64,000 nucleotides of DNA from Sinomicrobium soli (GTDB taxonomy: Bacteria; Bacteroidota; Bacteroidia; Flavobacteriales; Flavobacteriaceae), in contig NZ_QLNV01000003.1 in assembly GCF_003285545.1 (NCBI RefSeq), forward strand, positions 62,001-126,000. The letters run 5' to 3'. Below are positions 1-64,000 of this stretch, piece by piece. Made by a program: the position numbers and the translations under genes. The first letter of the stretch is position 1; each line of letters opens with the position of its first letter. The notes beneath the pieces were generated by a model. The model was not told the DNA's origin and did not search any database. It worked only from the letters and a program-made list of their open reading frames with translations.

Positions 1-575
1 TCCCGTAGCAAATGACAGAGCTCATCGGCAACCGCAGCATCGTTGAACCAATCGGTATGCCGGAACTCCACGGCAAGGGGAATCCCGGCAGGCCACTGTT
101 CTATAAAAGGGATTACCCGGTCAAAATTTTTAGGTGCAAAATTATTGTGCATCTGCAAAAATACCGTGCCGAGTTTTTCCCTGAGGTGCACCACACCTTC
201 CAGGTATTCTTCCAGCGGGGCTTCGAAATCGAGCAAACGCTTAAGATGGCTTACCCGCTGGTTGACCTTCGGAAAAAAACGGAAGTCCTCCGGCACCTTA
301 TCATACCATGCGGAGAATTGCGACGGGGGAAAATTCCTGTAAAAGGTAGCATTCAGTTCTATAGCGTTAAATTGCGTAGCGTAATACGCCAGTTCGTCTT
401 TTGTTCCCCTCGGGTAAAAGTTCTTCAGGTCCTGCCGGTTCCACTTGGCGCAGCCTATACAGATCTCCGGGGCTCCCTTCCCTTTGCCGGATGCCAGTAC
501 CCCTGCCGTATCCGGATGGTCTTCCGGGAAAGAGAAATTAACGTTTTCGGGATGGTCTACTTTTCCAAATTTCAT
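1..575 (-). CDS. DUF72 (YecE-like) family protein, C-terminus cut by window edge
   Basis: On the minus strand an open frame runs from an ATG at 575 off the left edge. It reads MKFGKVDHPE, then a segment with ICIGCAKWN, then FNAIELNATFYR and PLAVEFRHTDWF, which is the TIM-barrel DUF72 pattern (small conserved domain of unknown biochemical function, found across bacteria). About 190 residues are visible. The frame stays open upstream to another ATG at 743, which would add 56 residues (beginning MSLTAAQEKW); I prefer 575 because the family normally begins near MKFG, but the longer form cannot be excluded. It lies in the same direction as, and downstream of, the DPP IV gene, about 220 bp away. 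The family is recognised with good confidence; no specific reaction can be assigned. Confidence 0.85.
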   Translation of the reverse strand, partial: MKFGKVDHPENVNFSFPEDHPDTAGVLASGKGKGAPEICIGCAKWNRQDLKNFYPRGTKDELAYYATQFNAIELNATFYRNFPPSQFSAWYDKVPEDFRFFPKVNQRVSHLKRLLDFEAPLEEYLEGVVHLREKLGTVFLQMHNNFAPKNFDRVIPFIEQWPAGIPLAVEFRHTDWFNDAAVADELCHLLR

Positions 576-794
576 GTATGCGGTTTTAATCAGTTTTTTA
601 CAAAGTACGGATAATTCTTTAAAAGCAGACGGAACATTGGCTTTTCCATGAAGAGAGCTGTATGCCGGAACACGACCCCACACCTCCGGAGGACGAGCTT
701 GTATCTGATCCTGCCACTTTTCCTGAGCGGCCGTCAATGACATTGCCCCCAAGGTGTGCAGAGATTTCAGAATACTATTAAACTCTGATCCGGT

Positions 795-3053
795 TTACTG
801 TAAACTGTTGTGTTCCAAAAAATAATTGGTGATCAGGGTATATAGGTGAATTGAAGTATTTGTTCCTTCAGAAATACCGTGGGATCGGTTTGGATAGGCC
901 ATCATGTCAAACTGTTTGTTGTTTCTTATAAGTTCATTCACCAGATATTCCATATTCTGATAATGCACATTATCATCCCCTGTACCGTGAATGAGCAATA
1001 AATTTCCTTCCAGGTTTTTCGCATAAGTGGCCGGAGAGCCTTCAATAAACTTCTCTTTATCCATACCCGGCAACCCCATGTAGCGTTCCTGATAAATATT
1101 GTCGTAAAACAGCTGATTCGCCACACCGGCCACGGCCACACCTGTCTGGTAAATTTCAGGATATCGGAAAAGCAGGTTTTGCGTCATGGACCCCCCACCG
1201 CTCCAGCCCCATACATTCACACGTTTTTCATCTAAAAAACCGTACTTGTTGAGTACTTGTTGCGCTGCCAGTGCCTGGTCGCGGGTATTGAGAACGCCTA
1301 CTTTCCGGTAAATGCTTTTACGCCAGTCACTTCCTTTTAAACTCGGCGTTCCCCTATTGTCGATGTTTATAACCACAAAACCTTTTTGTGCCATAAAAAT
1401 CTCATATAATCCAATCCACTGATCTATCGCCACCGCTCCCCAGGGTTCCCCGTATACATGAAATAATACCGGATATTTTTCAGAGTCCTCGAAATTGGCA
1501 GGTTTGGTCATCCGGCCATCCATCTGAATGCCTTCTTCTGTAGTTACCTTAAAAAATGAAGTTTCGGGTAGCGCCAGTGTTTGCAGTTTATCTTTTAACT
1601 CTTGATTACCAACCAATGTTTTTATGGTCTTATGGTTGGGCAGGCTTACTAAACTCACGGTATTCGGGATGCTTACATTTGAGTATTTATGGATCGCGTA
1701 TTTGCCATTTGGCGAAACATCATAAATGTTTACACCTTCAAATTGCCGGGGGGTAATTTTGGTGAGTTTCCCTTTTCCGTTTAGCGGAACACTGTATAAA
1801 TAACGTTGTGTAGCATTGTCCGGGGAAGCTATCAGGTATAAGTTTTTCCCATCGGTTTCGTAATAAGCCGCAACATCATAATTTCCGGGGGTCAATAAAG
1901 TTTTCTTTCCGGTTATCAGATCAATCTTGTAAATATGTCTCCAGCCGTCATTTTCTGTCATTCTCAAAAAGGCCCTGCCATTATCTACGATCAACTGATC
2001 GTTATTTCCCCACTGATTTGAAGAAATATCCGGATAGCGCAAATCCACCCAGGTTTCTTCAGTTTCCGTATAAATTTTATTTAAGCCGGAAGTCGAGGGT
2101 TTATACGTATAAATATTAAGTTTATTCTGTTTTCTATTCATCTGCTGGATCAATAACAGGTCTTCATTGATCCATTGCATTGCCGGTATATAATGCTGGA
2201 CAGGGTCTCCCGGAACCGGAATCCAGTTAACTTCCGAAGTTTTAGTATCCACCAGACCGATTTTTGCCGAAGAGGGATCAAATCCTGCCTTTGGATATTG
2301 CAGGGCAATAGGTTCGGAATATACCGAATCTGTGTTATTGATCATGTAAAAGGTACCGATCTCAGAAGCATCTAATTGCCAGAAAGCTATTTTCGATGCA
2401 TCAGGACTCCACATAAAGCCATCACGCATCCCGAATTCCTCTTCATAAACCCAGTCAAAGGTACCATTGATAATATCTCCGTTACCCTCCCGGGTTAACT
2501 GTATAATTTCTCCGGTTTTAAAATTTTCCTTATAAATATTGAAACCCTGAACGTAAGCTACAAACTGATTATCTTTAGAAAACTTCGAAAACATCAGGGA
2601 TGAAGCGGGAAAATCCTTTCCTAACTGCATTAAACTACCGGTATCAAAATCATATACCCAAAAATCTCCTTTGGTGTTGGAGCGCCAGACTCTGCCGGAA
2701 TTGGTAAAAATCATCACCTTACTTTCATCTGGTGACAGGGAGAAATCTTCAATATTCAAATATTTGCCATCTACTGTTAAATTTTCGGCAGGAAGGTAAC
2801 TGCTTCTTTTATAGTTTTTACTTTCATAACGTACAAGCTCATCATGCCCGTTTTTATTCCTTTCTATACTTACAAAGGCATTACCATCTTCAATCCAGAA
2901 AATTGGTCGTTGATAATCACTGCTGAATTCCCCGGAAGAATAAATACGATCTAAGGTGAGAAGAGAATCATTCTCCTGGGCCTTTCCAGAAAGAGAAAGT
3001 GCCGTGAATAACAGACCAAAATACAGATATCTTAAGCTGCGAAAGTGGTTCAT
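795..3053 (-). CDS. Dipeptidyl peptidase IV family serine peptidase (S9B)
   Basis: Secreted prolyl-type dipeptidase that would cleave X-Pro dipeptides from peptide N-termini in the periplasm. An N-terminal signal peptide (MNHFRSLRYLYFGLLF...) is followed by a beta-propeller carrying the double-Glu motif DWVYEEEFGMRDG, which anchors the substrate N-terminus, and a C-terminal alpha/beta hydrolase. Catalytic residues are the Ser of GWSGGG (codon at 1202-1200), the first Asp of HGTGDDNVH (977-975) and the His of RSHGI (881-879). The 752-residue length from M at 3053 is typical. The frame is open to an upstream ATG at 3164, giving 37 further residues that themselves resemble a signal peptide (KKIIMSIFFTSVQLTLYAQ); this doubled leader is odd, and I take 3053 as the start. 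It stands alone, transcribed leftwards. Confidence 0.93.
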   Translation of the reverse strand: MNHFRSLRYLYFGLLFTALSLSGKAQENDSLLTLDRIYSSGEFSSDYQRPIFWIEDGNAFVSIERNKNGHDELVRYESKNYKRSSYLPAENLTVDGKYLNIEDFSLSPDESKVMIFTNSGRVWRSNTKGDFWVYDFDTGSLMQLGKDFPASSLMFSKFSKDNQFVAYVQGFNIYKENFKTGEIIQLTREGNGDIINGTFDWVYEEEFGMRDGFMWSPDASKIAFWQLDASEIGTFYMINNTDSVYSEPIALQYPKAGFDPSSAKIGLVDTKTSEVNWIPVPGDPVQHYIPAMQWINEDLLLIQQMNRKQNKLNIYTYKPSTSGLNKIYTETEETWVDLRYPDISSNQWGNNDQLIVDNGRAFLRMTENDGWRHIYKIDLITGKKTLLTPGNYDVAAYYETDGKNLYLIASPDNATQRYLYSVPLNGKGKLTKITPRQFEGVNIYDVSPNGKYAIHKYSNVSIPNTVSLVSLPNHKTIKTLVGNQELKDKLQTLALPETSFFKVTTEEGIQMDGRMTKPANFEDSEKYPVLFHVYGEPWGAVAIDQWIGLYEIFMAQKGFVVINIDNRGTPSLKGSDWRKSIYRKVGVLNTRDQALAAQQVLNKYGFLDEKRVNVWGWSGGGSMTQNLLFRYPEIYQTGVAVAGVANQLFYDNIYQERYMGLPGMDKEKFIEGSPATYAKNLEGNLLLIHGTGDDNVHYQNMEYLVNELIRNNKQFDMMAYPNRSHGISEGTNTSIHLYTLITNYFLEHNSLQ

Positions 3054-3348
3054 GACAGAGTGTGGATATTCACCTCTTTGAGCGTATAAGGTAAGTTGAA
3101 CTGAAGTAAAAAATATGGACATAATAATTTTTTTCATCATACTCCGAATCTGGCTTTGCAACAATTAAAAGATGGAAAAGTTTCCATTTCCATGCCAGAA
3201 TAATTAAAAGGAAATTTTTCAAGAGTTAAATTTGTAAATAATAAAGAAAAAAAGCAACCTGTTTACCTTATAAAGATAATATAGTACCATATAAGGATAA
3301 TATCTTTAGTATGGAGAAACACATTGATTCATTTTATTTTTTTATTAT

Positions 3349-3540
3349 TTACATATTGTCCACTAGCAACACGTTGAATTTATGTCTGTCAGGGTCAGCA
3401 AATACAAATCCATAGTAATTATTTTCGTCCCTGTGTAAGTCTCGAAAAACCTAACCACCTGCTTTTCTTACTTTGGCTTCAAATTCCTGTACCTCTTCCT
3501 CTGCGGAAAGTGTAAAACAATTTCATCGGTTTTAGGTTAT
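3349..3540 (-). pseudogene. Remnant of a VOC/glyoxalase-like protein (C-terminal end)
   Basis: Reading leftwards, PKTDEIVLHF shifts frame into SAEEEVQEFEAKVRKAGG, then meets a TAG, and continues in frame as VFRDLHRDENNYYGFVFADP and HKFNVLLVDNM before a TAA at 3351-3349. This is the usual C-terminal half of a VOC (glyoxalase/bleomycin-resistance) protein of the kind annotated as 'glyoxalase-like'. One frameshift near 3512 and one in-frame stop break it, and the N-terminal half is missing because the frame runs straight into the end of the ABC gene at 3547. It therefore looks like a decaying gene overwritten by the neighbouring locus. The stretch from 3165 to 3348 is AT-rich and contains only an imperfect inverted repeat (about 3271-3307). 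Confidence 0.7.
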
Positions 3541-3546
3541 ATACTT

Positions 3547-5295
3547 CTACACCATCTCAGCCAGCTTCTCTTCTGCCTGCCAGAGCTGAAAGTATTTACC
3601 TTCCTGCTGCATAAGCTCTTCGTGTGTCCCTTCTTCGATCAGCTCACTTTCCTGCAGCACACAAATCTTATTGGCGCCGATAATGGTTGATAACCGGTGC
3701 GCTATAACCAGGACCACTTTATCCCTGACCAACTCGTCAATAGCCTTCTGTATGGCCAGTTCGCTAAGCGAATCCAGGGAAGAAGTCGGCTCGTCCAGGA
3801 TAACGACAGGTGTATCCTTGAGCAATGCACGGGCTATGGAGATCCGTTGCTTTTCCCCTCCGGAAAAACTGTTTCCCATTTCACCTAATTTTGTTTCGTA
3901 GCCTTTTGGAAGCTGTGTGATGAAATCATGGCACTGCGCTCTTTTAGCGGCGTCAATCACTTGTTCAGGTGTAGCATCCGGCTTGCCCATTTTTATGTTT
4001 TGTTCAATGGTATCATCAAACAGATACACATCCTGGAACACGACGGAAATCTTGTCCATCAGGTCTTCGGTTTTGAAATACCGTATGTCTTGTCCGCCGA
4101 TGTAAACAGAGCCTTCCGTGGGGTCGGCATATCGCAAAACCATTCGTGTCAAGGTGGTTTTTCCCGAACCGGAAGGTCCTACAAAAGCCACAATGGATTT
4201 TTCGGGAATGTGCAGGTTGATGTTTTTCAATGCATATTCACCGGAATCTTCGTATTGAAAACTCAATTTTTCAAACCTGATATCAAAGCTTTCGGTTTTT
4301 GCAGATGTCTCCGGCTGTGATAATGGTTTGACTGAAAACAGGGCGTTCATCTTTTTTACGCCGGCTTCCATCAGGCTAAAGAACATCGTCATCGGCACCA
4401 GGATGGAAATCACCTCGGTAAACCGGATAACGATAATCATCATAACGATAACATATATCGATTCGGAACTGCCACCAACCACAAAAAGAATACCTAAAGC
4501 CAGTATTACCAGGATACCTATTTCTACAGCAGTTGTAATGATAAGATTGGGCCTTCCTCCCTTTCCGTGTCCGTAAGCTTGTACCTGATGGACTTTATCT
4601 ACGGTCTTGCCGAGTTTCTCTACGGTTTTTTCCACACCTTCGGATGCTTTCAGCACAGGCAAACCCTGTATGTATTCGATACATTCGGTGCTCAATTCGT
4701 TGTTGACATCATTCAGGTATTGCATTCCCCTGTCAAATGCGGGTTTCCGCCAACGATAAAACGGTATGATGGCGGGAAAAATAATCAGTATCGCCAGTCC
4801 GAGTTTCCAGTCGACAAACAAGGTGGCTATGCCAACCGTTACCGGGATTACAATGCCCATCATCATTACCGAACAAACGGTGAACACGAACAAGGTGACT
4901 TCTTCTACATTGGCACTGATGATTTCTGCCAGGTCACCGGAACGCCGGCGGGAAAGGAATTGCATAGGTATACGCCGCAACTGCATACCCAGGTTTTTAC
5001 GCATCCGGTATTGGGCTTCGGACGCATGGCCGTTGAAATCGTAATTGTTGGCTATCCAGCTGAACAGGGTGCTTATGATAAAAAAGGCGGCCACGAACCA
5101 CATTAATTCCATAGTATGTTCGTATTCTTTGGCAATAATGCTTTTGAAAACCGGGTAAAATACCGCATAGGCCAATCCCTGAAAAACATAAGAAACGGCC
5201 ATTAGCAAGAGTGATGATCTCAATTTGGATTTATGGGCCCCGGCGGCATTGATTAAATCTTTGAAAACCTGTATATCGGATTTGTTTGTTGACAT
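3547..5295 (-). CDS. ABC exporter-fold half-transporter, second subunit of a siderophore-type uptake pair
   Basis: Membrane domain (about residues 20-320, six helices) followed by an ATPase domain (about 345-575). Visible motifs are Walker A GPSGSGKTT, signature SFSGGEKQRISIARA, Walker B VVILDEPTSSLD and H-loop VIAHRLST. The 582-residue length is normal for a half-size type IV ABC protein. Its start lies 18 bp past the stop of a second half-transporter, and both follow a TonB receptor in one leftward operon, the arrangement known for YbtP/YbtQ and IrtA/IrtB, exporter-fold proteins that import Fe-siderophores. I infer that it forms a heterodimer with its neighbour and moves a siderophore (or releases iron from one) across the inner membrane. 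Export of a compound remains possible because fold alone does not set direction. Confidence 0.82.
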   Translation of the reverse strand: MSTNKSDIQVFKDLINAAGAHKSKLRSSLLLMAVSYVFQGLAYAVFYPVFKSIIAKEYEHTMELMWFVAAFFIISTLFSWIANNYDFNGHASEAQYRMRKNLGMQLRRIPMQFLSRRRSGDLAEIISANVEEVTLFVFTVCSVMMMGIVIPVTVGIATLFVDWKLGLAILIIFPAIIPFYRWRKPAFDRGMQYLNDVNNELSTECIEYIQGLPVLKASEGVEKTVEKLGKTVDKVHQVQAYGHGKGGRPNLIITTAVEIGILVILALGILFVVGGSSESIYVIVMMIIVIRFTEVISILVPMTMFFSLMEAGVKKMNALFSVKPLSQPETSAKTESFDIRFEKLSFQYEDSGEYALKNINLHIPEKSIVAFVGPSGSGKTTLTRMVLRYADPTEGSVYIGGQDIRYFKTEDLMDKISVVFQDVYLFDDTIEQNIKMGKPDATPEQVIDAAKRAQCHDFITQLPKGYETKLGEMGNSFSGGEKQRISIARALLKDTPVVILDEPTSSLDSLSELAIQKAIDELVRDKVVLVIAHRLSTIIGANKICVLQESELIEEGTHEELMQQEGKYFQLWQAEEKLAEMV

Positions 5296-5313
5296 AACTG
5301 CAATAAGTAGGGG

Positions 5314-7056
5314 TTAAACATTTTTGATGTGCCAATTCCGGGCTTCCTGATATGAAGCCCAAACCTGCCGATAGCTGCCTTTCTGCGTGATGAGTTCGGA
5401 ATGATTGCCCCGCTGGATGACTTTTCCTTTTTGTAGAACCAGAATCTGGTCGGCTTTTTTAATGGTTTCCAACCGGTGGGCAATCATAATAACGGTTTTG
5501 TCCTGCATCAGGTTTTTGAAAGCCTGCATCAGTTTGTACTCGTTTTCGGTATCGGAAAAGGATGTGGCTTCATCCAATACCAGAATTGGCTTATTGCTCA
5601 ATATGGCCCTTGCTATGGCCAAGCGTTGTTTTTGCCCTCCGGAAAAATTGATACCCCGTTCCTGGATCAATGTGTCATAACCATCGGGCAGTTGCATAAT
5701 CTCATCATGGATACCTGCAGCTTTGGAGGCGGCTGTCACCTGCTCCCTGTCGGCTTCTTCCATTCCTTTTTTGATATTGTTTTCTACGGTATCATGAAAA
5801 ATAAAGGAATCCTGAAATACAAATGACAATTGCGCCATCAGCGTTTCCAGCTTCATATCCTTCACATCTACGCCTCCGATTTTAATACGGCCTTCCTGTA
5901 CGTCCCAGAATCTTGGTATCAATCTCAATATGGTGGATTTTCCCGAGCCGGAACTGCCGATGATGGCGGTAAATGATTTTGGTGCTATAGTAAAACTGAT
6001 GTCTTCCAATGCTTTTTCTTCCCTGCCCTCATAAGTAAAGGAAACATTTTCAAACACCACCGAAGCATCGGCGGGTTTCAGGTCTTTGTCCGATGGTTTT
6101 ATCGGTTTTACATTCAGCACTTCTTCAATGCGTTTGGCACTGATCTCTGCCCGGAAAGTCAGGTTCATAATGGATCGAAACGTGTGTAATGATTCAACCA
6201 GTGCGGTACCCAACAGCAAGGAAATGATCAATGTCAAAAAACCGATCTGGCCGTTCATATACCAGAAAGAACCCACCAGCAGTAATACGATAAACGTAGG
6301 CAGCGGATTCAGGATAAACATAGAAATACGCATCCCCAGGCCATATTCTTTATAGTAATCGGTCAGTATTTTCTTGTAATTTTCCAGCGCATCGTCAAAT
6401 CGTACAAAGGAAGTTTTTCCTCCGTCAAAAACCCTTACGATAGGCATAGCCTGTACATACTCGATCACCGATACATTGATGGCTTCCTTGGAATCATTGA
6501 ATTTTTTGTAAACGCCTTTATTGCGGCTCATAATAAAAATAAAAATGAGGACACCCAGCAATACAATTCCAACGGAGATCAATGCCACCCTCCAGTCAAA
6601 ATAAAACAGGATAATCAGTGAAACAATAGGAAAAACGTAAGCGCGCGCATATAACGGCGTGGCATCTGCCACAAAACCGTGCAGGGAACGCACATCGTCG
6701 TTGAGCACTTTAGTCAATCCGCCCGAACCTTTTTCGGTAATATAGCCGAGAGGCAAAATGGCCAGGTGCCGTGCAACCTGCATACGCAAAACGGCTTCCA
6801 GCTCAAAAGCCGCATAATGCGACCTATCGAACGCATTGAGGCGGGTAACATAACTGATAACGGTGGATATAAGCATTCCGCCGAGGAAATACAGCACTTG
6901 CCGGGTATCGCTGTTAAACAGTGCATTTATCAGAAACGCCAACAACAGCAGGTTAATAATGCTGAATACGGATGATAACCCGGAAGTGATCATAGCCATA
7001 TTGATTTTCCTGCGTACAGGGCCGATGATCTTCCAAAGGATATTTTTCTTCTCCAT
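5314..7056 (-). CDS. ABC exporter-fold half-transporter, first subunit of a siderophore-type uptake pair
   Basis: 580 residues: six-helix membrane domain (about 15-310) then an ATPase domain with Walker A GSSGSGKST, signature NFSGGQKQRLAIARA, Walker B ILVLDEATSFSD and H-loop MIAHRLET. The Walker B Glu and switch His are present, so both subunits of the pair look catalytically competent. The start codon is 8 bp beyond the TonB receptor stop at 7065 and the gene ends 18 bp before the next ABC gene, so the three are almost surely co-transcribed. The context (TonB receptor, AraC regulator) points to import of a ferric siderophore in the manner of YbtPQ or IrtAB. The N-terminus lacks the FAD/siderophore-interacting domain found on mycobacterial IrtA. 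Confidence 0.82.
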   Translation of the reverse strand: MEKKNILWKIIGPVRRKINMAMITSGLSSVFSIINLLLLAFLINALFNSDTRQVLYFLGGMLISTVISYVTRLNAFDRSHYAAFELEAVLRMQVARHLAILPLGYITEKGSGGLTKVLNDDVRSLHGFVADATPLYARAYVFPIVSLIILFYFDWRVALISVGIVLLGVLIFIFIMSRNKGVYKKFNDSKEAINVSVIEYVQAMPIVRVFDGGKTSFVRFDDALENYKKILTDYYKEYGLGMRISMFILNPLPTFIVLLLVGSFWYMNGQIGFLTLIISLLLGTALVESLHTFRSIMNLTFRAEISAKRIEEVLNVKPIKPSDKDLKPADASVVFENVSFTYEGREEKALEDISFTIAPKSFTAIIGSSGSGKSTILRLIPRFWDVQEGRIKIGGVDVKDMKLETLMAQLSFVFQDSFIFHDTVENNIKKGMEEADREQVTAASKAAGIHDEIMQLPDGYDTLIQERGINFSGGQKQRLAIARAILSNKPILVLDEATSFSDTENEYKLMQAFKNLMQDKTVIMIAHRLETIKKADQILVLQKGKVIQRGNHSELITQKGSYRQVWASYQEARNWHIKNV

Positions 7057-7064
7057 GGTCTATT

Positions 7065-9488
7065 CTAAAATTTGAATGCCAAACTTCCGACAACATTGGC
7101 CAGCGCCTGAGGATTGGCCGTTTGGTACCCTATCCAGTAATGTTTATTGGTAATATTATCGTAACGCACCCCTATACGAAACCTCTTGGTATCGTAAAAG
7201 GCATTGGCGTTCAGGATAAAATATTCGGGCAGTATAAAGTCTCCGGTAACATTGTTATCACTGGCATAATTTCCACCCAAACCAAATCCCAGGCCCTTGA
7301 TGTTACCATCCAGGAACCGGTAATTGACATTGAAATTTGCCAGCCATTTAGAACCGGCATCAACCGGTCTTGTGCCAACAAGAGCCGGATTGACCTTGTT
7401 TTCAGTGACTTCGGCATCGTTATAACTAATCCCCCCGATAAGCGAAAACCCTTTTACCAGATACGCATTTACTTCAAGCTCAACTCCCTCGCTGGTCAAT
7501 TCGCCGGCCTGTGCCTGTACATATTGCATACTGCTTGTCAACTCTCCGGTGAGTAACAGCGAATTTTTCACTTTGATATTGTAATAACTCAATGTGGCAT
7601 TGATCCTGTTTTGAAGCACGTTCATTTTCAATCCGCCTTCCCATTGATTGCCTTTTTCGGGATCTGATAATAGAGCGTTGCCATCTGTATCGGCTATATA
7701 ATAGCCATTGCTTTTGAAACTGTTCTGGTAATTTCCGAATACCGAAAATTTATTGCGAAAAATCTCATACACCACTCCCAGTTTAGGCGACCACGCCGAC
7801 TGGCTGTAAGCCGGTGAAATACTGTTTGATGTCATTGTATAACCGCCACCGAAATCATTGCTTTCATAGCGGATTCCTGCCATAATGTTCAAGCCTTCAA
7901 CCGGTGTCAGTACATTGGATATGTAGCCACTGTACGTATTCAGGTTTCCTGTGGACAGATAGGTGGCAGGATTGGGCGTATTATCGTAGATGGCCTGTAC
8001 CGCTTTACCATTAAAACCGGAATAATCCGCACCGCTGAACGGGACCCAGTCGAAATAGGTAGATATGAATTTCTGGTCGTCCTTGGTACGCATATAATCA
8101 AAACCGGCCACCGTACGGTTTCTTACGTTACCGAAATTGTAATCCAAATTGAAATTTTGCTGCACCTGGAAATAAGTCTTTTTGCTGTTAACGGTGGACT
8201 GGTCAAATCTCAAAAGCCCTATCTCGGTGTCGGCCGGATCCTGGGTAAATGTGCCTTTGGGAACGATGTAAAAGGCAGGGTTAGGCCCATCCGAAAACGT
8301 ATAGGAGGTACTGATATTGGTAGAAGACCGGATATGGTTATTGATCTTGTAGTTCACCTGTCCGGATAAATTCCTGACTTTGGCTCTCGTTTTCAAGCCA
8401 TCGCCTATATAAGACTGCTTGTAGTCCAGTCCCAGAATATCTTCGAGATCGTTCATATCAGCTATTCCGAGAGCAGGTACAGAAGCAGGGCTGAACAGGA
8501 TCTGTTCGGGGATTGCTTTGGTGTCAAACATTTCAAAATCAACCTGAATGTCCAACCTGTCATTGGGTTTGTACAACAAAGAAGGCGTGAAGGCGAAATG
8601 TTCATTTTTGGCATCTTTCTTCTGGAAATTGCCGCTATTGGTATAGGCGGTATTGATACGGAACATCAGTTTGTTGTCTTTCGTAACCGGCGTGTTGACA
8701 TCTGCTCTTGCCCTGTAATAATTATAACCTCCTGCAGCCACGGTTACATTCCCGGCAAAGGTTTCAAATGGTTTTTTAGTTATCCGGTTGATGACACCAC
8801 CATAAGAAGTAACGTTACTCCCAAAAAGCGTGGCAGAAGGACCTTTAAGCACTTCCACTTTTTCAATATTTATGGCGTCAATCGCCGTAGTAACCGGAGC
8901 GACAAGGCCGTTCCGCAAGGAGTTATTGGCAAGAAAACCCCGTAACACAACATACGAACCTCCATCACCGGCCCGGTTGGTTGCGTTCCATTTTTTCTGC
9001 AATCCGGTAACGTTCCGATAGGCATCATCTACCGTGAACAGAACCTGGTCTTCCAAAACCGATTGATCAATACTGGAAAAGGCTTGAGGATTTTCTATAA
9101 AGTTTAACGGCATCTTATTAGATGTCGATGTGTTTTTTTTGATATAGCCATCGATCACCACCTCTTCCAGTTCCAATGCATTTTCTCGTGGGCTAAGTAC
9201 TATAACCAATCCTATTGCGGGAAGATTCACCTCTTCTCTGTCTATGTGATATGCCGTATGGTCAAAGACCAGAGCAGCCTTTTCCCCATTAATGTCCGGA
9301 AACTCAAAATAACCGTTTTCATCGGTTAATGTGGTTAGGGATGTCTTTTCTATTTGGACCTGTACCGATCTCAACAGTTTTCCATCGTCGGATTTTACTA
9401 TACCCGAAATTTTGTGTTGTGCACAGAGAGGGCTAAGACAGCCTGCGATTACTATGAAAATGATGGTGGAGAATACTTTTCTTGTCAT
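7065..9488 (-). CDS. TonB-dependent siderophore receptor with carboxypeptidase-regulatory-like N-domain
   Basis: Outer-membrane receptor of 807 residues. Signal peptide MTRKVFSTIIFIVIAGCLSPLCAQ, then a CarboxypepD_reg-like beta-sandwich (about 27-105), a TonB-box-like EEVVIDGY segment, a plug domain (about 125-235, with VEVLKGPSATLFGS and GGVINRITKKP) and a 22-strand barrel ending in an aromatic residue (LAFKF), as barrel assembly requires. The plug signature is that of the FhuA/FepA siderophore subfamily rather than SusC. It is the first gene of a leftward operon with two ABC half-transporters and faces an AraC regulator across a 157-bp intergenic region. I infer uptake of a ferric siderophore, probably one made by other organisms because no siderophore biosynthesis gene is seen here. 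Confidence 0.92.
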   Translation of the reverse strand: MTRKVFSTIIFIVIAGCLSPLCAQHKISGIVKSDDGKLLRSVQVQIEKTSLTTLTDENGYFEFPDINGEKAALVFDHTAYHIDREEVNLPAIGLVIVLSPRENALELEEVVIDGYIKKNTSTSNKMPLNFIENPQAFSSIDQSVLEDQVLFTVDDAYRNVTGLQKKWNATNRAGDGGSYVVLRGFLANNSLRNGLVAPVTTAIDAINIEKVEVLKGPSATLFGSNVTSYGGVINRITKKPFETFAGNVTVAAGGYNYYRARADVNTPVTKDNKLMFRINTAYTNSGNFQKKDAKNEHFAFTPSLLYKPNDRLDIQVDFEMFDTKAIPEQILFSPASVPALGIADMNDLEDILGLDYKQSYIGDGLKTRAKVRNLSGQVNYKINNHIRSSTNISTSYTFSDGPNPAFYIVPKGTFTQDPADTEIGLLRFDQSTVNSKKTYFQVQQNFNLDYNFGNVRNRTVAGFDYMRTKDDQKFISTYFDWVPFSGADYSGFNGKAVQAIYDNTPNPATYLSTGNLNTYSGYISNVLTPVEGLNIMAGIRYESNDFGGGYTMTSNSISPAYSQSAWSPKLGVVYEIFRNKFSVFGNYQNSFKSNGYYIADTDGNALLSDPEKGNQWEGGLKMNVLQNRINATLSYYNIKVKNSLLLTGELTSSMQYVQAQAGELTSEGVELEVNAYLVKGFSLIGGISYNDAEVTENKVNPALVGTRPVDAGSKWLANFNVNYRFLDGNIKGLGFGLGGNYASDNNVTGDFILPEYFILNANAFYDTKRFRIGVRYDNITNKHYWIGYQTANPQALANVVGSLAFKF

Positions 9489-9557
9489 ATGAATATATCC
9501 TGTGTTAGTTTAAACCATATTTACAACGATCATTATTTAGAAACATTATAAATAAAT

Positions 9558-9573
9558 TATCTTTGCAAAAGTA
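9558..9573. promoter_or_regulatory. Two abutting divergent -7 boxes between TonB receptor and araC-type gene
   Basis: TATCTTTG on the plus strand (9558-9565) and TACTTTTG on the minus strand (9566-9573) both fit the Bacteroidota box TAnnTTTG and touch end to end. The first would drive the AraC regulator, the second the TonB/ABC operon. Polymerase could not occupy both at once. Confidence 0.6.
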
Positions 9574-9645
9574 ATTGTTAAATACTCGGGCGCCATAACG
9601 CAAAACCAAGTAAAAAAGACGTCAAACTTGATAACATAAGAGGGT

Positions 9646-10626
9646 ATGAAAGTTTCGATAAGTACCGCCGACGGAATAGAATTGAGATCTGAAAACTATT
9701 CATTCCATGAATTAAAAAGTGATGAACCCGTACGGGATACAATAACCACGTACAACAACGGTTATTTTAGTGGCACAGTACGCGAAATATCGTTTGGGGG
9801 CGTATTTATTGCCCACAGCAATTTGGCCGTGGAAAATTTAATGATAGGTGATTTCATCAGCGATACCGAAGCCATAGAGATCCATTTTATGCTGAAAGGA
9901 CATAGTTATGTGAAGGACAAAAATTCCGGATACCATATAGACGTTAATGCCAACACACATGATATTTTTTATATGAACGGAGTAGAAGGCCGCACTGAAT
10001 CAATTGGTGCTCCTATGGAATTCTTCCAGATCATTCTTTTGCCATCTTTTTACAAAAAACACTTCCCGTTTGATCTTCCGTCGATGGAAAATTTCCGGAA
10101 TGCGATAGAAAACAAATTGACGTATAAGATTATCTCTGATCACAAAGTCGCCATCAATTACGAAATCTATAAGGTTATTAATGATATACTGCAATGTCAT
10201 AGAACTGACGGGTTAAAAAAAATATATTTGGAATGTAAGATATTAGAACTTTTAATCTTGCAGATAGACAGCCTCACAGGGAATTTAAATAAGATGGTAA
10301 CCCCAAAAGCTGAAATAGAAAAAATATACGCCGCCAAAGAATATATTGAAAATAACCTGAACGAAAACTGTACGCTTATGGATATGGCACACAAGTTCAA
10401 CACCAATGAGTTTTCACTGAACAGTGGCTTTAAAAAACTTTTCGGAACAACGATATTTCAATACTGGTTAACGTGCCGATTAAAAAAAGCGGTCCATTTA
10501 ATAGAATATGAAAATCTAAATATCAATGAAGCTTCATACGAAGTTGGCTATAAAAACCCTCAACACTTTACAGCTGCATTTAAGCGTAAATATGGTTTTC
10601 TCCCGAGTAAACTCAAGAAAGAATAG
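9646..10626 (+). CDS. AraC-family regulator of the PchR/YbtA type
   Basis: 326 residues. The N-terminal two thirds form a ligand-binding domain without an obvious classical cupin signature; the C-terminal 100 residues hold the double helix-turn-helix (ENCTLMDMAHKFNTNEFSL ... NINEASYEVGYKNPQHFTAAFKRKYGFLPSKLKK). Family members such as PchR and YbtA bind a ferric siderophore and activate the matching receptor genes. It is divergent from the TonB receptor with abutting promoter boxes, so I infer that it activates the receptor/ABC operon when the siderophore is present and may repress itself. The start follows an A-rich leader (GATAACATAAGAGGGT). The ligand is not known. Confidence 0.85.
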   Translation: MKVSISTADGIELRSENYSFHELKSDEPVRDTITTYNNGYFSGTVREISFGGVFIAHSNLAVENLMIGDFISDTEAIEIHFMLKGHSYVKDKNSGYHIDVNANTHDIFYMNGVEGRTESIGAPMEFFQIILLPSFYKKHFPFDLPSMENFRNAIENKLTYKIISDHKVAINYEIYKVINDILQCHRTDGLKKIYLECKILELLILQIDSLTGNLNKMVTPKAEIEKIYAAKEYIENNLNENCTLMDMAHKFNTNEFSLNSGFKKLFGTTIFQYWLTCRLKKAVHLIEYENLNINEASYEVGYKNPQHFTAAFKRKYGFLPSKLKKE

Positions 10627-10844
10627 ATACTATAGATACTTCGCAAATACAGTTTTTGATTCACCTTGATTGCATAGGGCGGCTGGCATAGGAAAGCCAT
10701 TCACTATCAACAATACTATTTTCTCCAAACTTTACACCGAAGTTTTTCCACAGTTTTCACCACAGTCCTGTGGTAAACATCCCTTCCGTTTTAAATACCG
10801 AATTTGACAGATAGGTTTGTTTCATTAGTTTTTTTATCTGACTA

Positions 10845-10985
10845 TTACACTAATTCCACAAACTCTTTTTCAATCTCTCTAATCACTTTTTTCTGTATCT
10901 GTAGATCGGAGGTGGCTTTTTTCCATTTTCAAACTTTTGGATTGTAAAGCGTGATAGGTCTAATGCGTCTGCAGGGATCAATCAA
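10845..10985 (-). pseudogene. Possible remnant of an Xre-type helix-turn-helix protein
   Basis: The minus strand reads IPADALDLSRFTIQKFENGK, then after a one-base shift TSDLQIQKKVIREIEKEF and a stop at 10847-10845. The first part resembles the recognition helix and wing region of small HTH_Xre regulators (LSRxTIxxFENG). An upstream stop and the frameshift mean that no intact frame exists. Its position about 90 bp from a tRNA gene would suit a decayed mobile element, but the stretch is short and the match is by eye. The remainder of 10627-11013 shows no gene. Confidence 0.3.
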
Positions 10986-11013
10986 TTCAAATCAAATGAC
11001 TGCCCAAAAACAA

Positions 11014-11049
11014 CAAAACCCTGCAAATCATAGATTTTGCAAGGTTTTG
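11014..11049 (-). terminator. Hairpin terminator downstream of tRNA-Arg
   Basis: An inverted repeat (arms 11014-11027 and 11036-11049, one mismatch, 8-nt loop) lies 24 bp beyond the 3' end of the tRNA. On the minus strand it is followed by GTTGTTTTTGG. Confidence 0.6.
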
Positions 11050-11072
11050 ATAAGCATTGTAAATTTTAAAAG

Positions 11073-11146
11073 TGACCTCGCCAGGATTCAAACCTGGAAC
11101 CTCTTGAGCCGTAATCAAGTGCTCTATTCAGTTAAGCTACGAGGCC
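11073..11146 (-). tRNA. tRNA-Arg (anticodon ACG)
   Basis: The minus strand folds as a cloverleaf. The acceptor GGCCTCG pairs with CGAGGTC (one G-T), the D-arm is GCTTAACTGAATAGAGC, the anticodon stem CTTGA/TCAAG encloses the loop TTACGGC with anticodon ACG (11112-11110), and the T-arm is CCAGG-TTTGAAT-CCTGG. The discriminator base is A and no CCA is encoded. ACG would be edited to ICG and read CGU, CGC and CGA. Confidence 0.93.
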
Positions 11147-11336
11147 ATTTTGCGGGTGCAAATATATGTATATTTCCATCCCAAACAAAGAAAAACATAT
11201 AGAAAAGCAGAAGTTTTACTGCAGGTAAAAAGCACGCCTTCCCTATTTCCCTGAGAATAAATCAGAAGCAGGAGTTATGCCGGTATTTTTTGAATGGCCT
11301 GACTTATCCTTATTACCGGGATTCCTTGCTACCCTT

Positions 11337-14300
11337 CTAATCCGGTATTGCCACAGACGGTATCCCCAACAGACCGTTGTTTTCCACCAGTTTCTTATGG
11401 AGCAGTCCGCCCAGGTGGTACCTGTCTTTTTCCAGTACCCGAACAAATTCTTCCGTGGCCCGGCTGTACTCCCCTAATCCCAGTTTACCAAGACCTATAA
11501 GATAATGGCAGTGGATCTGGTTGCGCACGTTCAGATCTTCCTCCCAGATAAGCAGGTCGGGAAGTGAAACCGCAAAATAATCGATCTTTACCTGGTCTCC
11601 GGTATGCTGTTCTCCGTATTCGATAAGCTTTTGAAATCGCTGTCCGGCTTCTCCGGAATTGCCGAGTTTAAGGAAAGCTATTCCCTGGTAAAAGATCATG
11701 TCGGGCTGCTGGTCGTTATAGTAGAAAGCCGGCAGGGGTTCGGAGCTTCCACGGGTAGCTTTCTCCCAGCTCTTACGTGCCTTGTCACGATCTCCAAGAA
11801 CCTCGTAGGCACAACCTTCCCAGTAATGGATATCGTTCTCCTGTGCTCCCTGTAACTTGCCTTCCCCGAGATTATGGGGATAGGACCTGGCGGCCTGCAA
11901 ATGCTCCAGGGCTTCCCTGCCCTTCTGTCGGTACAAAAGGATCTTGGCCCGTTCCACATGCGCAGTAACATACTGCCCCGTAATTTTACCTTCTCCTCCT
12001 TCCCAGGGATGGAATTTTCGCGAGGCCAGAAGTTCAAGGGCCTTCTCATGAGCACCCGTAATATTGTACAGGGAAATTCGCTCCAGATAGAGGTCATCTC
12101 TCGTATCCACAAGTTCCAGGTTTGTTTCGAGAAACTGCAACCTCTCTTCTACGGGCCTGTTTATCTTCTTGTACAACTGGTCCAGTTCCATCAGGACACG
12201 GGCATTCTTATCCAGTTCGAAAGCGCTTTCCAGGTATGTTACGGCATCTTCCGGCCGGCCTGCCTTGTTGTAACAGATCAGGGCGAGGTTCCGGAGCACC
12301 AGGGGAAAATCACCATCCAGTGCACGGGAACGCTCCCAGCATTCGAGTGCGTCCTCATACTGCCTGCCGGCATACCAGAAGTTTCCCAGGTAATAGCCGG
12401 CCCTGCTGTCTTCCGGGTTCGCAGCCAGGGCAGCCTGCAAGGCTACAGCTTCTTCCGGCCTGTTCGGGAAACAATAGTCCGGGCTCATCAGGGATGCTTT
12501 TTTATACCACTCCAGGGCCTCCGTATCCCGGCCTGACAGTGCCTTGTACCAGCCTGTGAAATAGCATACCATAGGGTACACCTGCTCCTTGTCGCCAATA
12601 TGCAGTGACAGCAGGCCGGCCGCCTCTTCATAAAAGCCCGCCTGGGCGTAATCCAGGGAATATTCGATGTAATTATGAGGATTGTCCCTGATCAGTTCCT
12701 CAAATTGTTTTTTTACGGCAAGACTGTTTTCAAGCAGGTATTTTTCATACAGCGCACCGAAATTAAACCGGTCGATCCCGAGGGATTCCTCAATAAAAGC
12801 CGCAGCTTTCTCTCTCCTGCCGAGCTTTCGGAGCAGCATTACCTTCAAATGCCTGGCCTTGTGATTATGAGCATTCTTTACAAGCGATTTTTCTACCAGT
12901 TCCAGGGCATTTTCAAAATCCTGCCGGGCAGCATCGATCTGGGCTAGGTTAAAATACCCGGCATGCTGCCAGGCATCGTTCCAGCAAGCTTTATAAAAAG
13001 CTCCGTATGCCCGGTCCGTATCGCCGGTAAACCTGCAGGCCACCCCAAGGTTAAAATACGGTTCCCCGTCATAAGGATTGGGGTTTCTCTCCGTCAGGGT
13101 TTCGATAGCCCTTTCAAAATATGTTATCGCCTCTTCAGATTTTCCGCGTCTCAGAAGCCACAGTCCCATCGCGTTATTACAACGCACATCCCCTTTATCC
13201 CTGCGCAGGGCTTCCTTGTAATAACTGGTAGGGTCATAGGTAGCGTGACGATACTGTTCCAGGTGCAGCCCCCTGAGGAACAGTTGTTCATTATGTGCTA
13301 TCTCGGAAGGTGCCTTCGCAGCCCTGGCCGGCTCGGGCACTTCCCTTTTTCCGGGTTTTTCCGGGGTCCAGCTTACCAGTTTTTTTCCCGCATTGTTCTC
13401 TACCGTTACGGTGAGTTCGTGCAGTTCCGACGGTTCGATATCGAATTCAACTTCATATCCGGGACCGGGCTGAAGGTCGACGGTCTCGCTGAACAGACCC
13501 CGGGAAGCTTTCCGGAGGGTGATACGGCTGGCGGGATACGCCCCGGTAACATACACTTTCAGCATAACTCTTTTCCCGTGCAGCTCCAGGTTTACCAGGG
13601 CATCCCTGGTCGCATTTTTCACCATTCCTACCGTCTGATAGGGCATGAAATATTGCCGGAACGTTTTTTCTTCATAAGGCTGTAACCAGGTAAAATCCGG
13701 CTGGTTATCGGTATAAACCCCACACATAAGCTCTATATAAGGGCCGTCGGTATCCGTTAGGTTTCTGTCCCAGGCATGCCCGAAATCCCCGTTGCCCCAG
13801 GTCCACTGTTTTTTACCCGGAGATACATGATGATCTGCCACATGCAGTAATCCTGCCCGGGTATCATTTTCATATCCTCCCACGAAGTCGTAATCAGAAG
13901 TAATAGCCATATACGAGGTAGGCACGGGGATGTTCTTGTATTTCGAAATATCCACTCCTGCCGAATAATCCACTTTGTAATAGGTACCGGTAGCGATGGG
14001 AAACTCCGAAACATCCCTTTTTCCATGATCAAAAACAGCATTTACATCGGGCGGAAACACCGACTGGTACTCATCATTCACAGCTACTGCCGGGTTGGCC
14101 CACCACAAAAAGGTTTGCGGATGGGGCGTGCGGTTATACACCTGTCCCCTGATCTCCAGGTAGGCCTTGTCCGGATAGAGTGTAAACCCGGCCATGCCCT
14201 TGGTGCGGAACATGCGCTCCACTTCACTGACCCACACGGTTTTACTTCCGTCTTCATTCTCTTCGATAGAAAAATCCACTGCATCATAGGTACTCGGACG

Positions 14301-14669
14301 GTGGTGCTGGGGCCAGTTAAACTCTATCCCTCCCGAGATCCACGGACCCGTAAGCCCTACCAGGGCAGGCTTTATAACATGGTTGTAATAGACAAAATGA
14401 CGTTCCTTCAGCTTGTCGTAAGCCATCTGTATCCGTCCTCCGAGGGCAGGCAGGATCATGATTTTCAGAAAATCATTCTCCAGGAAAATAACCTCCCATT
14501 CCTTATCGGTCTTTTCATCGGCAATCTTTTCGATCACCGCATTGGGATATACGGCTCCGCTGCTTCCCTGGTACACCCGTTTTTCCAGAAAAATAGGATA
14601 TTTCTCCGGCTCTCCCACCTCATAGGTGGGAATGACCCGTTTTTCCTTCCATACCTTAACTGTCTTCAT
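11337..14669 (-). CDS. DUF5107 domain protein with long TPR tail
   Basis: 1110 residues with no signal peptide. The N-terminal third (about 40-340) is the DUF5107 fold, related to galactose-mutarotase-type beta-sandwiches, with LPALGGRIQMAYDKL and the WPQHHRPSTYDAVDF segment. A linker (about 345-450) is followed by many TPR-like helical pairs (for example YDGEPYFNLGVACRFTGDTD and AGYYLGNFWYAGRQYEDALE) up to the end. The family is common in Bacteroidota and Firmicutes sugar loci, but its reaction is not established. It is the last gene of a leftward group with a sugar symporter (14-bp overlap) and a GH2 enzyme, so I infer a role in handling the sugar released by GH2, perhaps sugar binding or anomer conversion coupled to protein interaction. 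Confidence 0.85.
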   Translation of the reverse strand: MKTVKVWKEKRVIPTYEVGEPEKYPIFLEKRVYQGSSGAVYPNAVIEKIADEKTDKEWEVIFLENDFLKIMILPALGGRIQMAYDKLKERHFVYYNHVIKPALVGLTGPWISGGIEFNWPQHHRPSTYDAVDFSIEENEDGSKTVWVSEVERMFRTKGMAGFTLYPDKAYLEIRGQVYNRTPHPQTFLWWANPAVAVNDEYQSVFPPDVNAVFDHGKRDVSEFPIATGTYYKVDYSAGVDISKYKNIPVPTSYMAITSDYDFVGGYENDTRAGLLHVADHHVSPGKKQWTWGNGDFGHAWDRNLTDTDGPYIELMCGVYTDNQPDFTWLQPYEEKTFRQYFMPYQTVGMVKNATRDALVNLELHGKRVMLKVYVTGAYPASRITLRKASRGLFSETVDLQPGPGYEVEFDIEPSELHELTVTVENNAGKKLVSWTPEKPGKREVPEPARAAKAPSEIAHNEQLFLRGLHLEQYRHATYDPTSYYKEALRRDKGDVRCNNAMGLWLLRRGKSEEAITYFERAIETLTERNPNPYDGEPYFNLGVACRFTGDTDRAYGAFYKACWNDAWQHAGYFNLAQIDAARQDFENALELVEKSLVKNAHNHKARHLKVMLLRKLGRREKAAAFIEESLGIDRFNFGALYEKYLLENSLAVKKQFEELIRDNPHNYIEYSLDYAQAGFYEEAAGLLSLHIGDKEQVYPMVCYFTGWYKALSGRDTEALEWYKKASLMSPDYCFPNRPEEAVALQAALAANPEDSRAGYYLGNFWYAGRQYEDALECWERSRALDGDFPLVLRNLALICYNKAGRPEDAVTYLESAFELDKNARVLMELDQLYKKINRPVEERLQFLETNLELVDTRDDLYLERISLYNITGAHEKALELLASRKFHPWEGGEGKITGQYVTAHVERAKILLYRQKGREALEHLQAARSYPHNLGEGKLQGAQENDIHYWEGCAYEVLGDRDKARKSWEKATRGSSEPLPAFYYNDQQPDMIFYQGIAFLKLGNSGEAGQRFQKLIEYGEQHTGDQVKIDYFAVSLPDLLIWEEDLNVRNQIHCHYLIGLGKLGLGEYSRATEEFVRVLEKDRYHLGGLLHKKLVENNGLLGIPSVAIPD

Positions 14670-16086
14670 TTTCTTTTTCGTTTTGTGTAAATTGTTGTTC
14701 TATATCTTCAAGGCTTTTGTTTTTGGTTTCCGGGAGCCGCCTCCTGATATAAAGGAAACCGGCAATGCAGATAACGCTGTACACCCAGAAAGTACCGTGT
14801 GCCCCCAGCTTACTGTTTAACAATGGAAAAGTATATGTCAGCACAAAAGAGGCTACCCATAGGCTCAGGGTAGCCAGCGACATGGCCACACCTCTTACCC
14901 TGTTCGGAAATATTTCGGACAGTACCACCCAGGTAACCGGTGCCAGGGACATCGCATATACTGCTATTCCGGCTATGACCAGCAAGAGTACGGGCCACCC
15001 TGTAAACTCCATGTAATACATACTCCCGATAAGAATATAGATCACGGCAAGCCCTCCCGATCCCACAAGCATCAGCGTTCTCCGCCCCCAGTGATCCACG
15101 GTACGCATGGCGACAAAAGTGAATATGAGATTTACACTTCCGGTGATCACGATGTTCATGAACATGTCGTTAATATCATAACCCGCCGCCGAAAAGACCT
15201 CCTGCGCATAATTAAAGATAATGTTGATACCGCACCACTGTTGAAATACGGCCAGTACGATCCCGATAATAAGGATGGGGGCCACCCCGGAGCTCATGAG
15301 TTCCCCGTAGCGCACTTTGCCCCGGCTATCGCTGCGAAGTACCCGCCTGATATGTTCCAGTTCTGTCCGGGCGTATTCAAGTCCTCCGATCCTGCCAAGT
15401 ATGACCTCCGCTTTCCGGTCTTTGTCCAGTCTCGCCAGGAAGCGCGGACTTTCCGGAACGAGAAACATCAGTCCCAGAAATAAAAGCGACGGGACGAGTT
15501 CTGCCCAGAACATCCAGCGCCATCCGTGTTGTACGTTCCACGAGTCCAGAAGGGCCGTATGAACCTGTGTATCTTCCACAGGCCGGGCAATCATCAGGTT
15601 CGTGATCTGGGCTGCAAGGATACCGATCACAATGGTCAGCTGATTGATCGATACGAAACGCCCCCTGAATTCAGCCGGAGAGACCTCGGCGATATATATG
15701 GGCGACAAGGTAGAGGCAAGCCCTATACCTATGCCCCCGACGATCCTGTAAATAATAAAGTAGTTAAAATTATCCGTATATCCTGTTCCGTATGCCGAGA
15801 CCGTAAACAATATGGCGGCCAGTATCAGCAGCGGTTTCCGGCCATACTTGTCCGACAGCACCCCGGAAACCACGGCACCGGCTATACAACCTGTCAGGGC
15901 ACTGCTCATCGCCCATCCCTGAAGTGAGGGAACAGCGTCGATGTCGAAATAAATTTCGTAAAACGGTTTGGCTCCCCCGATCACTACCCAGTCGTACCCG
16001 AACAGCAGCCCTCCCATGGCGGAAATAACAGCCAGGGAAAAGACATATAACATGTTATATCCTTTCCTTTTATACATCTGTTCCAT
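14656..16086 (-). CDS. Sugar porter MFS transporter (sugar:H+ symporter)
   Basis: About 476 residues and 12 membrane helices. Sugar-porter signatures are visible: GGLLFGYDWVVIGGAKPF in helix 1, GVLSDKYGRKPLL after helix 2, YIAEVSPAEFRGRFVSINQL after helix 4, QQWCGINIIFNYAQEVF in helix 7, DHWGRRTLMLVG, and VVLSEIFPNRVRGVAMS near helix 10. These are the hallmarks of the XylE/GalP/AraE family. I start at ATG 16086 (MEQMYKRKG); the frame is open further upstream but carries no membrane-protein-like sequence. The 3' end overlaps the DUF5107 gene by 14 bp, and the GH2 gene lies upstream, so it probably imports the monosaccharide produced by GH2. The exact sugar cannot be told. Confidence 0.9.
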   Translation of the reverse strand: MEQMYKRKGYNMLYVFSLAVISAMGGLLFGYDWVVIGGAKPFYEIYFDIDAVPSLQGWAMSSALTGCIAGAVVSGVLSDKYGRKPLLILAAILFTVSAYGTGYTDNFNYFIIYRIVGGIGIGLASTLSPIYIAEVSPAEFRGRFVSINQLTIVIGILAAQITNLMIARPVEDTQVHTALLDSWNVQHGWRWMFWAELVPSLLFLGLMFLVPESPRFLARLDKDRKAEVILGRIGGLEYARTELEHIRRVLRSDSRGKVRYGELMSSGVAPILIIGIVLAVFQQWCGINIIFNYAQEVFSAAGYDINDMFMNIVITGSVNLIFTFVAMRTVDHWGRRTLMLVGSGGLAVIYILIGSMYYMEFTGWPVLLLVIAGIAVYAMSLAPVTWVVLSEIFPNRVRGVAMSLATLSLWVASFVLTYTFPLLNSKLGAHGTFWVYSVICIAGFLYIRRRLPETKNKSLEDIEQQFTQNEKENEDS

Positions 16087-16190
16087 AAAATCCTTATGAT
16101 TTATACTTAATAGTCTTTCCTTCGCGCCCCCGTACCTGCAGAACGGAACAGCGAACTGCCACAACTGCGATACTCCTTAATGGGGATCGG

Positions 16191-19004
16191 TTATTCATAA
16201 ATATCGTATTCCCGGGTTTCCAGTTCCCGGTCTGAAAATATGAATTTCCTGAACCGGTCATAATCCATTTCCGTATCCGGATCAAATCCGCCGGATGCCA
16301 TATATTTTAGCAGGCTGTATTTCAGTTGCCGGGCTACAGGACGATGCTCCAGCTTGTTCCTGAGGTCGATACTGCTGAAGATCAGCTTCCCTTTCCCTAC
16401 CCTGCATTCGAAGACCGTAGCCATATTCCTGTTCTTATAAAAATTATCGATCATTCTTACCAGGGGGCGTACCTGCAGGGAATCGAACCGGACAGACCGG
16501 GCATTGACACTCGGGTCCCACCATTGCCAGTCGGAATGAAAGCCGGTTGGAAAATACTCGAAAGCCTTATGATCGGGATCTACCAGTACGCCCATAGTAC
16601 CCGGCTGGTTCGGAAAATGGACAGGGCTCCAGAACACAGGCAGGAATTTCCCGTCTACCCCCTTAATATGACGCAAGTCAGGGTTGAGCAGGACATTTTT
16701 TCCCTCTTTCAGTGCTTTTTCGGCTTCGTCATACGAGCCGGTAAAAACCGTCGCTCCCGTCTCCATGTCCAGCTCCCTGGGATATACCCAGATATTCCAG
16801 TGGTTCCTGTAGGGTGTTCCCGCCAGGGATATTTCCAGCTCAAGCTGTTTTGCTTCACCGATCTGCGAAAGGTCACAGGAAAACTCTCCTATACCGATCA
16901 CATTATCTACGGGCAGATGTGCTGCTTTAAAATCCTGTCGGGCCACCACCTTTTTTCCGTCCTTCAAGGTCAGTTGTATATCCTGATCCTGTAATTCCTT
17001 ATAAAAATTGGCGATCTCTACCGTTGCAACAAACTTTTCATCGTTACCGTAAACCGCTTTCTCAAACCTGGCCAGGGGCACAAGTTCGCTATTGAACCGG
17101 CGGAATTCTTCCGGGGTGATGACGCCCTTAGACTCCCAGAAAGCATTCAGCAATCCCACAATAGCGGTACCCTGACCGGGAAAATCCTGTAACTGCAGTA
17201 GCTGAAAACCGTCGAACCCCCTGGTCTTTAATGCGCGTTCTATCTCCTCCTTATACAAAATCGCTGCGAATTTTCCGGTAGCCTGCAGATAGTCTTCCGC
17301 CAGGGGTAACAGCCCTTTCCGCTCCATGTCTTCTCTGATCGCCGTAAAATTCACGGGCTCCAGGTTACCTGTATACCGGTCTATTTCGGAAAAGTCGGGA
17401 AATACCGTGTACTGGCCGATCTCGTGAGAAATGACCGGAACACCGACATTCCGGATGTTTTCGGAAAAATCCCGGTTGAAGGCGGGGCTTTCATCATTGA
17501 ATATTTTCTGTCCTCTCACCCAGCCGTCGTCCGTCCACTGCGTCACAAGATAATCGTCATGAGGACGGGGCATTGCGCCGAAATCTTCCTGAAACGAAAA
17601 GGTAGTGGCCGTATACAGATGCCTGTTGTCTTTTTGTTTTAAATGCTCCACAAAATCGGTCATCCACCTGGCATCACCCTGTAATTCATTGCCCAGCGAC
17701 ATCAATACGAAAGACGGATGATTCCCGTATTCTTCCAGCAAACGATCGGCCTCGGCCTTCAGAAAATCATTGGTTTCTTTATCTTCCCCCACCTTCAGGC
17801 TCCACAGCGGAAGCTCCACCTGCAGGTAAAAACCGGCTTCATCAGCCGCTTTAAAGGCTGCCGAAGGCGGACAATAGGAATGAAACCTGAGATGATTAAG
17901 CCCGTAACTCTTAGCCGTAGCAATAAGTTCTTTCCATTCCTGCTCACCCGTCGGAGGATACCCCGTAAGGGGAAAAATGGCGCATTCCAGGTTTCCCCGA
18001 AGAAATATCCGCTGCCCGTTGAGCATCAGCACACCGTCTTTACGGGAAATCCGGGAAAAACCGAATTTCTGCTCTTTCCTGTCCAGTACCCGGCCGGTAT
18101 CGTTCAGGGAAACATCAAGAGTATATAACAGAGGGGTAAATTCATTCCACAGTTCCGGGTCTGCAACCGGGATCGTGAGATCAAAAGCAGCTCCGCCGGC
18201 CACTTCACCGAAAGCTTTTTTACCTGTTACCGGCACTTCTTTTCCCGAAGGGTCCGTCAGCCCGTACTCCAGGGTTCCGGAAAAATTTTCGCCTCCCGAT
18301 ATCCTTCCCCTTATCCTGATCTCCGATTGCTCCGGGTCGGGGTAGACCTGCAGGCTTTCTATCCGGACGGGATCGGATGCCTTCAGCACCATATCGCCCA
18401 GGATACCGTTCCATTTTACCTGGGTATGATTGGTATAGGCATGTGCCAGGCTCTGCATTTCCTTCTCCGGGTAGGTATCGCTGTGCACATTGATGCCGGG
18501 CAGTTTGTCTCCATTGTCTATCCTTATGGCAATACGGTGTTTTCCCGGGCTGAGATCATCCGAAAGGTCGTACCGGTGAGGAGCTATCAGGCTGTTCCGG
18601 GAATCCACTTTTTTACCGTCGATCCACACCGTCGACTCCCAGAGCACCCTTTCCAGTTTCAGTTCGATATGCTGCCCTTCCCAATATTCGGGGATCTCTA
18701 TCTCCCGCTGATACCAGGCTTTACCGATATAGGAATGTTTCTGGTGAAGCCCGGTCAATACATGCCTGTTCATTTCGGGCTTGAGGTCGAGTACCGTCCC
18801 GATATCATTATCTTCCAGGGTTCCGGGCAACTGTAGCTTTCCTTCGTAATTCCCGGTGGCCCAGCCTTCGCTTTCACCGGTGCCCTCAGGGTCCGGCCTG
18901 TATTGCCATGTTCCTGCCAGGTCCAGTTCGGATATCCGGTTTTCGGTACAGCCCGTGAAAAACAGTAATAATAAGGACAGGGAGATAAAAAATTCTGGTC
19001 GCAT
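16191..19004 (-). CDS. Glycoside hydrolase family 2 lipoprotein
   Basis: 937 residues. The N-terminus MRPEFFISLSLLLLFFTGC is a lipoprotein signal with Cys19. A jelly-roll sugar-binding domain follows (LAGTWQYRPDPEG ... WYQREIEIPEYWEGQ), then an immunoglobulin-like domain and a TIM barrel (from about 340). The general acid/base is Glu440 in SLGNELQG and the nucleophile Glu528 in SHEIGQY, both intact. GH2 covers beta-galactosidase, beta-glucuronidase, beta-mannosidase and others, and the sequence does not decide among them. It is the first gene of the leftward group with a sugar symporter and the DUF5107 protein, and an AraC regulator lies 205 bp upstream on the same strand. There is no SusC/SusD pair, so this is not a classical polysaccharide utilisation locus. 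Confidence 0.9.
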   Translation of the reverse strand: MRPEFFISLSLLLLFFTGCTENRISELDLAGTWQYRPDPEGTGESEGWATGNYEGKLQLPGTLEDNDIGTVLDLKPEMNRHVLTGLHQKHSYIGKAWYQREIEIPEYWEGQHIELKLERVLWESTVWIDGKKVDSRNSLIAPHRYDLSDDLSPGKHRIAIRIDNGDKLPGINVHSDTYPEKEMQSLAHAYTNHTQVKWNGILGDMVLKASDPVRIESLQVYPDPEQSEIRIRGRISGGENFSGTLEYGLTDPSGKEVPVTGKKAFGEVAGGAAFDLTIPVADPELWNEFTPLLYTLDVSLNDTGRVLDRKEQKFGFSRISRKDGVLMLNGQRIFLRGNLECAIFPLTGYPPTGEQEWKELIATAKSYGLNHLRFHSYCPPSAAFKAADEAGFYLQVELPLWSLKVGEDKETNDFLKAEADRLLEEYGNHPSFVLMSLGNELQGDARWMTDFVEHLKQKDNRHLYTATTFSFQEDFGAMPRPHDDYLVTQWTDDGWVRGQKIFNDESPAFNRDFSENIRNVGVPVISHEIGQYTVFPDFSEIDRYTGNLEPVNFTAIREDMERKGLLPLAEDYLQATGKFAAILYKEEIERALKTRGFDGFQLLQLQDFPGQGTAIVGLLNAFWESKGVITPEEFRRFNSELVPLARFEKAVYGNDEKFVATVEIANFYKELQDQDIQLTLKDGKKVVARQDFKAAHLPVDNVIGIGEFSCDLSQIGEAKQLELEISLAGTPYRNHWNIWVYPRELDMETGATVFTGSYDEAEKALKEGKNVLLNPDLRHIKGVDGKFLPVFWSPVHFPNQPGTMGVLVDPDHKAFEYFPTGFHSDWQWWDPSVNARSVRFDSLQVRPLVRMIDNFYKNRNMATVFECRVGKGKLIFSSIDLRNKLEHRPVARQLKYSLLKYMASGGFDPDTEMDYDRFRKFIFSDRELETREYDIYE

Positions 19005-19209
19005 ATCAAATTGGTGTTAAAATACAAATCGGTTCTGACCCGGTTTATGACGCTTCCGTATAAGCATCATACGATATTACGAAGATCAAAATTCCCTGCT
19101 ACCCGCGGAATAGACAAAAATCAAATATTCATGGACAATCCTATTAAAAAAACAGGATTTATCAAAAAAACACCCTCTGATATGAAAAACCCTTTTAAAA
19201 TCCCTTTAA

Positions 19210-20130
19210 TTATTTCCTGTTCCTCATCTCCTGGGAATAGGTATTCCGGTACTGAAGCGGAGACAGATCCATCACTTTCTTAAAGATCCTGGAAAAATAC
19301 AACGGGTCTTCAAATCCGATCCTGAAGCTGATCTCCTTAACACTGAGCCGGGTAAAAGTGAGATACTGGCATGCCGCCTGTATTTTCATCTGGTTGAAGT
19401 ACTGTAAGGGAGAATATCCCGTCCTCTTTTTAAAAACCGTAAAATAATGAGAGACCGAGAAACTGAAATGGTTCGCTATTTCCTCAATGCGGAGCGGCTT
19501 GTCGAGGTTTTCCTTCATATACCGGATCGATCTGTCCATCCTGTTCAGCTCTTCATTCGGGCCGGCAGTACTGTACAGCTCATGATATACAAAAGACCCG
19601 AGGAGTTCCCACAGTACTACATTCAGGTACTCCACATTAGAAATGCTGTAACCGCTTTCCAGGAATGAAAAAATAGTGTTGAACAAGTCTATTCTCTTTT
19701 TTTCCAGCGGTATACTCACCGCAGTTTCTCCGGAATTTTGCTTATATCTCTCATAGAATACCCGGGCCCTGTCTCCGGTAAAATGTACCCAGTATATGCT
19801 CCAGTAATTATCGGTGGAGGAACCGTAACTGTGCGCCGTATTTCTCGGAATGATAAAATAGCTTCCGGGCCCCAGGATGTGTTCACCGGATTTCATCCGG
19901 ACCACCCCCTCTCCCTCGATACAATAAATAAGTATATACTCTTCACAATCCCGCTTCCGTTCCCTGTAGTGATGGGTCGCATGCGGATAATATCCCACAT
20001 CGGTAAAATAGAGGGAGTTTATAAGCGGATTCCCTGTGATGACCTGCCGGATATTCCGGGGAACCACATACATCTTTTGCCCTATAAATCCTTCTTTTAT
20101 TCTCCGGCTTTTAGAAAGGTCATTTTCCAT
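19210..20130 (-). CDS. AraC-family regulator with cupin sensor domain
   Basis: 306 residues. The N-terminal cupin domain (about 30-170) contains CEEYILIYCIEGEGVVRMKS and LGPGSYFIIPRNTAHSYGSS, typical of AraC sugar sensors. The C-terminal double helix-turn-helix has LRIEEIANHFSFSVSHYFTV and LSVKEISFRIGFEDPLYFSR. It lies just upstream of, and in the same direction as, the GH2/symporter/DUF5107 group and is its probable activator in response to the sugar. The 205-bp gap to GH2 shows no perfect TAnnTTTG box. Confidence 0.88.
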   Translation of the reverse strand: MENDLSKSRRIKEGFIGQKMYVVPRNIRQVITGNPLINSLYFTDVGYYPHATHHYRERKRDCEEYILIYCIEGEGVVRMKSGEHILGPGSYFIIPRNTAHSYGSSTDNYWSIYWVHFTGDRARVFYERYKQNSGETAVSIPLEKKRIDLFNTIFSFLESGYSISNVEYLNVVLWELLGSFVYHELYSTAGPNEELNRMDRSIRYMKENLDKPLRIEEIANHFSFSVSHYFTVFKKRTGYSPLQYFNQMKIQAACQYLTFTRLSVKEISFRIGFEDPLYFSRIFKKVMDLSPLQYRNTYSQEMRNRK

Positions 20131-20517
20131 GGTCTCCTTTTTGGACTGAATTCGGAAGGTAAAGTAACAACATTTTCCGGCTCTTCAAAGATCAGAGAGC
20201 ATTTTTCCGAAAATCCGGATTACGGAAAGCTGGTCAGCAAAAAAGCATATAAAAGGAGCAAGTTCTTTTTACTACTCCTTAATTTTCGTATTTTTAAACC
20301 ATAAGTTCTTCTATGCTTGTGAAATCCTCATAACGGTGCAAAAGATTTTAAAGGGATCCCTCCTATCCGACGGTGGCAGGCGGGCGTCATAAAAAGGAAC
20401 GAATGTATGGAGCGGGAAGACATGAGGTTACAGATTAAAGAGTTGTTGCAACCTGCAACTTGAAACCTGTAATCCTGATAATAGGAATAACTGATAACTT
20501 AATTTAAATTCATTCGC
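20131..20517. other. 387-bp gene-free stretch between AraC regulator and panE
   Basis: Divergent intergenic region with no credible ORF. It holds a copy of the dispersed repeat TTGCAACCTGCAACTTGAAA (about 20446-20470), with relatives at about 45922, 50107 and 63523. I see no clear TAnnTTTG box for panE. Confidence 0.5.
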
Positions 20518-21450
20518 GTGAACATATTGATCTACGGTATAGGTGGTGTCGGCGGGTATTTCGGGGCCAGACTCGCTGCAACGGAACATCACGTGACTTT
20601 TATCGCCCGGGGAAAACACCTGGAAGCCATACGGGAAAACGGCCTGCTGGTAAAAAGCTTTCTGGGCGATTTCCGGGCCCGGCCGGACCTGTGTACCGAT
20701 ACCCTGAACACCGTACCCCAGCCAGACCTGGTTATCCTGGGTGTTAAAAGCTGGCAGCTCCCGGAAGCAGCCAGGGCACTCCGTACCATTCTAAAACCCG
20801 GGACCCTGGTATTGCCGCTGCAGAACGGCGTGGACAACTCGGAAAAACTCAGACAGTTTATTCCGGAACAGCAGATACTGACCGGGTTCTGTAACCTGAT
20901 CAGTTTTGTGGAGGCCCCCGGGATCATCCGCCATGCTGCGTTTAACCCGAGGCTTTCCTTCGGGGAAACCGATAACCGGAAAACGGAACGTGCCCTGCAA
21001 ACAGACCGTGTTTTCAGACAGGCCGGGATCAACAGCAGTATCCCGGAGGACATTCATCGCGAGATCTGGAGAAAATTCATGTTCATTACCACCATCAGCG
21101 GCCTGGGAGGGCTTACCAGGGTGCCGATCGGGACCATCCGCCAGAGTGCATACCTGTACCGGATGATGCGCGATACTGCAGAGGAAATACTGGCTGTGGC
21201 CAGAGCCGGGAACATTGACCTGAATCCCTCAGACGTAGACGACGTCATGGATATCATCAACAACCAGGCCCCTGAGAGCACAGCCTCTACACAGCGGGAT
21301 ATTATGGCCGGAAAACCGTCGGAACTGGAAAATTTTAACGGCTATATCGTAAGGGAAGCCAAAAAACTGGGCATTCCGGTACCGGTCAACGAGATGATCT
21401 TCGAATGCCTGCTCCCCATGGAAAAAAAGGCCAGGGAAACCAGCCTGTAA
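20518..21450 (+). CDS. panE: 2-dehydropantoate 2-reductase (ketopantoate reductase)
   Basis: NADPH-dependent reduction of ketopantoate to pantoate, in pantothenate/CoA synthesis. 310 residues beginning with GTG (20518). The Rossmann motif GIGGVGGYFGARLA sits at the N-terminus, LGVKSWQLPEAAR and LQNGVDNSEKL follow, and the C-terminal helical domain carries the conserved catalytic Lys region (REIWRKFMFITTISGL) and the substrate-binding stretch PSELENFNGYIVREAKKLG. Length and motifs fit PanE; related ApbA-type reductases for other 2-oxoacids cannot be excluded. It is monocistronic and convergent with the ClC gene (gap about 20 bp). Confidence 0.88.
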   Translation: MNILIYGIGGVGGYFGARLAATEHHVTFIARGKHLEAIRENGLLVKSFLGDFRARPDLCTDTLNTVPQPDLVILGVKSWQLPEAARALRTILKPGTLVLPLQNGVDNSEKLRQFIPEQQILTGFCNLISFVEAPGIIRHAAFNPRLSFGETDNRKTERALQTDRVFRQAGINSSIPEDIHREIWRKFMFITTISGLGGLTRVPIGTIRQSAYLYRMMRDTAEEILAVARAGNIDLNPSDVDDVMDIINNQAPESTASTQRDIMAGKPSELENFNGYIVREAKKLGIPVPVNEMIFECLLPMEKKARETSL

Positions 21451-21469
21451 AATACGGGAAGCCTGTTCG

Positions 21470-22753
21470 TTACGATCGCAGGCTGAATGAGATACCGTCC
21501 TTTTTTCGGTTATACGTATATACGGTATAGCGGCACAGATAACCGGCCACATACCTGGCGGTAAACACCCCTATCAGCACCGGGATAAAGAGGTTAAACC
21601 CTCCCCCTGCCAGGGTACAGGTCAGGAATAATGCCGTTAAGGGAGCGTGAATGGCAGCACTCAGCATGGCGCCGGCCCCTATCAGAGCAAAATTAAGAGG
21701 GATGAGTTCCGTATGAAAATAATGGTTGCAGCACACAGCCACAAGAATACCCAGCAATGCTCCTGTAACAATACTGGGTGCAAACACTCCTCCGTCTCCC
21801 CCGGCTCCCAGTGTCAGTGAAGCTGCCAGTGGCTTCAGTATAATGATACAGAAAAGCGTCAGCATAAGCCCCAGGGAGAATGTCATATAGTCATGCGCGA
21901 TCCATTCCGACACGGCGTGATAACTGTCTCCGTATAAAGCCGGAAAGATGAATATACCCGCCCCGACCAGTATGGCCCCCAGGTTTACGCGTATAAAATC
22001 ACTTTTTATAACAGAAAACCTCTCCTTTATAAAAATGACGCTCCGGGTAAAATAAACCGCTGCAATTCCGGCCAGTATACTCAACAAGATCATAAAAGGA
22101 ATGGCTTCGGTCTTCCACAGGGAAACACTGAAATCAAAAAGCCTTCCGCTATCAAAAAAATATACAAATCCCCAGGCCGGTACTACGGCCGTCCCGCAAC
22201 TCAGGAGCATTGTCCTGTTCGCTTTCCTGGAGATTACCTCTATGGCAAATAACAGGCCCGCAAGCGGACTTCCGAACAATACCGTGATCCCGGCAGCCAC
22301 CCCGGCACATATGAGTTCTGCCTTATAGCTGTTGGCCACGCTTTCCTTTCTGCGCGCAGAGGCCCCCAGGGCAGCCGTAGCTACTACGGTAGAGACCTCT
22401 ATACCGGTAGATCCCCCGAAGACGACGGTCAGAAAACCATTGATATAATGTGAGGGCACCTTGTAAAAGGGCAGTTCGTCCCTTCTGTGGTCGAGGGTGT
22501 GAAATATCTCGGCGATCCCCTTGTTTTTCTTGCCCTTAAAAAGATACTTTCGGGTAAAGTATATCAGCGTTATTCCCACGGAAGGCAATACGACAGACCA
22601 CCACGGCCATGTATAAACCAGCCCGAGAAAATGTTCTTCAAAAAACTCCGTGATCTTTTTGAGCGAATACCCCAGCAGGGTAGCCAGGATACCTACCGTG
22701 ATTGCCCCGGTAATCAACCCGTAGTAACTCTTCCTGATCGTCTTTTTCTTCAT
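21470..22753 (-). CDS. ClC-family chloride channel or antiporter
   Basis: 427 residues from ATG 22753 (MKKKTIRKSYYG), with about ten to twelve membrane segments and no CBS domains. ClC signatures are GGSTGIEVST (gating Glu in the position of the GREGP motif), SPLAGLLFAIEVISR, and GAGGDGGVFAPSIVTG near the pore. The second, internal 'proton' Glu of Cl-/H+ antiporters (EE in E. coli IIEEMR) is Val here (AIEVIS), the residue found in ClC channels. That suggests passive conduction, but it is not proof because some exchangers also lack it. The upstream in-frame extension to 22888 has no family character. It may follow the nor-ric genes in transcription (135 bp downstream) or be separate. Confidence 0.87.
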   Translation of the reverse strand: MKKKTIRKSYYGLITGAITVGILATLLGYSLKKITEFFEEHFLGLVYTWPWWSVVLPSVGITLIYFTRKYLFKGKKNKGIAEIFHTLDHRRDELPFYKVPSHYINGFLTVVFGGSTGIEVSTVVATAALGASARRKESVANSYKAELICAGVAAGITVLFGSPLAGLLFAIEVISRKANRTMLLSCGTAVVPAWGFVYFFDSGRLFDFSVSLWKTEAIPFMILLSILAGIAAVYFTRSVIFIKERFSVIKSDFIRVNLGAILVGAGIFIFPALYGDSYHAVSEWIAHDYMTFSLGLMLTLFCIIILKPLAASLTLGAGGDGGVFAPSIVTGALLGILVAVCCNHYFHTELIPLNFALIGAGAMLSAAIHAPLTALFLTCTLAGGGFNLFIPVLIGVFTARYVAGYLCRYTVYTYNRKKDGISFSLRS

Positions 22754-22888
22754 GGCACCGAAATATGCGTTTTTCCGACAAAAATTCCGGTACAAAATTA
22801 GAATAACACAACCAATAAAGTGCAGGCAGACCTGATTTTTATTCCCTCCGGACCCATATATCCCGATCCGTCCCGAAAACGAAAGCAA

Positions 22889-23044
22889 TTACCATCCCAT
22901 CCGGAAGGAAACCCCCATAAATACAAAGGCCAGGGACAACAGGGTTACGGCTGCAATATGGCAGACCAGCAGGACCAGGTGTCCCCCGACCCAGATACAT
23001 GCCCCTACCATATGAAAGAATATCAAAAGTCTGACATACCACAT
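22889..23044 (-). CDS. 51-residue membrane protein, shortened CopD-like
   Basis: MWYVRLLIFFHMVGACIWVG is followed by GHLVLLVCHIAAVTLLSLAF and a basic end FRMGW. It has two hydrophobic helices. The first matches the opening helix of CopD-like membrane proteins (HxxGAxIWVGGHL) and the second resembles their last helix (HxxxVTLLxxxFVxxGVSFRxGW), as if about 100 residues between them had been lost. The ATG starts 2 bp after the ric stop codon, so it is probably translated by coupling with ric. It could be a true small membrane protein or a gene deleted internally in frame; I see no frameshift. Confidence 0.6.
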   Translation of the reverse strand: MWYVRLLIFFHMVGACIWVGGHLVLLVCHIAAVTLLSLAFVFMGVSFRMGW

Positions 23045-23046
23045 GG

Positions 23047-23769
23047 CTACGATAATGTTTCCTGGAGCTTTACGGCCCCGGGAAAAAGAATATTGTTTTC
23101 CAGGTGAATGTGCAGGTGCAGGTCCTTTTCGAATGCTTCGAGTGTGGCATAGGCCACCCTGTAGGTTTTGCACGCATCTTCCGGGGGGGTATACCGGTCG
23201 GTGATACGGGCGATTTCCCGGAAACGGGTCCCTTCCTCGTCATGTTCGTGTTTCATGGTGTCAATGGGATTTTCCACACTCCCGAAATGCGCCCGCTCCG
23301 GCACACTTCCCGCCTGTTTTGCCTTTACCATTTTCCGGATAAAGGGAAACAGTACCAGTTCTTCCTTTTTCATGTGCTGGCTGAGGGCCCCGGCTGTTTC
23401 GGTAAACAATCCGTACACCTGCAACAACTCGGGGTGCCGCTGCCCGTGTACCTTTCTGAGTTTGTCCAGGTACTGCAGCAGTACGGGAACGGTTTCTTCC
23501 ACATACCGGTGATGTTTTTTCTCTATATAATCCGCAAGCAGGTCCAGGGGCCATGACTTATAGTCAACAACCTGTTCCGCAACGGTATCCCGTACGGTGC
23601 CCAGGTCGTCGAGCAGAGCCTGCTGATCCACCCCTTTTTTGGCACAAACCTCACCTATGGTACGGTGTCCCTTACAGCAAAAGTCAATGCCGTACTTTGA
23701 AAAGACCGCTGCCGTTCTGAAATCTTCAGCAACAAATTCGCCGATCTGTTTATTGATCAATGTTTCCAT
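23047..23769 (-). CDS. ric: Iron-sulfur cluster repair di-iron protein (Ric/ScdA/YtfE)
   Basis: Repairs Fe-S centres damaged by NO or oxidants and has been linked to NO handling. 240 residues: an N-terminal ScdA domain with Cys31-Cys32 (YGIDFCCKGHRTIGEVC) and a hemerythrin-like four-helix bundle with the spaced His/Glu ligands (HHRYVEETVP, HGQRHPEL, HMKKEELVLFPFI, MKHEHDEEG, HLHIHLENNILFP). It begins 21 bp after the NO reductase gene, in one operon, which supports a role under nitrosative stress. Confidence 0.92.
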   Translation of the reverse strand: METLINKQIGEFVAEDFRTAAVFSKYGIDFCCKGHRTIGEVCAKKGVDQQALLDDLGTVRDTVAEQVVDYKSWPLDLLADYIEKKHHRYVEETVPVLLQYLDKLRKVHGQRHPELLQVYGLFTETAGALSQHMKKEELVLFPFIRKMVKAKQAGSVPERAHFGSVENPIDTMKHEHDEEGTRFREIARITDRYTPPEDACKTYRVAYATLEAFEKDLHLHIHLENNILFPGAVKLQETLS

Positions 23770-23790
23770 GTCTACAGGTATTTTTATAAT

Positions 23791-26025
23791 TTATTTCCGT
23801 TTTTGTAATGTCAATTGGTATACAAACACTCCAACAGCAATGATCCCCACACCGAAAATGGTGTCCCCGACAGCGCGCAGCCATTTGAGTGCGATCATGC
23901 CGGGATGCTGCATAAGCTCCGAAGAGCGGGCAAACCACATACCGTGTTCTATACTTTCCAGTGCCTGCCACACCCCTATGGGCAGCAAACTGAGCAGGGC
24001 CATCCCCAGCAGTCCGGTATTAAGCGACCAGAAAGCGAGTTTCAGGAGTTTTTCATTCCAGGTCACGTTCCTGTACAGGCTTCTCAACACAAACAGCATC
24101 AATCCTATACCCAGCATGCCATAGACTCCGAACAAGGCAGTATGACCGTGCAAAGGGGTAGTATTAAGCCCCTGTATATAATAAAGCGCAATGGGTGGGT
24201 TGATAATAAACCCGAATATTCCCGCACCGAGAAAATTCCAGAAGGCCACGGCCAGCATAAAATAGATAGGCCATTTATAATCTTTCAGCCATCCGGCTGC
24301 CCTGGACAGTTTGTAATTGTGGTAAGCCTCATACCCGATCAGGGTAAGGGGCACCACCTCCAGGGCACTGAAAGTGGCCCCCAGGGCCATTACCGCGGTG
24401 GGCGTACCGGAAAAATAAAGATGATGGAAAGTCCCGATAACCCCTCCCGACATAAAAACAATGGTAGCCAGCAGCACATTGAGCGTAGCCGTCCTGGTTT
24501 TCAGAAGTCCCAGCCGGACAAATAAAAATGCGATGACCACCGTGGCAAATACCTCGAAAAATCCTTCCACCCAGAGGTGAACCACCCACCATCTCCAGTA
24601 TTCGGCTATGGCGAGGTTGGTCTGCCGGCCCCACATCAGGCCCGCCGCATAAAAGGTGGCAATGGCCGTACAGGAGATCAGGAACATGATAATCAGGTTT
24701 CTTTCCGGCGTTTTCGCCCTGAGCAGCGGTACCAGCGGACGAACCATAAGGGCCAGCCACAGGAAAAGCCCGATCAGCAGGAAGATCTGCCAGAACCTTC
24801 CCAGGTCAACGTATTCATATCCCTGATGACCGAACCAGAAGTTACTCACCAGGTCCATTTTCTGCATGACCCCCAGCCACTGCCCCGCCATGGAGCCCAG
24901 AACAATGACCAGCAGGGCCACAAAGAGAAAATTGACCCCCAGAGCCTGATACTTCGGATCTTTTCCGGAAACCGCCGGCGCTATGTAAAGGCCGGTGGCC
25001 AGCCAGGCTGTTGCGATCCAGAAAATGGCGAGCTGGGTATGCCATGTCCGCGATACGGCATAAGGCAGGATAGTGTCCAGGGGAAGGCCATACAAGCCGC
25101 CACCTTCAACCCCGTAATGGGCCGTTACGATACCCAGCAGCATCTGGAGTATCATAAGCAGGCTTACGATCCAGAAATATTTTTTGACCAGCAGCATGGA
25201 AGGTGTGATGCCCTGTCTGAGCAGGGGGTCCGTTTCCGGTGCGGGCACGTTTTCCTCTTCCCCCGATCTGACATGATAAAATACCATGATACCGATACAA
25301 AGGATAAGCAGGATAATGCTGACCCCCGACCAGGCCAGCAGGTCACGTGTCGGGCCGTTCCCCACCAGTTCGTCGGCCGGCCAGTTATGGGTATAGGATA
25401 CCGTGCTTCCCGGCCTTTCGGTTACCGTGGCCCAGGTAGCCCAGAAGAAAAAGGCATTCATTTTACGCATACGGGCTTTATCCCGTATACTGTTTTCCGG
25501 AATGGCGTAATCGTGGCGCAGCTTCCCGAAACCGGGATCATCGGTAAACAGCCCTTCGTAATAGCCACAAAGGTAATCAACAGCCTTTAACCTGGTATCC
25601 GAAATCGTAATGGTCCCCGATTCCTCCTCATAGGTATTGGTCCGCAATTCTCTCTGAAGCCGCACTTTTAATACCGCCTGTTCTTCAGGCGACAGGGCCT
25701 TGTAGCCCGTACCGTACTCTTCCTCTGCAAAAATGTCGAGTATAAACAGTGCCTCCCTGTGCAACCAGTCGGCAGTCCAGTCGGGAGCCACATACGCGCC
25801 GTGACCCCAGACCGACCCCACTTCCTGGCCTCCCATACTTTGCCAGATATTCTGGCCGTCCATGATGTCCTGCCCGGTAAATACGACCGTGCCATCCGCT
25901 GTCCTGACCGTATCGGGCACAGGAGGAGACTGCTGGTATATTTCACTGCCGTAATAGATCAATACTCCGAAAGACAATAGCATAACCAGGGCAAATGCTA
26001 TCCACAGTTTTCGTTCTCTGCTCAT
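23791..26025 (-). CDS. norZ: Quinol-dependent nitric oxide reductase (qNor, NorZ)
   Basis: Inner-membrane enzyme reducing 2 NO to N2O with quinol electrons. 744 residues, the length of single-subunit qNor: an N-terminal membrane anchor and periplasmic NorC-like domain without heme-c Cys (GQNIWQSMGGQEVGSVWGHG), then 12 helices of the heme-copper type. Metal ligands appear in RTWHTQLAIFW (low-spin heme), HLWVEGFFEVFATVV (FeB His and the NOR-specific Glu), GTFHHLYF (FeB His pair) and HGHTALFGVYG (heme His). It is the first gene of an operon with ric and a 51-residue membrane protein. Upstream are a TATGA-N6-TCATA palindrome (26121-26136) and a promoter box (26092-26099), so expression probably depends on the Crp/Fnr protein encoded at 41043. 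Confidence 0.95.
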   Translation of the reverse strand: MSRERKLWIAFALVMLLSFGVLIYYGSEIYQQSPPVPDTVRTADGTVVFTGQDIMDGQNIWQSMGGQEVGSVWGHGAYVAPDWTADWLHREALFILDIFAEEEYGTGYKALSPEEQAVLKVRLQRELRTNTYEEESGTITISDTRLKAVDYLCGYYEGLFTDDPGFGKLRHDYAIPENSIRDKARMRKMNAFFFWATWATVTERPGSTVSYTHNWPADELVGNGPTRDLLAWSGVSIILLILCIGIMVFYHVRSGEEENVPAPETDPLLRQGITPSMLLVKKYFWIVSLLMILQMLLGIVTAHYGVEGGGLYGLPLDTILPYAVSRTWHTQLAIFWIATAWLATGLYIAPAVSGKDPKYQALGVNFLFVALLVIVLGSMAGQWLGVMQKMDLVSNFWFGHQGYEYVDLGRFWQIFLLIGLFLWLALMVRPLVPLLRAKTPERNLIIMFLISCTAIATFYAAGLMWGRQTNLAIAEYWRWWVVHLWVEGFFEVFATVVIAFLFVRLGLLKTRTATLNVLLATIVFMSGGVIGTFHHLYFSGTPTAVMALGATFSALEVVPLTLIGYEAYHNYKLSRAAGWLKDYKWPIYFMLAVAFWNFLGAGIFGFIINPPIALYYIQGLNTTPLHGHTALFGVYGMLGIGLMLFVLRSLYRNVTWNEKLLKLAFWSLNTGLLGMALLSLLPIGVWQALESIEHGMWFARSSELMQHPGMIALKWLRAVGDTIFGVGIIAVGVFVYQLTLQKRK

Positions 26026-26091
26026 TATTTCTTATAAATTGGAATTGACAATTATTTTTTCCCTCCGTAGAGAAGGCTGAACTTTACGCTG

Positions 26092-26099
26092 CAAAGATG
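26092..26099 (-). promoter_or_regulatory. Promoter -7 box for norZ-ric
   Basis: The minus strand reads CATCTTTG, one base off TAnnTTTG, 67 bp before the norZ start. Its last base (26092) is 36.5 nt from the centre of the palindrome at 26121-26136. Confidence 0.55.
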
Positions 26100-26120
26100 C
26101 CATACCCCTGCTTCCTGTTT

Positions 26121-26136
26121 TATGAGGGAGATCATA
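26121..26136. promoter_or_regulatory. Crp/Fnr-type operator for norZ
   Basis: TATGAGGGAGATCATA is a perfect 5-bp inverted repeat with a 6-bp spacer, the geometry of Crp/Fnr sites. Variants of the same motif stand before four other units in the window at the same distance from their boxes. Confidence 0.65.
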
Positions 26137-26220
26137 TTGCCATATACGGCCCGTTTCAAACGGATAACGGGCAGCCGTAAACCATTTTACAACTGCCCGT
26201 TATCAGGAAAAAAAAGAGTC

Positions 26221-26931
26221 TTATGTTCTTATCTGAACCGGCACACGGGAGGTTTCCGCCAGTTTTTCGGGAATATCCGTACCATCGCTTTCCATATCCC
26301 CGAGTGTCGGTACACCCGACCTGAATTTCTGGAGGTAATACACTCCTCCGTAACCTTTATCTTTGAGAAAGGCACTCATGGCAAACAGGTCGTCATACTT
26401 CAGGAGATCACCGTGAACGGTGGTCCGTACCTCAAACGGAACAGGGCCGGCCATCAGCAGGTCGAGACAGTGTTCGAACGCTTTGAAATACCTGCGCCCG
26501 GTAACGGCAACTTCCCTTTCGGGAAGGGCCTTAAAATCCAGGGCCACATAATCCACCAGTCCTTTCCGGAGCATTTTGTCCAGTATCACCGGCCTGCTGC
26601 CATTGGTATCTGCCTTGACCAGGAACCCCATATCCTTTATCCGGCCGGCAAAATCCGGAACCCCGGGATGCAGCAGGCATTCTCCCCCACTCATCACCAC
26701 ACCCTGCAACAAGCCCTGCCTGCTTTCCAGGAACTCCAGGGCCGCAGTGTAGGTATACTGTCCTTTTCCGAGTACAATTTCCGGGTTATAACAATACACA
26801 CACCGCATATTGCACCCGGCAAACCACAGGATACAGGACGGATGCCCGGGATAGTCCAGCAGGGTAAACGGGGTTATTCCGTAAATGTTCCTACTGCTTT
26901 TCCCTGAAATGCCTGCGCTGCCTGTGTTCAC
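26221..26931 (-). CDS. nrdG: Anaerobic ribonucleotide reductase activating protein
   Basis: Radical-SAM activase that places the glycyl radical on NrdD. 236 residues with the cluster motif CxxxCxxC at Cys40, Cys44, Cys47 (WFAGCNMRCVYCYNPE) and the SAM-binding VVMSGGECLLHPG. It is longer than the E. coli enzyme (about 154 residues) and closer to the TIGR02495 type found with Bacteroidota and archaeal NrdD. Its ATG (26931) lies inside the preceding glycyl-radical ORF, with a 41-bp overlap in another frame, so the two are probably translationally coupled. It is the last gene of the leftward thioredoxin-nrdD group. Confidence 0.9.
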   Translation of the reverse strand: MNTGSAGISGKSSRNIYGITPFTLLDYPGHPSCILWFAGCNMRCVYCYNPEIVLGKGQYTYTAALEFLESRQGLLQGVVMSGGECLLHPGVPDFAGRIKDMGFLVKADTNGSRPVILDKMLRKGLVDYVALDFKALPEREVAVTGRRYFKAFEHCLDLLMAGPVPFEVRTTVHGDLLKYDDLFAMSAFLKDKGYGGVYYLQKFRSGVPTLGDMESDGTDIPEKLAETSRVPVQIRT

Positions 26932-27043
26932 CCTTTTTTCCGGTATTAAAGCTTTCTACGGGCCTGTGGTATCCCATGACGCGGGTATACACCAGGCACC
27001 GGGTCCGGGATGCCTCCGGCAATTCCTGTGCTGTTGTTTTCAT
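26891..27043 (-). CDS. Separate glycyl-radical C-terminal domain of NrdD (50 residues)
   Basis: An ATG at 27043 opens a 50-codon frame ending in TAG at 26893-26891. After MKTTAQELPEASRTRC it reads LVYTRVMGYHRPVESFN and then a basic tail TGKKGEHRQRRHF. This is the C-terminal glycyl-radical loop of class III ribonucleotide reductase (RVxGYxRPVxxxNxGK), with the radical Gly at position 24. The large nrdD frame at 27675-29801 stops just after its zinc motif and lacks this loop, so the two pieces together make one complete NrdD. The leader before the ATG (CTAAGAACTAAAAAACTAAA) matches the leader of bcp near 61611, which supports translation. It could act as a detachable radical subunit in the manner of YfiD, or it could be the stranded end of a gene broken by the repeat block 27044-27674. 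Confidence 0.85.
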   Translation of the reverse strand: MKTTAQELPEASRTRCLVYTRVMGYHRPVESFNTGKKGEHRQRRHFREKQ

Positions 27044-27674
27044 TGTTTTAGTTTTTTAGTTCTTAGTTTGGGCATGCCTGAATACGGTTGCCTTTTTTCT
27101 GATTAATAATTAATTGTTACTATTGGTCTTTTGCTTCCTTTATGCTCTTGAAGTTCCTTTGCTCGTGGATTGGGATTCTTCGCTTCGCTACCCATGACGT
27201 ATCTATCCTAAGTTACTCCATCTCAAAGACTCCCCTCTTCAGACGAAGAGGGGTGGGCAGCTATGCTGGCCGGGGAGTTTTGACAGGCCTGAACTTTGGT
27301 GTATATACCCAAACGTTTGGTATTATCCTTATGATCCGGGCTTTCAAAACCCTCCGTCTCATCAAAGATGAGCCACCTCCCTTCGTCTGAAGGGAGGAGT
27401 TATGTGTAGGTTTATCACATTTGATAAATGAAGACTAAAACGTTATCTTCATTGATGCGGTTGCCCAAACGTTAGGTCTCTGAATGACAGGCATTGTCAT
27501 TCCGACGCAGGAGAACCCCGAAGGGCTCAACGCAATTAAATCTCCGGGGCTTCCTTTATGCTGTTGAAACTCCTTTGTGCCCGGGTAGTGATCCTTCCCC
27601 CAACCTGCTTCGACAGGCTCAGCAACCTAAAGCCGGGGCAGACACTTCGGTCCGGATGACAATTTTCTATCATT
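27044..27674. repeat. Repeat-rich gene-free block between the two parts of nrdD
   Basis: 631 bp without a credible ORF. It contains a direct repeat of about 33 bp (27133-27165 and 27549-27582, sharing GCTTCCTTTATGCT), two related palindromes (about 27227-27252 around CCCCTCTTCAGACGAAGAGG and 27368-27395 around CCTCCCTTCGTCTGAAGGGA), CCAAACGTTTGG (about 27310) with a degenerate copy near 27467, a TGTCATTCCGACGCAGGAGA element (about 27498) and a TGCTTCGACAGGCTCAGCAA element (about 27606). The last two types are commonly seen dispersed between genes in Bacteroidota. No reverse transcriptase, transposase or recognisable intron is present. At the left end, 27044-27092 carries an AGTTCTTAGTTTGGGCAT element also found at 61611-61650. 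Confidence 0.75.
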
Positions 27675-29801
27675 TCAGTATGTACTTTTCTGCTTCAATG
27701 CCTCCGCTTCTTCCCGTTTTTTCCGGAGCAGTATGTCATCGCATTTTGGGCAGAATTCATGTTCTCCCTGCAAGTAACCGTGCACCGGGCAAACACTGAA
27801 CACCGGGGTCACCGTGATATAGGGCAGCCTGAACCGGCTAAGCACGGTCTTGACAAACTGCCTGCAGGACTCCGCGGAGCTTATTCTTTCGCTCATATAC
27901 AGGTGCAGTACCGTACCCCCGGTGTATTTACACTGTAGTTCGTCCTGCATGAGAAGGGCCTCAAAAGGATCGTCGGTATAATCCACCGGAAGCTGGGAAC
28001 TATTGGTATAGTAGGGGTTTTCTACCGTTCCGGCCTGGATGATCTCCGGGTATCGCTTCCGGTCTTCCCTGGCAAACCTGTAGGTCGTACCTTCTGCAGG
28101 AGTGGCTTCCAGGTTATACAGGTTCCCGGTATTTTCCTGAAATTCCTTCAGACGGTTCCGTATGTGATCGAGTATTCCCATTGCCATTTCATGCCCGTAA
28201 CCGGTAGTGAGATCGTACCGGTCCCCGCTAAAATTCCGTACCATTTCGTTCATCCCGTTTACCCCTATGGTCGAAAAGTGATTGCGGAAATGCGGCAGGT
28301 ACCGCCTGGTGTAGGGATACAGCCCGCGGTCGTACATTTCCTGTATAAAAGCCCTCTTTTTCTCCAGGGTATTCCCGGCAATCTCCAGCAACCGGTCCAG
28401 GGCCCTGTACAACTGTTTCTGCCTGCCGGCATACACATAACCCAAACGGGCCATATTGATGGTCACCACACCGATACTTCCCGTCATTTCGGCACTCCCG
28501 AACAGTCCGTTGCCCCTTTTCAGCAATTCCCTCAGGTCGAGCTGCAACCTGCAGCACATACTGCGTACGGCATTGGGCTGATAGGCATCCGGGTTGGGTA
28601 CCCGGTGCCCTTCTTCGTCTACCAGGTACTGGCTGCCGATAAAATTCTGGAAATAGGAAGAGCCCATCCTCGCCGTATTTTCAAACAGCAGGTCGGTATT
28701 TTCCCCGTACCAGTCAAAATCTTCAGTAATATTGACGGTGGGAATGGGAAAGGTAAACGGCTGCCCGCCGGCATCTCCTTCGGTCATCACCTGGTAATAG
28801 GCCCTGTTGATCAGCTGCATCTCTTCCTGGAAATGGCCGTATTGCAGGGAAGTCAGCCCGGACACTCCCCGCTCCGCGGCTTTCCGCAGGAGCCCGGCAT
28901 CACGGACCCCTTCAAAAAGCGGCCGGTCTCCCCTTGTGGGCACCTGTGTTCTCAGGTCTTCCGGCACCACCCAGTCCAGGGTAATATTGGTAAAGGGCGA
29001 CTGCCCCCAGCGGGCCGGAACGTTCAGGTTATAGACAAAACTGCGAACGGCCTTATACACCTCTTCATACCCCAGTTTATCCTTAAAGACATAAGGAGCC
29101 AGGTAGGTGTCAAAAGAACTGAATGCCTGTGCCCCGGCCCATTCGCTCTGTAAGATCCCCAGAAAATTGGCCATCTGCCCCAGGGCTTCCCTGAAGTGGT
29201 TCGGAGGCCGGCTCTCCACTCTTCCGCGAACCCCGTTAAACCCTTCGTTCAGCAGGACCCTGAGGCTCCACCCCGCACAATAGCCGGTAAGGCAGTCGAG
29301 ATCGTGGATATGGAGGTCTCCGTTCCTGTGCGCATACCCCTCTTCCCTGGAATATACCTGGTCCAGCCAGTAGTTGGCAATGATCTTCCCGGCCACATTG
29401 TTCACCAGCCCGGCATTGGAATACGAGGTATTGGCATTGGCATTAATACGCCAGTCTTCCCGATCGGTATATTCCGCCACAGTCTGCGAACTGTCTACAT
29501 AGGTGGTATCGTCATTTAGTCCGCCCACATGTTCCCGCTGCATCTTTCGCGTATGCCGGTAAAGCATGAAGGAGCGCATCACCTCAAAATACCCGGCTTC
29601 GTACAGTATCTTTTCTATGATATCCTGAATGTCTTCCACGGCCAGGAGAACGTTCCCGTCCATACGTATCATAAGCCTTTCGTAAACCTCCGGGTCCGTT
29701 TCCTGTCCCACACTGTTAAACGCCTTCTCCAGTGCCGTACCGATCTTATGTGCCTCAAACGGGGCGTAGTCTCCGTTCCTTTTGATGACCCTCCTTCTCA
29801 T
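27675..29801 (-). CDS. nrdD: Anaerobic ribonucleoside-triphosphate reductase, body without glycyl-radical tail
   Basis: Class III ribonucleotide reductase, making dNTPs without oxygen. 708 residues: an ATP-cone (about 1-92, RRRVIKRNGDYAPFEAHKIG ... RHTRKMQRE), then the NrdD barrel with NANTSYSNAGLVNNVAGKI, HIHDLDCLTGYCAGWSL, GARAxxSF-like AGAQAFSSFDTYLAPYVF, QSPFTNITLDW and FTFPIPTVNIT. The C-terminus has the zinc motif (CPVHGYLQGEHEFCPKC) and then stops after 21 more residues. The usual RVMGYxRP glycyl-radical loop is absent from this frame and is found instead in the small ORF at 26891-27043. The start overlaps the thioredoxin-like gene by 4 bp (ATGA). Confidence 0.92.
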   Translation of the reverse strand: MRRRVIKRNGDYAPFEAHKIGTALEKAFNSVGQETDPEVYERLMIRMDGNVLLAVEDIQDIIEKILYEAGYFEVMRSFMLYRHTRKMQREHVGGLNDDTTYVDSSQTVAEYTDREDWRINANANTSYSNAGLVNNVAGKIIANYWLDQVYSREEGYAHRNGDLHIHDLDCLTGYCAGWSLRVLLNEGFNGVRGRVESRPPNHFREALGQMANFLGILQSEWAGAQAFSSFDTYLAPYVFKDKLGYEEVYKAVRSFVYNLNVPARWGQSPFTNITLDWVVPEDLRTQVPTRGDRPLFEGVRDAGLLRKAAERGVSGLTSLQYGHFQEEMQLINRAYYQVMTEGDAGGQPFTFPIPTVNITEDFDWYGENTDLLFENTARMGSSYFQNFIGSQYLVDEEGHRVPNPDAYQPNAVRSMCCRLQLDLRELLKRGNGLFGSAEMTGSIGVVTINMARLGYVYAGRQKQLYRALDRLLEIAGNTLEKKRAFIQEMYDRGLYPYTRRYLPHFRNHFSTIGVNGMNEMVRNFSGDRYDLTTGYGHEMAMGILDHIRNRLKEFQENTGNLYNLEATPAEGTTYRFAREDRKRYPEIIQAGTVENPYYTNSSQLPVDYTDDPFEALLMQDELQCKYTGGTVLHLYMSERISSAESCRQFVKTVLSRFRLPYITVTPVFSVCPVHGYLQGEHEFCPKCDDILLRKKREEAEALKQKSTY

Positions 29802-30439
29802 GATTTCCCGTTTGAAACCATCTGTCTGTCATTTTCCGCTTTTGCACCTGCCCACTGTAACAGGTCGTCCACGATCGAAGCTCCCCGGTCGCTGACATAC
29901 CACCGTTGCAGGGATTCCTTGAAGGCTGCATCCGGTTTTCCGTGCAGCGCCCTGTAATCGTTTACCATTGCTGTCGCAGCCCCGGAACGCGGTCCCCAGG
30001 TATACAGTACCTCCAGCGATTCATCAAGTACGATAAGCCTGGGAATGGAGCGCGTACCTCCGGTAAGGAAAAGCTCCATCAGTCCGGGGTTCTCGTCCCG
30101 GAGTACGATCTTCAGCTCTATTCCTGGTATATTACTGCATATCCTGTTAAATACCGGCAACGCCTGTGCCGCATCCCCGCACCAGCTCTCGGCGATCACC
30201 AGCCAGGTCTGTTTTCCCGTTATTTTTTCCGAAATCGCCTCTATATCCTGTGCGGAAACCTCTGCTTTCTTATCCATACGACGCATCCTGCTCGAGTTTA
30301 GCCTGGTATAGTGCACGAGCTCTTCCGTCTGTTCCGTACCGGTGGTCTTTCCTTCGGCTACCAGCCGGTCTGTCATTTCCCGGTATGCCTCATAGGAGAG
30401 GGCTTTCTGAAGACTTTTTTTTATAACGGTTCTTTTCAT
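29798..30439 (-). CDS. Thioredoxin-family protein with a single-Cys WCGDA motif
   Basis: 213 residues. The thioredoxin-like core (about 70-170) contains WLVIAESWCGDAAQALPVF and the cis-Pro region GTRSIPRLIVLD. The active site is WCGDA, with only one of the usual two Cys, as in the flavobacterial 'thioredoxin family' proteins that are often annotated without known function. The N-terminal 60 residues are helical and charged. It is the first gene of the leftward group with nrdD, the glycyl-radical ORF and nrdG, so it may supply or protect thiols for anaerobic reductase, though that is inference. Its promoter box (30569-30576) shares an operator with the nos operon. Confidence 0.8.
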   Translation of the reverse strand: MKRTVIKKSLQKALSYEAYREMTDRLVAEGKTTGTEQTEELVHYTRLNSSRMRRMDKKAEVSAQDIEAISEKITGKQTWLVIAESWCGDAAQALPVFNRICSNIPGIELKIVLRDENPGLMELFLTGGTRSIPRLIVLDESLEVLYTWGPRSGAATAMVNDYRALHGKPDAAFKESLQRWYVSDRGASIVDDLLQWAGAKAENDRQMVSNGKS

Positions 30440-30568
30440 ATAAACAAATTTAAATTAAGGCTTCTTTAAAAATTTTGAATTCTGAATTTTAAATTAAAAA
30501 AGTTTCCGTTCTTCATTTTTTCATTTTTCCTTCCTCATTTTTCATTCTCTTCCCCCTTACATCAGAGA

Positions 30569-30576
30569 CAAAAATA
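30569..30576 (-). promoter_or_regulatory. Promoter -7 box for thioredoxin-nrdD-nrdG
   Basis: The minus strand reads TATTTTTG, a full match to TAnnTTTG. Its last base (30569) is 36.5 nt from the centre of the palindrome at 30598-30613. The leader to the ATG at 30439 is about 125 nt. Confidence 0.65.
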
Positions 30577-30597
30577 ACCTCCTTAATCTGCCCAAAA

Positions 30598-30613
30598 CAT
30601 GACACATGTCATA
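30598..30613. promoter_or_regulatory. Bidirectional Crp/Fnr-type operator between nos and nrd units
   Basis: CATGACACATGTCATA fits TATGA-N6-TCATA with one mismatch and has a 6-bp inner inverted repeat ATGACA/TGTCAT. The centre (30605.5) is exactly 36.5 nt from the end of a promoter box on each side, so one site could activate both divergent units. Confidence 0.75.
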
Positions 30614-30634
30614 ATCCGGCCAAAACGCACCATC

Positions 30635-30642
30635 TACTTTTG
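30635..30642 (+). promoter_or_regulatory. Promoter -7 box for the nos operon
   Basis: TACTTTTG, a full match to TAnnTTTG, 32 bp before the cytochrome c start. The operator centre lies 36.5 nt upstream of its last base. Confidence 0.65.
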
Positions 30643-30674
30643 CGGTATCAAATTATTACAGAAAAACAAAGATC

Positions 30675-31178
30675 ATGAATGTTATCAGAACAACCGTTTT
30701 CATTCTCCTGGGAATACAACTCGCTGCCTGCGGCGGAGCCCCGGAAAAAAAAGAAAAATTCACCTATGAAAGGGTTCCTTCCGAGAAGAAAGCCAATACG
30801 GAGCATAACGTCGCTGCAACCCCATCCGCCGACGCCATGACCGACCTGGAAAACAAGGGGGTCGGCCCGGTTAAAAACCTGACCCTCGACACCGGCATAG
30901 ACCAGGCCATGGTTACGGCAGGGCAGGAACTGTTCAAAACCAAATGTACAGCCTGCCATAAACCGGATAAAAAATTTATAGGTCCGGCCCCCAAGGAAAT
31001 CCTGGACCGCCGCTCCCCGGAGTGGGTCATGAACATGATCCTGAACCCGGAGGTCATGGTCAAGGAAGACCCCATTGCAAAGCAGTTACTGATAGACTAT
31101 AACGGCTCACCGATGGCCAACCAGGGACTTACCGAAGAAGAAGCCAGAAAGATCCTGGAGTATTTCAGGACGCTTTAA
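30675..31178 (+). CDS. Monoheme cytochrome c lipoprotein of the nos operon
   Basis: 167 residues. Lipoprotein signal with Cys19 (LLGIQLAACGG), a charged linker, then a class I cytochrome c domain with heme site Cys91-Thr-Ala-Cys94-His95 (KTKCTACHKP) and a probable distal Met in NGSPMANQGL. It is first in the operon and 34 bp before nosZ, so I infer that it passes electrons to NosZ in the periplasm, as NosC-type cytochromes are thought to do in clade II nos clusters. Confidence 0.9.
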   Translation: MNVIRTTVFILLGIQLAACGGAPEKKEKFTYERVPSEKKANTEHNVAATPSADAMTDLENKGVGPVKNLTLDTGIDQAMVTAGQELFKTKCTACHKPDKKFIGPAPKEILDRRSPEWVMNMILNPEVMVKEDPIAKQLLIDYNGSPMANQGLTEEEARKILEYFRTL

Positions 31179-31212
31179 CCCCTACCCCTAAAACAATGTA
31201 AACACAAATAAT

Positions 31213-33174
31213 ATGAAACTAACGATCAGCAATTTATTGGTTACACTCGCTGTAGTATCCGGAATATCCGCCGGTTGTAACAATAATAAGTCTTCCGGCA
31301 ACCGTGGAGCCCTGGCCTCTTCTGCCGCAGAAAAAGTATACGTCGCCCCGGGAGAGCACGACGAATTCTATGCCTTCTTTTCGGGCGGGTACAGCGGAAA
31401 CCTCACGGTCTATGGCTTGCCTTCGGGCCGGATGTTTAAGGAAATCCCCGTGTTCTCCCAGTTTCCCACCAACGGATACGGGTATTCCGAAGAAACAAAG
31501 GCCATGCTGAATACTTCCCACGGGTTTATACCCTGGGACGACCTGCACCATCCCGATATTTCACAGACCAACGGAAAGCTGGACGGACGGTGGATCTTTG
31601 TGAACGGCAACAACACCCCGCGTATCGCGAGGATCGACCTCAGTACTTTCGAAACCGAAGAGATCATTGAGATCCCCAACAGCGCCGGGAACCACAGTTC
31701 TTCCTTTATAACCGAAAATACCGAATACGTAGTGGCCGGTACCCGGTTTTCGGTACCCGTACCCCAGCAGGACATTTCCATCAGCGAATACAAGGGAAAT
31801 TTCAAGGGAGCCCTGTCGTTTATCTCCGTAGCACCGGAAACGGGAAAGATGGACCTGAAATTCCAGATCATGATGCCGGGCTTCGACTACGACCTGTCGC
31901 ATCCCGGGCGCGGTAAGTCTCACGGCTGGTTTTTCTTTACCACCTATAATACCGAAGAGGCCAATACCCTTCTGGAAGTCAATGCTTCCCAGAATGACAA
32001 GGATTTTATTGCCGCCATCAACTGGAAAAAGATCGAAGCCTATGTCAATGAGGGAGGGGGAACAAAAATGCCTGCCAGCTATGCACATAACGAATATGAC
32101 GACAGCACCCACAGTGCCACCACTACTGTAAAAAAAGAAGTGCTGACCATAGACCCTACCGAAGTACCCGGTGCCGTTTTCTTTCTTCCCACCCCGAAAT
32201 CACCCCACGGTTGTGACGTAGACCCGACAGGGCAGTATATCATAGGGAACGGAAAACTCTCGGCAGACCTTACCATTCATTCCTTTGACAAGATGATCGC
32301 AGCCATCGAAGCGGAAAAATTTGACGGGGAGGCATACGGAATTCCCATATTAAATTTCGAGGACGTCCTGGCCGGCCAGGTAAAAAGCGGCGGACTCGGG
32401 CCCCTGCACACCGAATTTGACGGAAAGGGAAATGCCTACACTACCTTCTTTATTTCTTCGGAACTGGTTAAATGGAATGTAGAGACCCGGGAGGTCATAG
32501 ACCGGCAGCCCAACTACTATTCCGTAGGCCATGTCATGATCCCCGGCGGGAACTCCGCAGCGCCTTTTGGCAAATATGCCGTTGCGATGAATAAGATCAC
32601 CAAAGACCGGTACCTGCCCACCGGTCCGGAACTGGAACATTCGGCCCAGTTGTTCGATATCTCAGGAGACAAGATGCAGCTGCTGCTGGACTTTCCCACA
32701 CACGGAGAGCCGCATTATGCCGCCGGTATCCCTGCAGAGATCCTGGCTCCCAGGTCGAAGAAAATATACAAACTGGAAGACAACAAACACGAATTTGCCA
32801 TCCTCAGCAGCGAAGATAGCCGGGTAGAGCGGCAGGGCAATGAAGTGCATGTCTATATGTCCATGATACGAAGTCATTTTACCCCCGACAATATAGAAGG
32901 GATCAAGGTAGGCGACAAGGTGTATTTCCATATTACCAACCACGAACAGGATTTCGACGTGCCTCACGGCTTTGCCGTCATCGGGGCCAATAATGCCGAA
33001 TTGCTCATCATGCCGGGACAGACCAGGACCCTGGTCTGGGAACCAAAACAGGTAGGGGTTTGGCCCTTCTACTGTACCGATTTCTGTTCTGCACTGCACC
33101 AGGAAATGCAAGGGTATATTCGGGTTTCTCCGAAGGATTCCGATATCCGGTTACAATGGTCTCTCGGGGAATAA
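31213..33174 (+). CDS. nosZ: Nitrous oxide reductase, clade II type
   Basis: Copper enzyme reducing N2O to N2. 653 residues: a seven-bladed propeller with CuZ-type His segments (DDLHHPDIS, DLSHPGRGKSHGW, SPHGCDVDPTG, GLGPLHTEFDG, SVGHVMIPGG, HGEPHYAAG) and a C-terminal cupredoxin domain with the CuA ligands Cys621, Cys625, His629 and Met632 (FYCTDFCSALHQEMQGY). The N-terminus MKLTISNLLVTLAVVSGISA followed by GC is a Sec-type, probably lipoprotein, signal without a twin-arginine motif, which marks the atypical clade II. It is followed by the accessory genes for copper supply and maturation. Confidence 0.96.
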   Translation: MKLTISNLLVTLAVVSGISAGCNNNKSSGNRGALASSAAEKVYVAPGEHDEFYAFFSGGYSGNLTVYGLPSGRMFKEIPVFSQFPTNGYGYSEETKAMLNTSHGFIPWDDLHHPDISQTNGKLDGRWIFVNGNNTPRIARIDLSTFETEEIIEIPNSAGNHSSSFITENTEYVVAGTRFSVPVPQQDISISEYKGNFKGALSFISVAPETGKMDLKFQIMMPGFDYDLSHPGRGKSHGWFFFTTYNTEEANTLLEVNASQNDKDFIAAINWKKIEAYVNEGGGTKMPASYAHNEYDDSTHSATTTVKKEVLTIDPTEVPGAVFFLPTPKSPHGCDVDPTGQYIIGNGKLSADLTIHSFDKMIAAIEAEKFDGEAYGIPILNFEDVLAGQVKSGGLGPLHTEFDGKGNAYTTFFISSELVKWNVETREVIDRQPNYYSVGHVMIPGGNSAAPFGKYAVAMNKITKDRYLPTGPELEHSAQLFDISGDKMQLLLDFPTHGEPHYAAGIPAEILAPRSKKIYKLEDNKHEFAILSSEDSRVERQGNEVHVYMSMIRSHFTPDNIEGIKVGDKVYFHITNHEQDFDVPHGFAVIGANNAELLIMPGQTRTLVWEPKQVGVWPFYCTDFCSALHQEMQGYIRVSPKDSDIRLQWSLGE

Positions 33175-33219
33175 GCTTGCCGGCAACAGGTGAATGAATA
33201 ATTCATATTGTTTCCGGAA

Positions 33220-33253
33220 AAGGCGGGGATATACGGGGTTTTCTCCCCGCCTT
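33220..33253 (+). terminator. Strong hairpin after nosZ
   Basis: The 10-bp perfect stem AAGGCGGGGA/TCCCCGCCTT (33220-33229, 33244-33253) has further flanking pairing (TCCGG/CCGGA) and is not followed by a T-run. It may be a partial terminator or an mRNA-protecting 3' end that lets nosZ be made in excess over the accessory genes. Confidence 0.55.
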
Positions 33254-33378
33254 GTTCCCGGAGACAGATCGCGGAAAACGGAACAGGCATGCTTTACCGT
33301 CAGCAATCCCGGTACGGGTACGGTGCATGTTACCGCTGACTCAGTACGTAAACCCAAGAATTTCAAAAAAGACAAACC

Positions 33379-34011
33379 ATGAAAAAAGCTGGACTATTAA
33401 TGATCGCCGGCTCGGTACTCCTCCTGGGGCTGTTTCTCTTCCCCTTGTGGAACATCATGCTGGGGGCGCCCCAATACCCGGAGCCCCTCGGGATGAATAT
33501 TTACATAAACGGCATTGAGGGTGTCAATGAATTCGATATTCAGAATATCGATGGCATCAATCACTATATAGGTATGAAAACCATTCCGAAACCCGAAGAG
33601 ATGTGGGAGTTCACGGTTTTCCCGCTGGTGATCGGTATCATGGCGGTATCAGGTATTGTGATAGGACTGCTGGGGTTCTTTAAGAAAGTGGGTTACGGGT
33701 GGTTTGCAGGCTGGTTTGTCCTCATGGCAGTGCTGGGGGTCCTGGGGATGTATGATTTCAACCTGTGGCTGGCTGATTACGGGACCGACCTGGACCCTCA
33801 TGCCATTATGAAAATGACATTCCCCGACGGTACTCCCATGACCTATAAGCCCCCTCTTTTAGGACACCGGAAAATGCTGAATTTCGATGTGGATTCCTGG
33901 CCCCATACAGGTGCCTTCCTGATGTTCGGAGGCCTGCTATTAACGCTGCTTGCCTTTTTTACCGGAAGACGAAGCCTGAAAAACAAAACCTGTTTAACCA
34001 GACCATTATGA
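33379..34011 (+). CDS. Nos-cluster four-helix membrane protein
   Basis: 210 residues with membrane segments at about 5-25, 80-102, 110-130 and 178-200. The loop between helices 1 and 2 has EGVNEFDIQNIDGINHYIGM, and the periplasmic loop before the last helix has HRKMLNFDVDSWPHTG. Proteins of this kind stand between nosZ and nosL in Bacteroidota clusters; they resemble the position and topology of NosB of epsilonproteobacteria, but homology to NosB is not something I can show. Conserved His and Met in the loops could bind copper. It is in the operon 204 bp after nosZ. Confidence 0.75.
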   Translation: MKKAGLLMIAGSVLLLGLFLFPLWNIMLGAPQYPEPLGMNIYINGIEGVNEFDIQNIDGINHYIGMKTIPKPEEMWEFTVFPLVIGIMAVSGIVIGLLGFFKKVGYGWFAGWFVLMAVLGVLGMYDFNLWLADYGTDLDPHAIMKMTFPDGTPMTYKPPLLGHRKMLNFDVDSWPHTGAFLMFGGLLLTLLAFFTGRRSLKNKTCLTRPL

Positions 34012-34099
34012 ATTTGAAACCCGCAGGTTTATATCAGGCCAATAGTCCGGTTTTGCCGCGGATATACGAATAATCATCAAACCACTCATACCTGTATTC

Positions 34100-34588
34100 A
34101 TGTTATCAGAAATCATCAATATTATCAGGCCCTTCGCTGTCCTGTGCATTACTGCCTGTTTTTCAACTTCCTGCGAGGTAAAACCGGCTCCTATCGATTA
34201 CGGGACCGATAACTGCCAGTACTGCAAGATGACGATTGTAGACCGGCAGCATGCCGCCCAGATCGTAAGTGATAAGGGCCGTGTATATAAATTCGACGCT
34301 ATCGAATGTATGCTCGGTTACCAACAGGAAAATACCTCCCTGCCGGTATCGATCTGGCTGATAAATGATTACGAAAATCCCGGCAAACTTATCGACGCTA
34401 CCAAAGCCGCCTACCTGATAAGCACGGAAATACCGAGCCCCATGGGAGCCAACCTTTCCGGGTTCAATTCGGAAGAGGCTGCCAAAAAAGCACAGGCCGC
34501 TCACCCGGGCACACACTATGACTGGGAACAGCTGCTCGAACATTTCAGGGAACAGAACAGGCACCACCACCGTGAAACCTCTCCATAG
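34100..34588 (+). CDS. nosL: NosL copper chaperone lipoprotein
   Basis: Binds Cu(I) and delivers it for NosZ assembly in the periplasm. 162 residues: lipoprotein Cys25 (CFSTSCEVKP), the copper motif Cys39-x2-Cys42-x-Met44 (NCQYCKMTI), and the typical GRVYKFDAIECMLGY and PSPMGANLSGF segments. A His-rich tail (RHHHRE) is an extra possible metal site. It lies 28 bp before nosD. Confidence 0.93.
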   Translation: MLSEIINIIRPFAVLCITACFSTSCEVKPAPIDYGTDNCQYCKMTIVDRQHAAQIVSDKGRVYKFDAIECMLGYQQENTSLPVSIWLINDYENPGKLIDATKAAYLISTEIPSPMGANLSGFNSEEAAKKAQAAHPGTHYDWEQLLEHFREQNRHHHRETSP

Positions 34589-34616
34589 CATAATAACCCG
34601 GTAACCTGACCATCCG

Positions 34617-35858
34617 ATGAACCGATGGATTTTACATATAACAACGATGATCCTTTTAATTCCTCCTGCCGTATACGGACAAAAGACAGAAGTCTGCAAT
34701 ACCTGCCAGACCAGGACAATTACCGGGGCCATAAAAAAAGCCGCACCGTTTGACACCATTGTGGTAAAACCCGGTACTTACAGGGAATTCAATATCGGTA
34801 TTACCAAACCGCTTACCATTATAGGCGAAGGCAACCCCGTTATCGACGGGGAGAACAAGGGGGAGATCATTACGGTGCAGAGCGACCATGTCACCATTGA
34901 CGGATTTACGATCGTCAATGTCGGCACCAGCTATACCACCGATTACGCCGCGGTGCGGGTGGTTAAAAGCAGGCATTTTAATATCCGGAACAACACGCTC
35001 AGAAAACTGTTCTTCGGGATATATCTCGAAAAATCCGCCGAGGGTAAGGTGGTAAACAATACCATTGCAGGAGATGCCGTAAACGAGTACAATTCGGGCA
35101 ATGGCATACAGCTCTGGTATAGCCGCAAGGTGGAAGTCACCGGCAATACGGTTCAGAACGTACGCGACGGGATCTACCTGGAATTTTCGGACGACATCGC
35201 TATAAGCCACAACAAAAGTACCGGTAATCTGCGGTACGGCCTGCATTTTATGTTCTCGAACAACGACATCTATACCGACAACCTCTTTGAAAATAACGGT
35301 TCGGGGGTCGCCGTGATGTTCTCAAAATTCATAAAGATGCACCGGAATACGTTCCGGAAAAACTGGGGGCCGTCTTCCTATGGCCTGCTCCTCAAGGAGA
35401 TCACCGACTCCGAACTGTCGCACAATACCTTTGAGAACAATACCTCGGGGATCCATGCGGAAGGAATTTCCCGGGTGACCTTTACCGAAAATGATTTTGC
35501 AGATAACGGCTATGCCGTGAAGGTACGCGGGGCCTGTTACCACAATACCTTCTCGCACAATAATTTCCTGTACAACACTTTCGACCTCTCGTATTCCGGA
35601 CATATCAACGAAAACAGTTTCAACAGCAACTACTGGAGTGATTACCGCGGCTATGACCTGGACCGGGACGGTACCGGCGATGTGCCCTACCGCCCCGTTA
35701 AACTCTTTTCCTATATGACCGGCCAGGTGCCCGAAGCCATTGTTTTGCTTCGCAGCACCTTTGTCGGACTGCTGGATTTTTCAGAAAAGGTCTCCCCTGT
35801 TTTTACGCCTGCAGGCCTGTTGGACCACACTCCCGAAATGAAAAAGAACACATGGTAG
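34617..35858 (+). CDS. nosD: NosD periplasmic copper-handling protein
   Basis: 413 residues with signal peptide (ITTMILLIPPAVYGQ) and right-handed beta-helix repeats of the CASH type (for example IRNNTLRKLFFGIYLEKSAE, VTGNTVQNVRDGIYLEFSDD, FSNNDIYTDNLFENNGSG). NosD works with NosF and NosY to mature the CuZ centre. The stop overlaps the nosF start by 7 bp. Confidence 0.93.
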   Translation: MNRWILHITTMILLIPPAVYGQKTEVCNTCQTRTITGAIKKAAPFDTIVVKPGTYREFNIGITKPLTIIGEGNPVIDGENKGEIITVQSDHVTIDGFTIVNVGTSYTTDYAAVRVVKSRHFNIRNNTLRKLFFGIYLEKSAEGKVVNNTIAGDAVNEYNSGNGIQLWYSRKVEVTGNTVQNVRDGIYLEFSDDIAISHNKSTGNLRYGLHFMFSNNDIYTDNLFENNGSGVAVMFSKFIKMHRNTFRKNWGPSSYGLLLKEITDSELSHNTFENNTSGIHAEGISRVTFTENDFADNGYAVKVRGACYHNTFSHNNFLYNTFDLSYSGHINENSFNSNYWSDYRGYDLDRDGTGDVPYRPVKLFSYMTGQVPEAIVLLRSTFVGLLDFSEKVSPVFTPAGLLDHTPEMKKNTW

Positions 35859-36565
35859 ATATCAGAAATATAAGCAAATCTTTCGGCAGGAACCAGGTCC
35901 TGAAAGATCTCTCCCTGAACATTACACAAGAGGGAGTTACCGCCATTCTCGGCCCGAACGGTTCGGGAAAAACCACCCTGCTCAAGTGCATCCTCGGCCT
36001 GACCATCCCCGACCGGGGGAACATCACCGTACACGGCAGAGACATCCGCAAAGACGTAAAATACCGTGAAGACCTGGATTATCTCCCCCAGATCGCTGAT
36101 TTTCCGGCCAACCTGAAAGTGAGGGAACTCATAAAAATGATCGGGGAACTGCGCCACAGGACGACACGGGAAAACGAGCTGATCCGCTTTTTCGAACTGC
36201 AACCCTTCCTGGACAAAAAACTGGGTACGCTGTCCGGCGGGACCCGGCAAAAAGTAAACCTGGTACTCGCCTTTATGTTCAACAGTCCGCTGGTGATCCT
36301 GGACGAACCCTCTTCCGGGCTCGACCCGGTATCACTGCTTCGCCTGAAGCAATGGATACACGAGGAAAAGGAACAGGGCAAGGTAATATTGCTCACCTCG
36401 CATATCATGAGCCTGGTAGAGGAAATCGCCGAAAACATCGTTTTTCTCCTGGACGGAAAAATATACTTCTCCGGGACCATAGCCCGGCTGAGGTCGGAAA
36501 CGGAGGAACAAAACCTGGAACACGCCATTGCCGCACTCCTGTCCGGAAAATGCCTGGTCCGTTAA
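35852..36565 (+). CDS. nosF: NosF ABC ATPase
   Basis: ATPase of the NosDFY complex. 237 residues with Walker A GPNGSGKTT, Q-loop LPQIADFP, signature TLSGGTRQKVNL, Walker B LVILDEPSSGLD and H-loop LLTSHIM. It overlaps nosD and is 16 bp before nosY. Confidence 0.93.
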   Translation: MVDIRNISKSFGRNQVLKDLSLNITQEGVTAILGPNGSGKTTLLKCILGLTIPDRGNITVHGRDIRKDVKYREDLDYLPQIADFPANLKVRELIKMIGELRHRTTRENELIRFFELQPFLDKKLGTLSGGTRQKVNLVLAFMFNSPLVILDEPSSGLDPVSLLRLKQWIHEEKEQGKVILLTSHIMSLVEEIAENIVFLLDGKIYFSGTIARLRSETEEQNLEHAIAALLSGKCLVR

Positions 36566-36581
36566 ACAAAAAACAGTCGCC

Positions 36582-37364
36582 ATGCTCAAGATCATCAAAT
36601 ACAGTTTTTTCGACCTGCTGCGAAGTAAGTGGAGCTATGTCTATTTCCTGTTCTACCTGCTGCTGGGCAGCGTATTGCTGTTCCTTAACAACGACCTTTC
36701 GGGGGCCGTCATTACGCTGATGAACGTCAATATCATTCTCGTGCCCCTTATCGCTACCGTGTTCGGGGTGATGTACTATTACAACTCCGGCGAATTCACC
36801 ATTCTTCTCCTGGCGCAGCCTGTCAGGCGGCGTACCGTATTTACCGGGCAATACCTCGGCATTGCCGGTTCCCTTGCCCTCAGTCTTGTACTCGGGCTCG
36901 GGATCCCCTTTGCCGCATACGGGCTGTTCCGCTCCGCGGCGATATGGGACTTTGCCGTACTGCTCCTCACCGGGGTGGCACTAACCTTTATTTTTACCCT
37001 GCTGGCATTCAATATCGCCCTTTCCAACGAAAACCGCATCAAGGGATTTGGCTATGCCATACTGTTATGGCTGCTGCTGGCTATCGCCTATGACGGTATT
37101 TTCCTGTTGCTGCTCGCCCACTTCCAGGAATACCCGCTGGAAAGGTTTGCCCTTACCGCCACAGTGCTGAACCCGGTAGACCTGGCGCGTATACTCATCC
37201 TCCTCAAACTGGATATTTCTGCGCTTATGGGATATACCGGGGCCGTATTCAAGCAGTTTTTCGGAACCGGTGCCGGCAGCCTGCTCTCCGGGCTGGTATT
37301 GCTGCTCTGGATCTTTGTTCCCCTGTGGTGGTTGCAGAAAAGCGCCCGGAAAAAGGATTTCTGA
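36582..37364 (+). CDS. nosY: NosY ABC permease
   Basis: 260 residues from ATG 36582 (MLKIIKYSFFDLLRSKW), six membrane helices, ABC-2 permease type, with the conserved GEFTILLLAQPVRRRTVFTG coupling segment. It is the membrane partner of NosF. The frame is open to 36528, but that extension overlaps nosF and lacks family character. Confidence 0.92.
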   Translation: MLKIIKYSFFDLLRSKWSYVYFLFYLLLGSVLLFLNNDLSGAVITLMNVNIILVPLIATVFGVMYYYNSGEFTILLLAQPVRRRTVFTGQYLGIAGSLALSLVLGLGIPFAAYGLFRSAAIWDFAVLLLTGVALTFIFTLLAFNIALSNENRIKGFGYAILLWLLLAIAYDGIFLLLLAHFQEYPLERFALTATVLNPVDLARILILLKLDISALMGYTGAVFKQFFGTGAGSLLSGLVLLLWIFVPLWWLQKSARKKDF

Positions 37365-37430
37365 GCCGGCCGATCCCCCTTCTGCCCCCGACCTCCATGC
37401 CGTAACCGTACCGATATAAATACCATACCC

Positions 37431-38366
37431 ATGTACGATCATACTTTTTACCAGGAAGAAATTAAAAAATTATTAAAGGATAAAAATGCCATCCTCCTCG
37501 CCCATTATTACCAGGACCCTTCCATACAGGACCTGGCCGATGTGGTCGGGGACAGTCTTGAACTGGCCCGGCACGCTGCAAAGACCGATGCCCCGGTTAT
37601 TGTTTTTGCCGGGGTCTATTTTATGGCAGAGACCGCCAAGATCCTCAACCCCGGAAAAAAGGTCCTGTTGCCCGACCTTTCGGCAGGATGCTCCCTTGCC
37701 GACCACTGTACGCCCGAAGCGTTCACGGTGTTCCGCCAGCGCTATCCGGACCACCGGGTGGTGAGTTATATCAATACCAGTGCAGCGATAAAGGCCCTGA
37801 GTGATTACGTATGTACCTCCTCCAATGCCGAAAGGGTGATCCGCTCCGTTCCGGAGGATCAGCCGCTTATTTTTGCACCGGACAAAAATCTCGGAAAATA
37901 TCTGATAGAGAAAACGGGAAGAGATATGGTCCTCTGGGAAGGGTCGTGCGTGGTTCACGAAGCTTTTTCCATGGAAAAGCTGATCGCACTGGTCCGGAAA
38001 TATCCCGGAGCCAGGATCGTGGCCCACCCGGAATCGGAAATGTGTATCCTTCGGGCCGCCCACTATACGGGCTCTACTTCACAGATGAGGAGATATGTTC
38101 GTAAAAGTAAGGCTTCCGCATTTATCATAGGGACCGAAGCAGGGGTAATCCACCAGATGAAAAGGGAATGCCCGGAAAAAGAGTTTATTCCCCTTCCCTC
38201 CCGTGAGGACAACAGCTGCGCCTGCAGCGAATGTGCCTATATGAAGGTGAATACGCTGGAAAAGCTTTATCGCTGCCTCCGGAATGAGGCCCCGGAGGTT
38301 CACATAGGAGAAACCCTGAGAAAAAATGCCCTTCGTCCCATCCGTAAAATGTTCGAATTATCGTGA
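37431..38366 (+). CDS. nadA: Quinolinate synthase A
   Basis: Condenses iminoaspartate with dihydroxyacetone phosphate to quinolinate for NAD synthesis. 311 residues with the expected [4Fe-4S] Cys in SAGCSLADHC (Cys87), EGSCVVHEAFS and CACSECAYMK, and the substrate motif AHYYQDPSIQDLADVVGDSL. It follows nosY by 66 bp with no evident promoter of its own, and shares a 4-bp overlap with nadB. Its presence in a nos operon is unusual. Confidence 0.94.
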   Translation: MYDHTFYQEEIKKLLKDKNAILLAHYYQDPSIQDLADVVGDSLELARHAAKTDAPVIVFAGVYFMAETAKILNPGKKVLLPDLSAGCSLADHCTPEAFTVFRQRYPDHRVVSYINTSAAIKALSDYVCTSSNAERVIRSVPEDQPLIFAPDKNLGKYLIEKTGRDMVLWEGSCVVHEAFSMEKLIALVRKYPGARIVAHPESEMCILRAAHYTGSTSQMRRYVRKSKASAFIIGTEAGVIHQMKRECPEKEFIPLPSREDNSCACSECAYMKVNTLEKLYRCLRNEAPEVHIGETLRKNALRPIRKMFELS

Positions 38367-39835
38367 AACCCTGTGATGTACTTGTTCTCGGCTCCGGAAT
38401 TGCCGGGTTGTCTTTTGCCATAAGCCTGGCTTCCCGCCGGCCTGACCTGTCTGTCCGGATATGCAGTAAAACAGGGCAAACCGCATGCAATACCTGGTAT
38501 GCCCAGGGTGGAATTGCCGCTGTGACCGACCGGGACAGGGATGCTTTTGAAGATCATATCCGCGATACCATACAGGCCGGAGGCGGATACTGTAACGAGC
38601 AGGTAGTAAGGGCTGTCGTAGAGGATGCCCCCGGCTGCATTGCCAGCCTCAGTCAATGGGGGGTCCCCTTCGACCGTACGCCGGCAGGGGCATGGGACAC
38701 CGGGCTGGAAGGAGGGCACTCCTATCCCCGCATCCTGCATTGCGCAGACCGGACAGGGGCATATATCATACGAAGCCTGCTGCATTACGCAAAAAGGCTT
38801 GACAACATCACGTTCCACTCCGGATTTTTTGCGACCGATCTCATCATCCGGGACCGGCAGTGTTTCGGGGTGTACTACCTCGATGAGCGATCAGGCATCC
38901 CGAAGAGCTGTCCAGCAAAGATCACTTACCTCGCTACGGGGGGAAGCGGGCAACTCTTCCGGGTAACCACCAACCCCGCGATCGCTACCGGAGACGGGGT
39001 GGCCATGGCGCACCGCGCCGGGGCACGGGTAGAACATATGGGCTTTTACCAGTTTCACCCTACGGCATTTTCCGGTGCAAAAAGCAACCCGGCTTTCCTC
39101 ATATCGGAAGCCGTACGGGGATTCGGGGCACACGTTATCAACAGGCAGGAAAAACGCTTTCTGTTTGAGTACGACCCCAGGGGGGAACTGGCCACACGGG
39201 ATATCGTGAGCAGGGCGATATGGCTCGAATGCCGTAAAAACCATACTGCCCATGTATACCTGGACTGTCGCCACCTCAACAGGAAAGCCTTTTTGCACGC
39301 TTTTCCGGCAATTGCAGCACATTGCAGGCAGGCAGGCTACGATCTCTTCAAAACACCGGTACCCGTTATGCCTGCCGCGCACTACCAGTGCGGAGGTATC
39401 GCCATCGACCTGCAGGGAAGAACGACCATCGGAAACCTGTATGCTAACGGAGAATGTGCCTGCAGCGGGCTCCACGGCGCCAACCGGCTCGCCTCCAATT
39501 CCCTGCTGGAAGCGGTGGCCATTGCCCGCAGGGCTGCGGGAAACGTGCTCTCCGGTATAGACGACCTTGCCTCCCCTGTAATACACCAGGAAAAAAAACC
39601 GGGGATTTCCGCTTCCGCCGAAACCGGGCCGGACAAAATTATTTATCTTCGGCAACAGTTGCAGAAGGTGATGTACGATGCTTATGTTTCCGGGATTACC
39701 GGGACAGTTCCGGCGGAAAACACAGGAACGGAACAGCTTTCGCAGGAAACCGACAAGCTGTTACGGCACCGTGCCCCGTCAAAGTCATCATACGAATTAC
39801 GTAACCTGCTCACAGTAGCCCGGATGATCTCATGA
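38363..39835 (+). CDS. nadB: L-aspartate oxidase
   Basis: FAD enzyme oxidising L-aspartate to iminoaspartate, and able to use fumarate instead of oxygen. 490 residues with FAD motif VLGSGIAGLSFAI, WYAQGGIAAV, HxR region GGHSYPRILHCADRTG, LATGGSGQLFRVTTNP, HPTAF and GANRLASNSLLEAV. GTG start overlaps the nadA stop (GTGA), and its own stop overlaps the next ATG (ATGA), so three genes are translationally coupled. Confidence 0.94.
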   Translation: MKPCDVLVLGSGIAGLSFAISLASRRPDLSVRICSKTGQTACNTWYAQGGIAAVTDRDRDAFEDHIRDTIQAGGGYCNEQVVRAVVEDAPGCIASLSQWGVPFDRTPAGAWDTGLEGGHSYPRILHCADRTGAYIIRSLLHYAKRLDNITFHSGFFATDLIIRDRQCFGVYYLDERSGIPKSCPAKITYLATGGSGQLFRVTTNPAIATGDGVAMAHRAGARVEHMGFYQFHPTAFSGAKSNPAFLISEAVRGFGAHVINRQEKRFLFEYDPRGELATRDIVSRAIWLECRKNHTAHVYLDCRHLNRKAFLHAFPAIAAHCRQAGYDLFKTPVPVMPAAHYQCGGIAIDLQGRTTIGNLYANGECACSGLHGANRLASNSLLEAVAIARRAAGNVLSGIDDLASPVIHQEKKPGISASAETGPDKIIYLRQQLQKVMYDAYVSGITGTVPAENTGTEQLSQETDKLLRHRAPSKSSYELRNLLTVARMIS

Positions 39836-41052
39836 AAACAATAAAGTTCCAGACCCGTATTGCCCTGGCCTGTTTTTTTCTGGCCACCCTTATGGGGGTT
39901 CTGCTTCGCGCCTTCCCTCTTGCCGACCCCGGGTTTACCTACAGGTATATGGTACACGGGCACTCCCATATTGCCCTCCTCGGGTGGGTATACCTGGCGC
40001 TGACCACACTGATGTGTTTGCTGTTCCTCCCGGAAAAAAAGCTGAATGCCGCTTTCCGGAAAATTTCGGGCGTGACCTGGCTGTCCCTGGCTGGAATGCT
40101 GGTCACCTTTCCCCTTGTGGGGTACCGCCCTGTTTCCATTGTCTTTTCCACCCTGTTTATCCTGGTCAGTTATGTATTTGCCTGGTTCTTTATAAAACAT
40201 ACTCCCAAGGCCTTACGGCAGCGGAATTCCTGGAAATGTCTCCGGGCGGGGCTGTTCTATATGATGCTTTCCAGTCTGGGCCCCTGGTCCCTGGGGATAA
40301 TCATGAACACCCTGGGCAGTACTTCCGTATGGTATAAGACAGCCGTATACTTCTACCTGCATTTCCAGTACAACGGATGGTTTATCACAGCACTTTGCGG
40401 CTTCCTGTTCTATATTCTCGAAACCGGGGGCATAAAAATACCGAAATCCCGCTTCCGCCTTTTTTACAGGCTGTTGAATGGCGGGATCATTCTCAGTTTT
40501 TTCCTCTCGGTACTCTGGACCGGGCCCTATACCTCCTTTCATGTGCTGGGGCTCACGGGTGGCCTGCTCCAGGCCGCAGCTTTTATACTGCTTTGCAATA
40601 TGCTCAGGAACCGGAAGGGGCGGCCAAAGCCCGGAAATCGCCTGTCCGGCCGGGTACTGTTCCTTTTCCGGTTCAGCGGTGTGTTACTGGCAGTGAAGCT
40701 GTTATTACAGTACCTGTCGGGTATGCCCGTACTCTCAGATGTGGTCTATCGCATCACCGAATTCGTGATAGGCTACCTGCACCTGACGTTTCTCGGGGTC
40801 ATTTCGACAGCGCTGCTTGGGCTCCTGCTTCATTTCCGGCTTATAAGAATACCGGCGGTTGCCATGCCGATCTACCTGCTTGCATTCCTGGTTACCGAAG
40901 GGCTTATTTTTTACAAGGCCGTAGCCCTGTGGCAAAACTGGCCCGTACCGGGGCATTACTACCTGCTGTTACTGGCGGGCAGTTTTCTTTTTCCGGTGGC
41001 TACGGGTATATTGCTTCTGAACAACCGGAAAAGCCCCTGGCATTACCGGTAG
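39832..41052 (+). CDS. Twelve-helix heme-copper-oxidase-like membrane protein, unassigned
   Basis: 406 residues with about twelve membrane helices. Helix 2 carries HGHSHIALLGWVYLAL, later helices carry FYLHFQYNGWF, TSFHVLGLTGG and GYLHLTFLGVIST. His residues at these spots resemble heme ligand positions of heme-copper oxidases and of NnrS, but the CuB-type H-P-E/D-V-Y and HH motifs and the NOR Glu are absent, so it is not a normal terminal oxidase. The ATG overlaps the nadB stop by 4 bp, and its 3' end overlaps the convergent Crp/Fnr gene by 10 bp. I infer a heme-binding membrane protein linked to NO/N2O metabolism or to electron disposal for NadB; the role is open. Confidence 0.6.
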   Translation: MKTIKFQTRIALACFFLATLMGVLLRAFPLADPGFTYRYMVHGHSHIALLGWVYLALTTLMCLLFLPEKKLNAAFRKISGVTWLSLAGMLVTFPLVGYRPVSIVFSTLFILVSYVFAWFFIKHTPKALRQRNSWKCLRAGLFYMMLSSLGPWSLGIIMNTLGSTSVWYKTAVYFYLHFQYNGWFITALCGFLFYILETGGIKIPKSRFRLFYRLLNGGIILSFFLSVLWTGPYTSFHVLGLTGGLLQAAAFILLCNMLRNRKGRPKPGNRLSGRVLFLFRFSGVLLAVKLLLQYLSGMPVLSDVVYRITEFVIGYLHLTFLGVISTALLGLLLHFRLIRIPAVAMPIYLLAFLVTEGLIFYKAVALWQNWPVPGHYYLLLLAGSFLFPVATGILLLNNRKSPWHYR

Positions 41053-41648
41053 ATTTTCCGGTTCACCAGTTTGAGCTCTCCTTTCTGCTCCAGCGATTTC
41101 CCTGCGCGTATCACGGTTTCCACCCGGAGCCCGGTAAGGTCGGCTATTTGCTGGCGGGTGAGGTCTACCCTGAAGGAAAAGGTACCTTCCAGATGGTATA
41201 CATGCTTTTTCAGGTAGTCCAGTATCCTGAGGATACGGTGTTCGGCCTCCTGTCCCGACAACTCGCTGGCCATGATGGATTTGTAATACAGCCTTCCCGC
41301 CAGGGCCCGGGTAACCTTGAGGTGCTCATCGGGATACGACTCCAGGAGGCGGTACAGCCCGGTACGGGAAAGACGGTATACACTGCAGTCGGTAAGAGCC
41401 TCGGCATTGGCGGGATAACTGATGTCGACAAACAGGGGAGGCTCACCGAAACTCTCTCCTTCCGAAAACAGCCCCTGGATAAACTCTTTTCCATCCCCGG
41501 TAAAATTATTCATTTTAACCTGCCCGGTAAAGATCTGAAAGTAATTACTGGCCCGCTGCTTTTCGTGAAAAATAATATCCCCCTTATCGTAAGAGACGAG
41601 TTCCGCGCCGAAATCGAGAAGTAAATCAGGATCTATCATATCCCACAT
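41043..41648 (-). CDS. Crp/Fnr-family regulator of the local NO/N2O/anaerobic regulon
   Basis: 201 residues: a cyclic-nucleotide-binding-like beta-roll (about 15-110, YDKGDIIFHEKQRASNYFQI, FSEGESFGEPPLF), dimer helix, and a C-terminal winged HTH with recognition helix TGLRVETVIRAGKSLEQKG. The E-T-V-x-R pattern is that of Crp/Fnr proteins that read a TGA core. The Fnr-type N-terminal Cys cluster is absent, so it is not an O2-sensing [4Fe-4S] Fnr; DNR- or HcpR-type NO sensing through heme is possible. Two TATGA-N6-TCATA-like palindromes lie upstream, one positioned at its own promoter, suggesting autoregulation. Confidence 0.85.
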   Translation of the reverse strand: MWDMIDPDLLLDFGAELVSYDKGDIIFHEKQRASNYFQIFTGQVKMNNFTGDGKEFIQGLFSEGESFGEPPLFVDISYPANAEALTDCSVYRLSRTGLYRLLESYPDEHLKVTRALAGRLYYKSIMASELSGQEAEHRILRILDYLKKHVYHLEGTFSFRVDLTRQQIADLTGLRVETVIRAGKSLEQKGELKLVNRKIYR

Positions 41649-41683
41649 TTATGGTATTGGTCGTTCTTGTATTATGAAAAATC

Positions 41684-41691
41684 CAAAGGTG
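41684..41691 (-). promoter_or_regulatory. Promoter -7 box for the Crp/Fnr gene
   Basis: The minus strand reads CACCTTTG, one base off TAnnTTTG. Its last base (41684) is 36.5 nt from the centre of the operator at 41713-41728. Confidence 0.5.
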
Positions 41692-41712
41692 AAAATTCAA
41701 AACCGGGCATCC

Positions 41713-41728
41713 TATGATATTTATCATT
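41713..41728. promoter_or_regulatory. Crp/Fnr-type operator for the regulator gene
   Basis: TATGATATTTATCATT fits TATGA-N6-TCATA with one mismatch; the inner ATGATA/TATCAT repeat is perfect. It is placed to regulate the gene ending at 41043. Confidence 0.65.
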
Positions 41729-41776
41729 TTTTACGGCGGTACACCGGAAATTCACAGGCCCGGGCAGGCCATTGCC

Positions 41777-41798
41777 TTTTATGATCCGGATCATAAAA
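41777..41798. promoter_or_regulatory. Crp/Fnr-type operator for the small membrane gene
   Basis: A perfect 22-bp palindrome whose core 41780-41795 is TATGATCCGGATCATA. It is the strongest of the four copies. Confidence 0.75.
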
Positions 41799-41816
41799 TC
41801 TCCCCGGATCAACATC

Positions 41817-41824
41817 TAACTTTA
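41817..41824 (+). promoter_or_regulatory. Promoter -7 box for the 94-residue membrane protein gene
   Basis: TAACTTTA, one base off TAnnTTTG, with its last base 36.5 nt from the operator centre at 41787.5. The start codon is at 41856. Confidence 0.5.
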
Positions 41825-41855
41825 CAGCAGTTTTAATAGTTTCAAAATCACTGTT

Positions 41856-42140
41856 ATGTCTTATTACCGGAAACTTTACGACGCTTTTGAAAAATCCTTT
41901 TATTTATCCGTTACAGCAGGAATACTGGTATCGAGCTGCCTGGGCGGCATTACTGCCATGATCGTACTGATGAAAGGTTTTGGCCCGGTGCAAATGGTGC
42001 AGGTATTCCTGATCACCTGTGTATGTATGGGGTATAATACCGCGGTGCTGGCCGGGCTCAAACCCAAACCTGTCTATCATATACTGTTGGCAAGTGTCCT
42101 GACCAACCTGTCGGTCATACTGTTCAATGCAGTGGTATGA
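41856..42140 (+). CDS. 94-residue membrane protein of the Crp/Fnr regulon, unknown
   Basis: Three hydrophobic segments: about 15-38 (YLSVTAGILVSSCLGGITA), 45-65 (VQMVQVFLITCVCMGYNTAV) and 73-93 (YHILLASVLTNLSVILFNAV). A charged N-terminus (MSYYRKLYDAFEKSF) precedes the first. I do not recognise the family. It contains three Cys in or near membrane segments. Its own perfect operator and box put it firmly in the regulon, and it is divergent from the regulator. It might be a small partner of a respiratory or copper/heme protein; nothing in the sequence decides this. Confidence 0.75.
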   Translation: MSYYRKLYDAFEKSFYLSVTAGILVSSCLGGITAMIVLMKGFGPVQMVQVFLITCVCMGYNTAVLAGLKPKPVYHILLASVLTNLSVILFNAVV

Positions 42141-42226
42141 GGCATGTACCGGCAAACGGGTTATTACACCGGTTTTTCCTATCTTATGAAATATTTTCAG
42201 GGAACATGTAATAAAAATCAGAAAAA

Positions 42227-42586
42227 ATGCCGGGAATACACCCTTACATCGTTAAGCGTATATACGAACATCCTGCTCCGGAAGACGGGTACAGGATACT
42301 GATCGACAAGCTCTGGCCCAGGGGCGTAAAGAAGGAAGCTGCCGGGCTGGATGAGTGGGACAAGGATATTGCCCCTTCCGACGAACTGCGCCGGTGGTTT
42401 GGTCACCGGGACGACCGTTTCGAGGAATTCGGGCGGCGTTATAAGGAAGAACTGAAGCAGAAAAGGGAATCCCTCGACCACATCAGGGCCATAGCAAAAA
42501 CAAGACAGGTATGCCTGCTGTACGGAGCCAGGAATACGAAATCCAACCACGCCATCATTCTCAAAGAGGTGCTTGAAACCCGTTAG
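42227..42586 (+). CDS. DUF488 family protein
   Basis: 119 residues: VKRIYEHPAPEDGYRILIDK, LWPRGVKKEAAGLDEWDKDI, APSDELRRWFGH and VCLLYGARNTKSNHAIILKE. These are the hallmarks of the small DUF488 proteins (YeaO-like), often annotated as uncharacterised. It lies 86 bp after the small membrane gene on the same strand with no clear separate promoter, so it may be co-expressed. The family's function is not established; a link to nitrate/nitrite or stress has been proposed only from neighbourhoods. Confidence 0.85.
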   Translation: MPGIHPYIVKRIYEHPAPEDGYRILIDKLWPRGVKKEAAGLDEWDKDIAPSDELRRWFGHRDDRFEEFGRRYKEELKQKRESLDHIRAIAKTRQVCLLYGARNTKSNHAIILKEVLETR

Positions 42587-42638
42587 CAACGGATCTCCGC
42601 AACCTGTACGGGCACAGAACATACTTCCTGTAAGCATA

Positions 42639-42674
42639 AAAACCTGGCATGATCGCGGGGACCAGCCAGGTTTT
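42639..42674 (-). terminator. Terminator of rpsA
   Basis: On the minus strand AAAACCTGGC pairs with GCCAGGTTTT (10 bp, 16-nt loop), and the second arm runs into a T-stretch (GGTTTTTATG). It lies 26 bp beyond the rpsA stop and can also serve the DUF488 gene coming from the other side. Confidence 0.75.
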
Positions 42675-42699
42675 CATCCAACTATTATGAACAAAAAAA

Positions 42700-44472
42700 T
42701 TATTTGCTTTCCTTATCCATCTTTTGTTTGAGTTCTGCCAGGGCATCGAGATCACCAAGTGTGGTTTTCTCTACAGTGTTACTGTTGTTTGCAGCCTTGA
42801 CATTTCGCTCTTCCTGCTCTTTAAAGATGGCGGTATGAGAAGCCACTACCCTTTTGAATTCCTTGTTGAACTCAATAACCTTGAATTCGGCAGTTTCTCC
42901 TTTTTTCAGTTTCTTGCCATCTTCTTTTTCCATGTGACGGGAAGGTATGAAAGCCACGATATCCTCGTTCAGGTTAATGGTAGCTCCCTTGTCAACGATC
43001 TCATTGACTTCGGTAGTGTGTACCGTACCTACTCCGAACTCGCTTTCGTATTTGTCCCACGGGTTCTCCGTAGTCTGCTTGTGACCGAGGCTCAGTTTAC
43101 GTCCGTCCACATCCAGTTCCAGAACTTCTACCTCAAGCTTGTCTCCCACGGATACGAATTCAGACGGGTGCTTGATCTTTTTGGTCCAGGAAAGGTCGGA
43201 GATATAGATCAGCCCGTCAATTCCTTCTTCCAGTTCTACAAACACACCGAAATTGGTAAAGTTACGCACAATACCCTCGTGTTTTGATCCTACGGGATAC
43301 TTGCTGGTGATATCGGTCCACGGATCGGGAGTAAGTTGTTTGATACCGAGAGACATCTTGCGGTCCTCCCTGTCCAGGGTAAGTACCACAGCCTCCACCT
43401 CATCTCCTACAGAAACAAAGTCCTGGGCAGAACGCAGGTGCGTAGACCATGACATTTCAGAAACGTGGATAAGCCCTTCAACACCTTCGGCAACTTCGAT
43501 AAAGGCACCGTAGTCGGCGATGACCACTACTCTTCCCTTCACCTTGTCCCCGATCTTGATATCGTCGCTAAGTGCTTCCCACGGATGTTTCTGAAGCTGC
43601 TTCAGACCGAGCTGGATTCTCGACTTGTTATCGTCAAAGTCAAGGATAACCACATTCAGTTTCTGATCCAGTTCAACAACCTCGCTCGGGTGGTTGATAC
43701 GGCTCCATGAAAGGTCGGTAATGTGGATAAGTCCGTCCACACCTCCGAGGTCGATAAATACCCCGTAAGAAGTGATGTTCTTGACCACACCTTCGAGTAC
43801 CTGTCCTTTTTCGAGCTGACTGATGATCTCTTTTTTCTGTTCTTCGATATCTGCCTCGATCAGCGCCTTGTGCGAAACTACTACGTTCTTGAATTCGTGG
43901 TTGATCTTAACCACCTTGAATTCCATGGTCTTGCTCACATACTGGTCGTAATCCCGGATAGGTTTCACATCGATCTGCGATCCCGGAAGGAACGCTTCGA
44001 TACCGAATACATCCACGATCATACCACCTTTGGTCCTGCATTTCACGAAACCGTTTACGATCTCTCCGTTGTCATAAGCAGCATTTACCCTGTCCCAGGC
44101 TTTTATCGTACGTGCCTTTCTGTGAGAAAGCACCAGTTGTCCGCTTCTGTCCTCGCGAACGTCGATAAGGACCTCTACCTTGTCACCCACCTTCAGGTTG
44201 GGATTGTAACGGAATTCGTTGAGGGAAATAACACCTTCAGACTTGGCATTGATATCAATGATAGCTTCCCGGTCGGTAAGGTGTACCACTTCTCCTTCCA
44301 CCACTTCCTCATCGGCAGTGTCTACGAAATTGTCCTCTACGAGTTTCTCAAACTCCTTGAGCTTGTCATCTTCAACCTTTTCAATACCTTCTTCGTAGTT
44401 GTGCCAGTCGAAGTTCGCTAAAAATTCTTCAGGATTCTGAACATCCTGAGCTGTTTTTGTTGTGTCAGCCAT
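42700..44472 (-). CDS. rpsA: 30S ribosomal protein S1
   Basis: 590 residues with six S1 RNA-binding domains in tandem (starting near 55, 140, 225, 310, 397 and 485; for example GVVKNITSYGVFIDLGGVDG, GRVVVIADYGAFIEVAEGVE, GIVRNFTNFGVFVELEEGID). It binds mRNA on the small subunit; in Bacteroidota, where Shine-Dalgarno sites are little used, its role in initiation is of special interest. Acidic N-terminus and C-terminus are typical of the phylum. It is monocistronic with a 115-nt leader and its own terminator. Confidence 0.96.
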   Translation of the reverse strand: MADTTKTAQDVQNPEEFLANFDWHNYEEGIEKVEDDKLKEFEKLVEDNFVDTADEEVVEGEVVHLTDREAIIDINAKSEGVISLNEFRYNPNLKVGDKVEVLIDVREDRSGQLVLSHRKARTIKAWDRVNAAYDNGEIVNGFVKCRTKGGMIVDVFGIEAFLPGSQIDVKPIRDYDQYVSKTMEFKVVKINHEFKNVVVSHKALIEADIEEQKKEIISQLEKGQVLEGVVKNITSYGVFIDLGGVDGLIHITDLSWSRINHPSEVVELDQKLNVVILDFDDNKSRIQLGLKQLQKHPWEALSDDIKIGDKVKGRVVVIADYGAFIEVAEGVEGLIHVSEMSWSTHLRSAQDFVSVGDEVEAVVLTLDREDRKMSLGIKQLTPDPWTDITSKYPVGSKHEGIVRNFTNFGVFVELEEGIDGLIYISDLSWTKKIKHPSEFVSVGDKLEVEVLELDVDGRKLSLGHKQTTENPWDKYESEFGVGTVHTTEVNEIVDKGATINLNEDIVAFIPSRHMEKEDGKKLKKGETAEFKVIEFNKEFKRVVASHTAIFKEQEERNVKAANNSNTVEKTTLGDLDALAELKQKMDKESK

Positions 44473-44590
44473 TGCTGATTAAAAATTTGTATTCCGGATT
44501 CACACAAGAGGTAAAGCTATGAATACGAAAGAAATTAATAATGAGATTAATACACCCTTTTCCCTCCTGACTTTTGCTTAAAAAGGAGTG

Positions 44591-44598
44591 CAAAATTA
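44591..44598 (-). promoter_or_regulatory. Promoter -7 box for rpsA
   Basis: The minus strand reads TAATTTTG, a full TAnnTTTG match, giving a leader of about 115 nt to the ATG at 44472. A short stem CTCCT/AGGAG lies near the predicted 5' end, a possible site for S1 autoregulation. Confidence 0.65.
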
Positions 44599-44826
44599 CA
44601 ATTATATTTTTGATTTTCAAAAGTTTGAAATCTTTTTATTTAAAACAAAATACATGCCAGGCTTTACAGTATACGGATATTTTTATATTTGCCTGATCAA
44701 GGCTACTGATTTTGTTGGTTTTCCGGAGTATTTTAATACAGGACTTACAACCGTAATATACCCGGAGAGGATTTAAACAATATTTAATACCTTTACGCCC
44801 TATTTTCGGTAAAAACCACGATACCC

Positions 44827-45912
44827 ATGTTAGCACCCATTTCATGTAACGGCTATTCCATCTATTTCAACGAAGACGGTTATGAAAAGCTGAAACACTA
44901 TATTGTGGAACGCAATCCGTCGCGGATATTTATCCTGACGGATGAAAACACCAATGAACACTGCATTCCCGTATTCATGGGGAAAATGCCGGCCGATTTT
45001 ACCGCGGAGATCATCGAAATAGAAGCGGGGGAACCCCATAAGACCATAGCGACCTGCAGCCAGGTATGGCAGGTCCTGTCTGAGCTGGGGGCCGACAGAA
45101 AGAGCCTGCTTATCAACCTGGGGGGAGGGGTCGTTACCGATCTCGGGGGGTTTGTGGCTTCCACCTTTATGCGGGGCATCGATTTTGTCAATGTCCCTAC
45201 ATCTTTACTGGCTATGGTAGACGCCTCGGTAGGCGGAAAAACCGGGGTCGACCTCGGTCCGCTCAAAAACCAGGTGGGGGTCATCAATGTGCCCGGCATA
45301 CTGATCGCAGATACGTCCATGCTCATGACCCTGCCTGCAAACCAGATGCGCAGCGGACTGGCAGAGATGCTGAAACACGGGCTGATACAGGACAGGAATT
45401 ACTGGGCGGCCTTTCGCGATCTTTCGGCACTGGATATGAACGACCTGGATGTCCTAATCCGGGATTCCATCATGATCAAGAACAACATCGTTATGCAGGA
45501 CCCCCGGGAAGCGGGATTGCGAAAATCCCTGAATTTCGGCCACACCCTGGGCCATGCCATAGAATCTTATTTCCTTCAGGCCCCCGAAAAAGACACCCTG
45601 CTCCACGGAGAAGCCATCGCCATAGGCATGATACTGGAAACCTGGCTGTCGGCAAAGACCCGGCAGTTCCCGGAAGATACCCTGGAAGAGATAACCCGGA
45701 TCATCCTGTCGTACTTCCCCAAAGTAACCATCGAAAAGGAAGACATAGCCCCCATCATTTCATACCTCAAATACGACAAGAAAAATGCGCACGGCCATAT
45801 CAATTTCCTCCTTCTCAAGGATATCGGTGCACCGGTAATTGACGTACGCGTGCCCGACGACCTCCTTATCCGGTCTTTTTCATATTACAACGGACAGCCA
45901 CAAACGGTTTAA
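44827..45912 (+). CDS. aroB: 3-dehydroquinate synthase
   Basis: Converts DAHP to 3-dehydroquinate in the shikimate pathway. 361 residues with the NAD site (LINLGGGVVTDLGGFVASTF), MRGIDFVNVPTSLLAMVDAS, VGGKTGVDLGPLKNQVG, and the metal-binding RSGLAEMLKHGLI, LNFGHTLGHAIE and LLHGEAIAIGM. Starts at ATG 44827, divergent from rpsA. Likely monocistronic. Confidence 0.96.
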   Translation: MLAPISCNGYSIYFNEDGYEKLKHYIVERNPSRIFILTDENTNEHCIPVFMGKMPADFTAEIIEIEAGEPHKTIATCSQVWQVLSELGADRKSLLINLGGGVVTDLGGFVASTFMRGIDFVNVPTSLLAMVDASVGGKTGVDLGPLKNQVGVINVPGILIADTSMLMTLPANQMRSGLAEMLKHGLIQDRNYWAAFRDLSALDMNDLDVLIRDSIMIKNNIVMQDPREAGLRKSLNFGHTLGHAIESYFLQAPEKDTLLHGEAIAIGMILETWLSAKTRQFPEDTLEEITRIILSYFPKVTIEKEDIAPIISYLKYDKKNAHGHINFLLLKDIGAPVIDVRVPDDLLIRSFSYYNGQPQTV

Positions 45913-46204
45913 GCTGTTTTACAGTTATGAGTTCAGAGTTATGATGCAACCTGTTACCTGCAAACCATAAAACTATAACCCTTCATACTTCGGACTTCGT
46001 GCTTCGAACTCCCCCCCTCTCTTTACACAAAAAAACCTTTACGAAAACGTTTGAAATCCATATTTTTGTCCCCGAACACAAACACTAAACATCCACCGGT
46101 TACAGGTACAGGCAAGAGGCAAAATAACCGGTTTCATGGCAGGACCGTTTTCTGGCCTCTCCTAACAGGTACACCGGTGGGCACACAAAAAACACACTAC
46201 AAAA
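45913..46204. repeat. Gene-free stretch with dispersed repeat before the GAPDH gene
   Basis: About 45922-45970 reads as GTTATGAGTTCAGAGTTATG followed by TGCAACCTGTTACCTGCAAA, a dispersed family (see 20446, 47681, 50107, 63523). A tract around TTCGGACTTCGTGCTTCGAA (about 45989) follows. The GAPDH promoter box is at 46061. Confidence 0.55.
46061..46068 (+). promoter_or_regulatory. Promoter -7 box for the GAPDH gene
   Basis: TATTTTTG, a full TAnnTTTG match, 137 bp before the start at 46205. Confidence 0.55.
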
Positions 46205-47653
46205 ATGAGCTTTACAGAAATCTATGAAAAGGAACTGGCCTTCCAAGCCGACCGCCGCAGGGCCTCGGTCGAATTCATCAAGACCGTAAGCGACCTCTGG
46301 TATGACAACTCGGTGGAACTGGTCCTTTTCCGAAACCAGCTTATCGACCGGAGCGTCAGTGAGATCATCAACCTGCACGAATACGCCGGGGCCTTTGTGG
46401 AAAAACCTATTTCCATATTCGATACGGTAGAGATCGCACATGTTATCAAACAGATGAACCTGCCCCCGGCCAAAATAGATATCGGAAAACTCACCTACGA
46501 ATACCACCTGGAAGACGATCAGTACAACAATGCCACAGCCTTTGTTTACGATAAACTGAAAAGAGCGCGGAACAGCCGGGAAATACAACCCAGGGATGTG
46601 GTTCTGTACGGTTTCGGGCGGATTGGCCGCCTGCTGGCCCGGGAGCTTATGACCCGGACCGGAAAAGGCAGCCAGCTAAGGCTCAGGGCTATCGTTACCA
46701 GGGGAAGTTCCGACAGCATTACCCTGGAAAAAAGGGCTTCACTGTTGCGTAACGACTCTGTTCACGGACATTTTCCCGGTACGGTTTCTGCCGACCCCGA
46801 AAACAACTGCCTGGTCATTAACGGTACTACGGTGCACATGATCTCTTCCGATGCCCCCGAGAAAACCGACTATGCCGGATACGGGATTAAAAATGCCCTG
46901 GTTATAGACAATACAGGGAGTTTCAGGGATAAGGAACAGTTGGGGCGCCATCTCAAAGCCAGGGGAGTAGACAAGGTGCTTCTCACGGCTCCCGGGAAAG
47001 GAATACCGAATATCGTTTACGGCGTAAACCACAAAGAATACAGTCCGGATAAAAACAGGATACTCTCCGCCGCTTCATGCACCACAAATGCCATTACGCC
47101 CATCCTCAAGGCCGTAGAAGACGCCTTAGGGATTACCAAAGGGCATATCGAGACCATACACGCATACACCAACGACCAGAACCTTGTAGACAATATGCAC
47201 CACAAATACCGCAGGGGTCGCGCGGCTGCACTCAATATGGTCATCACCGAGACCGGGGCAGGAAAAGCCGTATCCAAAGCCCTGCCGTCACTGGAAGGAA
47301 AGCTTACCTCCAATGCCATTCGCGTTCCCGTGCCGAACGGATCACTGGCCATACTGAACCTGGAAACGGCAAAAAATACTACGAGAGAGGACATCAATAC
47401 CGTCATAAAAAAATATGCCCTGGAGGGAGAATTGGTGGAACAGATAAAATATTCCCTGAGCAACGAACTGGTTTCCTCCGATATCGTAGGCACTACTGCC
47501 CCTGCCATATACGACAGCAGGGCCACCATTGTATCACCTGACGGAAAAAACCTGGTGCTGTATGTATGGTATGACAACGAATACGGATACAGCCAGCAGG
47601 TCGTCCGGCTTGCCAAATATATGGCCAAAGTAAGGCGGTATACCTATTATTAG
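46205..47653 (+). CDS. Glyceraldehyde-3-phosphate dehydrogenase, long form
   Basis: 482 residues, about 145 longer at the N-terminus than classical GAPDH (about 335). The NAD-binding motif VVLYGFGRIGRLLARELM begins near 136, the catalytic Cys292 is in SAASCTTNAITP, and the His region is IETIHAYTNDQNLVDN. The C-terminal YVWYDNEYGYSQQVVRLAKY is canonical. The N-terminal 130 residues (TEIYEKELAFQADRRRASVE, LFRNQLIDRSVSEIINLHEY) form an extra helical domain seen in a Bacteroidota subfamily; its job is not known. A strong hairpin follows. Confidence 0.93.
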   Translation: MSFTEIYEKELAFQADRRRASVEFIKTVSDLWYDNSVELVLFRNQLIDRSVSEIINLHEYAGAFVEKPISIFDTVEIAHVIKQMNLPPAKIDIGKLTYEYHLEDDQYNNATAFVYDKLKRARNSREIQPRDVVLYGFGRIGRLLARELMTRTGKGSQLRLRAIVTRGSSDSITLEKRASLLRNDSVHGHFPGTVSADPENNCLVINGTTVHMISSDAPEKTDYAGYGIKNALVIDNTGSFRDKEQLGRHLKARGVDKVLLTAPGKGIPNIVYGVNHKEYSPDKNRILSAASCTTNAITPILKAVEDALGITKGHIETIHAYTNDQNLVDNMHHKYRRGRAAALNMVITETGAGKAVSKALPSLEGKLTSNAIRVPVPNGSLAILNLETAKNTTREDINTVIKKYALEGELVEQIKYSLSNELVSSDIVGTTAPAIYDSRATIVSPDGKNLVLYVWYDNEYGYSQQVVRLAKYMAKVRRYTYY

Positions 47654-47680
47654 AGCTCACGGAACCACGGAACGTTATAA

Positions 47681-47723
47681 TCAGTTATGAGTTCGGAATT
47701 CGGAGTTCAGACACTATAACCTG
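47681..47723. repeat. Dispersed repeat copy downstream of GAPDH
   Basis: CAGTTATGAGTTCGGAATTC followed by GGAGTTCAGACACTATAACC, a relative of the copy at 45922. Confidence 0.5.
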
Positions 47724-47726
47724 AAA

Positions 47727-47753
47727 AAGCCGGAAGAATCCCTCTTCCGGCTT
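47727..47753 (+). terminator. Hairpin after the GAPDH gene
   Basis: Perfect 11-bp stem AAGCCGGAAGA/TCTTCCGGCTT with a 5-nt loop. No T-run follows, so it may be an mRNA 3' stabiliser or a weak terminator. From 47754 to 47913 no gene is seen. Confidence 0.6.
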
Positions 47754-47913
47754 CGTACAAAAACAAGGAAAAGCACACCAGATGTAATTAACTTAAAAGC
47801 AATTATTTAACCATAATTCATTCATACAAAAAAGATTATTTCTTTGTAATTCTCCCGATTAGATAGTAATTTGCAGTATATTTTAGATTGCAAAAAAATA
47901 AAGGCCGGAACCT

Positions 47914-48225
47914 ATGTCTATTGCCATTTCTAAATACAAAAAACGACTGGATGCTATTTTTAGGAGGCATAAAGTACAACGTGCCTATCTTTTCGGGTCC
48001 TCGTTACGAAAGGACTTTAATAAAAATAGTGATCTGGATTTTCTCATAAAGTTCCACGATTCTCTCAAAGACCCTGTAGAAAAAGGAGAGATGTGGTGGA
48101 ACCTGCACGATTCCCTGCGTGATTTATTCCGGAGAGAAGTAGACCTCATTACCGAAAACTCCCTTAAAAATCCGTATTTTATAGAGGAGTTAGAGGAAAA
48201 CAAAAAATTAATATATGGATCGTAG
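47914..48225 (+). CDS. mntA: MNT-type nucleotidyltransferase (antitoxin of a HepT/MntA pair)
   Basis: 103 residues. The minimal nucleotidyltransferase signature GSSLRKDFNKNSDLDFLI (Gly28-Ser29, Asp40, Asp42) matches G-S-x10-D-x-D. In HepT/MntA modules this enzyme adds AMP to a Tyr of HepT and so inactivates it. The last 11 bp overlap the HepT gene in another frame, as is usual. Base composition is more AT-rich than the neighbouring housekeeping genes, in keeping with horizontal transfer. Confidence 0.88.
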   Translation: MSIAISKYKKRLDAIFRRHKVQRAYLFGSSLRKDFNKNSDLDFLIKFHDSLKDPVEKGEMWWNLHDSLRDLFRREVDLITENSLKNPYFIEELEENKKLIYGS

Positions 48226-48550
48226 CGAGAAAAAGTTACTCTTCGACATCTCAACCGCGATCGAAAACATAGAAAACTATATCGGACCACAAAAGGTTTT
48301 CGAAGAATACGACTCTAATGCTATGCTCCAGGATGCCGTAGAAAGAAATATCGAAATTATTGGAGAAGCGGTCAACCGGCTTTTAGGTATTAATCCCGAT
48401 ATTAAGATTACAAATTCCCGGAGAATCGTAGATGCCAGAAATAAAATAATTCACGGATATGACACCATTGAAAACTCCCAGATATGGGGTATTATTATAA
48501 TTCATTTACCTGTTCTGAAAGCAGAAGTAGACCATTTACTCGCTAAGTGA
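48215..48550 (+). CDS. hepT: HepT-like toxin (DUF86)
   Basis: 111 residues, all-helical HEPN fold. The RNase motif R-x4-H-x-Y is intact as Arg75-NKII-His80-Gly-Tyr82, so the toxin looks active if not AMPylated. It overlaps MntA by 11 bp. HepT cleaves RNA (for example tRNA ends) in characterised systems; target here unknown. Confidence 0.88.
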   Translation: MDRSEKKLLFDISTAIENIENYIGPQKVFEEYDSNAMLQDAVERNIEIIGEAVNRLLGINPDIKITNSRRIVDARNKIIHGYDTIENSQIWGIIIIHLPVLKAEVDHLLAK

Positions 48551-48650
48551 GATTTAAAATACCCCGAAGCCTGTCGCCAGCAGGTTTCCCTCCATACCGG
48601 TACCATATAGATAATTGTATACCAACACTTTGCCAACCCATAATATTCCA

Positions 48651-48692
48651 TATCTTTGCAGCCCCGTGCAGTAATGCAGGGGCTGTTTTTTC
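48651..48692 (+). promoter_or_regulatory. Promoter box followed at once by a leader hairpin with T-run
   Basis: TATCTTTG (48651-48658) fits TAnnTTTG. A stem then forms (CAGCCCC with GGGGCTG, inner TGCA/TGCA, loop GTAA) at 48659-48685, followed by TTTTTT. The hairpin may terminate hepT transcripts, or act as an attenuator or 5'-protecting leader for the coiled-coil protein and trmD. Confidence 0.55.
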
Positions 48693-48765
48693 AGAAATTA
48701 CAATAAGTACGGCATTTACGACGTTACGAAGCATAAACAATAATCATCAACAACTACAGTCTGAA

Positions 48766-49404
48766 ATGAAAATGAAGAACGTATACCTCATCTGTATTGC
48801 ACTTACACTATCCCTGCTCTGCAGTAATTTACTGCATGCCCAGGATACCGGAAATGAAGAGAATCCCGAAGACAAGCTGTCCCTTACGGAGGGAGATGTC
48901 AATAACCAGTTCGAATTCGTGATCCAGCGCTCCAACAACTACCAGGAGTACAAGGTCGTGAAAAAAAACTGGCTGTATACCCTTAAAAAAAACACCCTGG
49001 ATTCCCTGGCCCGGGTAGAAAAGGAATTGTCAGAGGCCATTAATCTTACCAAATCGCAAAACAGCGAAATGGAATCCCTCAAGAGGGAACTGGCCGAAAA
49101 CCAGGAACATGTAAGTTCCCTGACCGATGAAAAAGACAGTATTTCATTCTTCGGGGCCCTGATCGACAAATCCACTTACAAGGCTACCATGTGGGGTATT
49201 GTAGGCCTGCTCGCAGTAGTACTGCTTTTCTTTGTCTATAAATTCAGGAACAGTAATGCAGTGACCCAGAGTGCCAGAAAAGCACTGGAAGAACTGGAAC
49301 AGGAATATGAAGACCACCGGAAAAAGGCCCTGGAAAGGGAACAGAAGGTGAGAAGGCAGCTTCAGGATGAGATCAATAAACAGAAGATCTCCAAAGCCAA
49401 GTAA
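48766..49404 (+). CDS. Membrane-anchored coiled-coil protein of unknown function before trmD
   Basis: About 212 residues from ATG 48766: signal peptide (MKNVYLICIALTLSLLCSNL), an external region with a coiled coil (LDSLARVEKELSEAINLTKS ... LKRELAENQEHVSSL), one membrane helix (GIVGLLAVVLLFFVYKF, about 148-165) and a highly charged cytoplasmic coiled coil. Members of this family are often named after trmD only because they sit beside it; the sequence shows nothing of a methyltransferase. The longer frame to 48547 lacks any protein-like signal. It may be a structural or regulatory membrane protein. Confidence 0.75.
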   Translation: MKMKNVYLICIALTLSLLCSNLLHAQDTGNEENPEDKLSLTEGDVNNQFEFVIQRSNNYQEYKVVKKNWLYTLKKNTLDSLARVEKELSEAINLTKSQNSEMESLKRELAENQEHVSSLTDEKDSISFFGALIDKSTYKATMWGIVGLLAVVLLFFVYKFRNSNAVTQSARKALEELEQEYEDHRKKALEREQKVRRQLQDEINKQKISKAK

Positions 49405-49416
49405 TCCTTTCCGTAT

Positions 49417-50094
49417 ATGCGTATCGATATCATCACCGTACTGCCCGAACTGCTCAAAAGTCCTTTTGAAGCTTCCATACTCCGGAGGGCGATAGACAAA
49501 GGGCTTGTGGAAGTATACACCCATAACCTCCGCGACTATGCGTCGGACAACTACAGGACCATAGACGACTACCAGTTCGGAGGCGGGGCCGGGATGGTCA
49601 TGATGATCGAACCCATAGACCGCTGTATTTCGAAACTGAAAACGGAGCGGGAATACGACGAGGTCATTTACATGACTCCCGACGGCAATACCCTGAACCA
49701 GAAAATATCCAATCAGCTGTCGCTTGCAGAGAATATCATTATTCTATGCGGGCATTACAAGGGCGTGGATCAAAGGGTGAGGGACCGGTTTATCACCCGT
49801 GAAATTTCGATTGGGGATTATGTCCTCTCGGGAGGAGAGCTCGGAGCGGCCGTATTGTGCGATTCCATCATCCGGCTGATCCCCGGTGTGCTGAACGATG
49901 AGACATCGGCGCTGACCGATTCTTTCCAGGACAACCTGCTCGCTCCCCCGGTATACACCAGGCCTGCCGAATACAAAGGCTGGAAGGTACCCGGAGTACT
50001 GCTGAGCGGGAACTTTCCGGAAATCGAAAAATGGCGGGAAGAACAGGCCTACCTGCGTACCCGGGAAAGACGCCCGGACCTGCTGGACGAATAA
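49417..50094 (+). CDS. trmD: tRNA (guanine-N1-)-methyltransferase TrmD
   Basis: Methylates G37 of tRNAs with SAM. 225 residues; SPOUT knot motifs [38 protein letters not shown] and [14 protein letters not shown], plus FGGGAGMVM. 12 bp after the coiled-coil gene, in one operon. Confidence 0.96.
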
Positions 50095-50106
50095 ATACGG
50101 GGGGAG

Positions 50107-50130
50107 CCTGCAACCTCCAACCTGCAACCA
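50107..50130. repeat. Dispersed repeat copy after trmD
   Basis: CCTGCAACCTCCAACCTGCA, related to copies at 20446, 45922 and 63523. Confidence 0.45.
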
Positions 50131-50170
50131 AAGTACAAGGATTCTCTTTCCCGCTTCACGTAAAAAACCT

Positions 50171-50178
50171 TATCTTTG
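50171..50178 (+). promoter_or_regulatory. Promoter -7 box for the metallophosphatase gene
   Basis: TATCTTTG, a full TAnnTTTG match, 37 bp before the ATG at 50208. Confidence 0.6.
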
Positions 50179-50207
50179 ATCATCATTCACTTTTACGGTC
50201 CAAAGAA

Positions 50208-51125
50208 ATGAAAAGACGGGATTTTATTCAGCACACTTCGGCTTCGGCCGCTTTTTTATCGCTCGGGGGATTTTCCCTGTCTTCCTGCACACCGGAAAAC
50301 ACGGCAAAACATATTACCATACTCCACACCAACGACGTACACAGCCATATCGACGTCCTTCCTGATAACGACCCCCGCAACCCGGGAAAAGGGGGAGTGT
50401 CCAGGAGAGCGACACTCATAGAACGTATACGCCGCGAAAACCCGAATACACTGCTGCTGGATGCCGGAGATATTTTTCAGGGTACTCCCTATTTCAATTA
50501 TTACGGGGGCGAACTGGAATTCAAGCTGATGAGTATGCTCCGGTATGATGCCGCTACCCTTGGAAATCATGATTTTGACAATGGTATCGACGGACTTTAC
50601 GCCCAGCTGCCCCACGCCGATTTTGATTTTATTATTGCGAATTACGATTTCTCCGATACCGTGATGGACACCCATACCAGGCCCTATAAGGTCTTTACCA
50701 GGGACGGAATAAAAATAGGTGTTTTCGGGTTGGGAATACAACTCAAGGGACTGGTCAACGACAATCTGTACAAGGAAACAAAATACCTGGACCCGGTTGA
50801 AATTGCCCAGGATATGTCAACTGTCTTAAAAAGGGACGAAAACTGCGATGTCGTTGTCTGCCTGTCCCATATCGGTTACCGGTACAGGGACAACAACCGC
50901 CCTTCCGATATCATGCTCGCGGAAAATACGGAAAACATAGATATCATCATAGGAGGGCACACCCATACTTTCCTCGACAGGCCCACCATATGCCATAACC
51001 GGAAAGGAGAAAAAGTACTGGTGAACCAGGCCGGGTGCTTCGGCATAAATGTCGGACGTATAGATTTTTACCTGGATCACGACAATAAACTCATAGACCG
51101 TGAAGGCCGTACCATAATCGTCTGA
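50208..51125 (+). CDS. 5'-nucleotidase-like metallophosphatase lipoprotein
   Basis: 305 residues. The N-terminus MKRRDFIQHTSASAAFLSLG then SLSSC combines a twin-arginine-like signal with a lipoprotein Cys. The calcineurin-type metallophosphatase domain has ILHTNDVHSHID, LLDAGDIFQG, TLGNHDFDNG, CLSHIGYRY and GGHTHTFLD, giving the two-metal site. The C-terminal 5'-nucleotidase substrate domain is missing, as in the flavobacterial group where it is carried by a separate gene; no such partner adjoins here. Probable periplasmic phosphoester hydrolase; substrate unknown. Confidence 0.88.
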   Translation: MKRRDFIQHTSASAAFLSLGGFSLSSCTPENTAKHITILHTNDVHSHIDVLPDNDPRNPGKGGVSRRATLIERIRRENPNTLLLDAGDIFQGTPYFNYYGGELEFKLMSMLRYDAATLGNHDFDNGIDGLYAQLPHADFDFIIANYDFSDTVMDTHTRPYKVFTRDGIKIGVFGLGIQLKGLVNDNLYKETKYLDPVEIAQDMSTVLKRDENCDVVVCLSHIGYRYRDNNRPSDIMLAENTENIDIIIGGHTHTFLDRPTICHNRKGEKVLVNQAGCFGINVGRIDFYLDHDNKLIDREGRTIIV

Positions 51126-51201
51126 CCCGAGAAATACCGCAATAAATTTGGTGGTATACCCAAGTCACAGTAATTTTATAAGGTCAATAAAAACCTATAT
51201 T

Positions 51202-51789
51202 ATGAGAAAAGTAGCATTATTAACATTGTCTGTTGCATTCCTTACCGTGTCCTGTAAGGATGGAACAAAGAAAAAGAATGAAGATAGTACAACGGATACC
51301 GTGGAGCCGGCACAAACCGAAACCGTAACAGAAACGGCCAGGGAAATTACCGTGACCATGGACCCGAAAAGCGAATCGACTGCCAAGGGAACCGTTACCT
51401 TTTCGGAAGAGGGCGGCACCGTGACCATGACCGCCAATTTCGAAGGACTGGAACCCGGAGAACACGCCATACACCTGCATGAAAAAGCAGACTGCTCTGC
51501 TCCCGACGGAACATCTACCGGCGGACACTGGAACCCGACCTTTGAGAAACACGGCAAATGGGGAGATGCCGAAGGATATCACAAGGGAGACATAGGAAAT
51601 TTCGAAGCCGATGAAAACGGTAACGGATCGATTACCTTTTCTACCGACGAATGGTGTATTGACTGTGATGACGAAACCAAAAATATTGTAGGTAAAGGAG
51701 TAATAGTTCACGCTGACCCGGATGACTTCGAGTCACAACCGACAGGAAATGCAGGCGGACGGGTAAGTTGCGGGGGGATTATTCAATAA
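51202..51789 (+). CDS. sodC: Copper/zinc superoxide dismutase lipoprotein
   Basis: 195 residues. Lipoprotein signal (LLTLSVAFLTVSC), an acidic linker, then the Cu/Zn-SOD fold: HAIHLHEKADCSAPDGT (two copper His), GGHWNPTFEKHG (bridging and zinc His), GDIGNFEAD (zinc Asp region), VIVHADPDDF (copper His), and GNAGGRVSCGGI (disulfide Cys and active-site Arg). Removes superoxide in the periplasm. Start chosen at the signal peptide rather than the longer frame at 51148. Confidence 0.93.
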   Translation: MRKVALLTLSVAFLTVSCKDGTKKKNEDSTTDTVEPAQTETVTETAREITVTMDPKSESTAKGTVTFSEEGGTVTMTANFEGLEPGEHAIHLHEKADCSAPDGTSTGGHWNPTFEKHGKWGDAEGYHKGDIGNFEADENGNGSITFSTDEWCIDCDDETKNIVGKGVIVHADPDDFESQPTGNAGGRVSCGGIIQ

Positions 51790-51843
51790 TCATATTTAAG
51801 TCCGGGGCTTTATCTCTCTTATGAACCAAAACCATTACACCTC

Positions 51844-53034
51844 ATGAATCCCTCGGCCTCCGGTTGGATCACCAAACTTAACTCCCTACTGGGTCACGCA
51901 GCTTTCTTCCCCGCAGAGAACGGGACCTTTTACGGGAAACTGCGCGAATCGGGATTTATATACGGCACCAACATAAAACCGGCATTACCGCTGGAGATAG
52001 ACAACAGGCTTACCGAAGAGGAATTGTCGAAGGTCCATTTGTACATTTCCCTGCTGTCGGCCTATTATACCCGCAACGGAACACTTGATTTCGATCGGGC
52101 CATAGATTCCATCATTGCTTTCTATACCGTTATGGAAAGCAATGATGTTTCTTTTTTCAACAAATTGCTTACGGGAAACAAAGGGTCGTCCAAACTCGAG
52201 AAGATCATCGGCAACCGGGTGCTGTTCGACGAAAATATTCTCACCAAAAACTTCAACCGCATTCCCACCAATATGCTGTTGTATATCGACACCCTCACCT
52301 ACAAACAATATCTCGACGGGAACGAAAACTGTATGGAATATGCCGGAAACCTCGAGACCTTTATCATAAACACCATTTACCGTGCCCTCGATACCAAAAC
52401 AGAAAAAAACGAATACGATATCCAGCTTGTAAAGCTGTTTGAGTCATCCACACGGTATACCGGCACCTACGACCAGAAGGTGGAAGACCTCCAGCAACAG
52501 CCTCCCTTCCGGCTGTCCTCTGCCCTGGAAAAAAAATATGTGGTAGACCTCGCATCCCTTGCCGTATGGAACGACCGTACCGTGGAGGAGCAGGAAAAAA
52601 AATTCATCGCAGCACTGGCCCACGATATACTGTACCTGCCGGTAGCGGAAGCAGAACGCTCCCTCTTCCTCGTACAGGATTTTTTTAATCTGCACAGGAA
52701 GGAGATCCCCATCCTGAACTTTTCCAACCCCGTAAGACAGTTCTACGACAACTCCTCGAGGATGGTGAGCAACCTCATTCTCCGGAACAGGAAACGACTA
52801 CAGCTGGAGCTCCTGGAAAGCAGGGAACTGGTAGTGCTCCTGTCAAAATCCACCGTCAAGGAACTCAGTAAGGAAGAGAAACAGAAGGTCAGATCGCAAT
52901 TGCTCGATATATGTAAGTCCATTCCCTCACTGGCCATCTTTTTACTTCCCGGAGGCGGGGTATTACTGCCGCTTCTGGTCAAGTTTATCCCCCAGCTGCT
53001 CCCCTCTTCATTCGACGACAACAAACTGGAATAG
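51844..53034 (+). CDS. LETM1-like domain protein
   Basis: 396 residues, mostly helical, no signal peptide. The C-terminal end (VRSQLLDICKSIPSLAIF then LLPGGGVLLPLLVKFIPQLL) matches the ribosome-binding-domain core of LETM1, a mitochondrial inner-membrane ion-homeostasis protein, including its single hydrophobic FxLPGG segment. The N-terminal 300 residues are not recognisable. Such proteins are seen in Bacteroidota with no known role. It follows sodC by 54 bp and may be co-transcribed. Confidence 0.75.
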   Translation: MNPSASGWITKLNSLLGHAAFFPAENGTFYGKLRESGFIYGTNIKPALPLEIDNRLTEEELSKVHLYISLLSAYYTRNGTLDFDRAIDSIIAFYTVMESNDVSFFNKLLTGNKGSSKLEKIIGNRVLFDENILTKNFNRIPTNMLLYIDTLTYKQYLDGNENCMEYAGNLETFIINTIYRALDTKTEKNEYDIQLVKLFESSTRYTGTYDQKVEDLQQQPPFRLSSALEKKYVVDLASLAVWNDRTVEEQEKKFIAALAHDILYLPVAEAERSLFLVQDFFNLHRKEIPILNFSNPVRQFYDNSSRMVSNLILRNRKRLQLELLESRELVVLLSKSTVKELSKEEKQKVRSQLLDICKSIPSLAIFLLPGGGVLLPLLVKFIPQLLPSSFDDNKLE

Positions 53035-53336
53035 TCACCCCCGGAAATCCCCTTCTGTTTAATAACATTTCCGGTATTTTGTTATATTCCGCACAGCGTT
53101 CTTTATTGACGAAAAAAAACTGTACTTTTAGGCGGCATTTATAATCCGGGATAGCTTTTGGCATTTTGCTCTTTGAAAAATGCTGAAACCTATCTTTTTT
53201 TGTGCAGTATCAATCTAAAACCTTGTATGATTTTTTCAATTACAGACATCCTTTTTTTACGAAATAAAAATAATTGCAAACACTAAAACAAACTGTTCCT
53301 GCGGAACTGCCCGTTACGGAACAGAGATAAACACCT
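53035..53336. other. 302-bp leader region of galK-galT
   Basis: No ORF seen. A weak promoter TTGAC ... TACTTTTA (53123-53130, one base off TAnnTTTG, 17-bp spacing) is present. A small hairpin GCATTTTG/AAAAATGC (about 53162-53184) sits in the probable 200-nt leader, with a T-tract about 10 nt later; attenuation is possible. Confidence 0.45.
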
Positions 53337-54524
53337 ATGACTACACAAGCATTAAAAGACAGGATAAATACCCTTTTTAAGGAAAAATACAACGGCTCCC
53401 CCTTGTTGATACAATCTCCGGGGCGCATTAATATTATAGGAGAACACACCGATTACAACGACGGTTTTGTACTCCCGGGTGCCATCGACCGCTATATTAT
53501 TTCGGCTATGGCCCGGAACGGCAGTCCGGACGAATGCAGGGTATTCGCAGCAGACATGGACGAGGAGATCCGTTTCAGTCTTGATGACGTCAAACCATCG
53601 GAAAAGGGGAGCTGGCAGAATTATGTACTGGGAGTCGTTTCCGAAATAGGAAAACGCGGCGTTCAGCTTCAGGGATTTGATATTGTCTTCGGGGGAAATA
53701 TCCCCAAGGGCTCCGGTTTGTCTTCTTCTGCCGCCCTGGAAAACGCCATTACTTTCGGGCTCAATGAGCTCTTCGGTATCGGGATGAGCAGAACGGAAAT
53801 GATGCTCCTCTCCCAGAAGGCTGAGCACAATTTCGTAGGGGTACAATGCGGGATCATGGATCAGTTTGCCAGTATGCAGGGCAAGGGCGAACACGTTCTC
53901 CTGCTCGACTGCCGGTCACTCGATTTCTCTCCGGTAGCTATAGATTTCAGCGATTATGAGATACTGCTGATCAACTCCAATGTAAAACACAGCCTGGCAG
54001 ATTCTGCCTATAACGACCGGCGCGAATCCTGTGAATCCGGTGTCCGTATCCTGCAATCGGCATTTCCGGAAATAAAGGCCCTGAGGGATGCCAGCGAAAC
54101 CCAGCTCTCGGAAGTAAAAGACCGGCTGGACCCGGACACCTACGAAAAATGCCTCTATGTCATCCAGGAGAACGACAGGGTGCAGGAAGCCGTCAAGGCC
54201 ATAAAGAACAACGATATCCCGCTTCTGGGCTCCCTGCTCTTCCAGTCGCATGCCGGACTGGAACATCAATACGAAGTAAGCTGCCCGGAACTGGATTTCC
54301 TGGTCGAAAAAGCGCGGGAAAACAATGATATCCTCGGGAGCCGCATGATGGGAGGAGGCTTCGGTGGCTGCACTATAAACATCATCCGGAAAGGTGCTGC
54401 CGAAGCATTTGTAGCATCGGTAGAGGAAGAATACACACGTAAATTTGACAAGAAACCGAGCATATACAACGTAGCTCTTACCGATGGCACAGGTATATCG
54501 GAAACGGTTTTCTATAAAAACTGA
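53337..54524 (+). CDS. galK: Galactokinase
   Basis: Phosphorylates galactose to galactose-1-phosphate (Leloir pathway). 395 residues with the galactokinase signature PGRINIIGEHTDYNDGFVLP, the GHMP ATP loop PKGSGLSSSAALENA and MMGGGFGGCTINII, and the catalytic base Asp in CGIMDQFAS. 15 bp before galT. Confidence 0.96.
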   Translation: MTTQALKDRINTLFKEKYNGSPLLIQSPGRINIIGEHTDYNDGFVLPGAIDRYIISAMARNGSPDECRVFAADMDEEIRFSLDDVKPSEKGSWQNYVLGVVSEIGKRGVQLQGFDIVFGGNIPKGSGLSSSAALENAITFGLNELFGIGMSRTEMMLLSQKAEHNFVGVQCGIMDQFASMQGKGEHVLLLDCRSLDFSPVAIDFSDYEILLINSNVKHSLADSAYNDRRESCESGVRILQSAFPEIKALRDASETQLSEVKDRLDPDTYEKCLYVIQENDRVQEAVKAIKNNDIPLLGSLLFQSHAGLEHQYEVSCPELDFLVEKARENNDILGSRMMGGGFGGCTINIIRKGAAEAFVASVEEEYTRKFDKKPSIYNVALTDGTGISETVFYKN

Positions 54525-54539
54525 AAGCACAATAACACC

Positions 54540-55565
54540 ATGATCCAAAAAGAAGTATTACAGAACCAGTCGCACAAGAGATTTAATATCCTGACGGGAG
54601 AATGGATCCTCGTCTCTCCCCACAGGACCAAACGCCCCTGGCAGGGGCAACAGGAGAAAACAGCTGCCGATGTCAGGCCCTCCTACGACAAGGACTGTTA
54701 TCTCTGCCCGGGAAACACCAGGGCGAACGGCGAGGTAAACCCGGAATATACGGACACCTATTCCTTTACCAATGACTTTGCCGCATTACAGACCGATAAT
54801 GCTCCCTTCGCCATCAACGACGGACTGTTGCGGGCAGAGAGCGAACAGGGAACCTGCCGGGTCATCTGCTTTTCTCCCGATCATTCCAAAAGCCTGGCAG
54901 ACATGGATACGGAAGCCATTGTAAAGGTAGTATCCCTCTGGCAGGAAGAATACCATTCGCTCGGCCATAAAAAAGATATCAATTATGTGCAGATCTTTGA
55001 AAACAAGGGAGCCGTAATGGGATGCAGCAATCCCCATCCTCACGGACAGATATGGGCCCAAAGCTCTATCCCCAACGAAGTCGGGAAGAAAGACGAGCGT
55101 CAGAAAGCCTATTATACGGCCAACGGGAAAAGCCTGCTCGGGGAATATGTCAGACAGGAAAGCAGCAATAAGGAAAGAATAGTATATGAGAATGACGATA
55201 TGGTGGTCCTGGTACCCTTCTGGGCGGTATGGCCTTTCGAAACCATGATCGTTCCCAAAAAACAACAGGCCCACATCGGGCAGCTATCGGAAACAGAGAG
55301 GATATCTTTCGCCGATGCCCTGCATTTTATAACCGCTACCTATGACAAGGTCTTCGACTGCTCCTTTCCCTATTCGGCCGGGATACACCAGGCGCCTACC
55401 GACGGAAAGGATTACGATCACTGGCACTGGCACATGAGTTTCTACCCGCCCCTGCTCCGGTCGGCCACAGTCAAGAAATTCATGGTGGGCTACGAGATGT
55501 TTGCCATGCCGCAACGGGATATTACGGCCGAAACTGCCGCACAACGACTACGCGAACTCGCATAA
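54540..55565 (+). CDS. galT: Galactose-1-phosphate uridylyltransferase
   Basis: 341 residues. Active-site His in NPHPHGQIWAQ, zinc ligands in YLCPGN and the downstream His, and substrate segment FPYSAGIHQAP with HWHWHMSFYPPLLRS. Exchanges UDP between glucose and galactose phosphates. In one operon with galK; together with the GH2 and symporter genes the cell can use a galactose source, although the loci are 35 kb apart. Confidence 0.96.
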   Translation: MIQKEVLQNQSHKRFNILTGEWILVSPHRTKRPWQGQQEKTAADVRPSYDKDCYLCPGNTRANGEVNPEYTDTYSFTNDFAALQTDNAPFAINDGLLRAESEQGTCRVICFSPDHSKSLADMDTEAIVKVVSLWQEEYHSLGHKKDINYVQIFENKGAVMGCSNPHPHGQIWAQSSIPNEVGKKDERQKAYYTANGKSLLGEYVRQESSNKERIVYENDDMVVLVPFWAVWPFETMIVPKKQQAHIGQLSETERISFADALHFITATYDKVFDCSFPYSAGIHQAPTDGKDYDHWHWHMSFYPPLLRSATVKKFMVGYEMFAMPQRDITAETAAQRLRELA

Positions 55566-55575
55566 CCAGATAAAG

Positions 55576-55610
55576 AAGGCCGGGAAACGGGAAAATCCCG
55601 TCCCGGCCTT
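55576..55610. terminator. Terminator between galT and LytTR gene
   Basis: AAGGCCGGGA/TCCCGGCCTT outer stem with inner ACGGGA/TCCCGT, then TTTTCG. Suits both convergent genes. Confidence 0.8.
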
Positions 55611-55655
55611 TTCGTTTCCGGACGCTTGTACCATCGGGACCGTTCAAAGGTCCCG

Positions 55656-56408
55656 TCACCCCAGCCATTCCTTAAAGTTTTTCACCCGGTCACGACTTAC
55701 AATAACCTGAAAATCATCAAAGTTGTAAAGATATATCTGTAGTCTCGCATTGGTATAGGCTATAATATCCCTGATCGCTTTTATATGAACGATACACTTC
55801 CTGTTGATCCTGAAAAAGGTATCGGGACAAAGCGCTGTTTCAAGAGCGTCCAGGGTGGTGTCCAGCAAATAATTCCTGCTTTCGGCGGTGTAGAGATAAG
55901 TACCCTTGTTCTCACTGTAAAAACATTCTATCTCTTCTACAGGTATCATTTTCAGCCGTTGTCCCAGTTTTACCGTAAAGCGCTTTTTATACGAACGCTC
56001 CAACGGGTTTACCAGCATGTTCCGGATCGCTTCGAAATCAATACCCGCCTGCGAAAAAGATATACGCTCCCGGTATTTTGCAATAGCCCCGGCCAGTTCT
56101 TCGTCATCGATAGGTTTGAGCAGGTAATCGATACTGTTCAGCTTAAAGGCCCTCAGCGCATATTCATCGTATGCCGTGGTAAAAATAACGGGGCAGCTGA
56201 TCTCTGCCGATTCAAAGATCTCAAAAGACAAGCCGTCTGACAACTGTATATCGAGCAGTATCAGGTCGGGGGAAGGATGGCGGTGAAACCAGTCTACGGC
56301 CTCCTCCACACCATGCAACAGGCATTCCACATCTATCCCGAGTTTTTCTACCATGCGCCGCAACCTTCTCGCAGCCGGTTTTTCATCTTCTATAATAACG
56401 ACCCTCAT
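55656..56408 (-). CDS. LytTR response regulator
   Basis: 250 residues. Receiver domain with acidic pocket (IIEDEKPAARRL), phosphoacceptor Asp53 (LILLDIQLSDG) and KPI (YLLKPIDDEEL); C-terminal LytTR DNA-binding domain (about 145-245, FTVKLGQRLKMIPVEEIECF, FFRINRKCIVHI). Third gene of a leftward group with a 2TM protein and a histidine kinase, its probable partner. Confidence 0.92.
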   Translation of the reverse strand: MRVVIIEDEKPAARRLRRMVEKLGIDVECLLHGVEEAVDWFHRHPSPDLILLDIQLSDGLSFEIFESAEISCPVIFTTAYDEYALRAFKLNSIDYLLKPIDDEELAGAIAKYRERISFSQAGIDFEAIRNMLVNPLERSYKKRFTVKLGQRLKMIPVEEIECFYSENKGTYLYTAESRNYLLDTTLDALETALCPDTFFRINRKCIVHIKAIRDIIAYTNARLQIYLYNFDDFQVIVSRDRVKNFKEWLG

Positions 56409-56475
56409 AAGCCTGTATCCCTGTTAAAAACACTGATATTTTTTCATTCATTGGAAAACACCTGTTCTCAATACC

Positions 56476-56796
56476 TCACTCCCACCGTTCCTCCCGGTCC
56501 TTCTCCATATATTTCCTTATCTGCCGTTCTTCCCATTCCTTTCCCAGGAAAACACGGGGCATAAACACGGACACCCCGTGAACGACCAGGCCTATTCCCC
56601 AGTAAAAGGCCGTTGAAAAGGTCCAGAAATTCCAGAAAGCCTCTCCTTTCATTCCCGAGGGCACGGCTATGGATACCAGAATGATCAGGTTGATAATGAC
56701 ATACCACATCAGGTGCCTGTAAAATCCTTTTTCCTTCCGGATACGTTTTCTCGCTCTCTGGTATAATGCCTCTTCAGAATTATGTATATCTTTCAT
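56476..56796 (-). CDS. 2TM domain protein
   Basis: 106 residues: RARKRIRKEKGFYRHLMWYV, membrane helices at about 27-47 and 63-83, and VFLGKEWEERQIRKYMEKD. This is the '2TM' module common beside LytTR kinases of Bacteroidota; role not known. The same module is fused to the C-terminus of the neighbouring kinase, 18 bp upstream, so the operon carries it twice. Confidence 0.85.
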   Translation of the reverse strand: MKDIHNSEEALYQRARKRIRKEKGFYRHLMWYVIINLIILVSIAVPSGMKGEAFWNFWTFSTAFYWGIGLVVHGVSVFMPRVFLGKEWEERQIRKYMEKDREERWE

Positions 56797-56814
56797 TTTG
56801 TCCGCGATTAGATT

Positions 56815-58158
56815 TTATTCCCACTGGCTTCTTCTCTTTTCCTCCTCCATGTATTCCCTGATCTTCCGCTCTTCCCACCGGCGTCCCAGGAACCCCTTGT
56901 CCATAAAGACGCTGATCGCGTGAAAGGTAAGACCTACTCCCCATCCCACAGCGGGAAACCAGAACCATTGGTATTCCCAGGATGTCCTGTAATTTATAAA
57001 AACAAGGAACGGGATGATAATACAGTACGAAGCGAGGTTCCAGTAAAACTCCTTTAAGGCTGCCACATGGCGCTTGGCCTCCAGGTATTTCTGATTCATG
57101 TTCTGGTCCGGTGTTTCCACAATTGTTATCTGTTTGGTTAATATCGGTATGCTCACCCTGAAACAGGTGTCGTCCTCTTCTACAGACACTTTTCGCCTGG
57201 TCAGCAGCTTATACCTTTGACTGATATTGGCCAGCCCTACTCCACTTCCCTTTTTAAGGGTCTGTTTCGGCTGTTTGTTATTCCTGGTCACAAGGCATCC
57301 GCCTTCTTCGTATATCTCTATTTTCAGGGGATGCTTTTCGGAAACCCTGTTGTGTTTCACCGCATTTTCCAGTAAGAGCTGAAGCGATAACGGTACTACC
57401 TTCGCTTCAGGGTCTGCAGCATATTCCGGCATATCAAAAGAGATACTGTTTTCAAAACGCATTTTCAGCAGCGCCGCATACGTACGGGCAAATCCCAGTT
57501 CTTCATTTACAGTAACCAGCTCCTTGTTTTTCTGTTCCAGTACATAGCGGTATATCTTTGACAACGACGTCGTAAACTTCTGTGCGGCTTCCGGTTTTTC
57601 ATCGATCAGGCTGGTCAGTACGTTAAGGCTGTTGAACAAAAAATGGGGGTCGAGCTGGTTTTTAAGAGCATCGAACCTGGCCGATGCCGTTCCCGCGATT
57701 ATTTTCTGCTCCTTTACCCTGTTTTCCTGAAAGTTACGATAAAAATAAAACAAATGAAACAACAGGGATATCAGCAGGGATATGATAACTATGGCCGTAT
57801 AGAACCTCAACTGTTGCAATGCCCACGGATCATAACCGGTATTGTCTTCCATATACCCCTTATGCACCCATCTCAATAAGATGACCACCGGCAGGGTAAC
57901 CAGGATACTCCCTGCAATACCACCCAGCAGGTGATATCCTTTTCGTTTTCCCCTGTAATATCTCCTGATATGATTTATCCAGAAAAAATTGACCAGGGTA
58001 AGCGGAATACCGTATAAGGCGTAATAAAGATAGGATTCGAAAGCATGCCCCGGTAAGGTCACCGCCTGCCCGGACAACCACCTGTAGGCCTGATCTGCCA
58101 CAAAGATTCCGGCCGTTATCAGCGCCCCTGTTCCTGTTGTTCTTAAAATATGCTTCAC
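56815..58158 (-). CDS. LytS-type sensor histidine kinase fused to a C-terminal 2TM domain
   Basis: 447 residues. Four N-terminal membrane helices (about 10-150), a His_kinase domain with phosphoacceptor His172 (LDPHFLFNSLNVL), and an ATPase lobe with N-box LLLENAVKHN and G-box GSGVGLANISQRYKLL. From about 350 a second membrane module follows (EAKRHVAALKEFYWNLASYC ... DKGFLGRRWEERKIREYMEE), which is a 2TM domain as in the next gene. Signal not known. It is the first gene of a leftward three-gene group ending in the response regulator. Confidence 0.9.
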   Translation of the reverse strand: MKHILRTTGTGALITAGIFVADQAYRWLSGQAVTLPGHAFESYLYYALYGIPLTLVNFFWINHIRRYYRGKRKGYHLLGGIAGSILVTLPVVILLRWVHKGYMEDNTGYDPWALQQLRFYTAIVIISLLISLLFHLFYFYRNFQENRVKEQKIIAGTASARFDALKNQLDPHFLFNSLNVLTSLIDEKPEAAQKFTTSLSKIYRYVLEQKNKELVTVNEELGFARTYAALLKMRFENSISFDMPEYAADPEAKVVPLSLQLLLENAVKHNRVSEKHPLKIEIYEEGGCLVTRNNKQPKQTLKKGSGVGLANISQRYKLLTRRKVSVEEDDTCFRVSIPILTKQITIVETPDQNMNQKYLEAKRHVAALKEFYWNLASYCIIIPFLVFINYRTSWEYQWFWFPAVGWGVGLTFHAISVFMDKGFLGRRWEERKIREYMEEEKRRSQWE

Positions 58159-58351
58159 TGTTGAGAATTCAGATCTTCCGTCCGTTCCGGACCGCTACTC
58201 TAAAAATACGTTTTTCCGGCCAGTCCCGGAATAACACAGTCAAATATCCGAAGGCGGCTGCTCTCTTCATAAAGTATTGTTCCGAATCGTAGAAAAAAAG
58301 GGATGATCTGCATTTTACATACCAGACAGACAACGGCAATAGTCTGCCTCC

Positions 58352-58546
58352 CTAACGATCGTGATCCTTGTCGTTCTCTCCCGACCGCTCCTTGCGCTTC
58401 CGGTCGTAGTACTGATCGCGAAAACTCTTGCGCTTGCGATCCTTCCACCTGCGCGAATTACGTCGGCTGTTCCACAACACCAGTAAAAAAAGCACCGCTA
58501 TGACAACGATATATACGATACTGCTTTGATCTCCGAAATCCATCAT
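58352..58546 (-). CDS. 64-residue membrane protein with charged tail
   Basis: MMDFGDQSSIVYIVVIAVLF starts one N-terminal membrane helix (about 10-27); after it comes a strongly basic tail (RRNSRRWKDRKRKSF, DRKRKERSGENDKD). The composition of the tail and the membrane anchor look like a true small protein. No known family. Alone in its gap; 193 bp upstream of the kinase gene on the same strand. Confidence 0.6.
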   Translation of the reverse strand: MMDFGDQSSIVYIVVIAVLFLLVLWNSRRNSRRWKDRKRKSFRDQYYDRKRKERSGENDKDHDR

Positions 58547-58678
58547 CCTGTTTTTTTAATTAAACCACTATCAACCTGAAAAACCAGGAATACAAGATAA
58601 TGGTGTTATACCCTGGTCAGTGTGTTACCGGATTATCCGGGCAATTCCCGCAATCTTTTCGATAACGTTACCGGGGCC

Positions 58679-59179
58679 TCATGGCCTTATTACAAAATGT
58701 TCCCTGGCCTGCCCGGTCCGGAAAAAAACGACCCCCAGCCAGAAAAGGTCTACCGTTACCCGTGCCCGGGGATGCCCGCAGATGCTGTTCCAGGCATCTT
58801 CGGTCCCGCGGCTTTCATATATTCCGTCCAGCACCAGAATATCCTCCGCCCCGAAATCTTCCCTTGAAAAAAGGGTTTCAGGATCTGTTTCAGCGGTAAT
58901 CCGGTGGTACACCAGCCTTTTTTCACCTTTCGCCCGGTCTGCCAACCCGGGGAAACAGGTATGAAGCAGGGTTTGCAGCTCACGGCTTTCGCCGGTGAGG
59001 ATTACTTCCCCTATCCTGAAATACTTTATCATCCGGAACAGTATCCGGTGCGTTTTTTTTCCCCTGAATTTCCCTCTTTTATACAATCCCCCGGTAACAA
59101 ACCCGTAAATAAACGGGGAATGTACCCCGTACTGGTTGGTAGACCTCAGCAAGAATCTCAGGTATTTTCCGATATGCAT
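58679..59179 (-). CDS. Shortened class I methyltransferase-like protein
   Basis: 166 residues. Starts MHIGKYLRFLLRSTNQYGVH, with SPFIYGFVTGGLY, the opening typical of a flavobacterial SAM-dependent methyltransferase group of about 240 residues, and ends VTVDLFWLGVVFFRTGQARE then HFVIRP, which is their usual end. The stretch in between is much reduced: the normal SAM site LEIGTSLG is replaced by RIGEVILTGESRELQTLL, so activity is doubtful. Three bp after the ABC-F stop, co-transcribed. Confidence 0.65.
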   Translation of the reverse strand: MHIGKYLRFLLRSTNQYGVHSPFIYGFVTGGLYKRGKFRGKKTHRILFRMIKYFRIGEVILTGESRELQTLLHTCFPGLADRAKGEKRLVYHRITAETDPETLFSREDFGAEDILVLDGIYESRGTEDAWNSICGHPRARVTVDLFWLGVVFFRTGQAREHFVIRP

Positions 59180-59182
59180 TTC

Positions 59183-61048
59183 CTATTCCTTATACGACAG
59201 TTCCAGCCATCTGTCGGTCTTTTCCTCTATCCCGGCAATGACCTGTTCGAGCTTTATCGAAAGTTCATCGATCTGCTCTCCTTCCAGGGAGCCTTCCGCA
59301 AAAAGCTTCTCGATCCCGGCCTTCTCCTCTTCCAGCCTTCGGATCTCCCTTTCCAGGCGGCCGTATTCCTTTTGTTCGTGATAAGAAAGCCCTTTATTCA
59401 CATCTTTGCGCCAGGAGGCTTTCTGTTTCTGTTCCCCTTCTGCAGCAATGGTTTCTTCTGCCGGGGGAGTACTGTCTTCATACGCACGGTAATCCGAATA
59501 ATTCCCCGGAAAGTCTTCGACTTCCCCGTCTCCCCGGAACACGAAAAGGTGGTCGACGATCTTATCCATAAAATACCTGTCGTGGGAAACCACGATGAGA
59601 CAGCCCGGAAAATCGAGCAGGAACTCCTCCAGTACATTCAGGGTTACGATATCCAGGTCATTGGTAGGCTCGTCCAGGATAAGGAAATTGGGGTTCCGGA
59701 TCAGTACGGTACACAAATAGAGACGTTTTAATTCGCCTCCGCTCAGTTTTTCCACAAAATCGTATTGTTTCTTACGGTCGAAAAGAAAGCGTTCCAGCAA
59801 CTGGGCCGCCGAGATCTGCCTTCCCCTGGCCAGCGGAATGTAATCGCCATAGGCACGGATGATATCGATGACCTTCTGCCCGGGTTTTATCTCAATCCCG
59901 GCCTGGGTATAGTATCCGAATTTTACCGTTTCCCCGATCACTATCTTTCCTGCATCGGGTGTCACAGCTCCCGTAAGCAGGTTGAGGAAGGTTGACTTTC
60001 CGGTACCGTTCCTGCCGATGATCCCCACGCGTTCTCCCTTTTTAAAAACATACTGGAATTTATCGAGAATACGCTTTTCCCCGTATGATTTCCCCACATT
60101 GTGAAGTTCCACAATCTTGCTTCCCAGGCGCTCCATATTGATCTCGAGCTGTATGTTGTGCTCCTTACGCCTCTGGTGGGCCTTTTCCCTGATCACATAA
60201 AAATCGTCGATACGCGATTTCGATTTGGAGGTTCTGGCCTTGGGTTGTCTCCGCATCCAGTCGAGTTCCTTGACATACAGGTTACGGGCCTTTTCCACCG
60301 AAGCTTTTTCCGCCGTTATCCTCGACTCCTTTTTTTCGAGGTAATAGGAATAATTCCCCTTGTACGAATACAATTTACCGTCTTCGAGCTCAATGATCTC
60401 GTTGCACACCCGTTCCAGGAAATAGCGGTCGTGCGTCACCATGAAAAGGGTGATGTTCTCACGGGCAAAATAGGCTTCCAGCCACTCTATCATTTCCAGG
60501 TCAAGATGATTGGTGGGTTCGTCAAGTATCAGCAGGTCCGGCTCATTGAGCAATACCGTTGCCAGGGCGAGGCGTTTTTTCTGCCCCCCGGAAAGCGAGG
60601 ATACCTTCTGCGAGAGGTCGTCCAGTTTCAGCCGGGAAAGGATCTGTTTATACCTGGTTTCGAAATCCCAGGCCTGGTGGAGTTCCATCTGCTCGAATGC
60701 TTTCTGATAGCCTTCCGTATCTTCGGGATGCTGCAAGGCCTCCTCATAACGCCGTATGACCCGGAGTACCTTGTTTTCGGAAGCAAAAATGGTCTCCTCC
60801 ACCGTAAGTCCGGTATCCAGGTCGGGTTCCTGGGAGAGAAACCCGGTATATATCCCGTTCCTGGAAATGACCTGCCCGGTATCCGGTTCGTCTTTTCCCG
60901 TGATAATATTCAGCAGGGACGTCTTACCCGTACCGTTCTTCGCGATAAAGGCTATTTTCTGATCCTTGTTTATCCCGAAGGAGATACCGGTAAACAATAC
61001 CCGTTCTCCGAAAGATTTGGAAATATTTTCAACAGATAGATAATTCAT
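59183..61048 (-). CDS. ABC-F ATPase (Uup-like)
   Basis: 621 residues with two ATPase domains: Walker A AKNGTGKTSLL and GRNGTGKST, signatures SLSGGQKKRLALA and LSGGELKRLYL, Walker B LLILDEPTNHLD and LILDEPTNDLD. The domains are joined by the P-site-tRNA-interaction linker (about 240-300, ARNLYVKELDWMRRQPKART). A C-terminal coiled coil (about 555-620, YGRLEREIRRLEEEKAGIEK) points to Uup. Acts on the ribosome or on DNA-branch structures in known members. No membrane domain. Confidence 0.92.
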   Translation of the reverse strand: MNYLSVENISKSFGERVLFTGISFGINKDQKIAFIAKNGTGKTSLLNIITGKDEPDTGQVISRNGIYTGFLSQEPDLDTGLTVEETIFASENKVLRVIRRYEEALQHPEDTEGYQKAFEQMELHQAWDFETRYKQILSRLKLDDLSQKVSSLSGGQKKRLALATVLLNEPDLLILDEPTNHLDLEMIEWLEAYFARENITLFMVTHDRYFLERVCNEIIELEDGKLYSYKGNYSYYLEKKESRITAEKASVEKARNLYVKELDWMRRQPKARTSKSKSRIDDFYVIREKAHQRRKEHNIQLEINMERLGSKIVELHNVGKSYGEKRILDKFQYVFKKGERVGIIGRNGTGKSTFLNLLTGAVTPDAGKIVIGETVKFGYYTQAGIEIKPGQKVIDIIRAYGDYIPLARGRQISAAQLLERFLFDRKKQYDFVEKLSGGELKRLYLCTVLIRNPNFLILDEPTNDLDIVTLNVLEEFLLDFPGCLIVVSHDRYFMDKIVDHLFVFRGDGEVEDFPGNYSDYRAYEDSTPPAEETIAAEGEQKQKASWRKDVNKGLSYHEQKEYGRLEREIRRLEEEKAGIEKLFAEGSLEGEQIDELSIKLEQVIAGIEEKTDRWLELSYKE

Positions 61049-61151
61049 TACAGCTCATTAATCGTCCGGAGAAAAGACATCGGAAAAACATTCCCCGGTC
61101 TCCTCCCGTCTCAAGTCCTATATTCTGTGTTTTTTAATCTGTCCCCGGGGA

Positions 61152-61610
61152 TTATTGTTCTTCCAGTATCTGGGCCGCATGGTCCTTGGTTTTTACCTTG
61201 TCGATCACGCGCTCCACCTTCCCTTCTTCGTCAATGATAAAACTCTTCCGGTGTATCCCGTCGTAGGTCCGCCCCATAAACTTCTTGGGGCCCCACACTC
61301 CGAAGGCATTGATCACTTCCCTGTCCTCATCGGCCAGCAACGGAAAGGGAAAATTGTACTTGTTCCTGAAATTGGACTGCCTCCTGGCCGAATCGGCACT
61401 TACCCCGAGCAGTTCATATCCCTTTTCCCGCAGTGTCTTATAATGATCCCTCAGGTTACAGGCTTCTGCCGTGCATCCCGGGGTACTGGCCTTGGGATAG
61501 AAAAAAACGATCCATTTCTTTCCTTTGTAATCCGAAGGTGATATTGTGTTTCCGTCCTGGTCCTTAACGGCAAAGTCAGGTACCTGGTCTCCTGGTTCCA
61601 GTGTTTTCAT
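61152..61610 (-). CDS. bcp: Thioredoxin-dependent thiol peroxidase
   Basis: Reduces peroxides with thioredoxin. 152 residues; peroxidatic Cys46 and resolving Cys51 in TPGCTAEACNLRD, and FPLLADEDREV. The leader upstream (61611-61640) is a tandem of AACTAAGAACTAA-type repeats, also found before the glycyl-radical ORF at 27043. Divergent from nth. Confidence 0.94.
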   Translation of the reverse strand: MKTLEPGDQVPDFAVKDQDGNTISPSDYKGKKWIVFFYPKASTPGCTAEACNLRDHYKTLREKGYELLGVSADSARRQSNFRNKYNFPFPLLADEDREVINAFGVWGPKKFMGRTYDGIHRKSFIIDEEGKVERVIDKVKTKDHAAQILEEQ

Positions 61611-61683
61611 TTATTAGTTCTTAGTTCTTAGTTGTTAGTTTGGGCATAAATAAATAATGTATTTTAGTTGCCCAAAACTAAGT
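61611..61683. repeat. Divergent bcp/nth leader with TTAGTTC repeats and inverted repeat
   Basis: TTAGTTCTTAGTTCTTAGTT tandem copies, then TTTGGGCA (61640-61646) and its inverse TGCCCAAA about 23 bp on. Shares AGTTCTTAGTTTGGGCAT-like sequence with 27044-27092. Confidence 0.55.
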
Positions 61684-61687
61684 AAAA

Positions 61688-62362
61688 ATGACCAAAAGCC
61701 AAAAAGTGGTATTCGCCATGGAAACGCTTGAGGAAATTTATCCTCAGATCCCCATTCCCCTCGACCATAAAGACCCTTATACCCTGCTCATCGCCGTACT
61801 GCTATCGGCCCAGAGCACCGACGTCAGGGTAAACCAGATTACACCGCTGCTCTTCGAAAAAGCAGACAATCCTTATGCCATGGTAAGGCTGAGCCGGGAA
61901 GAAATTCAGGACATCATACGCCCTGTAGGCCTGTCTCCCATGAAATCCAGGGGAATCTATGAATTGTCGCAGATCCTTATCGACAAGTACGGGGGTGAAG
62001 TCCCCGCCGACATGGCCGCTCTTGAGGCCCTCCCCGCCGTGGGGCACAAGACTGCCAGTGTTGTGGTCTCACAGGCCTTCGGTATCCCGGCTTTTCCGGT
62101 AGATACGCATATCCATCGCCTGATGTACCGCTGGGGTTTCAGCAACGGTAAAAACGTAGTACAGACCGAAAGGGATGCGAAAAGACTGTTTCCGGAAAAA
62201 TGCTGGAACAAACTGCATCTCCAGATCATATGGTACGGAAGGGAATATTCGCCGGCAAGGGGCTGGAACCTGGAAAAAGACATCATAACCAGAACTATAG
62301 GCCGGAAATCGGTAATCAGGGACTATTACCGGTCAAAAGAAAAACCGTCTTCAAGGAAATGA
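61688..62362 (+). CDS. nth: Endonuclease III-like DNA glycosylase without Fe-S cluster ligands
   Basis: Base-excision repair of oxidised pyrimidines. 224 residues: LLSAQSTDVRVNQ, HhH motif LPAVGHKTASVVVSQAFG with catalytic Lys, and catalytic Asp in FPVDTHIHRLMYRWG. The C-terminal [4Fe-4S] motif C-x6-C-x2-C-x5-C is absent: the region reads WYGREYSPARGWNLEKDIIT with no Cys. Otherwise normal. It is divergent from bcp. Confidence 0.9.
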   Translation: MTKSQKVVFAMETLEEIYPQIPIPLDHKDPYTLLIAVLLSAQSTDVRVNQITPLLFEKADNPYAMVRLSREEIQDIIRPVGLSPMKSRGIYELSQILIDKYGGEVPADMAALEALPAVGHKTASVVVSQAFGIPAFPVDTHIHRLMYRWGFSNGKNVVQTERDAKRLFPEKCWNKLHLQIIWYGREYSPARGWNLEKDIITRTIGRKSVIRDYYRSKEKPSSRK

Positions 62363-62430
62363 CACGCGAACATGCCTGTCCTTAAAAACGGTTCGAGGGA
62401 CTTTTTTATCAGAGCTCATTTAAACTGATC

Positions 62431-62580
62431 TCAGTTCAGTATGGTGTCGAAATGAATCTCTTCATAATCGACCACCTTCAGGGCCCTGGAATAATTGAGG
62501 AGAAAATCGATGGTCTCCTTCCTGGGCTTCATGTTTTTCTGTTCTGCTGCTGAAGACTTTCTGGTGTAAAGGTGTGCCAT
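62431..62580 (-). CDS. 49-residue protein after the ECF sigma gene
   Basis: MAHLYTRKSSAAEQKNMKPR then KETIDFLLNYSRALKVVDYE and a short end. Starts at ATG 62580, 60 bp beyond the sigma-factor stop. No membrane segment. The KPRKETIDFLLNYSRAL pattern is one I associate with short flavobacterial ORFs, of unknown function. It may be co-transcribed and could modulate the sigma factor; no classical anti-sigma (ZAS) motif is seen. Confidence 0.65.
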   Translation of the reverse strand: MAHLYTRKSSAAEQKNMKPRKETIDFLLNYSRALKVVDYEEIHFDTILN

Positions 62581-62639
62581 ATTATTACGTTTGATTTTGC
62601 GATGTGTAATACAAACGTGGCAAACCCCGGCATATTGCA

Positions 62640-63224
62640 TTAATATGTTGTTAAAACTATGTTATTTTTCTCTACCAGCTTTCGCAGATTGATAATTGCA
62701 TAACGCATTCTTCCCAATGCCGTATTGATACTGACCCCGGTGATCTCCGAGATCTCCTTAAAACTCATATCCTTATACATCCTCATCACCAGTACTTCCT
62801 GCTGGTCTTTCGGCAATTCCAGGATGAGTTTTCGCACATCATCCTCTACCTGGTCCTTAATGATCTGTCCTTCGACATTCAGTGAACCATCCCCTATCAC
62901 CGAAAAAATATTGAAATCCTCGTTACCTTCAAATTTAGGCATGCGGGTTCCTTTCCTGAAATGATCTATAATAAGGTTGTGCGCGATACGCATTACCCAG
63001 GGCAGGAATTTCCCCTCCTCGTTATAGGCTCCTCTTTTAAGGGTACGGATAACCTTAATAAAAGTATCCTGAAAAATGTCTTCCGTGATATCCTTGTCAA
63101 AAACCTTGGAAAAAATAAAACTGTAAACTCTTTGGGAATGACGGTTGATAAGTACTTCCAGCGCACTTTCATCGCCGTTAATATAATCTTCTACTAAAAC
63201 AGAATCCTGAAGAAGTTGCTCCAT
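62640..63224 (-). CDS. ECF-type RNA polymerase sigma factor
   Basis: 194 residues from ATG 63224 (MEQLLQDSVLVEDYINGDES). Region 2 (about 30-95, LINRHSQRVYSFIFSKVFDK, DIFQDTFIKVIRTL, LPWVMRIAHNLIIDHFRKG) and region 4 (about 135-190, ILELPKDQQEVLVMRMYKDM, SFKEISEITGVSINTALGRM). Family of short sigma-70 factors; no anti-sigma gene is adjacent. A GTG at 63233 in the same frame is an alternative start. Confidence 0.92.
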   Translation of the reverse strand: MEQLLQDSVLVEDYINGDESALEVLINRHSQRVYSFIFSKVFDKDITEDIFQDTFIKVIRTLKRGAYNEEGKFLPWVMRIAHNLIIDHFRKGTRMPKFEGNEDFNIFSVIGDGSLNVEGQIIKDQVEDDVRKLILELPKDQQEVLVMRMYKDMSFKEISEITGVSINTALGRMRYAIINLRKLVEKNNIVLTTY

Positions 63225-63359
63225 AATAATCACTTTTTTTATACAATTCAGGCCTTCCGTCAGATGGAAAGCACTTAAATTCTCTTTTTAAACTTAAAAT
63301 TTAAAAACTCAAAAAGTAATTTTATGGTATACGCGCTACTGTTTTAACGTTTTGCTGGC

Positions 63360-63367
63360 CAAATATA
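63360..63367 (-). promoter_or_regulatory. Promoter -7 box for the ECF sigma gene
   Basis: The minus strand reads TATATTTG, a full TAnnTTTG match, giving a leader of about 130 nt. Confidence 0.5.
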
Positions 63368-63695
63368 ATAACATTCCTTAAATATATGCAAATATTATAT
63401 GGTAATTTAATGTTTCAACACGAATAAGCTTAATATAAATAACTAAAATACAGTTAATTACACCCTATATTGTTTAAGCGTCTTTTTTGTGCGAAGCACA
63501 AAGAAGGATTCTTCTGACTTCGATTGCAGGTTGCAGGTTTCAAATCATAGTTCATAACTCCGAACTCATAGCATAGCTGTAATTTATAGCTTTAATGACA
63601 CTGCGTACAAACCATAATACCCTGATCGCAATGATTTTAATGACGCTTCAGGCTAAAATCAAACACAGTACTTTTAAATTCCTCTCATTATCCCT

Positions 63696-63703
63696 TATCT
63701 TTG
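63696..63703 (+). promoter_or_regulatory. Promoter -7 box for uvrA
   Basis: TATCTTTG, a full TAnnTTTG match, 20 bp before the ATG at 63723, so the leader would be short. Confidence 0.6.
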
Positions 63704-63722
63704 TATTTTTCCTTATTTCGCT

Positions 63723-64000
63723 ATGACAGACATATTGGCACTCGATCCCAGGCATCACATACTCATAAAGGGGGCAAAACTCCACAATCTCAGGAACATT
63801 AATGTCGCCATACCCCGTAACAGGCTGGTTGTCATTACCGGACTTTCCGGTTCGGGAAAATCCAGCCTGGCCTTCGATACCCTGTATGCCGAAGGGCAGC
63901 GCAGGTATGTGGAGAGCCTTTCTTCCTATGCACGGCAGTTTCTCGGGAGGCTGGACAAACCCAAGGTAGATTACATCCGGGGGATCGCCCCGGCCATAGC
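63723..64000 (+). CDS. uvrA: Excinuclease ABC subunit A, N-terminal part
   Basis: Nucleotide-excision repair damage sensor. The first 92 codons are visible: [20 protein letters not shown], Walker [21 protein letters not shown], then [19 protein letters not shown] and [16 protein letters not shown]. Frame is open at the window end. Confidence 0.96.

Follow-up and report, generated by a model that had tools for sequence, protein, structure and literature searches.

Judged from genome sequences, the five promoters described here follow a geometry rule that is real and widespread in Flavobacteriaceae. This rule most likely serves two overlapping circuits, one for low oxygen and one for NO, and not just one as in the initial annotation. 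We consider it probable that the two regulons share one class II promoter geometry, with low-oxygen regulators acting on a crp gene whose product would in turn give the NO answer. The analysis departs from a window of 64,000 nt of Sinomicrobium soli, with all coordinates counted from window position 1.

Direct reading of the window confirms four palindromes of the form TATGA-N6-TCATA, two perfect and two with one mismatch, and five facing boxes. The perfect palindromes TATGAGGGAGATCATA (26121-26136), located 5' of norZ-ric, and TATGATCCGGATCATA (41780-41795), located 5' of a small membrane gene, are putative operators of the type assigned below to the Crp/Fnr protein encoded in the window (window Crp). 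The one-mismatch palindromes CATGACACATGTCATA (30598-30613), common to two divergent promoters, and TATGATATTTATCATT (41713-41728), located 5' of crp, are putative operators of the anaerobic (nos) type. The corresponding -7 boxes are CATCTTTG for norZ (26099-26092, minus strand), TATTTTTG for trx-nrdD (30576-30569, minus), TACTTTTG for cytochrome c-nosZ (30635-30642, plus), CACCTTTG for crp (41691-41684, minus) and TAACTTTA for the small membrane gene (41817-41824, plus). Two of the five match TAnnTTTG exactly, and three are one base off. The constant distance of 36.5 nt from palindrome centre to last box base, claimed in the initial annotation, is found in all five promoters, norZ included. 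Promoter boxes mapped in another flavobacterium lie at -12 to -5 (passages of PMC9723704), which would centre the window sites on the class II position of -41.5. The operator set is real and its geometry would be that of class II, as proposed earlier, with -41.5 as its value only if starts follow the boxes as in that other flavobacterium.

The genes behind these promoters are as follows. On the minus strand, norZ (23791..26025) encodes a quinol-type NO reductase with NorB cytochrome c-like and COX1 domains, and the adjoining gene (23047..23769, minus) a ric/scdA/ytfE-type di-iron repair protein with ScdA_N and hemerythrin domains. Domain matches identify a Thioredoxin_9 protein (29798..30439, minus) and nrdD, the class III ribonucleotide reductase (27675..29801, minus); an nrdG-type activase (NrdG2; 26221..26931, minus) lies 743 bases downstream of nrdD. 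This interval holds no clear gene, and thus trx-nrdD-nrdG, annotated as one unit, is not certainly a single transcript. The nos cluster, on the plus strand, opens with a cytochrome c (30675..31178) and continues with Sec-dependent nosZ of the clade II type (31213..33174; TIGR04246), then nosL, nosD, an ABC ATPase whose position suggests nosF, and nosY (together 34100..37364), where the nosY frame gave no family match and is named by position only. It proceeds through nadA and nadB (37431..39835; NadB slightly below the TIGR00551 cut-off) and closes with a COX1-like half protein (39832..41052; below the Pfam cut-off), which in relatives adjoins norZ or ric. The Crp/Fnr protein of 201 aa (41043..41648, minus) is the proposed NO-responsive activator. 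The small membrane protein of 94 aa (41856..42140, plus) often accompanies crp, with tblastn matches in 13 of 20 neighbourhoods; neither it nor a 600-aa gene at C22 has a family match in Pfam or NCBIfam.

The palindrome by itself says little, as the whole genome holds 196 copies and 170 reversed controls. Within the window, five palindromes at one mismatch or fewer were counted against 1.85 expected, a number reached in 1 of 100 shuffles; the fifth, at 62451, plays no part in the finding. A whole-genome search for palindrome core plus box over 31 free gaps returned 10 matches (reversed control, 2), eight of them at gap 22. The promoter with box TAACTTTA is absent from these 10 because the pattern requires a final G. 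Outside the window, four of six palindrome-box pairs have gap 22 (binomial with p = 1/31, about 1.5e-5). Across 149 Flavobacteriaceae genomes, which are one family counted genome by genome with kinship ignored, gap 22 accounts for 677 of 1,883 pairs, against a mean of 40.2 for each of the other 30 gaps; the reversed control gave 763 pairs in total, 20 of them at gap 22. The claim that this spacing is unlikely by chance is thus upheld. The proviso attached to it, that the motif might be equally frequent at other spacings, does not hold, as gap 22 stands far above the other gaps; the palindrome alone is close to background.

A fixed-spacing search of the whole genome at up to three mismatches gave 67 matches and 56 reversed controls, so the three-mismatch matches are mostly noise. 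Nineteen matches have one or two mismatches: five are the window promoters and six could be assigned to genes (ccoNO, two usp, hemN, mla-usp and the 600-aa gene). C28:1579 is followed by no gene, and C38:41362 falls within one; the assignment covered the 19 apart from C8:22939, C11:76067, C11:468356, C39:237737, C41:78271 and C42:81383. The rule in this genome also extends to genes of the cbb3 oxidase, to hemN and to usp genes. The same spacing is present in 125 of the 149 family genomes, 96 of which have no clear window-Crp orthologue. Together with the cbb3 oxidase, hemN and usp sites, this argues against the window Crp as the sole reader.

Comparison of the nos promoters in relatives, as proposed in the initial annotation, bears out the architecture and detaches it from the window Crp. 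A site at gap 22 precedes nos in 63 of 69 NosZ genomes, in a scan that left out G128 (NosZ above cut-off) and fragments of G048 and G058, and took in fragments of G124 and G146 and G066 with 980 upstream bases only. The site is kept in 46 of the 50 NosZ genomes without the window Crp: 14 of 16 with an FNR-like protein only, 10 of 11 with a receiver-CRP fusion only, and 22 of 23 with both. Family-wide, the mean number of gap-22 sites per genome is 0.6 with none of the three regulators (n = 24), 1.0 with the window Crp only (n = 4; 0-2 each), 4.0 with the FNR-like protein only (n = 45), 5.6 with the fusion only (n = 19) and 8.4 with FNR-like protein and fusion (n = 30). Presence was called at E-values of 1e-40 (FNR-like), about 2e-68 (fusion) and 4e-42 (window Crp) or better, with FNR-like paralogues at about 31% identity left out. 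Regression including genome size, kinship ignored, assigns +2.9 sites to the FNR-like protein (t 5.6), +4.1 to the fusion (t 8.6) and -1.1 to the window Crp (t -2.0). Of the 24 genomes that lack all three regulators, six carry at least one site, and two of these six are 73% and 82% complete. The gap-22 lists of one FNR-like-only and one fusion-only genome (nine sites each) both contain a FixI-type ATPase, ccoS/ccoNO, usp and nadA (names by eye).

By these counts, site number tracks the cysteine-bearing FNR-like protein and the receiver-CRP fusion, the latter paired with a FixL-like kinase, as candidate readers. The FNR-like C40 protein has six cysteines conserved in 30 of 30 sequences and an N-terminal CxxC; its best solved relative is 2gau, which we take to be a protein from P. 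gingivalis. The C40 kinase combines a PAS domain bearing a candidate proximal haem His with a kinase, and its PAS aligns to that of FixL (1.5e-14, HD on HD). This His, presumably the haem ligand, is present in 22 of 23 covered loci, the other seven of 30 loci not being covered.

The sites themselves fall into two types, a split that, as far as the sequences indicate, is one of place and site centre. Of 62 nos sites, 60 have only A/T in their central four bases (15 of 16 inside Crp-holding genomes), as against 2 of 37 Crp-type sites. The latter were gathered at one mismatch or fewer to the palindrome with the six centre bases free, so the conservation of their flanks partly reflects the way they were chosen. 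This set leaves out eight further palindromes close to these genes or from these genomes, two of which have an all-A/T centre: two in G142, two facing norZ in G033, and one each in G129 (on C6), G148 (on C36), Chryseobacterium and Ancylomarina. Leave-one-out scoring placed 58 of 62 nos and 36 of 37 Crp-type sites correctly. In the window, the log2 odds for Crp type over nos type are +16.3 for the norZ site and +19.0 for the small-membrane-gene site, and they point to the nos type for the nos/nrdD site (-6.2 and -7.9) and the crp-promoter site (-13.7). At -6.2, the nos site of the window is less clear than most nos sites. Palindrome counts alone, near background, gave little information as a discriminator. 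The full palindrome with box (gap 16-26) occurs 1.65 times per genome with the window Crp (31 genomes) and 1.64 times in the 94 genomes that lack it but have the FNR-like protein or the fusion, a lack of separation explained by the 34 of 62 nos sites that are also full palindromes.

The window Crp belongs to the CRP/FNR superfamily (PF00027, cNMP-binding, 1.2e-18; PF13545, HTH_Crp, 1e-07). Its fold model (mean pLDDT 82.9) matches CRP at TM 0.80; used as a clue to the sensor, model and fold search yielded the CRP fold only. The protein does not appear to be cAMP-CRP, as the Arg-Ser of the cyclic-nucleotide cassette, presumably R82 and S83 in E. coli CRP, is absent and the stretch reads Y-P-A-N in an alignment to CRP made by eye; P79, N81 and A82 are invariant in nine sequences. 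Neither is it FNR proper, since its 201 aa contain one cysteine, which is not invariant in the nine sequences. DNR (3dkw, 8.7e-14) is third among the matches listed from solved structures and CRP follows at 1.8e-11, whereas the fold search puts CRP first. The DNR/NnrR operator (TTGATnnnnATCAA-like) was not seen among the window-Crp sites, 36 of 37 being exact TATGA-N6-TCATA in a set gathered at one mismatch or fewer. By site position only, the targets are those of NO metabolism, with ric, norZ and truncated haemoglobin behind this site type in several genomes.

An orthologue of the window Crp is found in 31 of the 149 genomes. The exact palindrome occurs at 25 of 29 orthologue loci (reversed pattern, 0), compared with 7 of 29 and 9 of 29 loci around the other two regulators. 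Site plus box at gap 22-23, with at most one mismatch over 16 bases, was found at 23 of 30 crp loci including this genome, with 8 of 30 having none; locus counts leave out the G119 orthologue, which has no locus. Sites of this type face ric in G100, G142, G096 and G007, norZ in G031 and G033, a group III truncated haemoglobin in G033 (2ig3), and ric-norZ in Ancylomarina, a member of another order. A site before a norZ copy is present in only four of eight NorZ genomes with the window Crp, and at one mismatch or fewer in none of 11 NorZ genomes without it; of these 11, 10 have at least one of the two other regulators. These comparisons give good reason to predict that the window Crp reads the small-membrane-gene site, fair reason to predict that it reads the norZ-ric site, and weak reason to extend this to the nos/nrdD sites and its own promoter. 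Its recognition helix, E-T-V-I-R, fits a TGA core as proposed, but E-x-x-I-R is common to all three Crp/Fnr paralogues of the genome; the helix therefore does not single out the window Crp and was ruled out as a discriminator.

Could the window Crp nevertheless bind all four sites, controlling nor, ric, nrdD, nos and its own gene? The initial annotation took this view, and its operator set and NO/N2O/anaerobic targets hold up, while their assignment to one regulon of that protein is not supported. All four sites are within one mismatch of TATGA-N6-TCATA and at most 16 kb around crp, the helix suits them, and full palindromes are no commoner with the Crp, so that the operators are similar enough for one regulator to bind the other's sites in vivo. 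Against this stand the nos sites kept in Crp-less nosZ genomes, the failure of site number to rise with the window Crp (the four Crp-only genomes included) and the different site centres. We judge such a single regulon unlikely.

Somewhat less likely still is that the FNR-like protein or the fusion reads every site, those of norZ and the membrane gene included, with the window Crp using an unrelated operator. The identical geometry and the shared helix would allow it, yet TATGA-N6-TCATA stands beside crp in G086, G138, G148 and, with one change, G051, four genomes that by our thresholds have neither regulator; the Crp-less genomes whose norZ has no site also speak against it. It is very improbable that the palindromes bind repressors or arose by chance, next to boxes that are ordinary promoters: the palindrome alone is indeed near background, but the single-spacing excess in 149 genomes and the nos promoters speak against this, and a centre at -41.5 is classical for activator sites.

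We therefore return to the two overlapping regulons. Spacing, conservation, the two site types and target genes are established by sequence comparison; for binding, the O2 and NO signals, activation and the cascade, we infer the following. The five promoters would be class II activator promoters of a Bacteroidota type, with a CRP/FNR dimer at -41.5 adjoining a TAnnTTTG box. A family-wide low-oxygen regulon, with an operator of about ATGA-Y-WWWW-R-TCAT, would have as its reader the FNR-like protein, whose cysteines are conserved, and/or the receiver-CRP fusion driven by the FixL-like PAS kinase. In this genome it would include nos, trx-nrdD and crp itself, together with ccoNO, hemN and usp genes at other places of the same genome. 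A small NO regulon, with TATGA-N6-TCATA and a centre usually containing G or C, would be read by the window Crp and here comprise the small membrane gene along with norZ-ric. In this genome, crp would be turned on by the low-oxygen regulators and Crp would answer NO, a two-tier arrangement like FixK-NnrR or, in Pseudomonas, the cascade from ANR/FNR to DNR. Upstream of crp, the low-oxygen site is present here, weak in Sinomicrobium weinanense (two mismatches) and reduced to a three-mismatch match in Sinomicrobium bin6; at the other 29 orthologue loci, a crp-facing site with a near box occurs in G027 only. The site being nearly confined to Sinomicrobium, the cascade rests on one genus.

The Pseudomonas circuit likewise runs from a low-oxygen to an NO-responsive CRP/FNR regulator. 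Its TGA-N6-TCA operators are related, and nor, nos and hemN are among the targets in both (passages of PMC1274295). The flavobacterial operator differs in its second base, A not T (TATGA, not TTGAT), and in its promoter box; its tiers are separated by site centre, with nos in the oxygen tier. FixL-FixJ-FixK2-NnrR of Bradyrhizobium shares the haem-PAS kinase, the cbb3 oxidase targets and an NnrR-like lower tier (PMC6710368). Here, unlike in Bradyrhizobium, receiver and CRP-like output are one protein, and FixJ and FixK do not occur apart from each other. Nitrosophilus labii belongs to another phylum. Its nosZ is also of clade II with proposed Crp/Fnr control, and its class III ribonucleotide reductase responds too; its consensus, in contrast, is TTGA-N6-TCAA, and a fixed TAnnTTTG spacing is not described in the passages of PMC11539149. 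HcpR of Bacteroidota and other anaerobes is a CRP/FNR-family regulator of NO defence from the same phylum, a role like that proposed for the window Crp, but with hcp as its core target (passages of PMC1274295; PMC12750200); no HcpR appears by name among the 60 relatives of the window Crp listed from solved structures. PgRsp of Porphyromonas gingivalis, a redox-sensing Crp/Fnr protein of Bacteroidota, can be likened to the FNR-like protein; the passage of PMC6955866 gives no operator.

Among the titles and abstract openings surveyed, none names a regulator or operator for Flavobacteriaceae nos genes. Bacteria with clade II NosZ, many of which are Bacteroidota, act as sinks for N2O, a greenhouse gas. 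ATGA-N6-TCAT followed by 22 bases and TAnnTTTG would predict low-oxygen-induced genes in Flavobacteriaceae and name candidate regulators, and the promoter rule gives a way of telling oxygen from NO control. At slightly less than even chances, Flavobacteriaceae may keep one low-oxygen code and swap its readers (FNR-like protein, FixL-like kinase with fusion, or both), beside a third Crp with a private NO dialect set by the site centre and not by the helix. We propose this as a case of regulators being exchanged while the operator stays unchanged.

Reading of the sequence confirmed the four palindromes and five boxes (TAnnTTTG-like -7 elements) of the initial annotation, with palindromes at 26121-26136 (norZ-ric), 30598-30613 (nos and trx-nrdD), 41713-41728 (crp) and 41780-41795 (small membrane gene). 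The palindrome centre lies 36.5 nt from the last box base in all five promoters; the box is exact TAnnTTTG in two and one base off in three. The palindrome without a box occurs at a frequency near background. When the pattern ATGA-N6-TCAT plus box was allowed a gap of 7-37 bases across the whole 4.6-Mb genome, 10 matches were found versus 2 for the reversed control, and eight of them have a gap of 22 bases, equivalent to the 36.5-nt spacing, four lying outside the window. Application of this free-gap pattern to 149 Flavobacteriaceae genomes, repeated with the gap fixed, placed 677 of 1,883 matches at gap 22, whereas the 30 other gaps average 40.2 each (reversed control, 763 in total, of which 20 at gap 22); at least one gap-22 site is present in 125 of the 149. 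The spacing is indeed beyond chance, as had been proposed from the window. In the portion consulted of a study of Flavobacterium psychrophilum (PMC9723704), mapped start sites place the -7 box TAnnTTTG at -12 to -5, a position that would centre the site at -41.5. According to the same portion, cbb3 oxidase and the enzymes of haem synthesis are strongly induced when oxygen is limiting; the main text mentions neither Fnr nor Crp.

Allowing up to two mismatches gave 19 matches in this genome: the five window promoters, six gene-linked sites, two that were rejected and six outside the examined set. The gene-linked sites (gap 22, 1-2 mismatches in 16 bases) precede ccoNO, two usp genes, hemN, an mlaE-F-D-usp cluster and a 600-aa gene (ccoNO, hemN and one usp named by HMM, the others by eye), gene content resembling that of an FNR/FixK/ANR regulon. 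The 600-aa gene (locus L086:7405-9207, contig C22) starts ...HSFHIPVMGLAFTVDTP and has no family match in Pfam or NCBIfam; a gene with a similar start also lies behind a gap-22 site in another genome of the family, G145.

The cNMP-binding family has 14 matching stretches in this genome, and the recognition helix E-x-x-I-R is carried by the window Crp (41043-41648, minus strand; VETVIR), an FNR-like protein on contig C40 adjoining ccoNO (TESLIR) and a 352-aa receiver-Crp-like fusion (PESFIR). The six cysteines of the FNR-like protein are conserved in 30/30 sequences. At L088:5136-7398 (C40:17135-19397) a FixL-like PAS kinase is followed by the fusion, and a PAS histidine kinase is paired with the fusion in all 30 loci. 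The kinase PAS matches FixL with a putative haem-ligand histidine aligned (present in 22 of the 23 covered loci). In contrast to the FixL-FixJ-FixK chain, only two proteins are found here, the kinase and the fusion.

Orthologues were called by E-value (FNR-like 1e-40, fusion about 2e-68, window Crp 4e-42 or better) in 91, 66 and 31 of the 149 genomes, respectively. With kinship ignored, the mean number of gap-22 sites is 0.6 with none of the three regulators (24 genomes), 1.0 with the window Crp only (4), 5.6 with the fusion only (19), 3.2 with fusion and window Crp (11), 4.0 with the FNR-like protein only (45), 3.3 with FNR-like and window Crp (10), 8.4 with FNR-like and fusion (30) and 8.7 with all three (6). 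Regression including genome size, likewise ignoring kinship, assigns +2.9 sites to the FNR-like protein (t 5.6), +4.1 to the fusion (t 8.6) and -1.1 to the window Crp (t -2.0); the corresponding t values for matches at the 30 remaining gaps are 1.7, -0.5 and -0.3. The full site lists were read in G145 (FNR-like only, 9/9 sites) and G143 (fusion only, 9/9), with genes named by eye. The two lists share a FixI-type ATPase, ccoS/ccoNO, usp and nadA, with usp and nadA each the second gene behind the site in G145. Further genes behind sites are nos, a thioredoxin, hemN, pta-ackA and the 600-aa gene in G145, and mlaE-mlaF and a ferredoxin oxidoreductase in G143, the others being unnamed. Given this overlap, different regulators appear to control the same promoters in different genomes.

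The initial annotation had placed the five promoters in a single regulon under the window Crp, a view that the nos promoter does not support. Upstream of nosZ, a gap-22 site with at most one mismatch in 14 is present in 63 of the 69 genomes scanned (64 with at most two), and it is kept in 46/50 genomes without the window Crp and 17/19 with it; the window-type Crp is therefore not needed for nos. The site is found with the FNR-like protein only in 14/16, with the fusion only in 10/11 and with both in 22/23; where the window Crp is also present, the counts are 2/4, 10/10 and 5/5. The six genomes lacking it at one mismatch are G142, G135, G077, G146, G022 (two mismatches) and G066, where 980 upstream bases were scanned. 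Within the nos cluster lie nadA-nadB (37431-39835); nadA is directly behind a gap-22 site in G143. In the window, nrdD and nrdG are separated by 743 bases (26932-27674) with no clear gene and, by eye, repeat-like stretches; nrdG may have its own promoter.

Comparison of 62 nos sites (this genome excluded) with 37 Crp-type sites separates two operator types. The central four bases are all A/T in 60/62 nos sites, including 15 of the 16 within Crp-holding genomes, versus 2/37 Crp-type sites. The final base is A in 37/62 and 37/37, a difference that is partly selection because the Crp set was gathered with the full palindrome allowed at most one mismatch. In leave-one-out tests, 58/62 nos sites and 36/37 Crp-type sites are assigned correctly. 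The gap is 22 or 23 in Crp-type sites and 22 in the best nos sites. Compared with Crp-less genomes, the full palindrome is no mark of Crp-holding ones. In log2 odds (positive for Crp type), the Crp type comprises the sites of norZ-ric (+16.3) and of the small membrane gene (+19.0), and the nos type those of nos (-6.2), trx-nrdD (-7.9) and crp (-13.7), together with all six gene-linked sites elsewhere in this genome (-7 to -17).

At 25/29 orthologue loci of the window Crp (own excluded), crp has an exact TATGA-N6-TCATA no more than about 1.5 kb away, versus 0 for the reversed pattern, 7/29 around FNR-like genes and 9/29 around fusions. Palindrome plus box at gap 22-23 is found at 23/30 Crp loci (own included) with at most one mismatch in 16 bases and at 8/30 with none; many of these boxes start with G, not T. 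The palindrome accompanies crp also where both other regulators are absent (G086, G138, G148, and G051 with one change). The picture is the same at the seven named loci, where the boxes have at most one change: Sinomicrobium weinanense, Sinomicrobium bin6, Aquimarina, two environmental bins, Chryseobacterium (Weeksellaceae) and Ancylomarina (order Marinilabiliales), where crp adjoins ric and norZ and TATGATTTGGATCATA faces both. Chryseobacterium endalhagicum has two tandem Crp copies (L374:10001-11250; 46% and 43% identity to the window Crp), with one site on each side of the pair. The small membrane gene is near crp in 13/20 neighbourhoods (tblastn), and the majority of Crp-locus sites point at it; its 94-aa product (41856-42140) has SSC-x-G invariant across six aligned sequences.

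Crp-type sites also face ric (G100, G142, G096, G007), norZ (G031, and the second copy of G033, whose site or box is imperfect) and a group III truncated haemoglobin (G033; 2ig3 at 1.8e-13), a similar gene following the membrane gene in G096. Among 19 genomes with a close NorZ, norZ has a site at no more than one mismatch in 0/11 without the window Crp (G011 has a two-mismatch match and G019 a palindrome without box) and a site in 4/8 with it (this genome, G007, G031, G033). In the remaining four, norZ has no palindrome and an Rrf2-type gene lies just upstream (L376:1461-1907, L377:2216-2641, L385:1311-1742, L386:1240-1671; HMM for L376, genome G127, only), with an intervening frame in 3/4, an apparent swap of NO regulator. 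A COX1-like half protein (39832-41052) is encoded last in the nos-nad cluster; its counterpart in relatives comes after norZ (G007) or next to ric (G142, G031), which suggests a possible part in NO handling.

Combination of FNR/ANR/FixK with DNR/NnrR is a known kind of regulatory arrangement. The portion consulted of PMC1274295 describes this kind and treats HcpR in Bacteroides and Porphyromonas, with no flavobacterial DNR seen there. Other papers propose a CRP/FNR homologue from a Flavobacteriales bin as MalR-like (PMC8510549) and TTGA-N6-TCAA Crp/Fnr sites for nosZ of Nitrosophilus labii (PMC11539149). Among the open-access titles and abstract starts searched, none concerned such an operator in Flavobacteriaceae or the regulon it would define, and operator strings with ATGA or TATGA ends had no occurrence among the text-searched open-access papers listed. 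To that extent the family's operator with its fixed geometry, its two dialects and the receiver-CRP fusion under a FixL-like kinase are new.

Against solved structures the window Crp is nearer in sequence to DNR (3dkw, 8.7e-14) than to CRP (1.8e-11), and it has neither the cysteines of FNR nor, by eye, the cAMP residues of CRP; this nearness and its targets suggest NO as its signal. The best reading of the five promoters is a two-tier scheme passing from low oxygen to NO. The FNR-like protein and the kinase with its fusion would form the low-oxygen tier and act from -41.5 to switch on nos, nrdD and crp; the step through crp, by way of a low-oxygen site in front of that gene, finds support in this genus only. 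With NO present, the window Crp would activate norZ-ric and the small membrane gene, likewise from -41.5.
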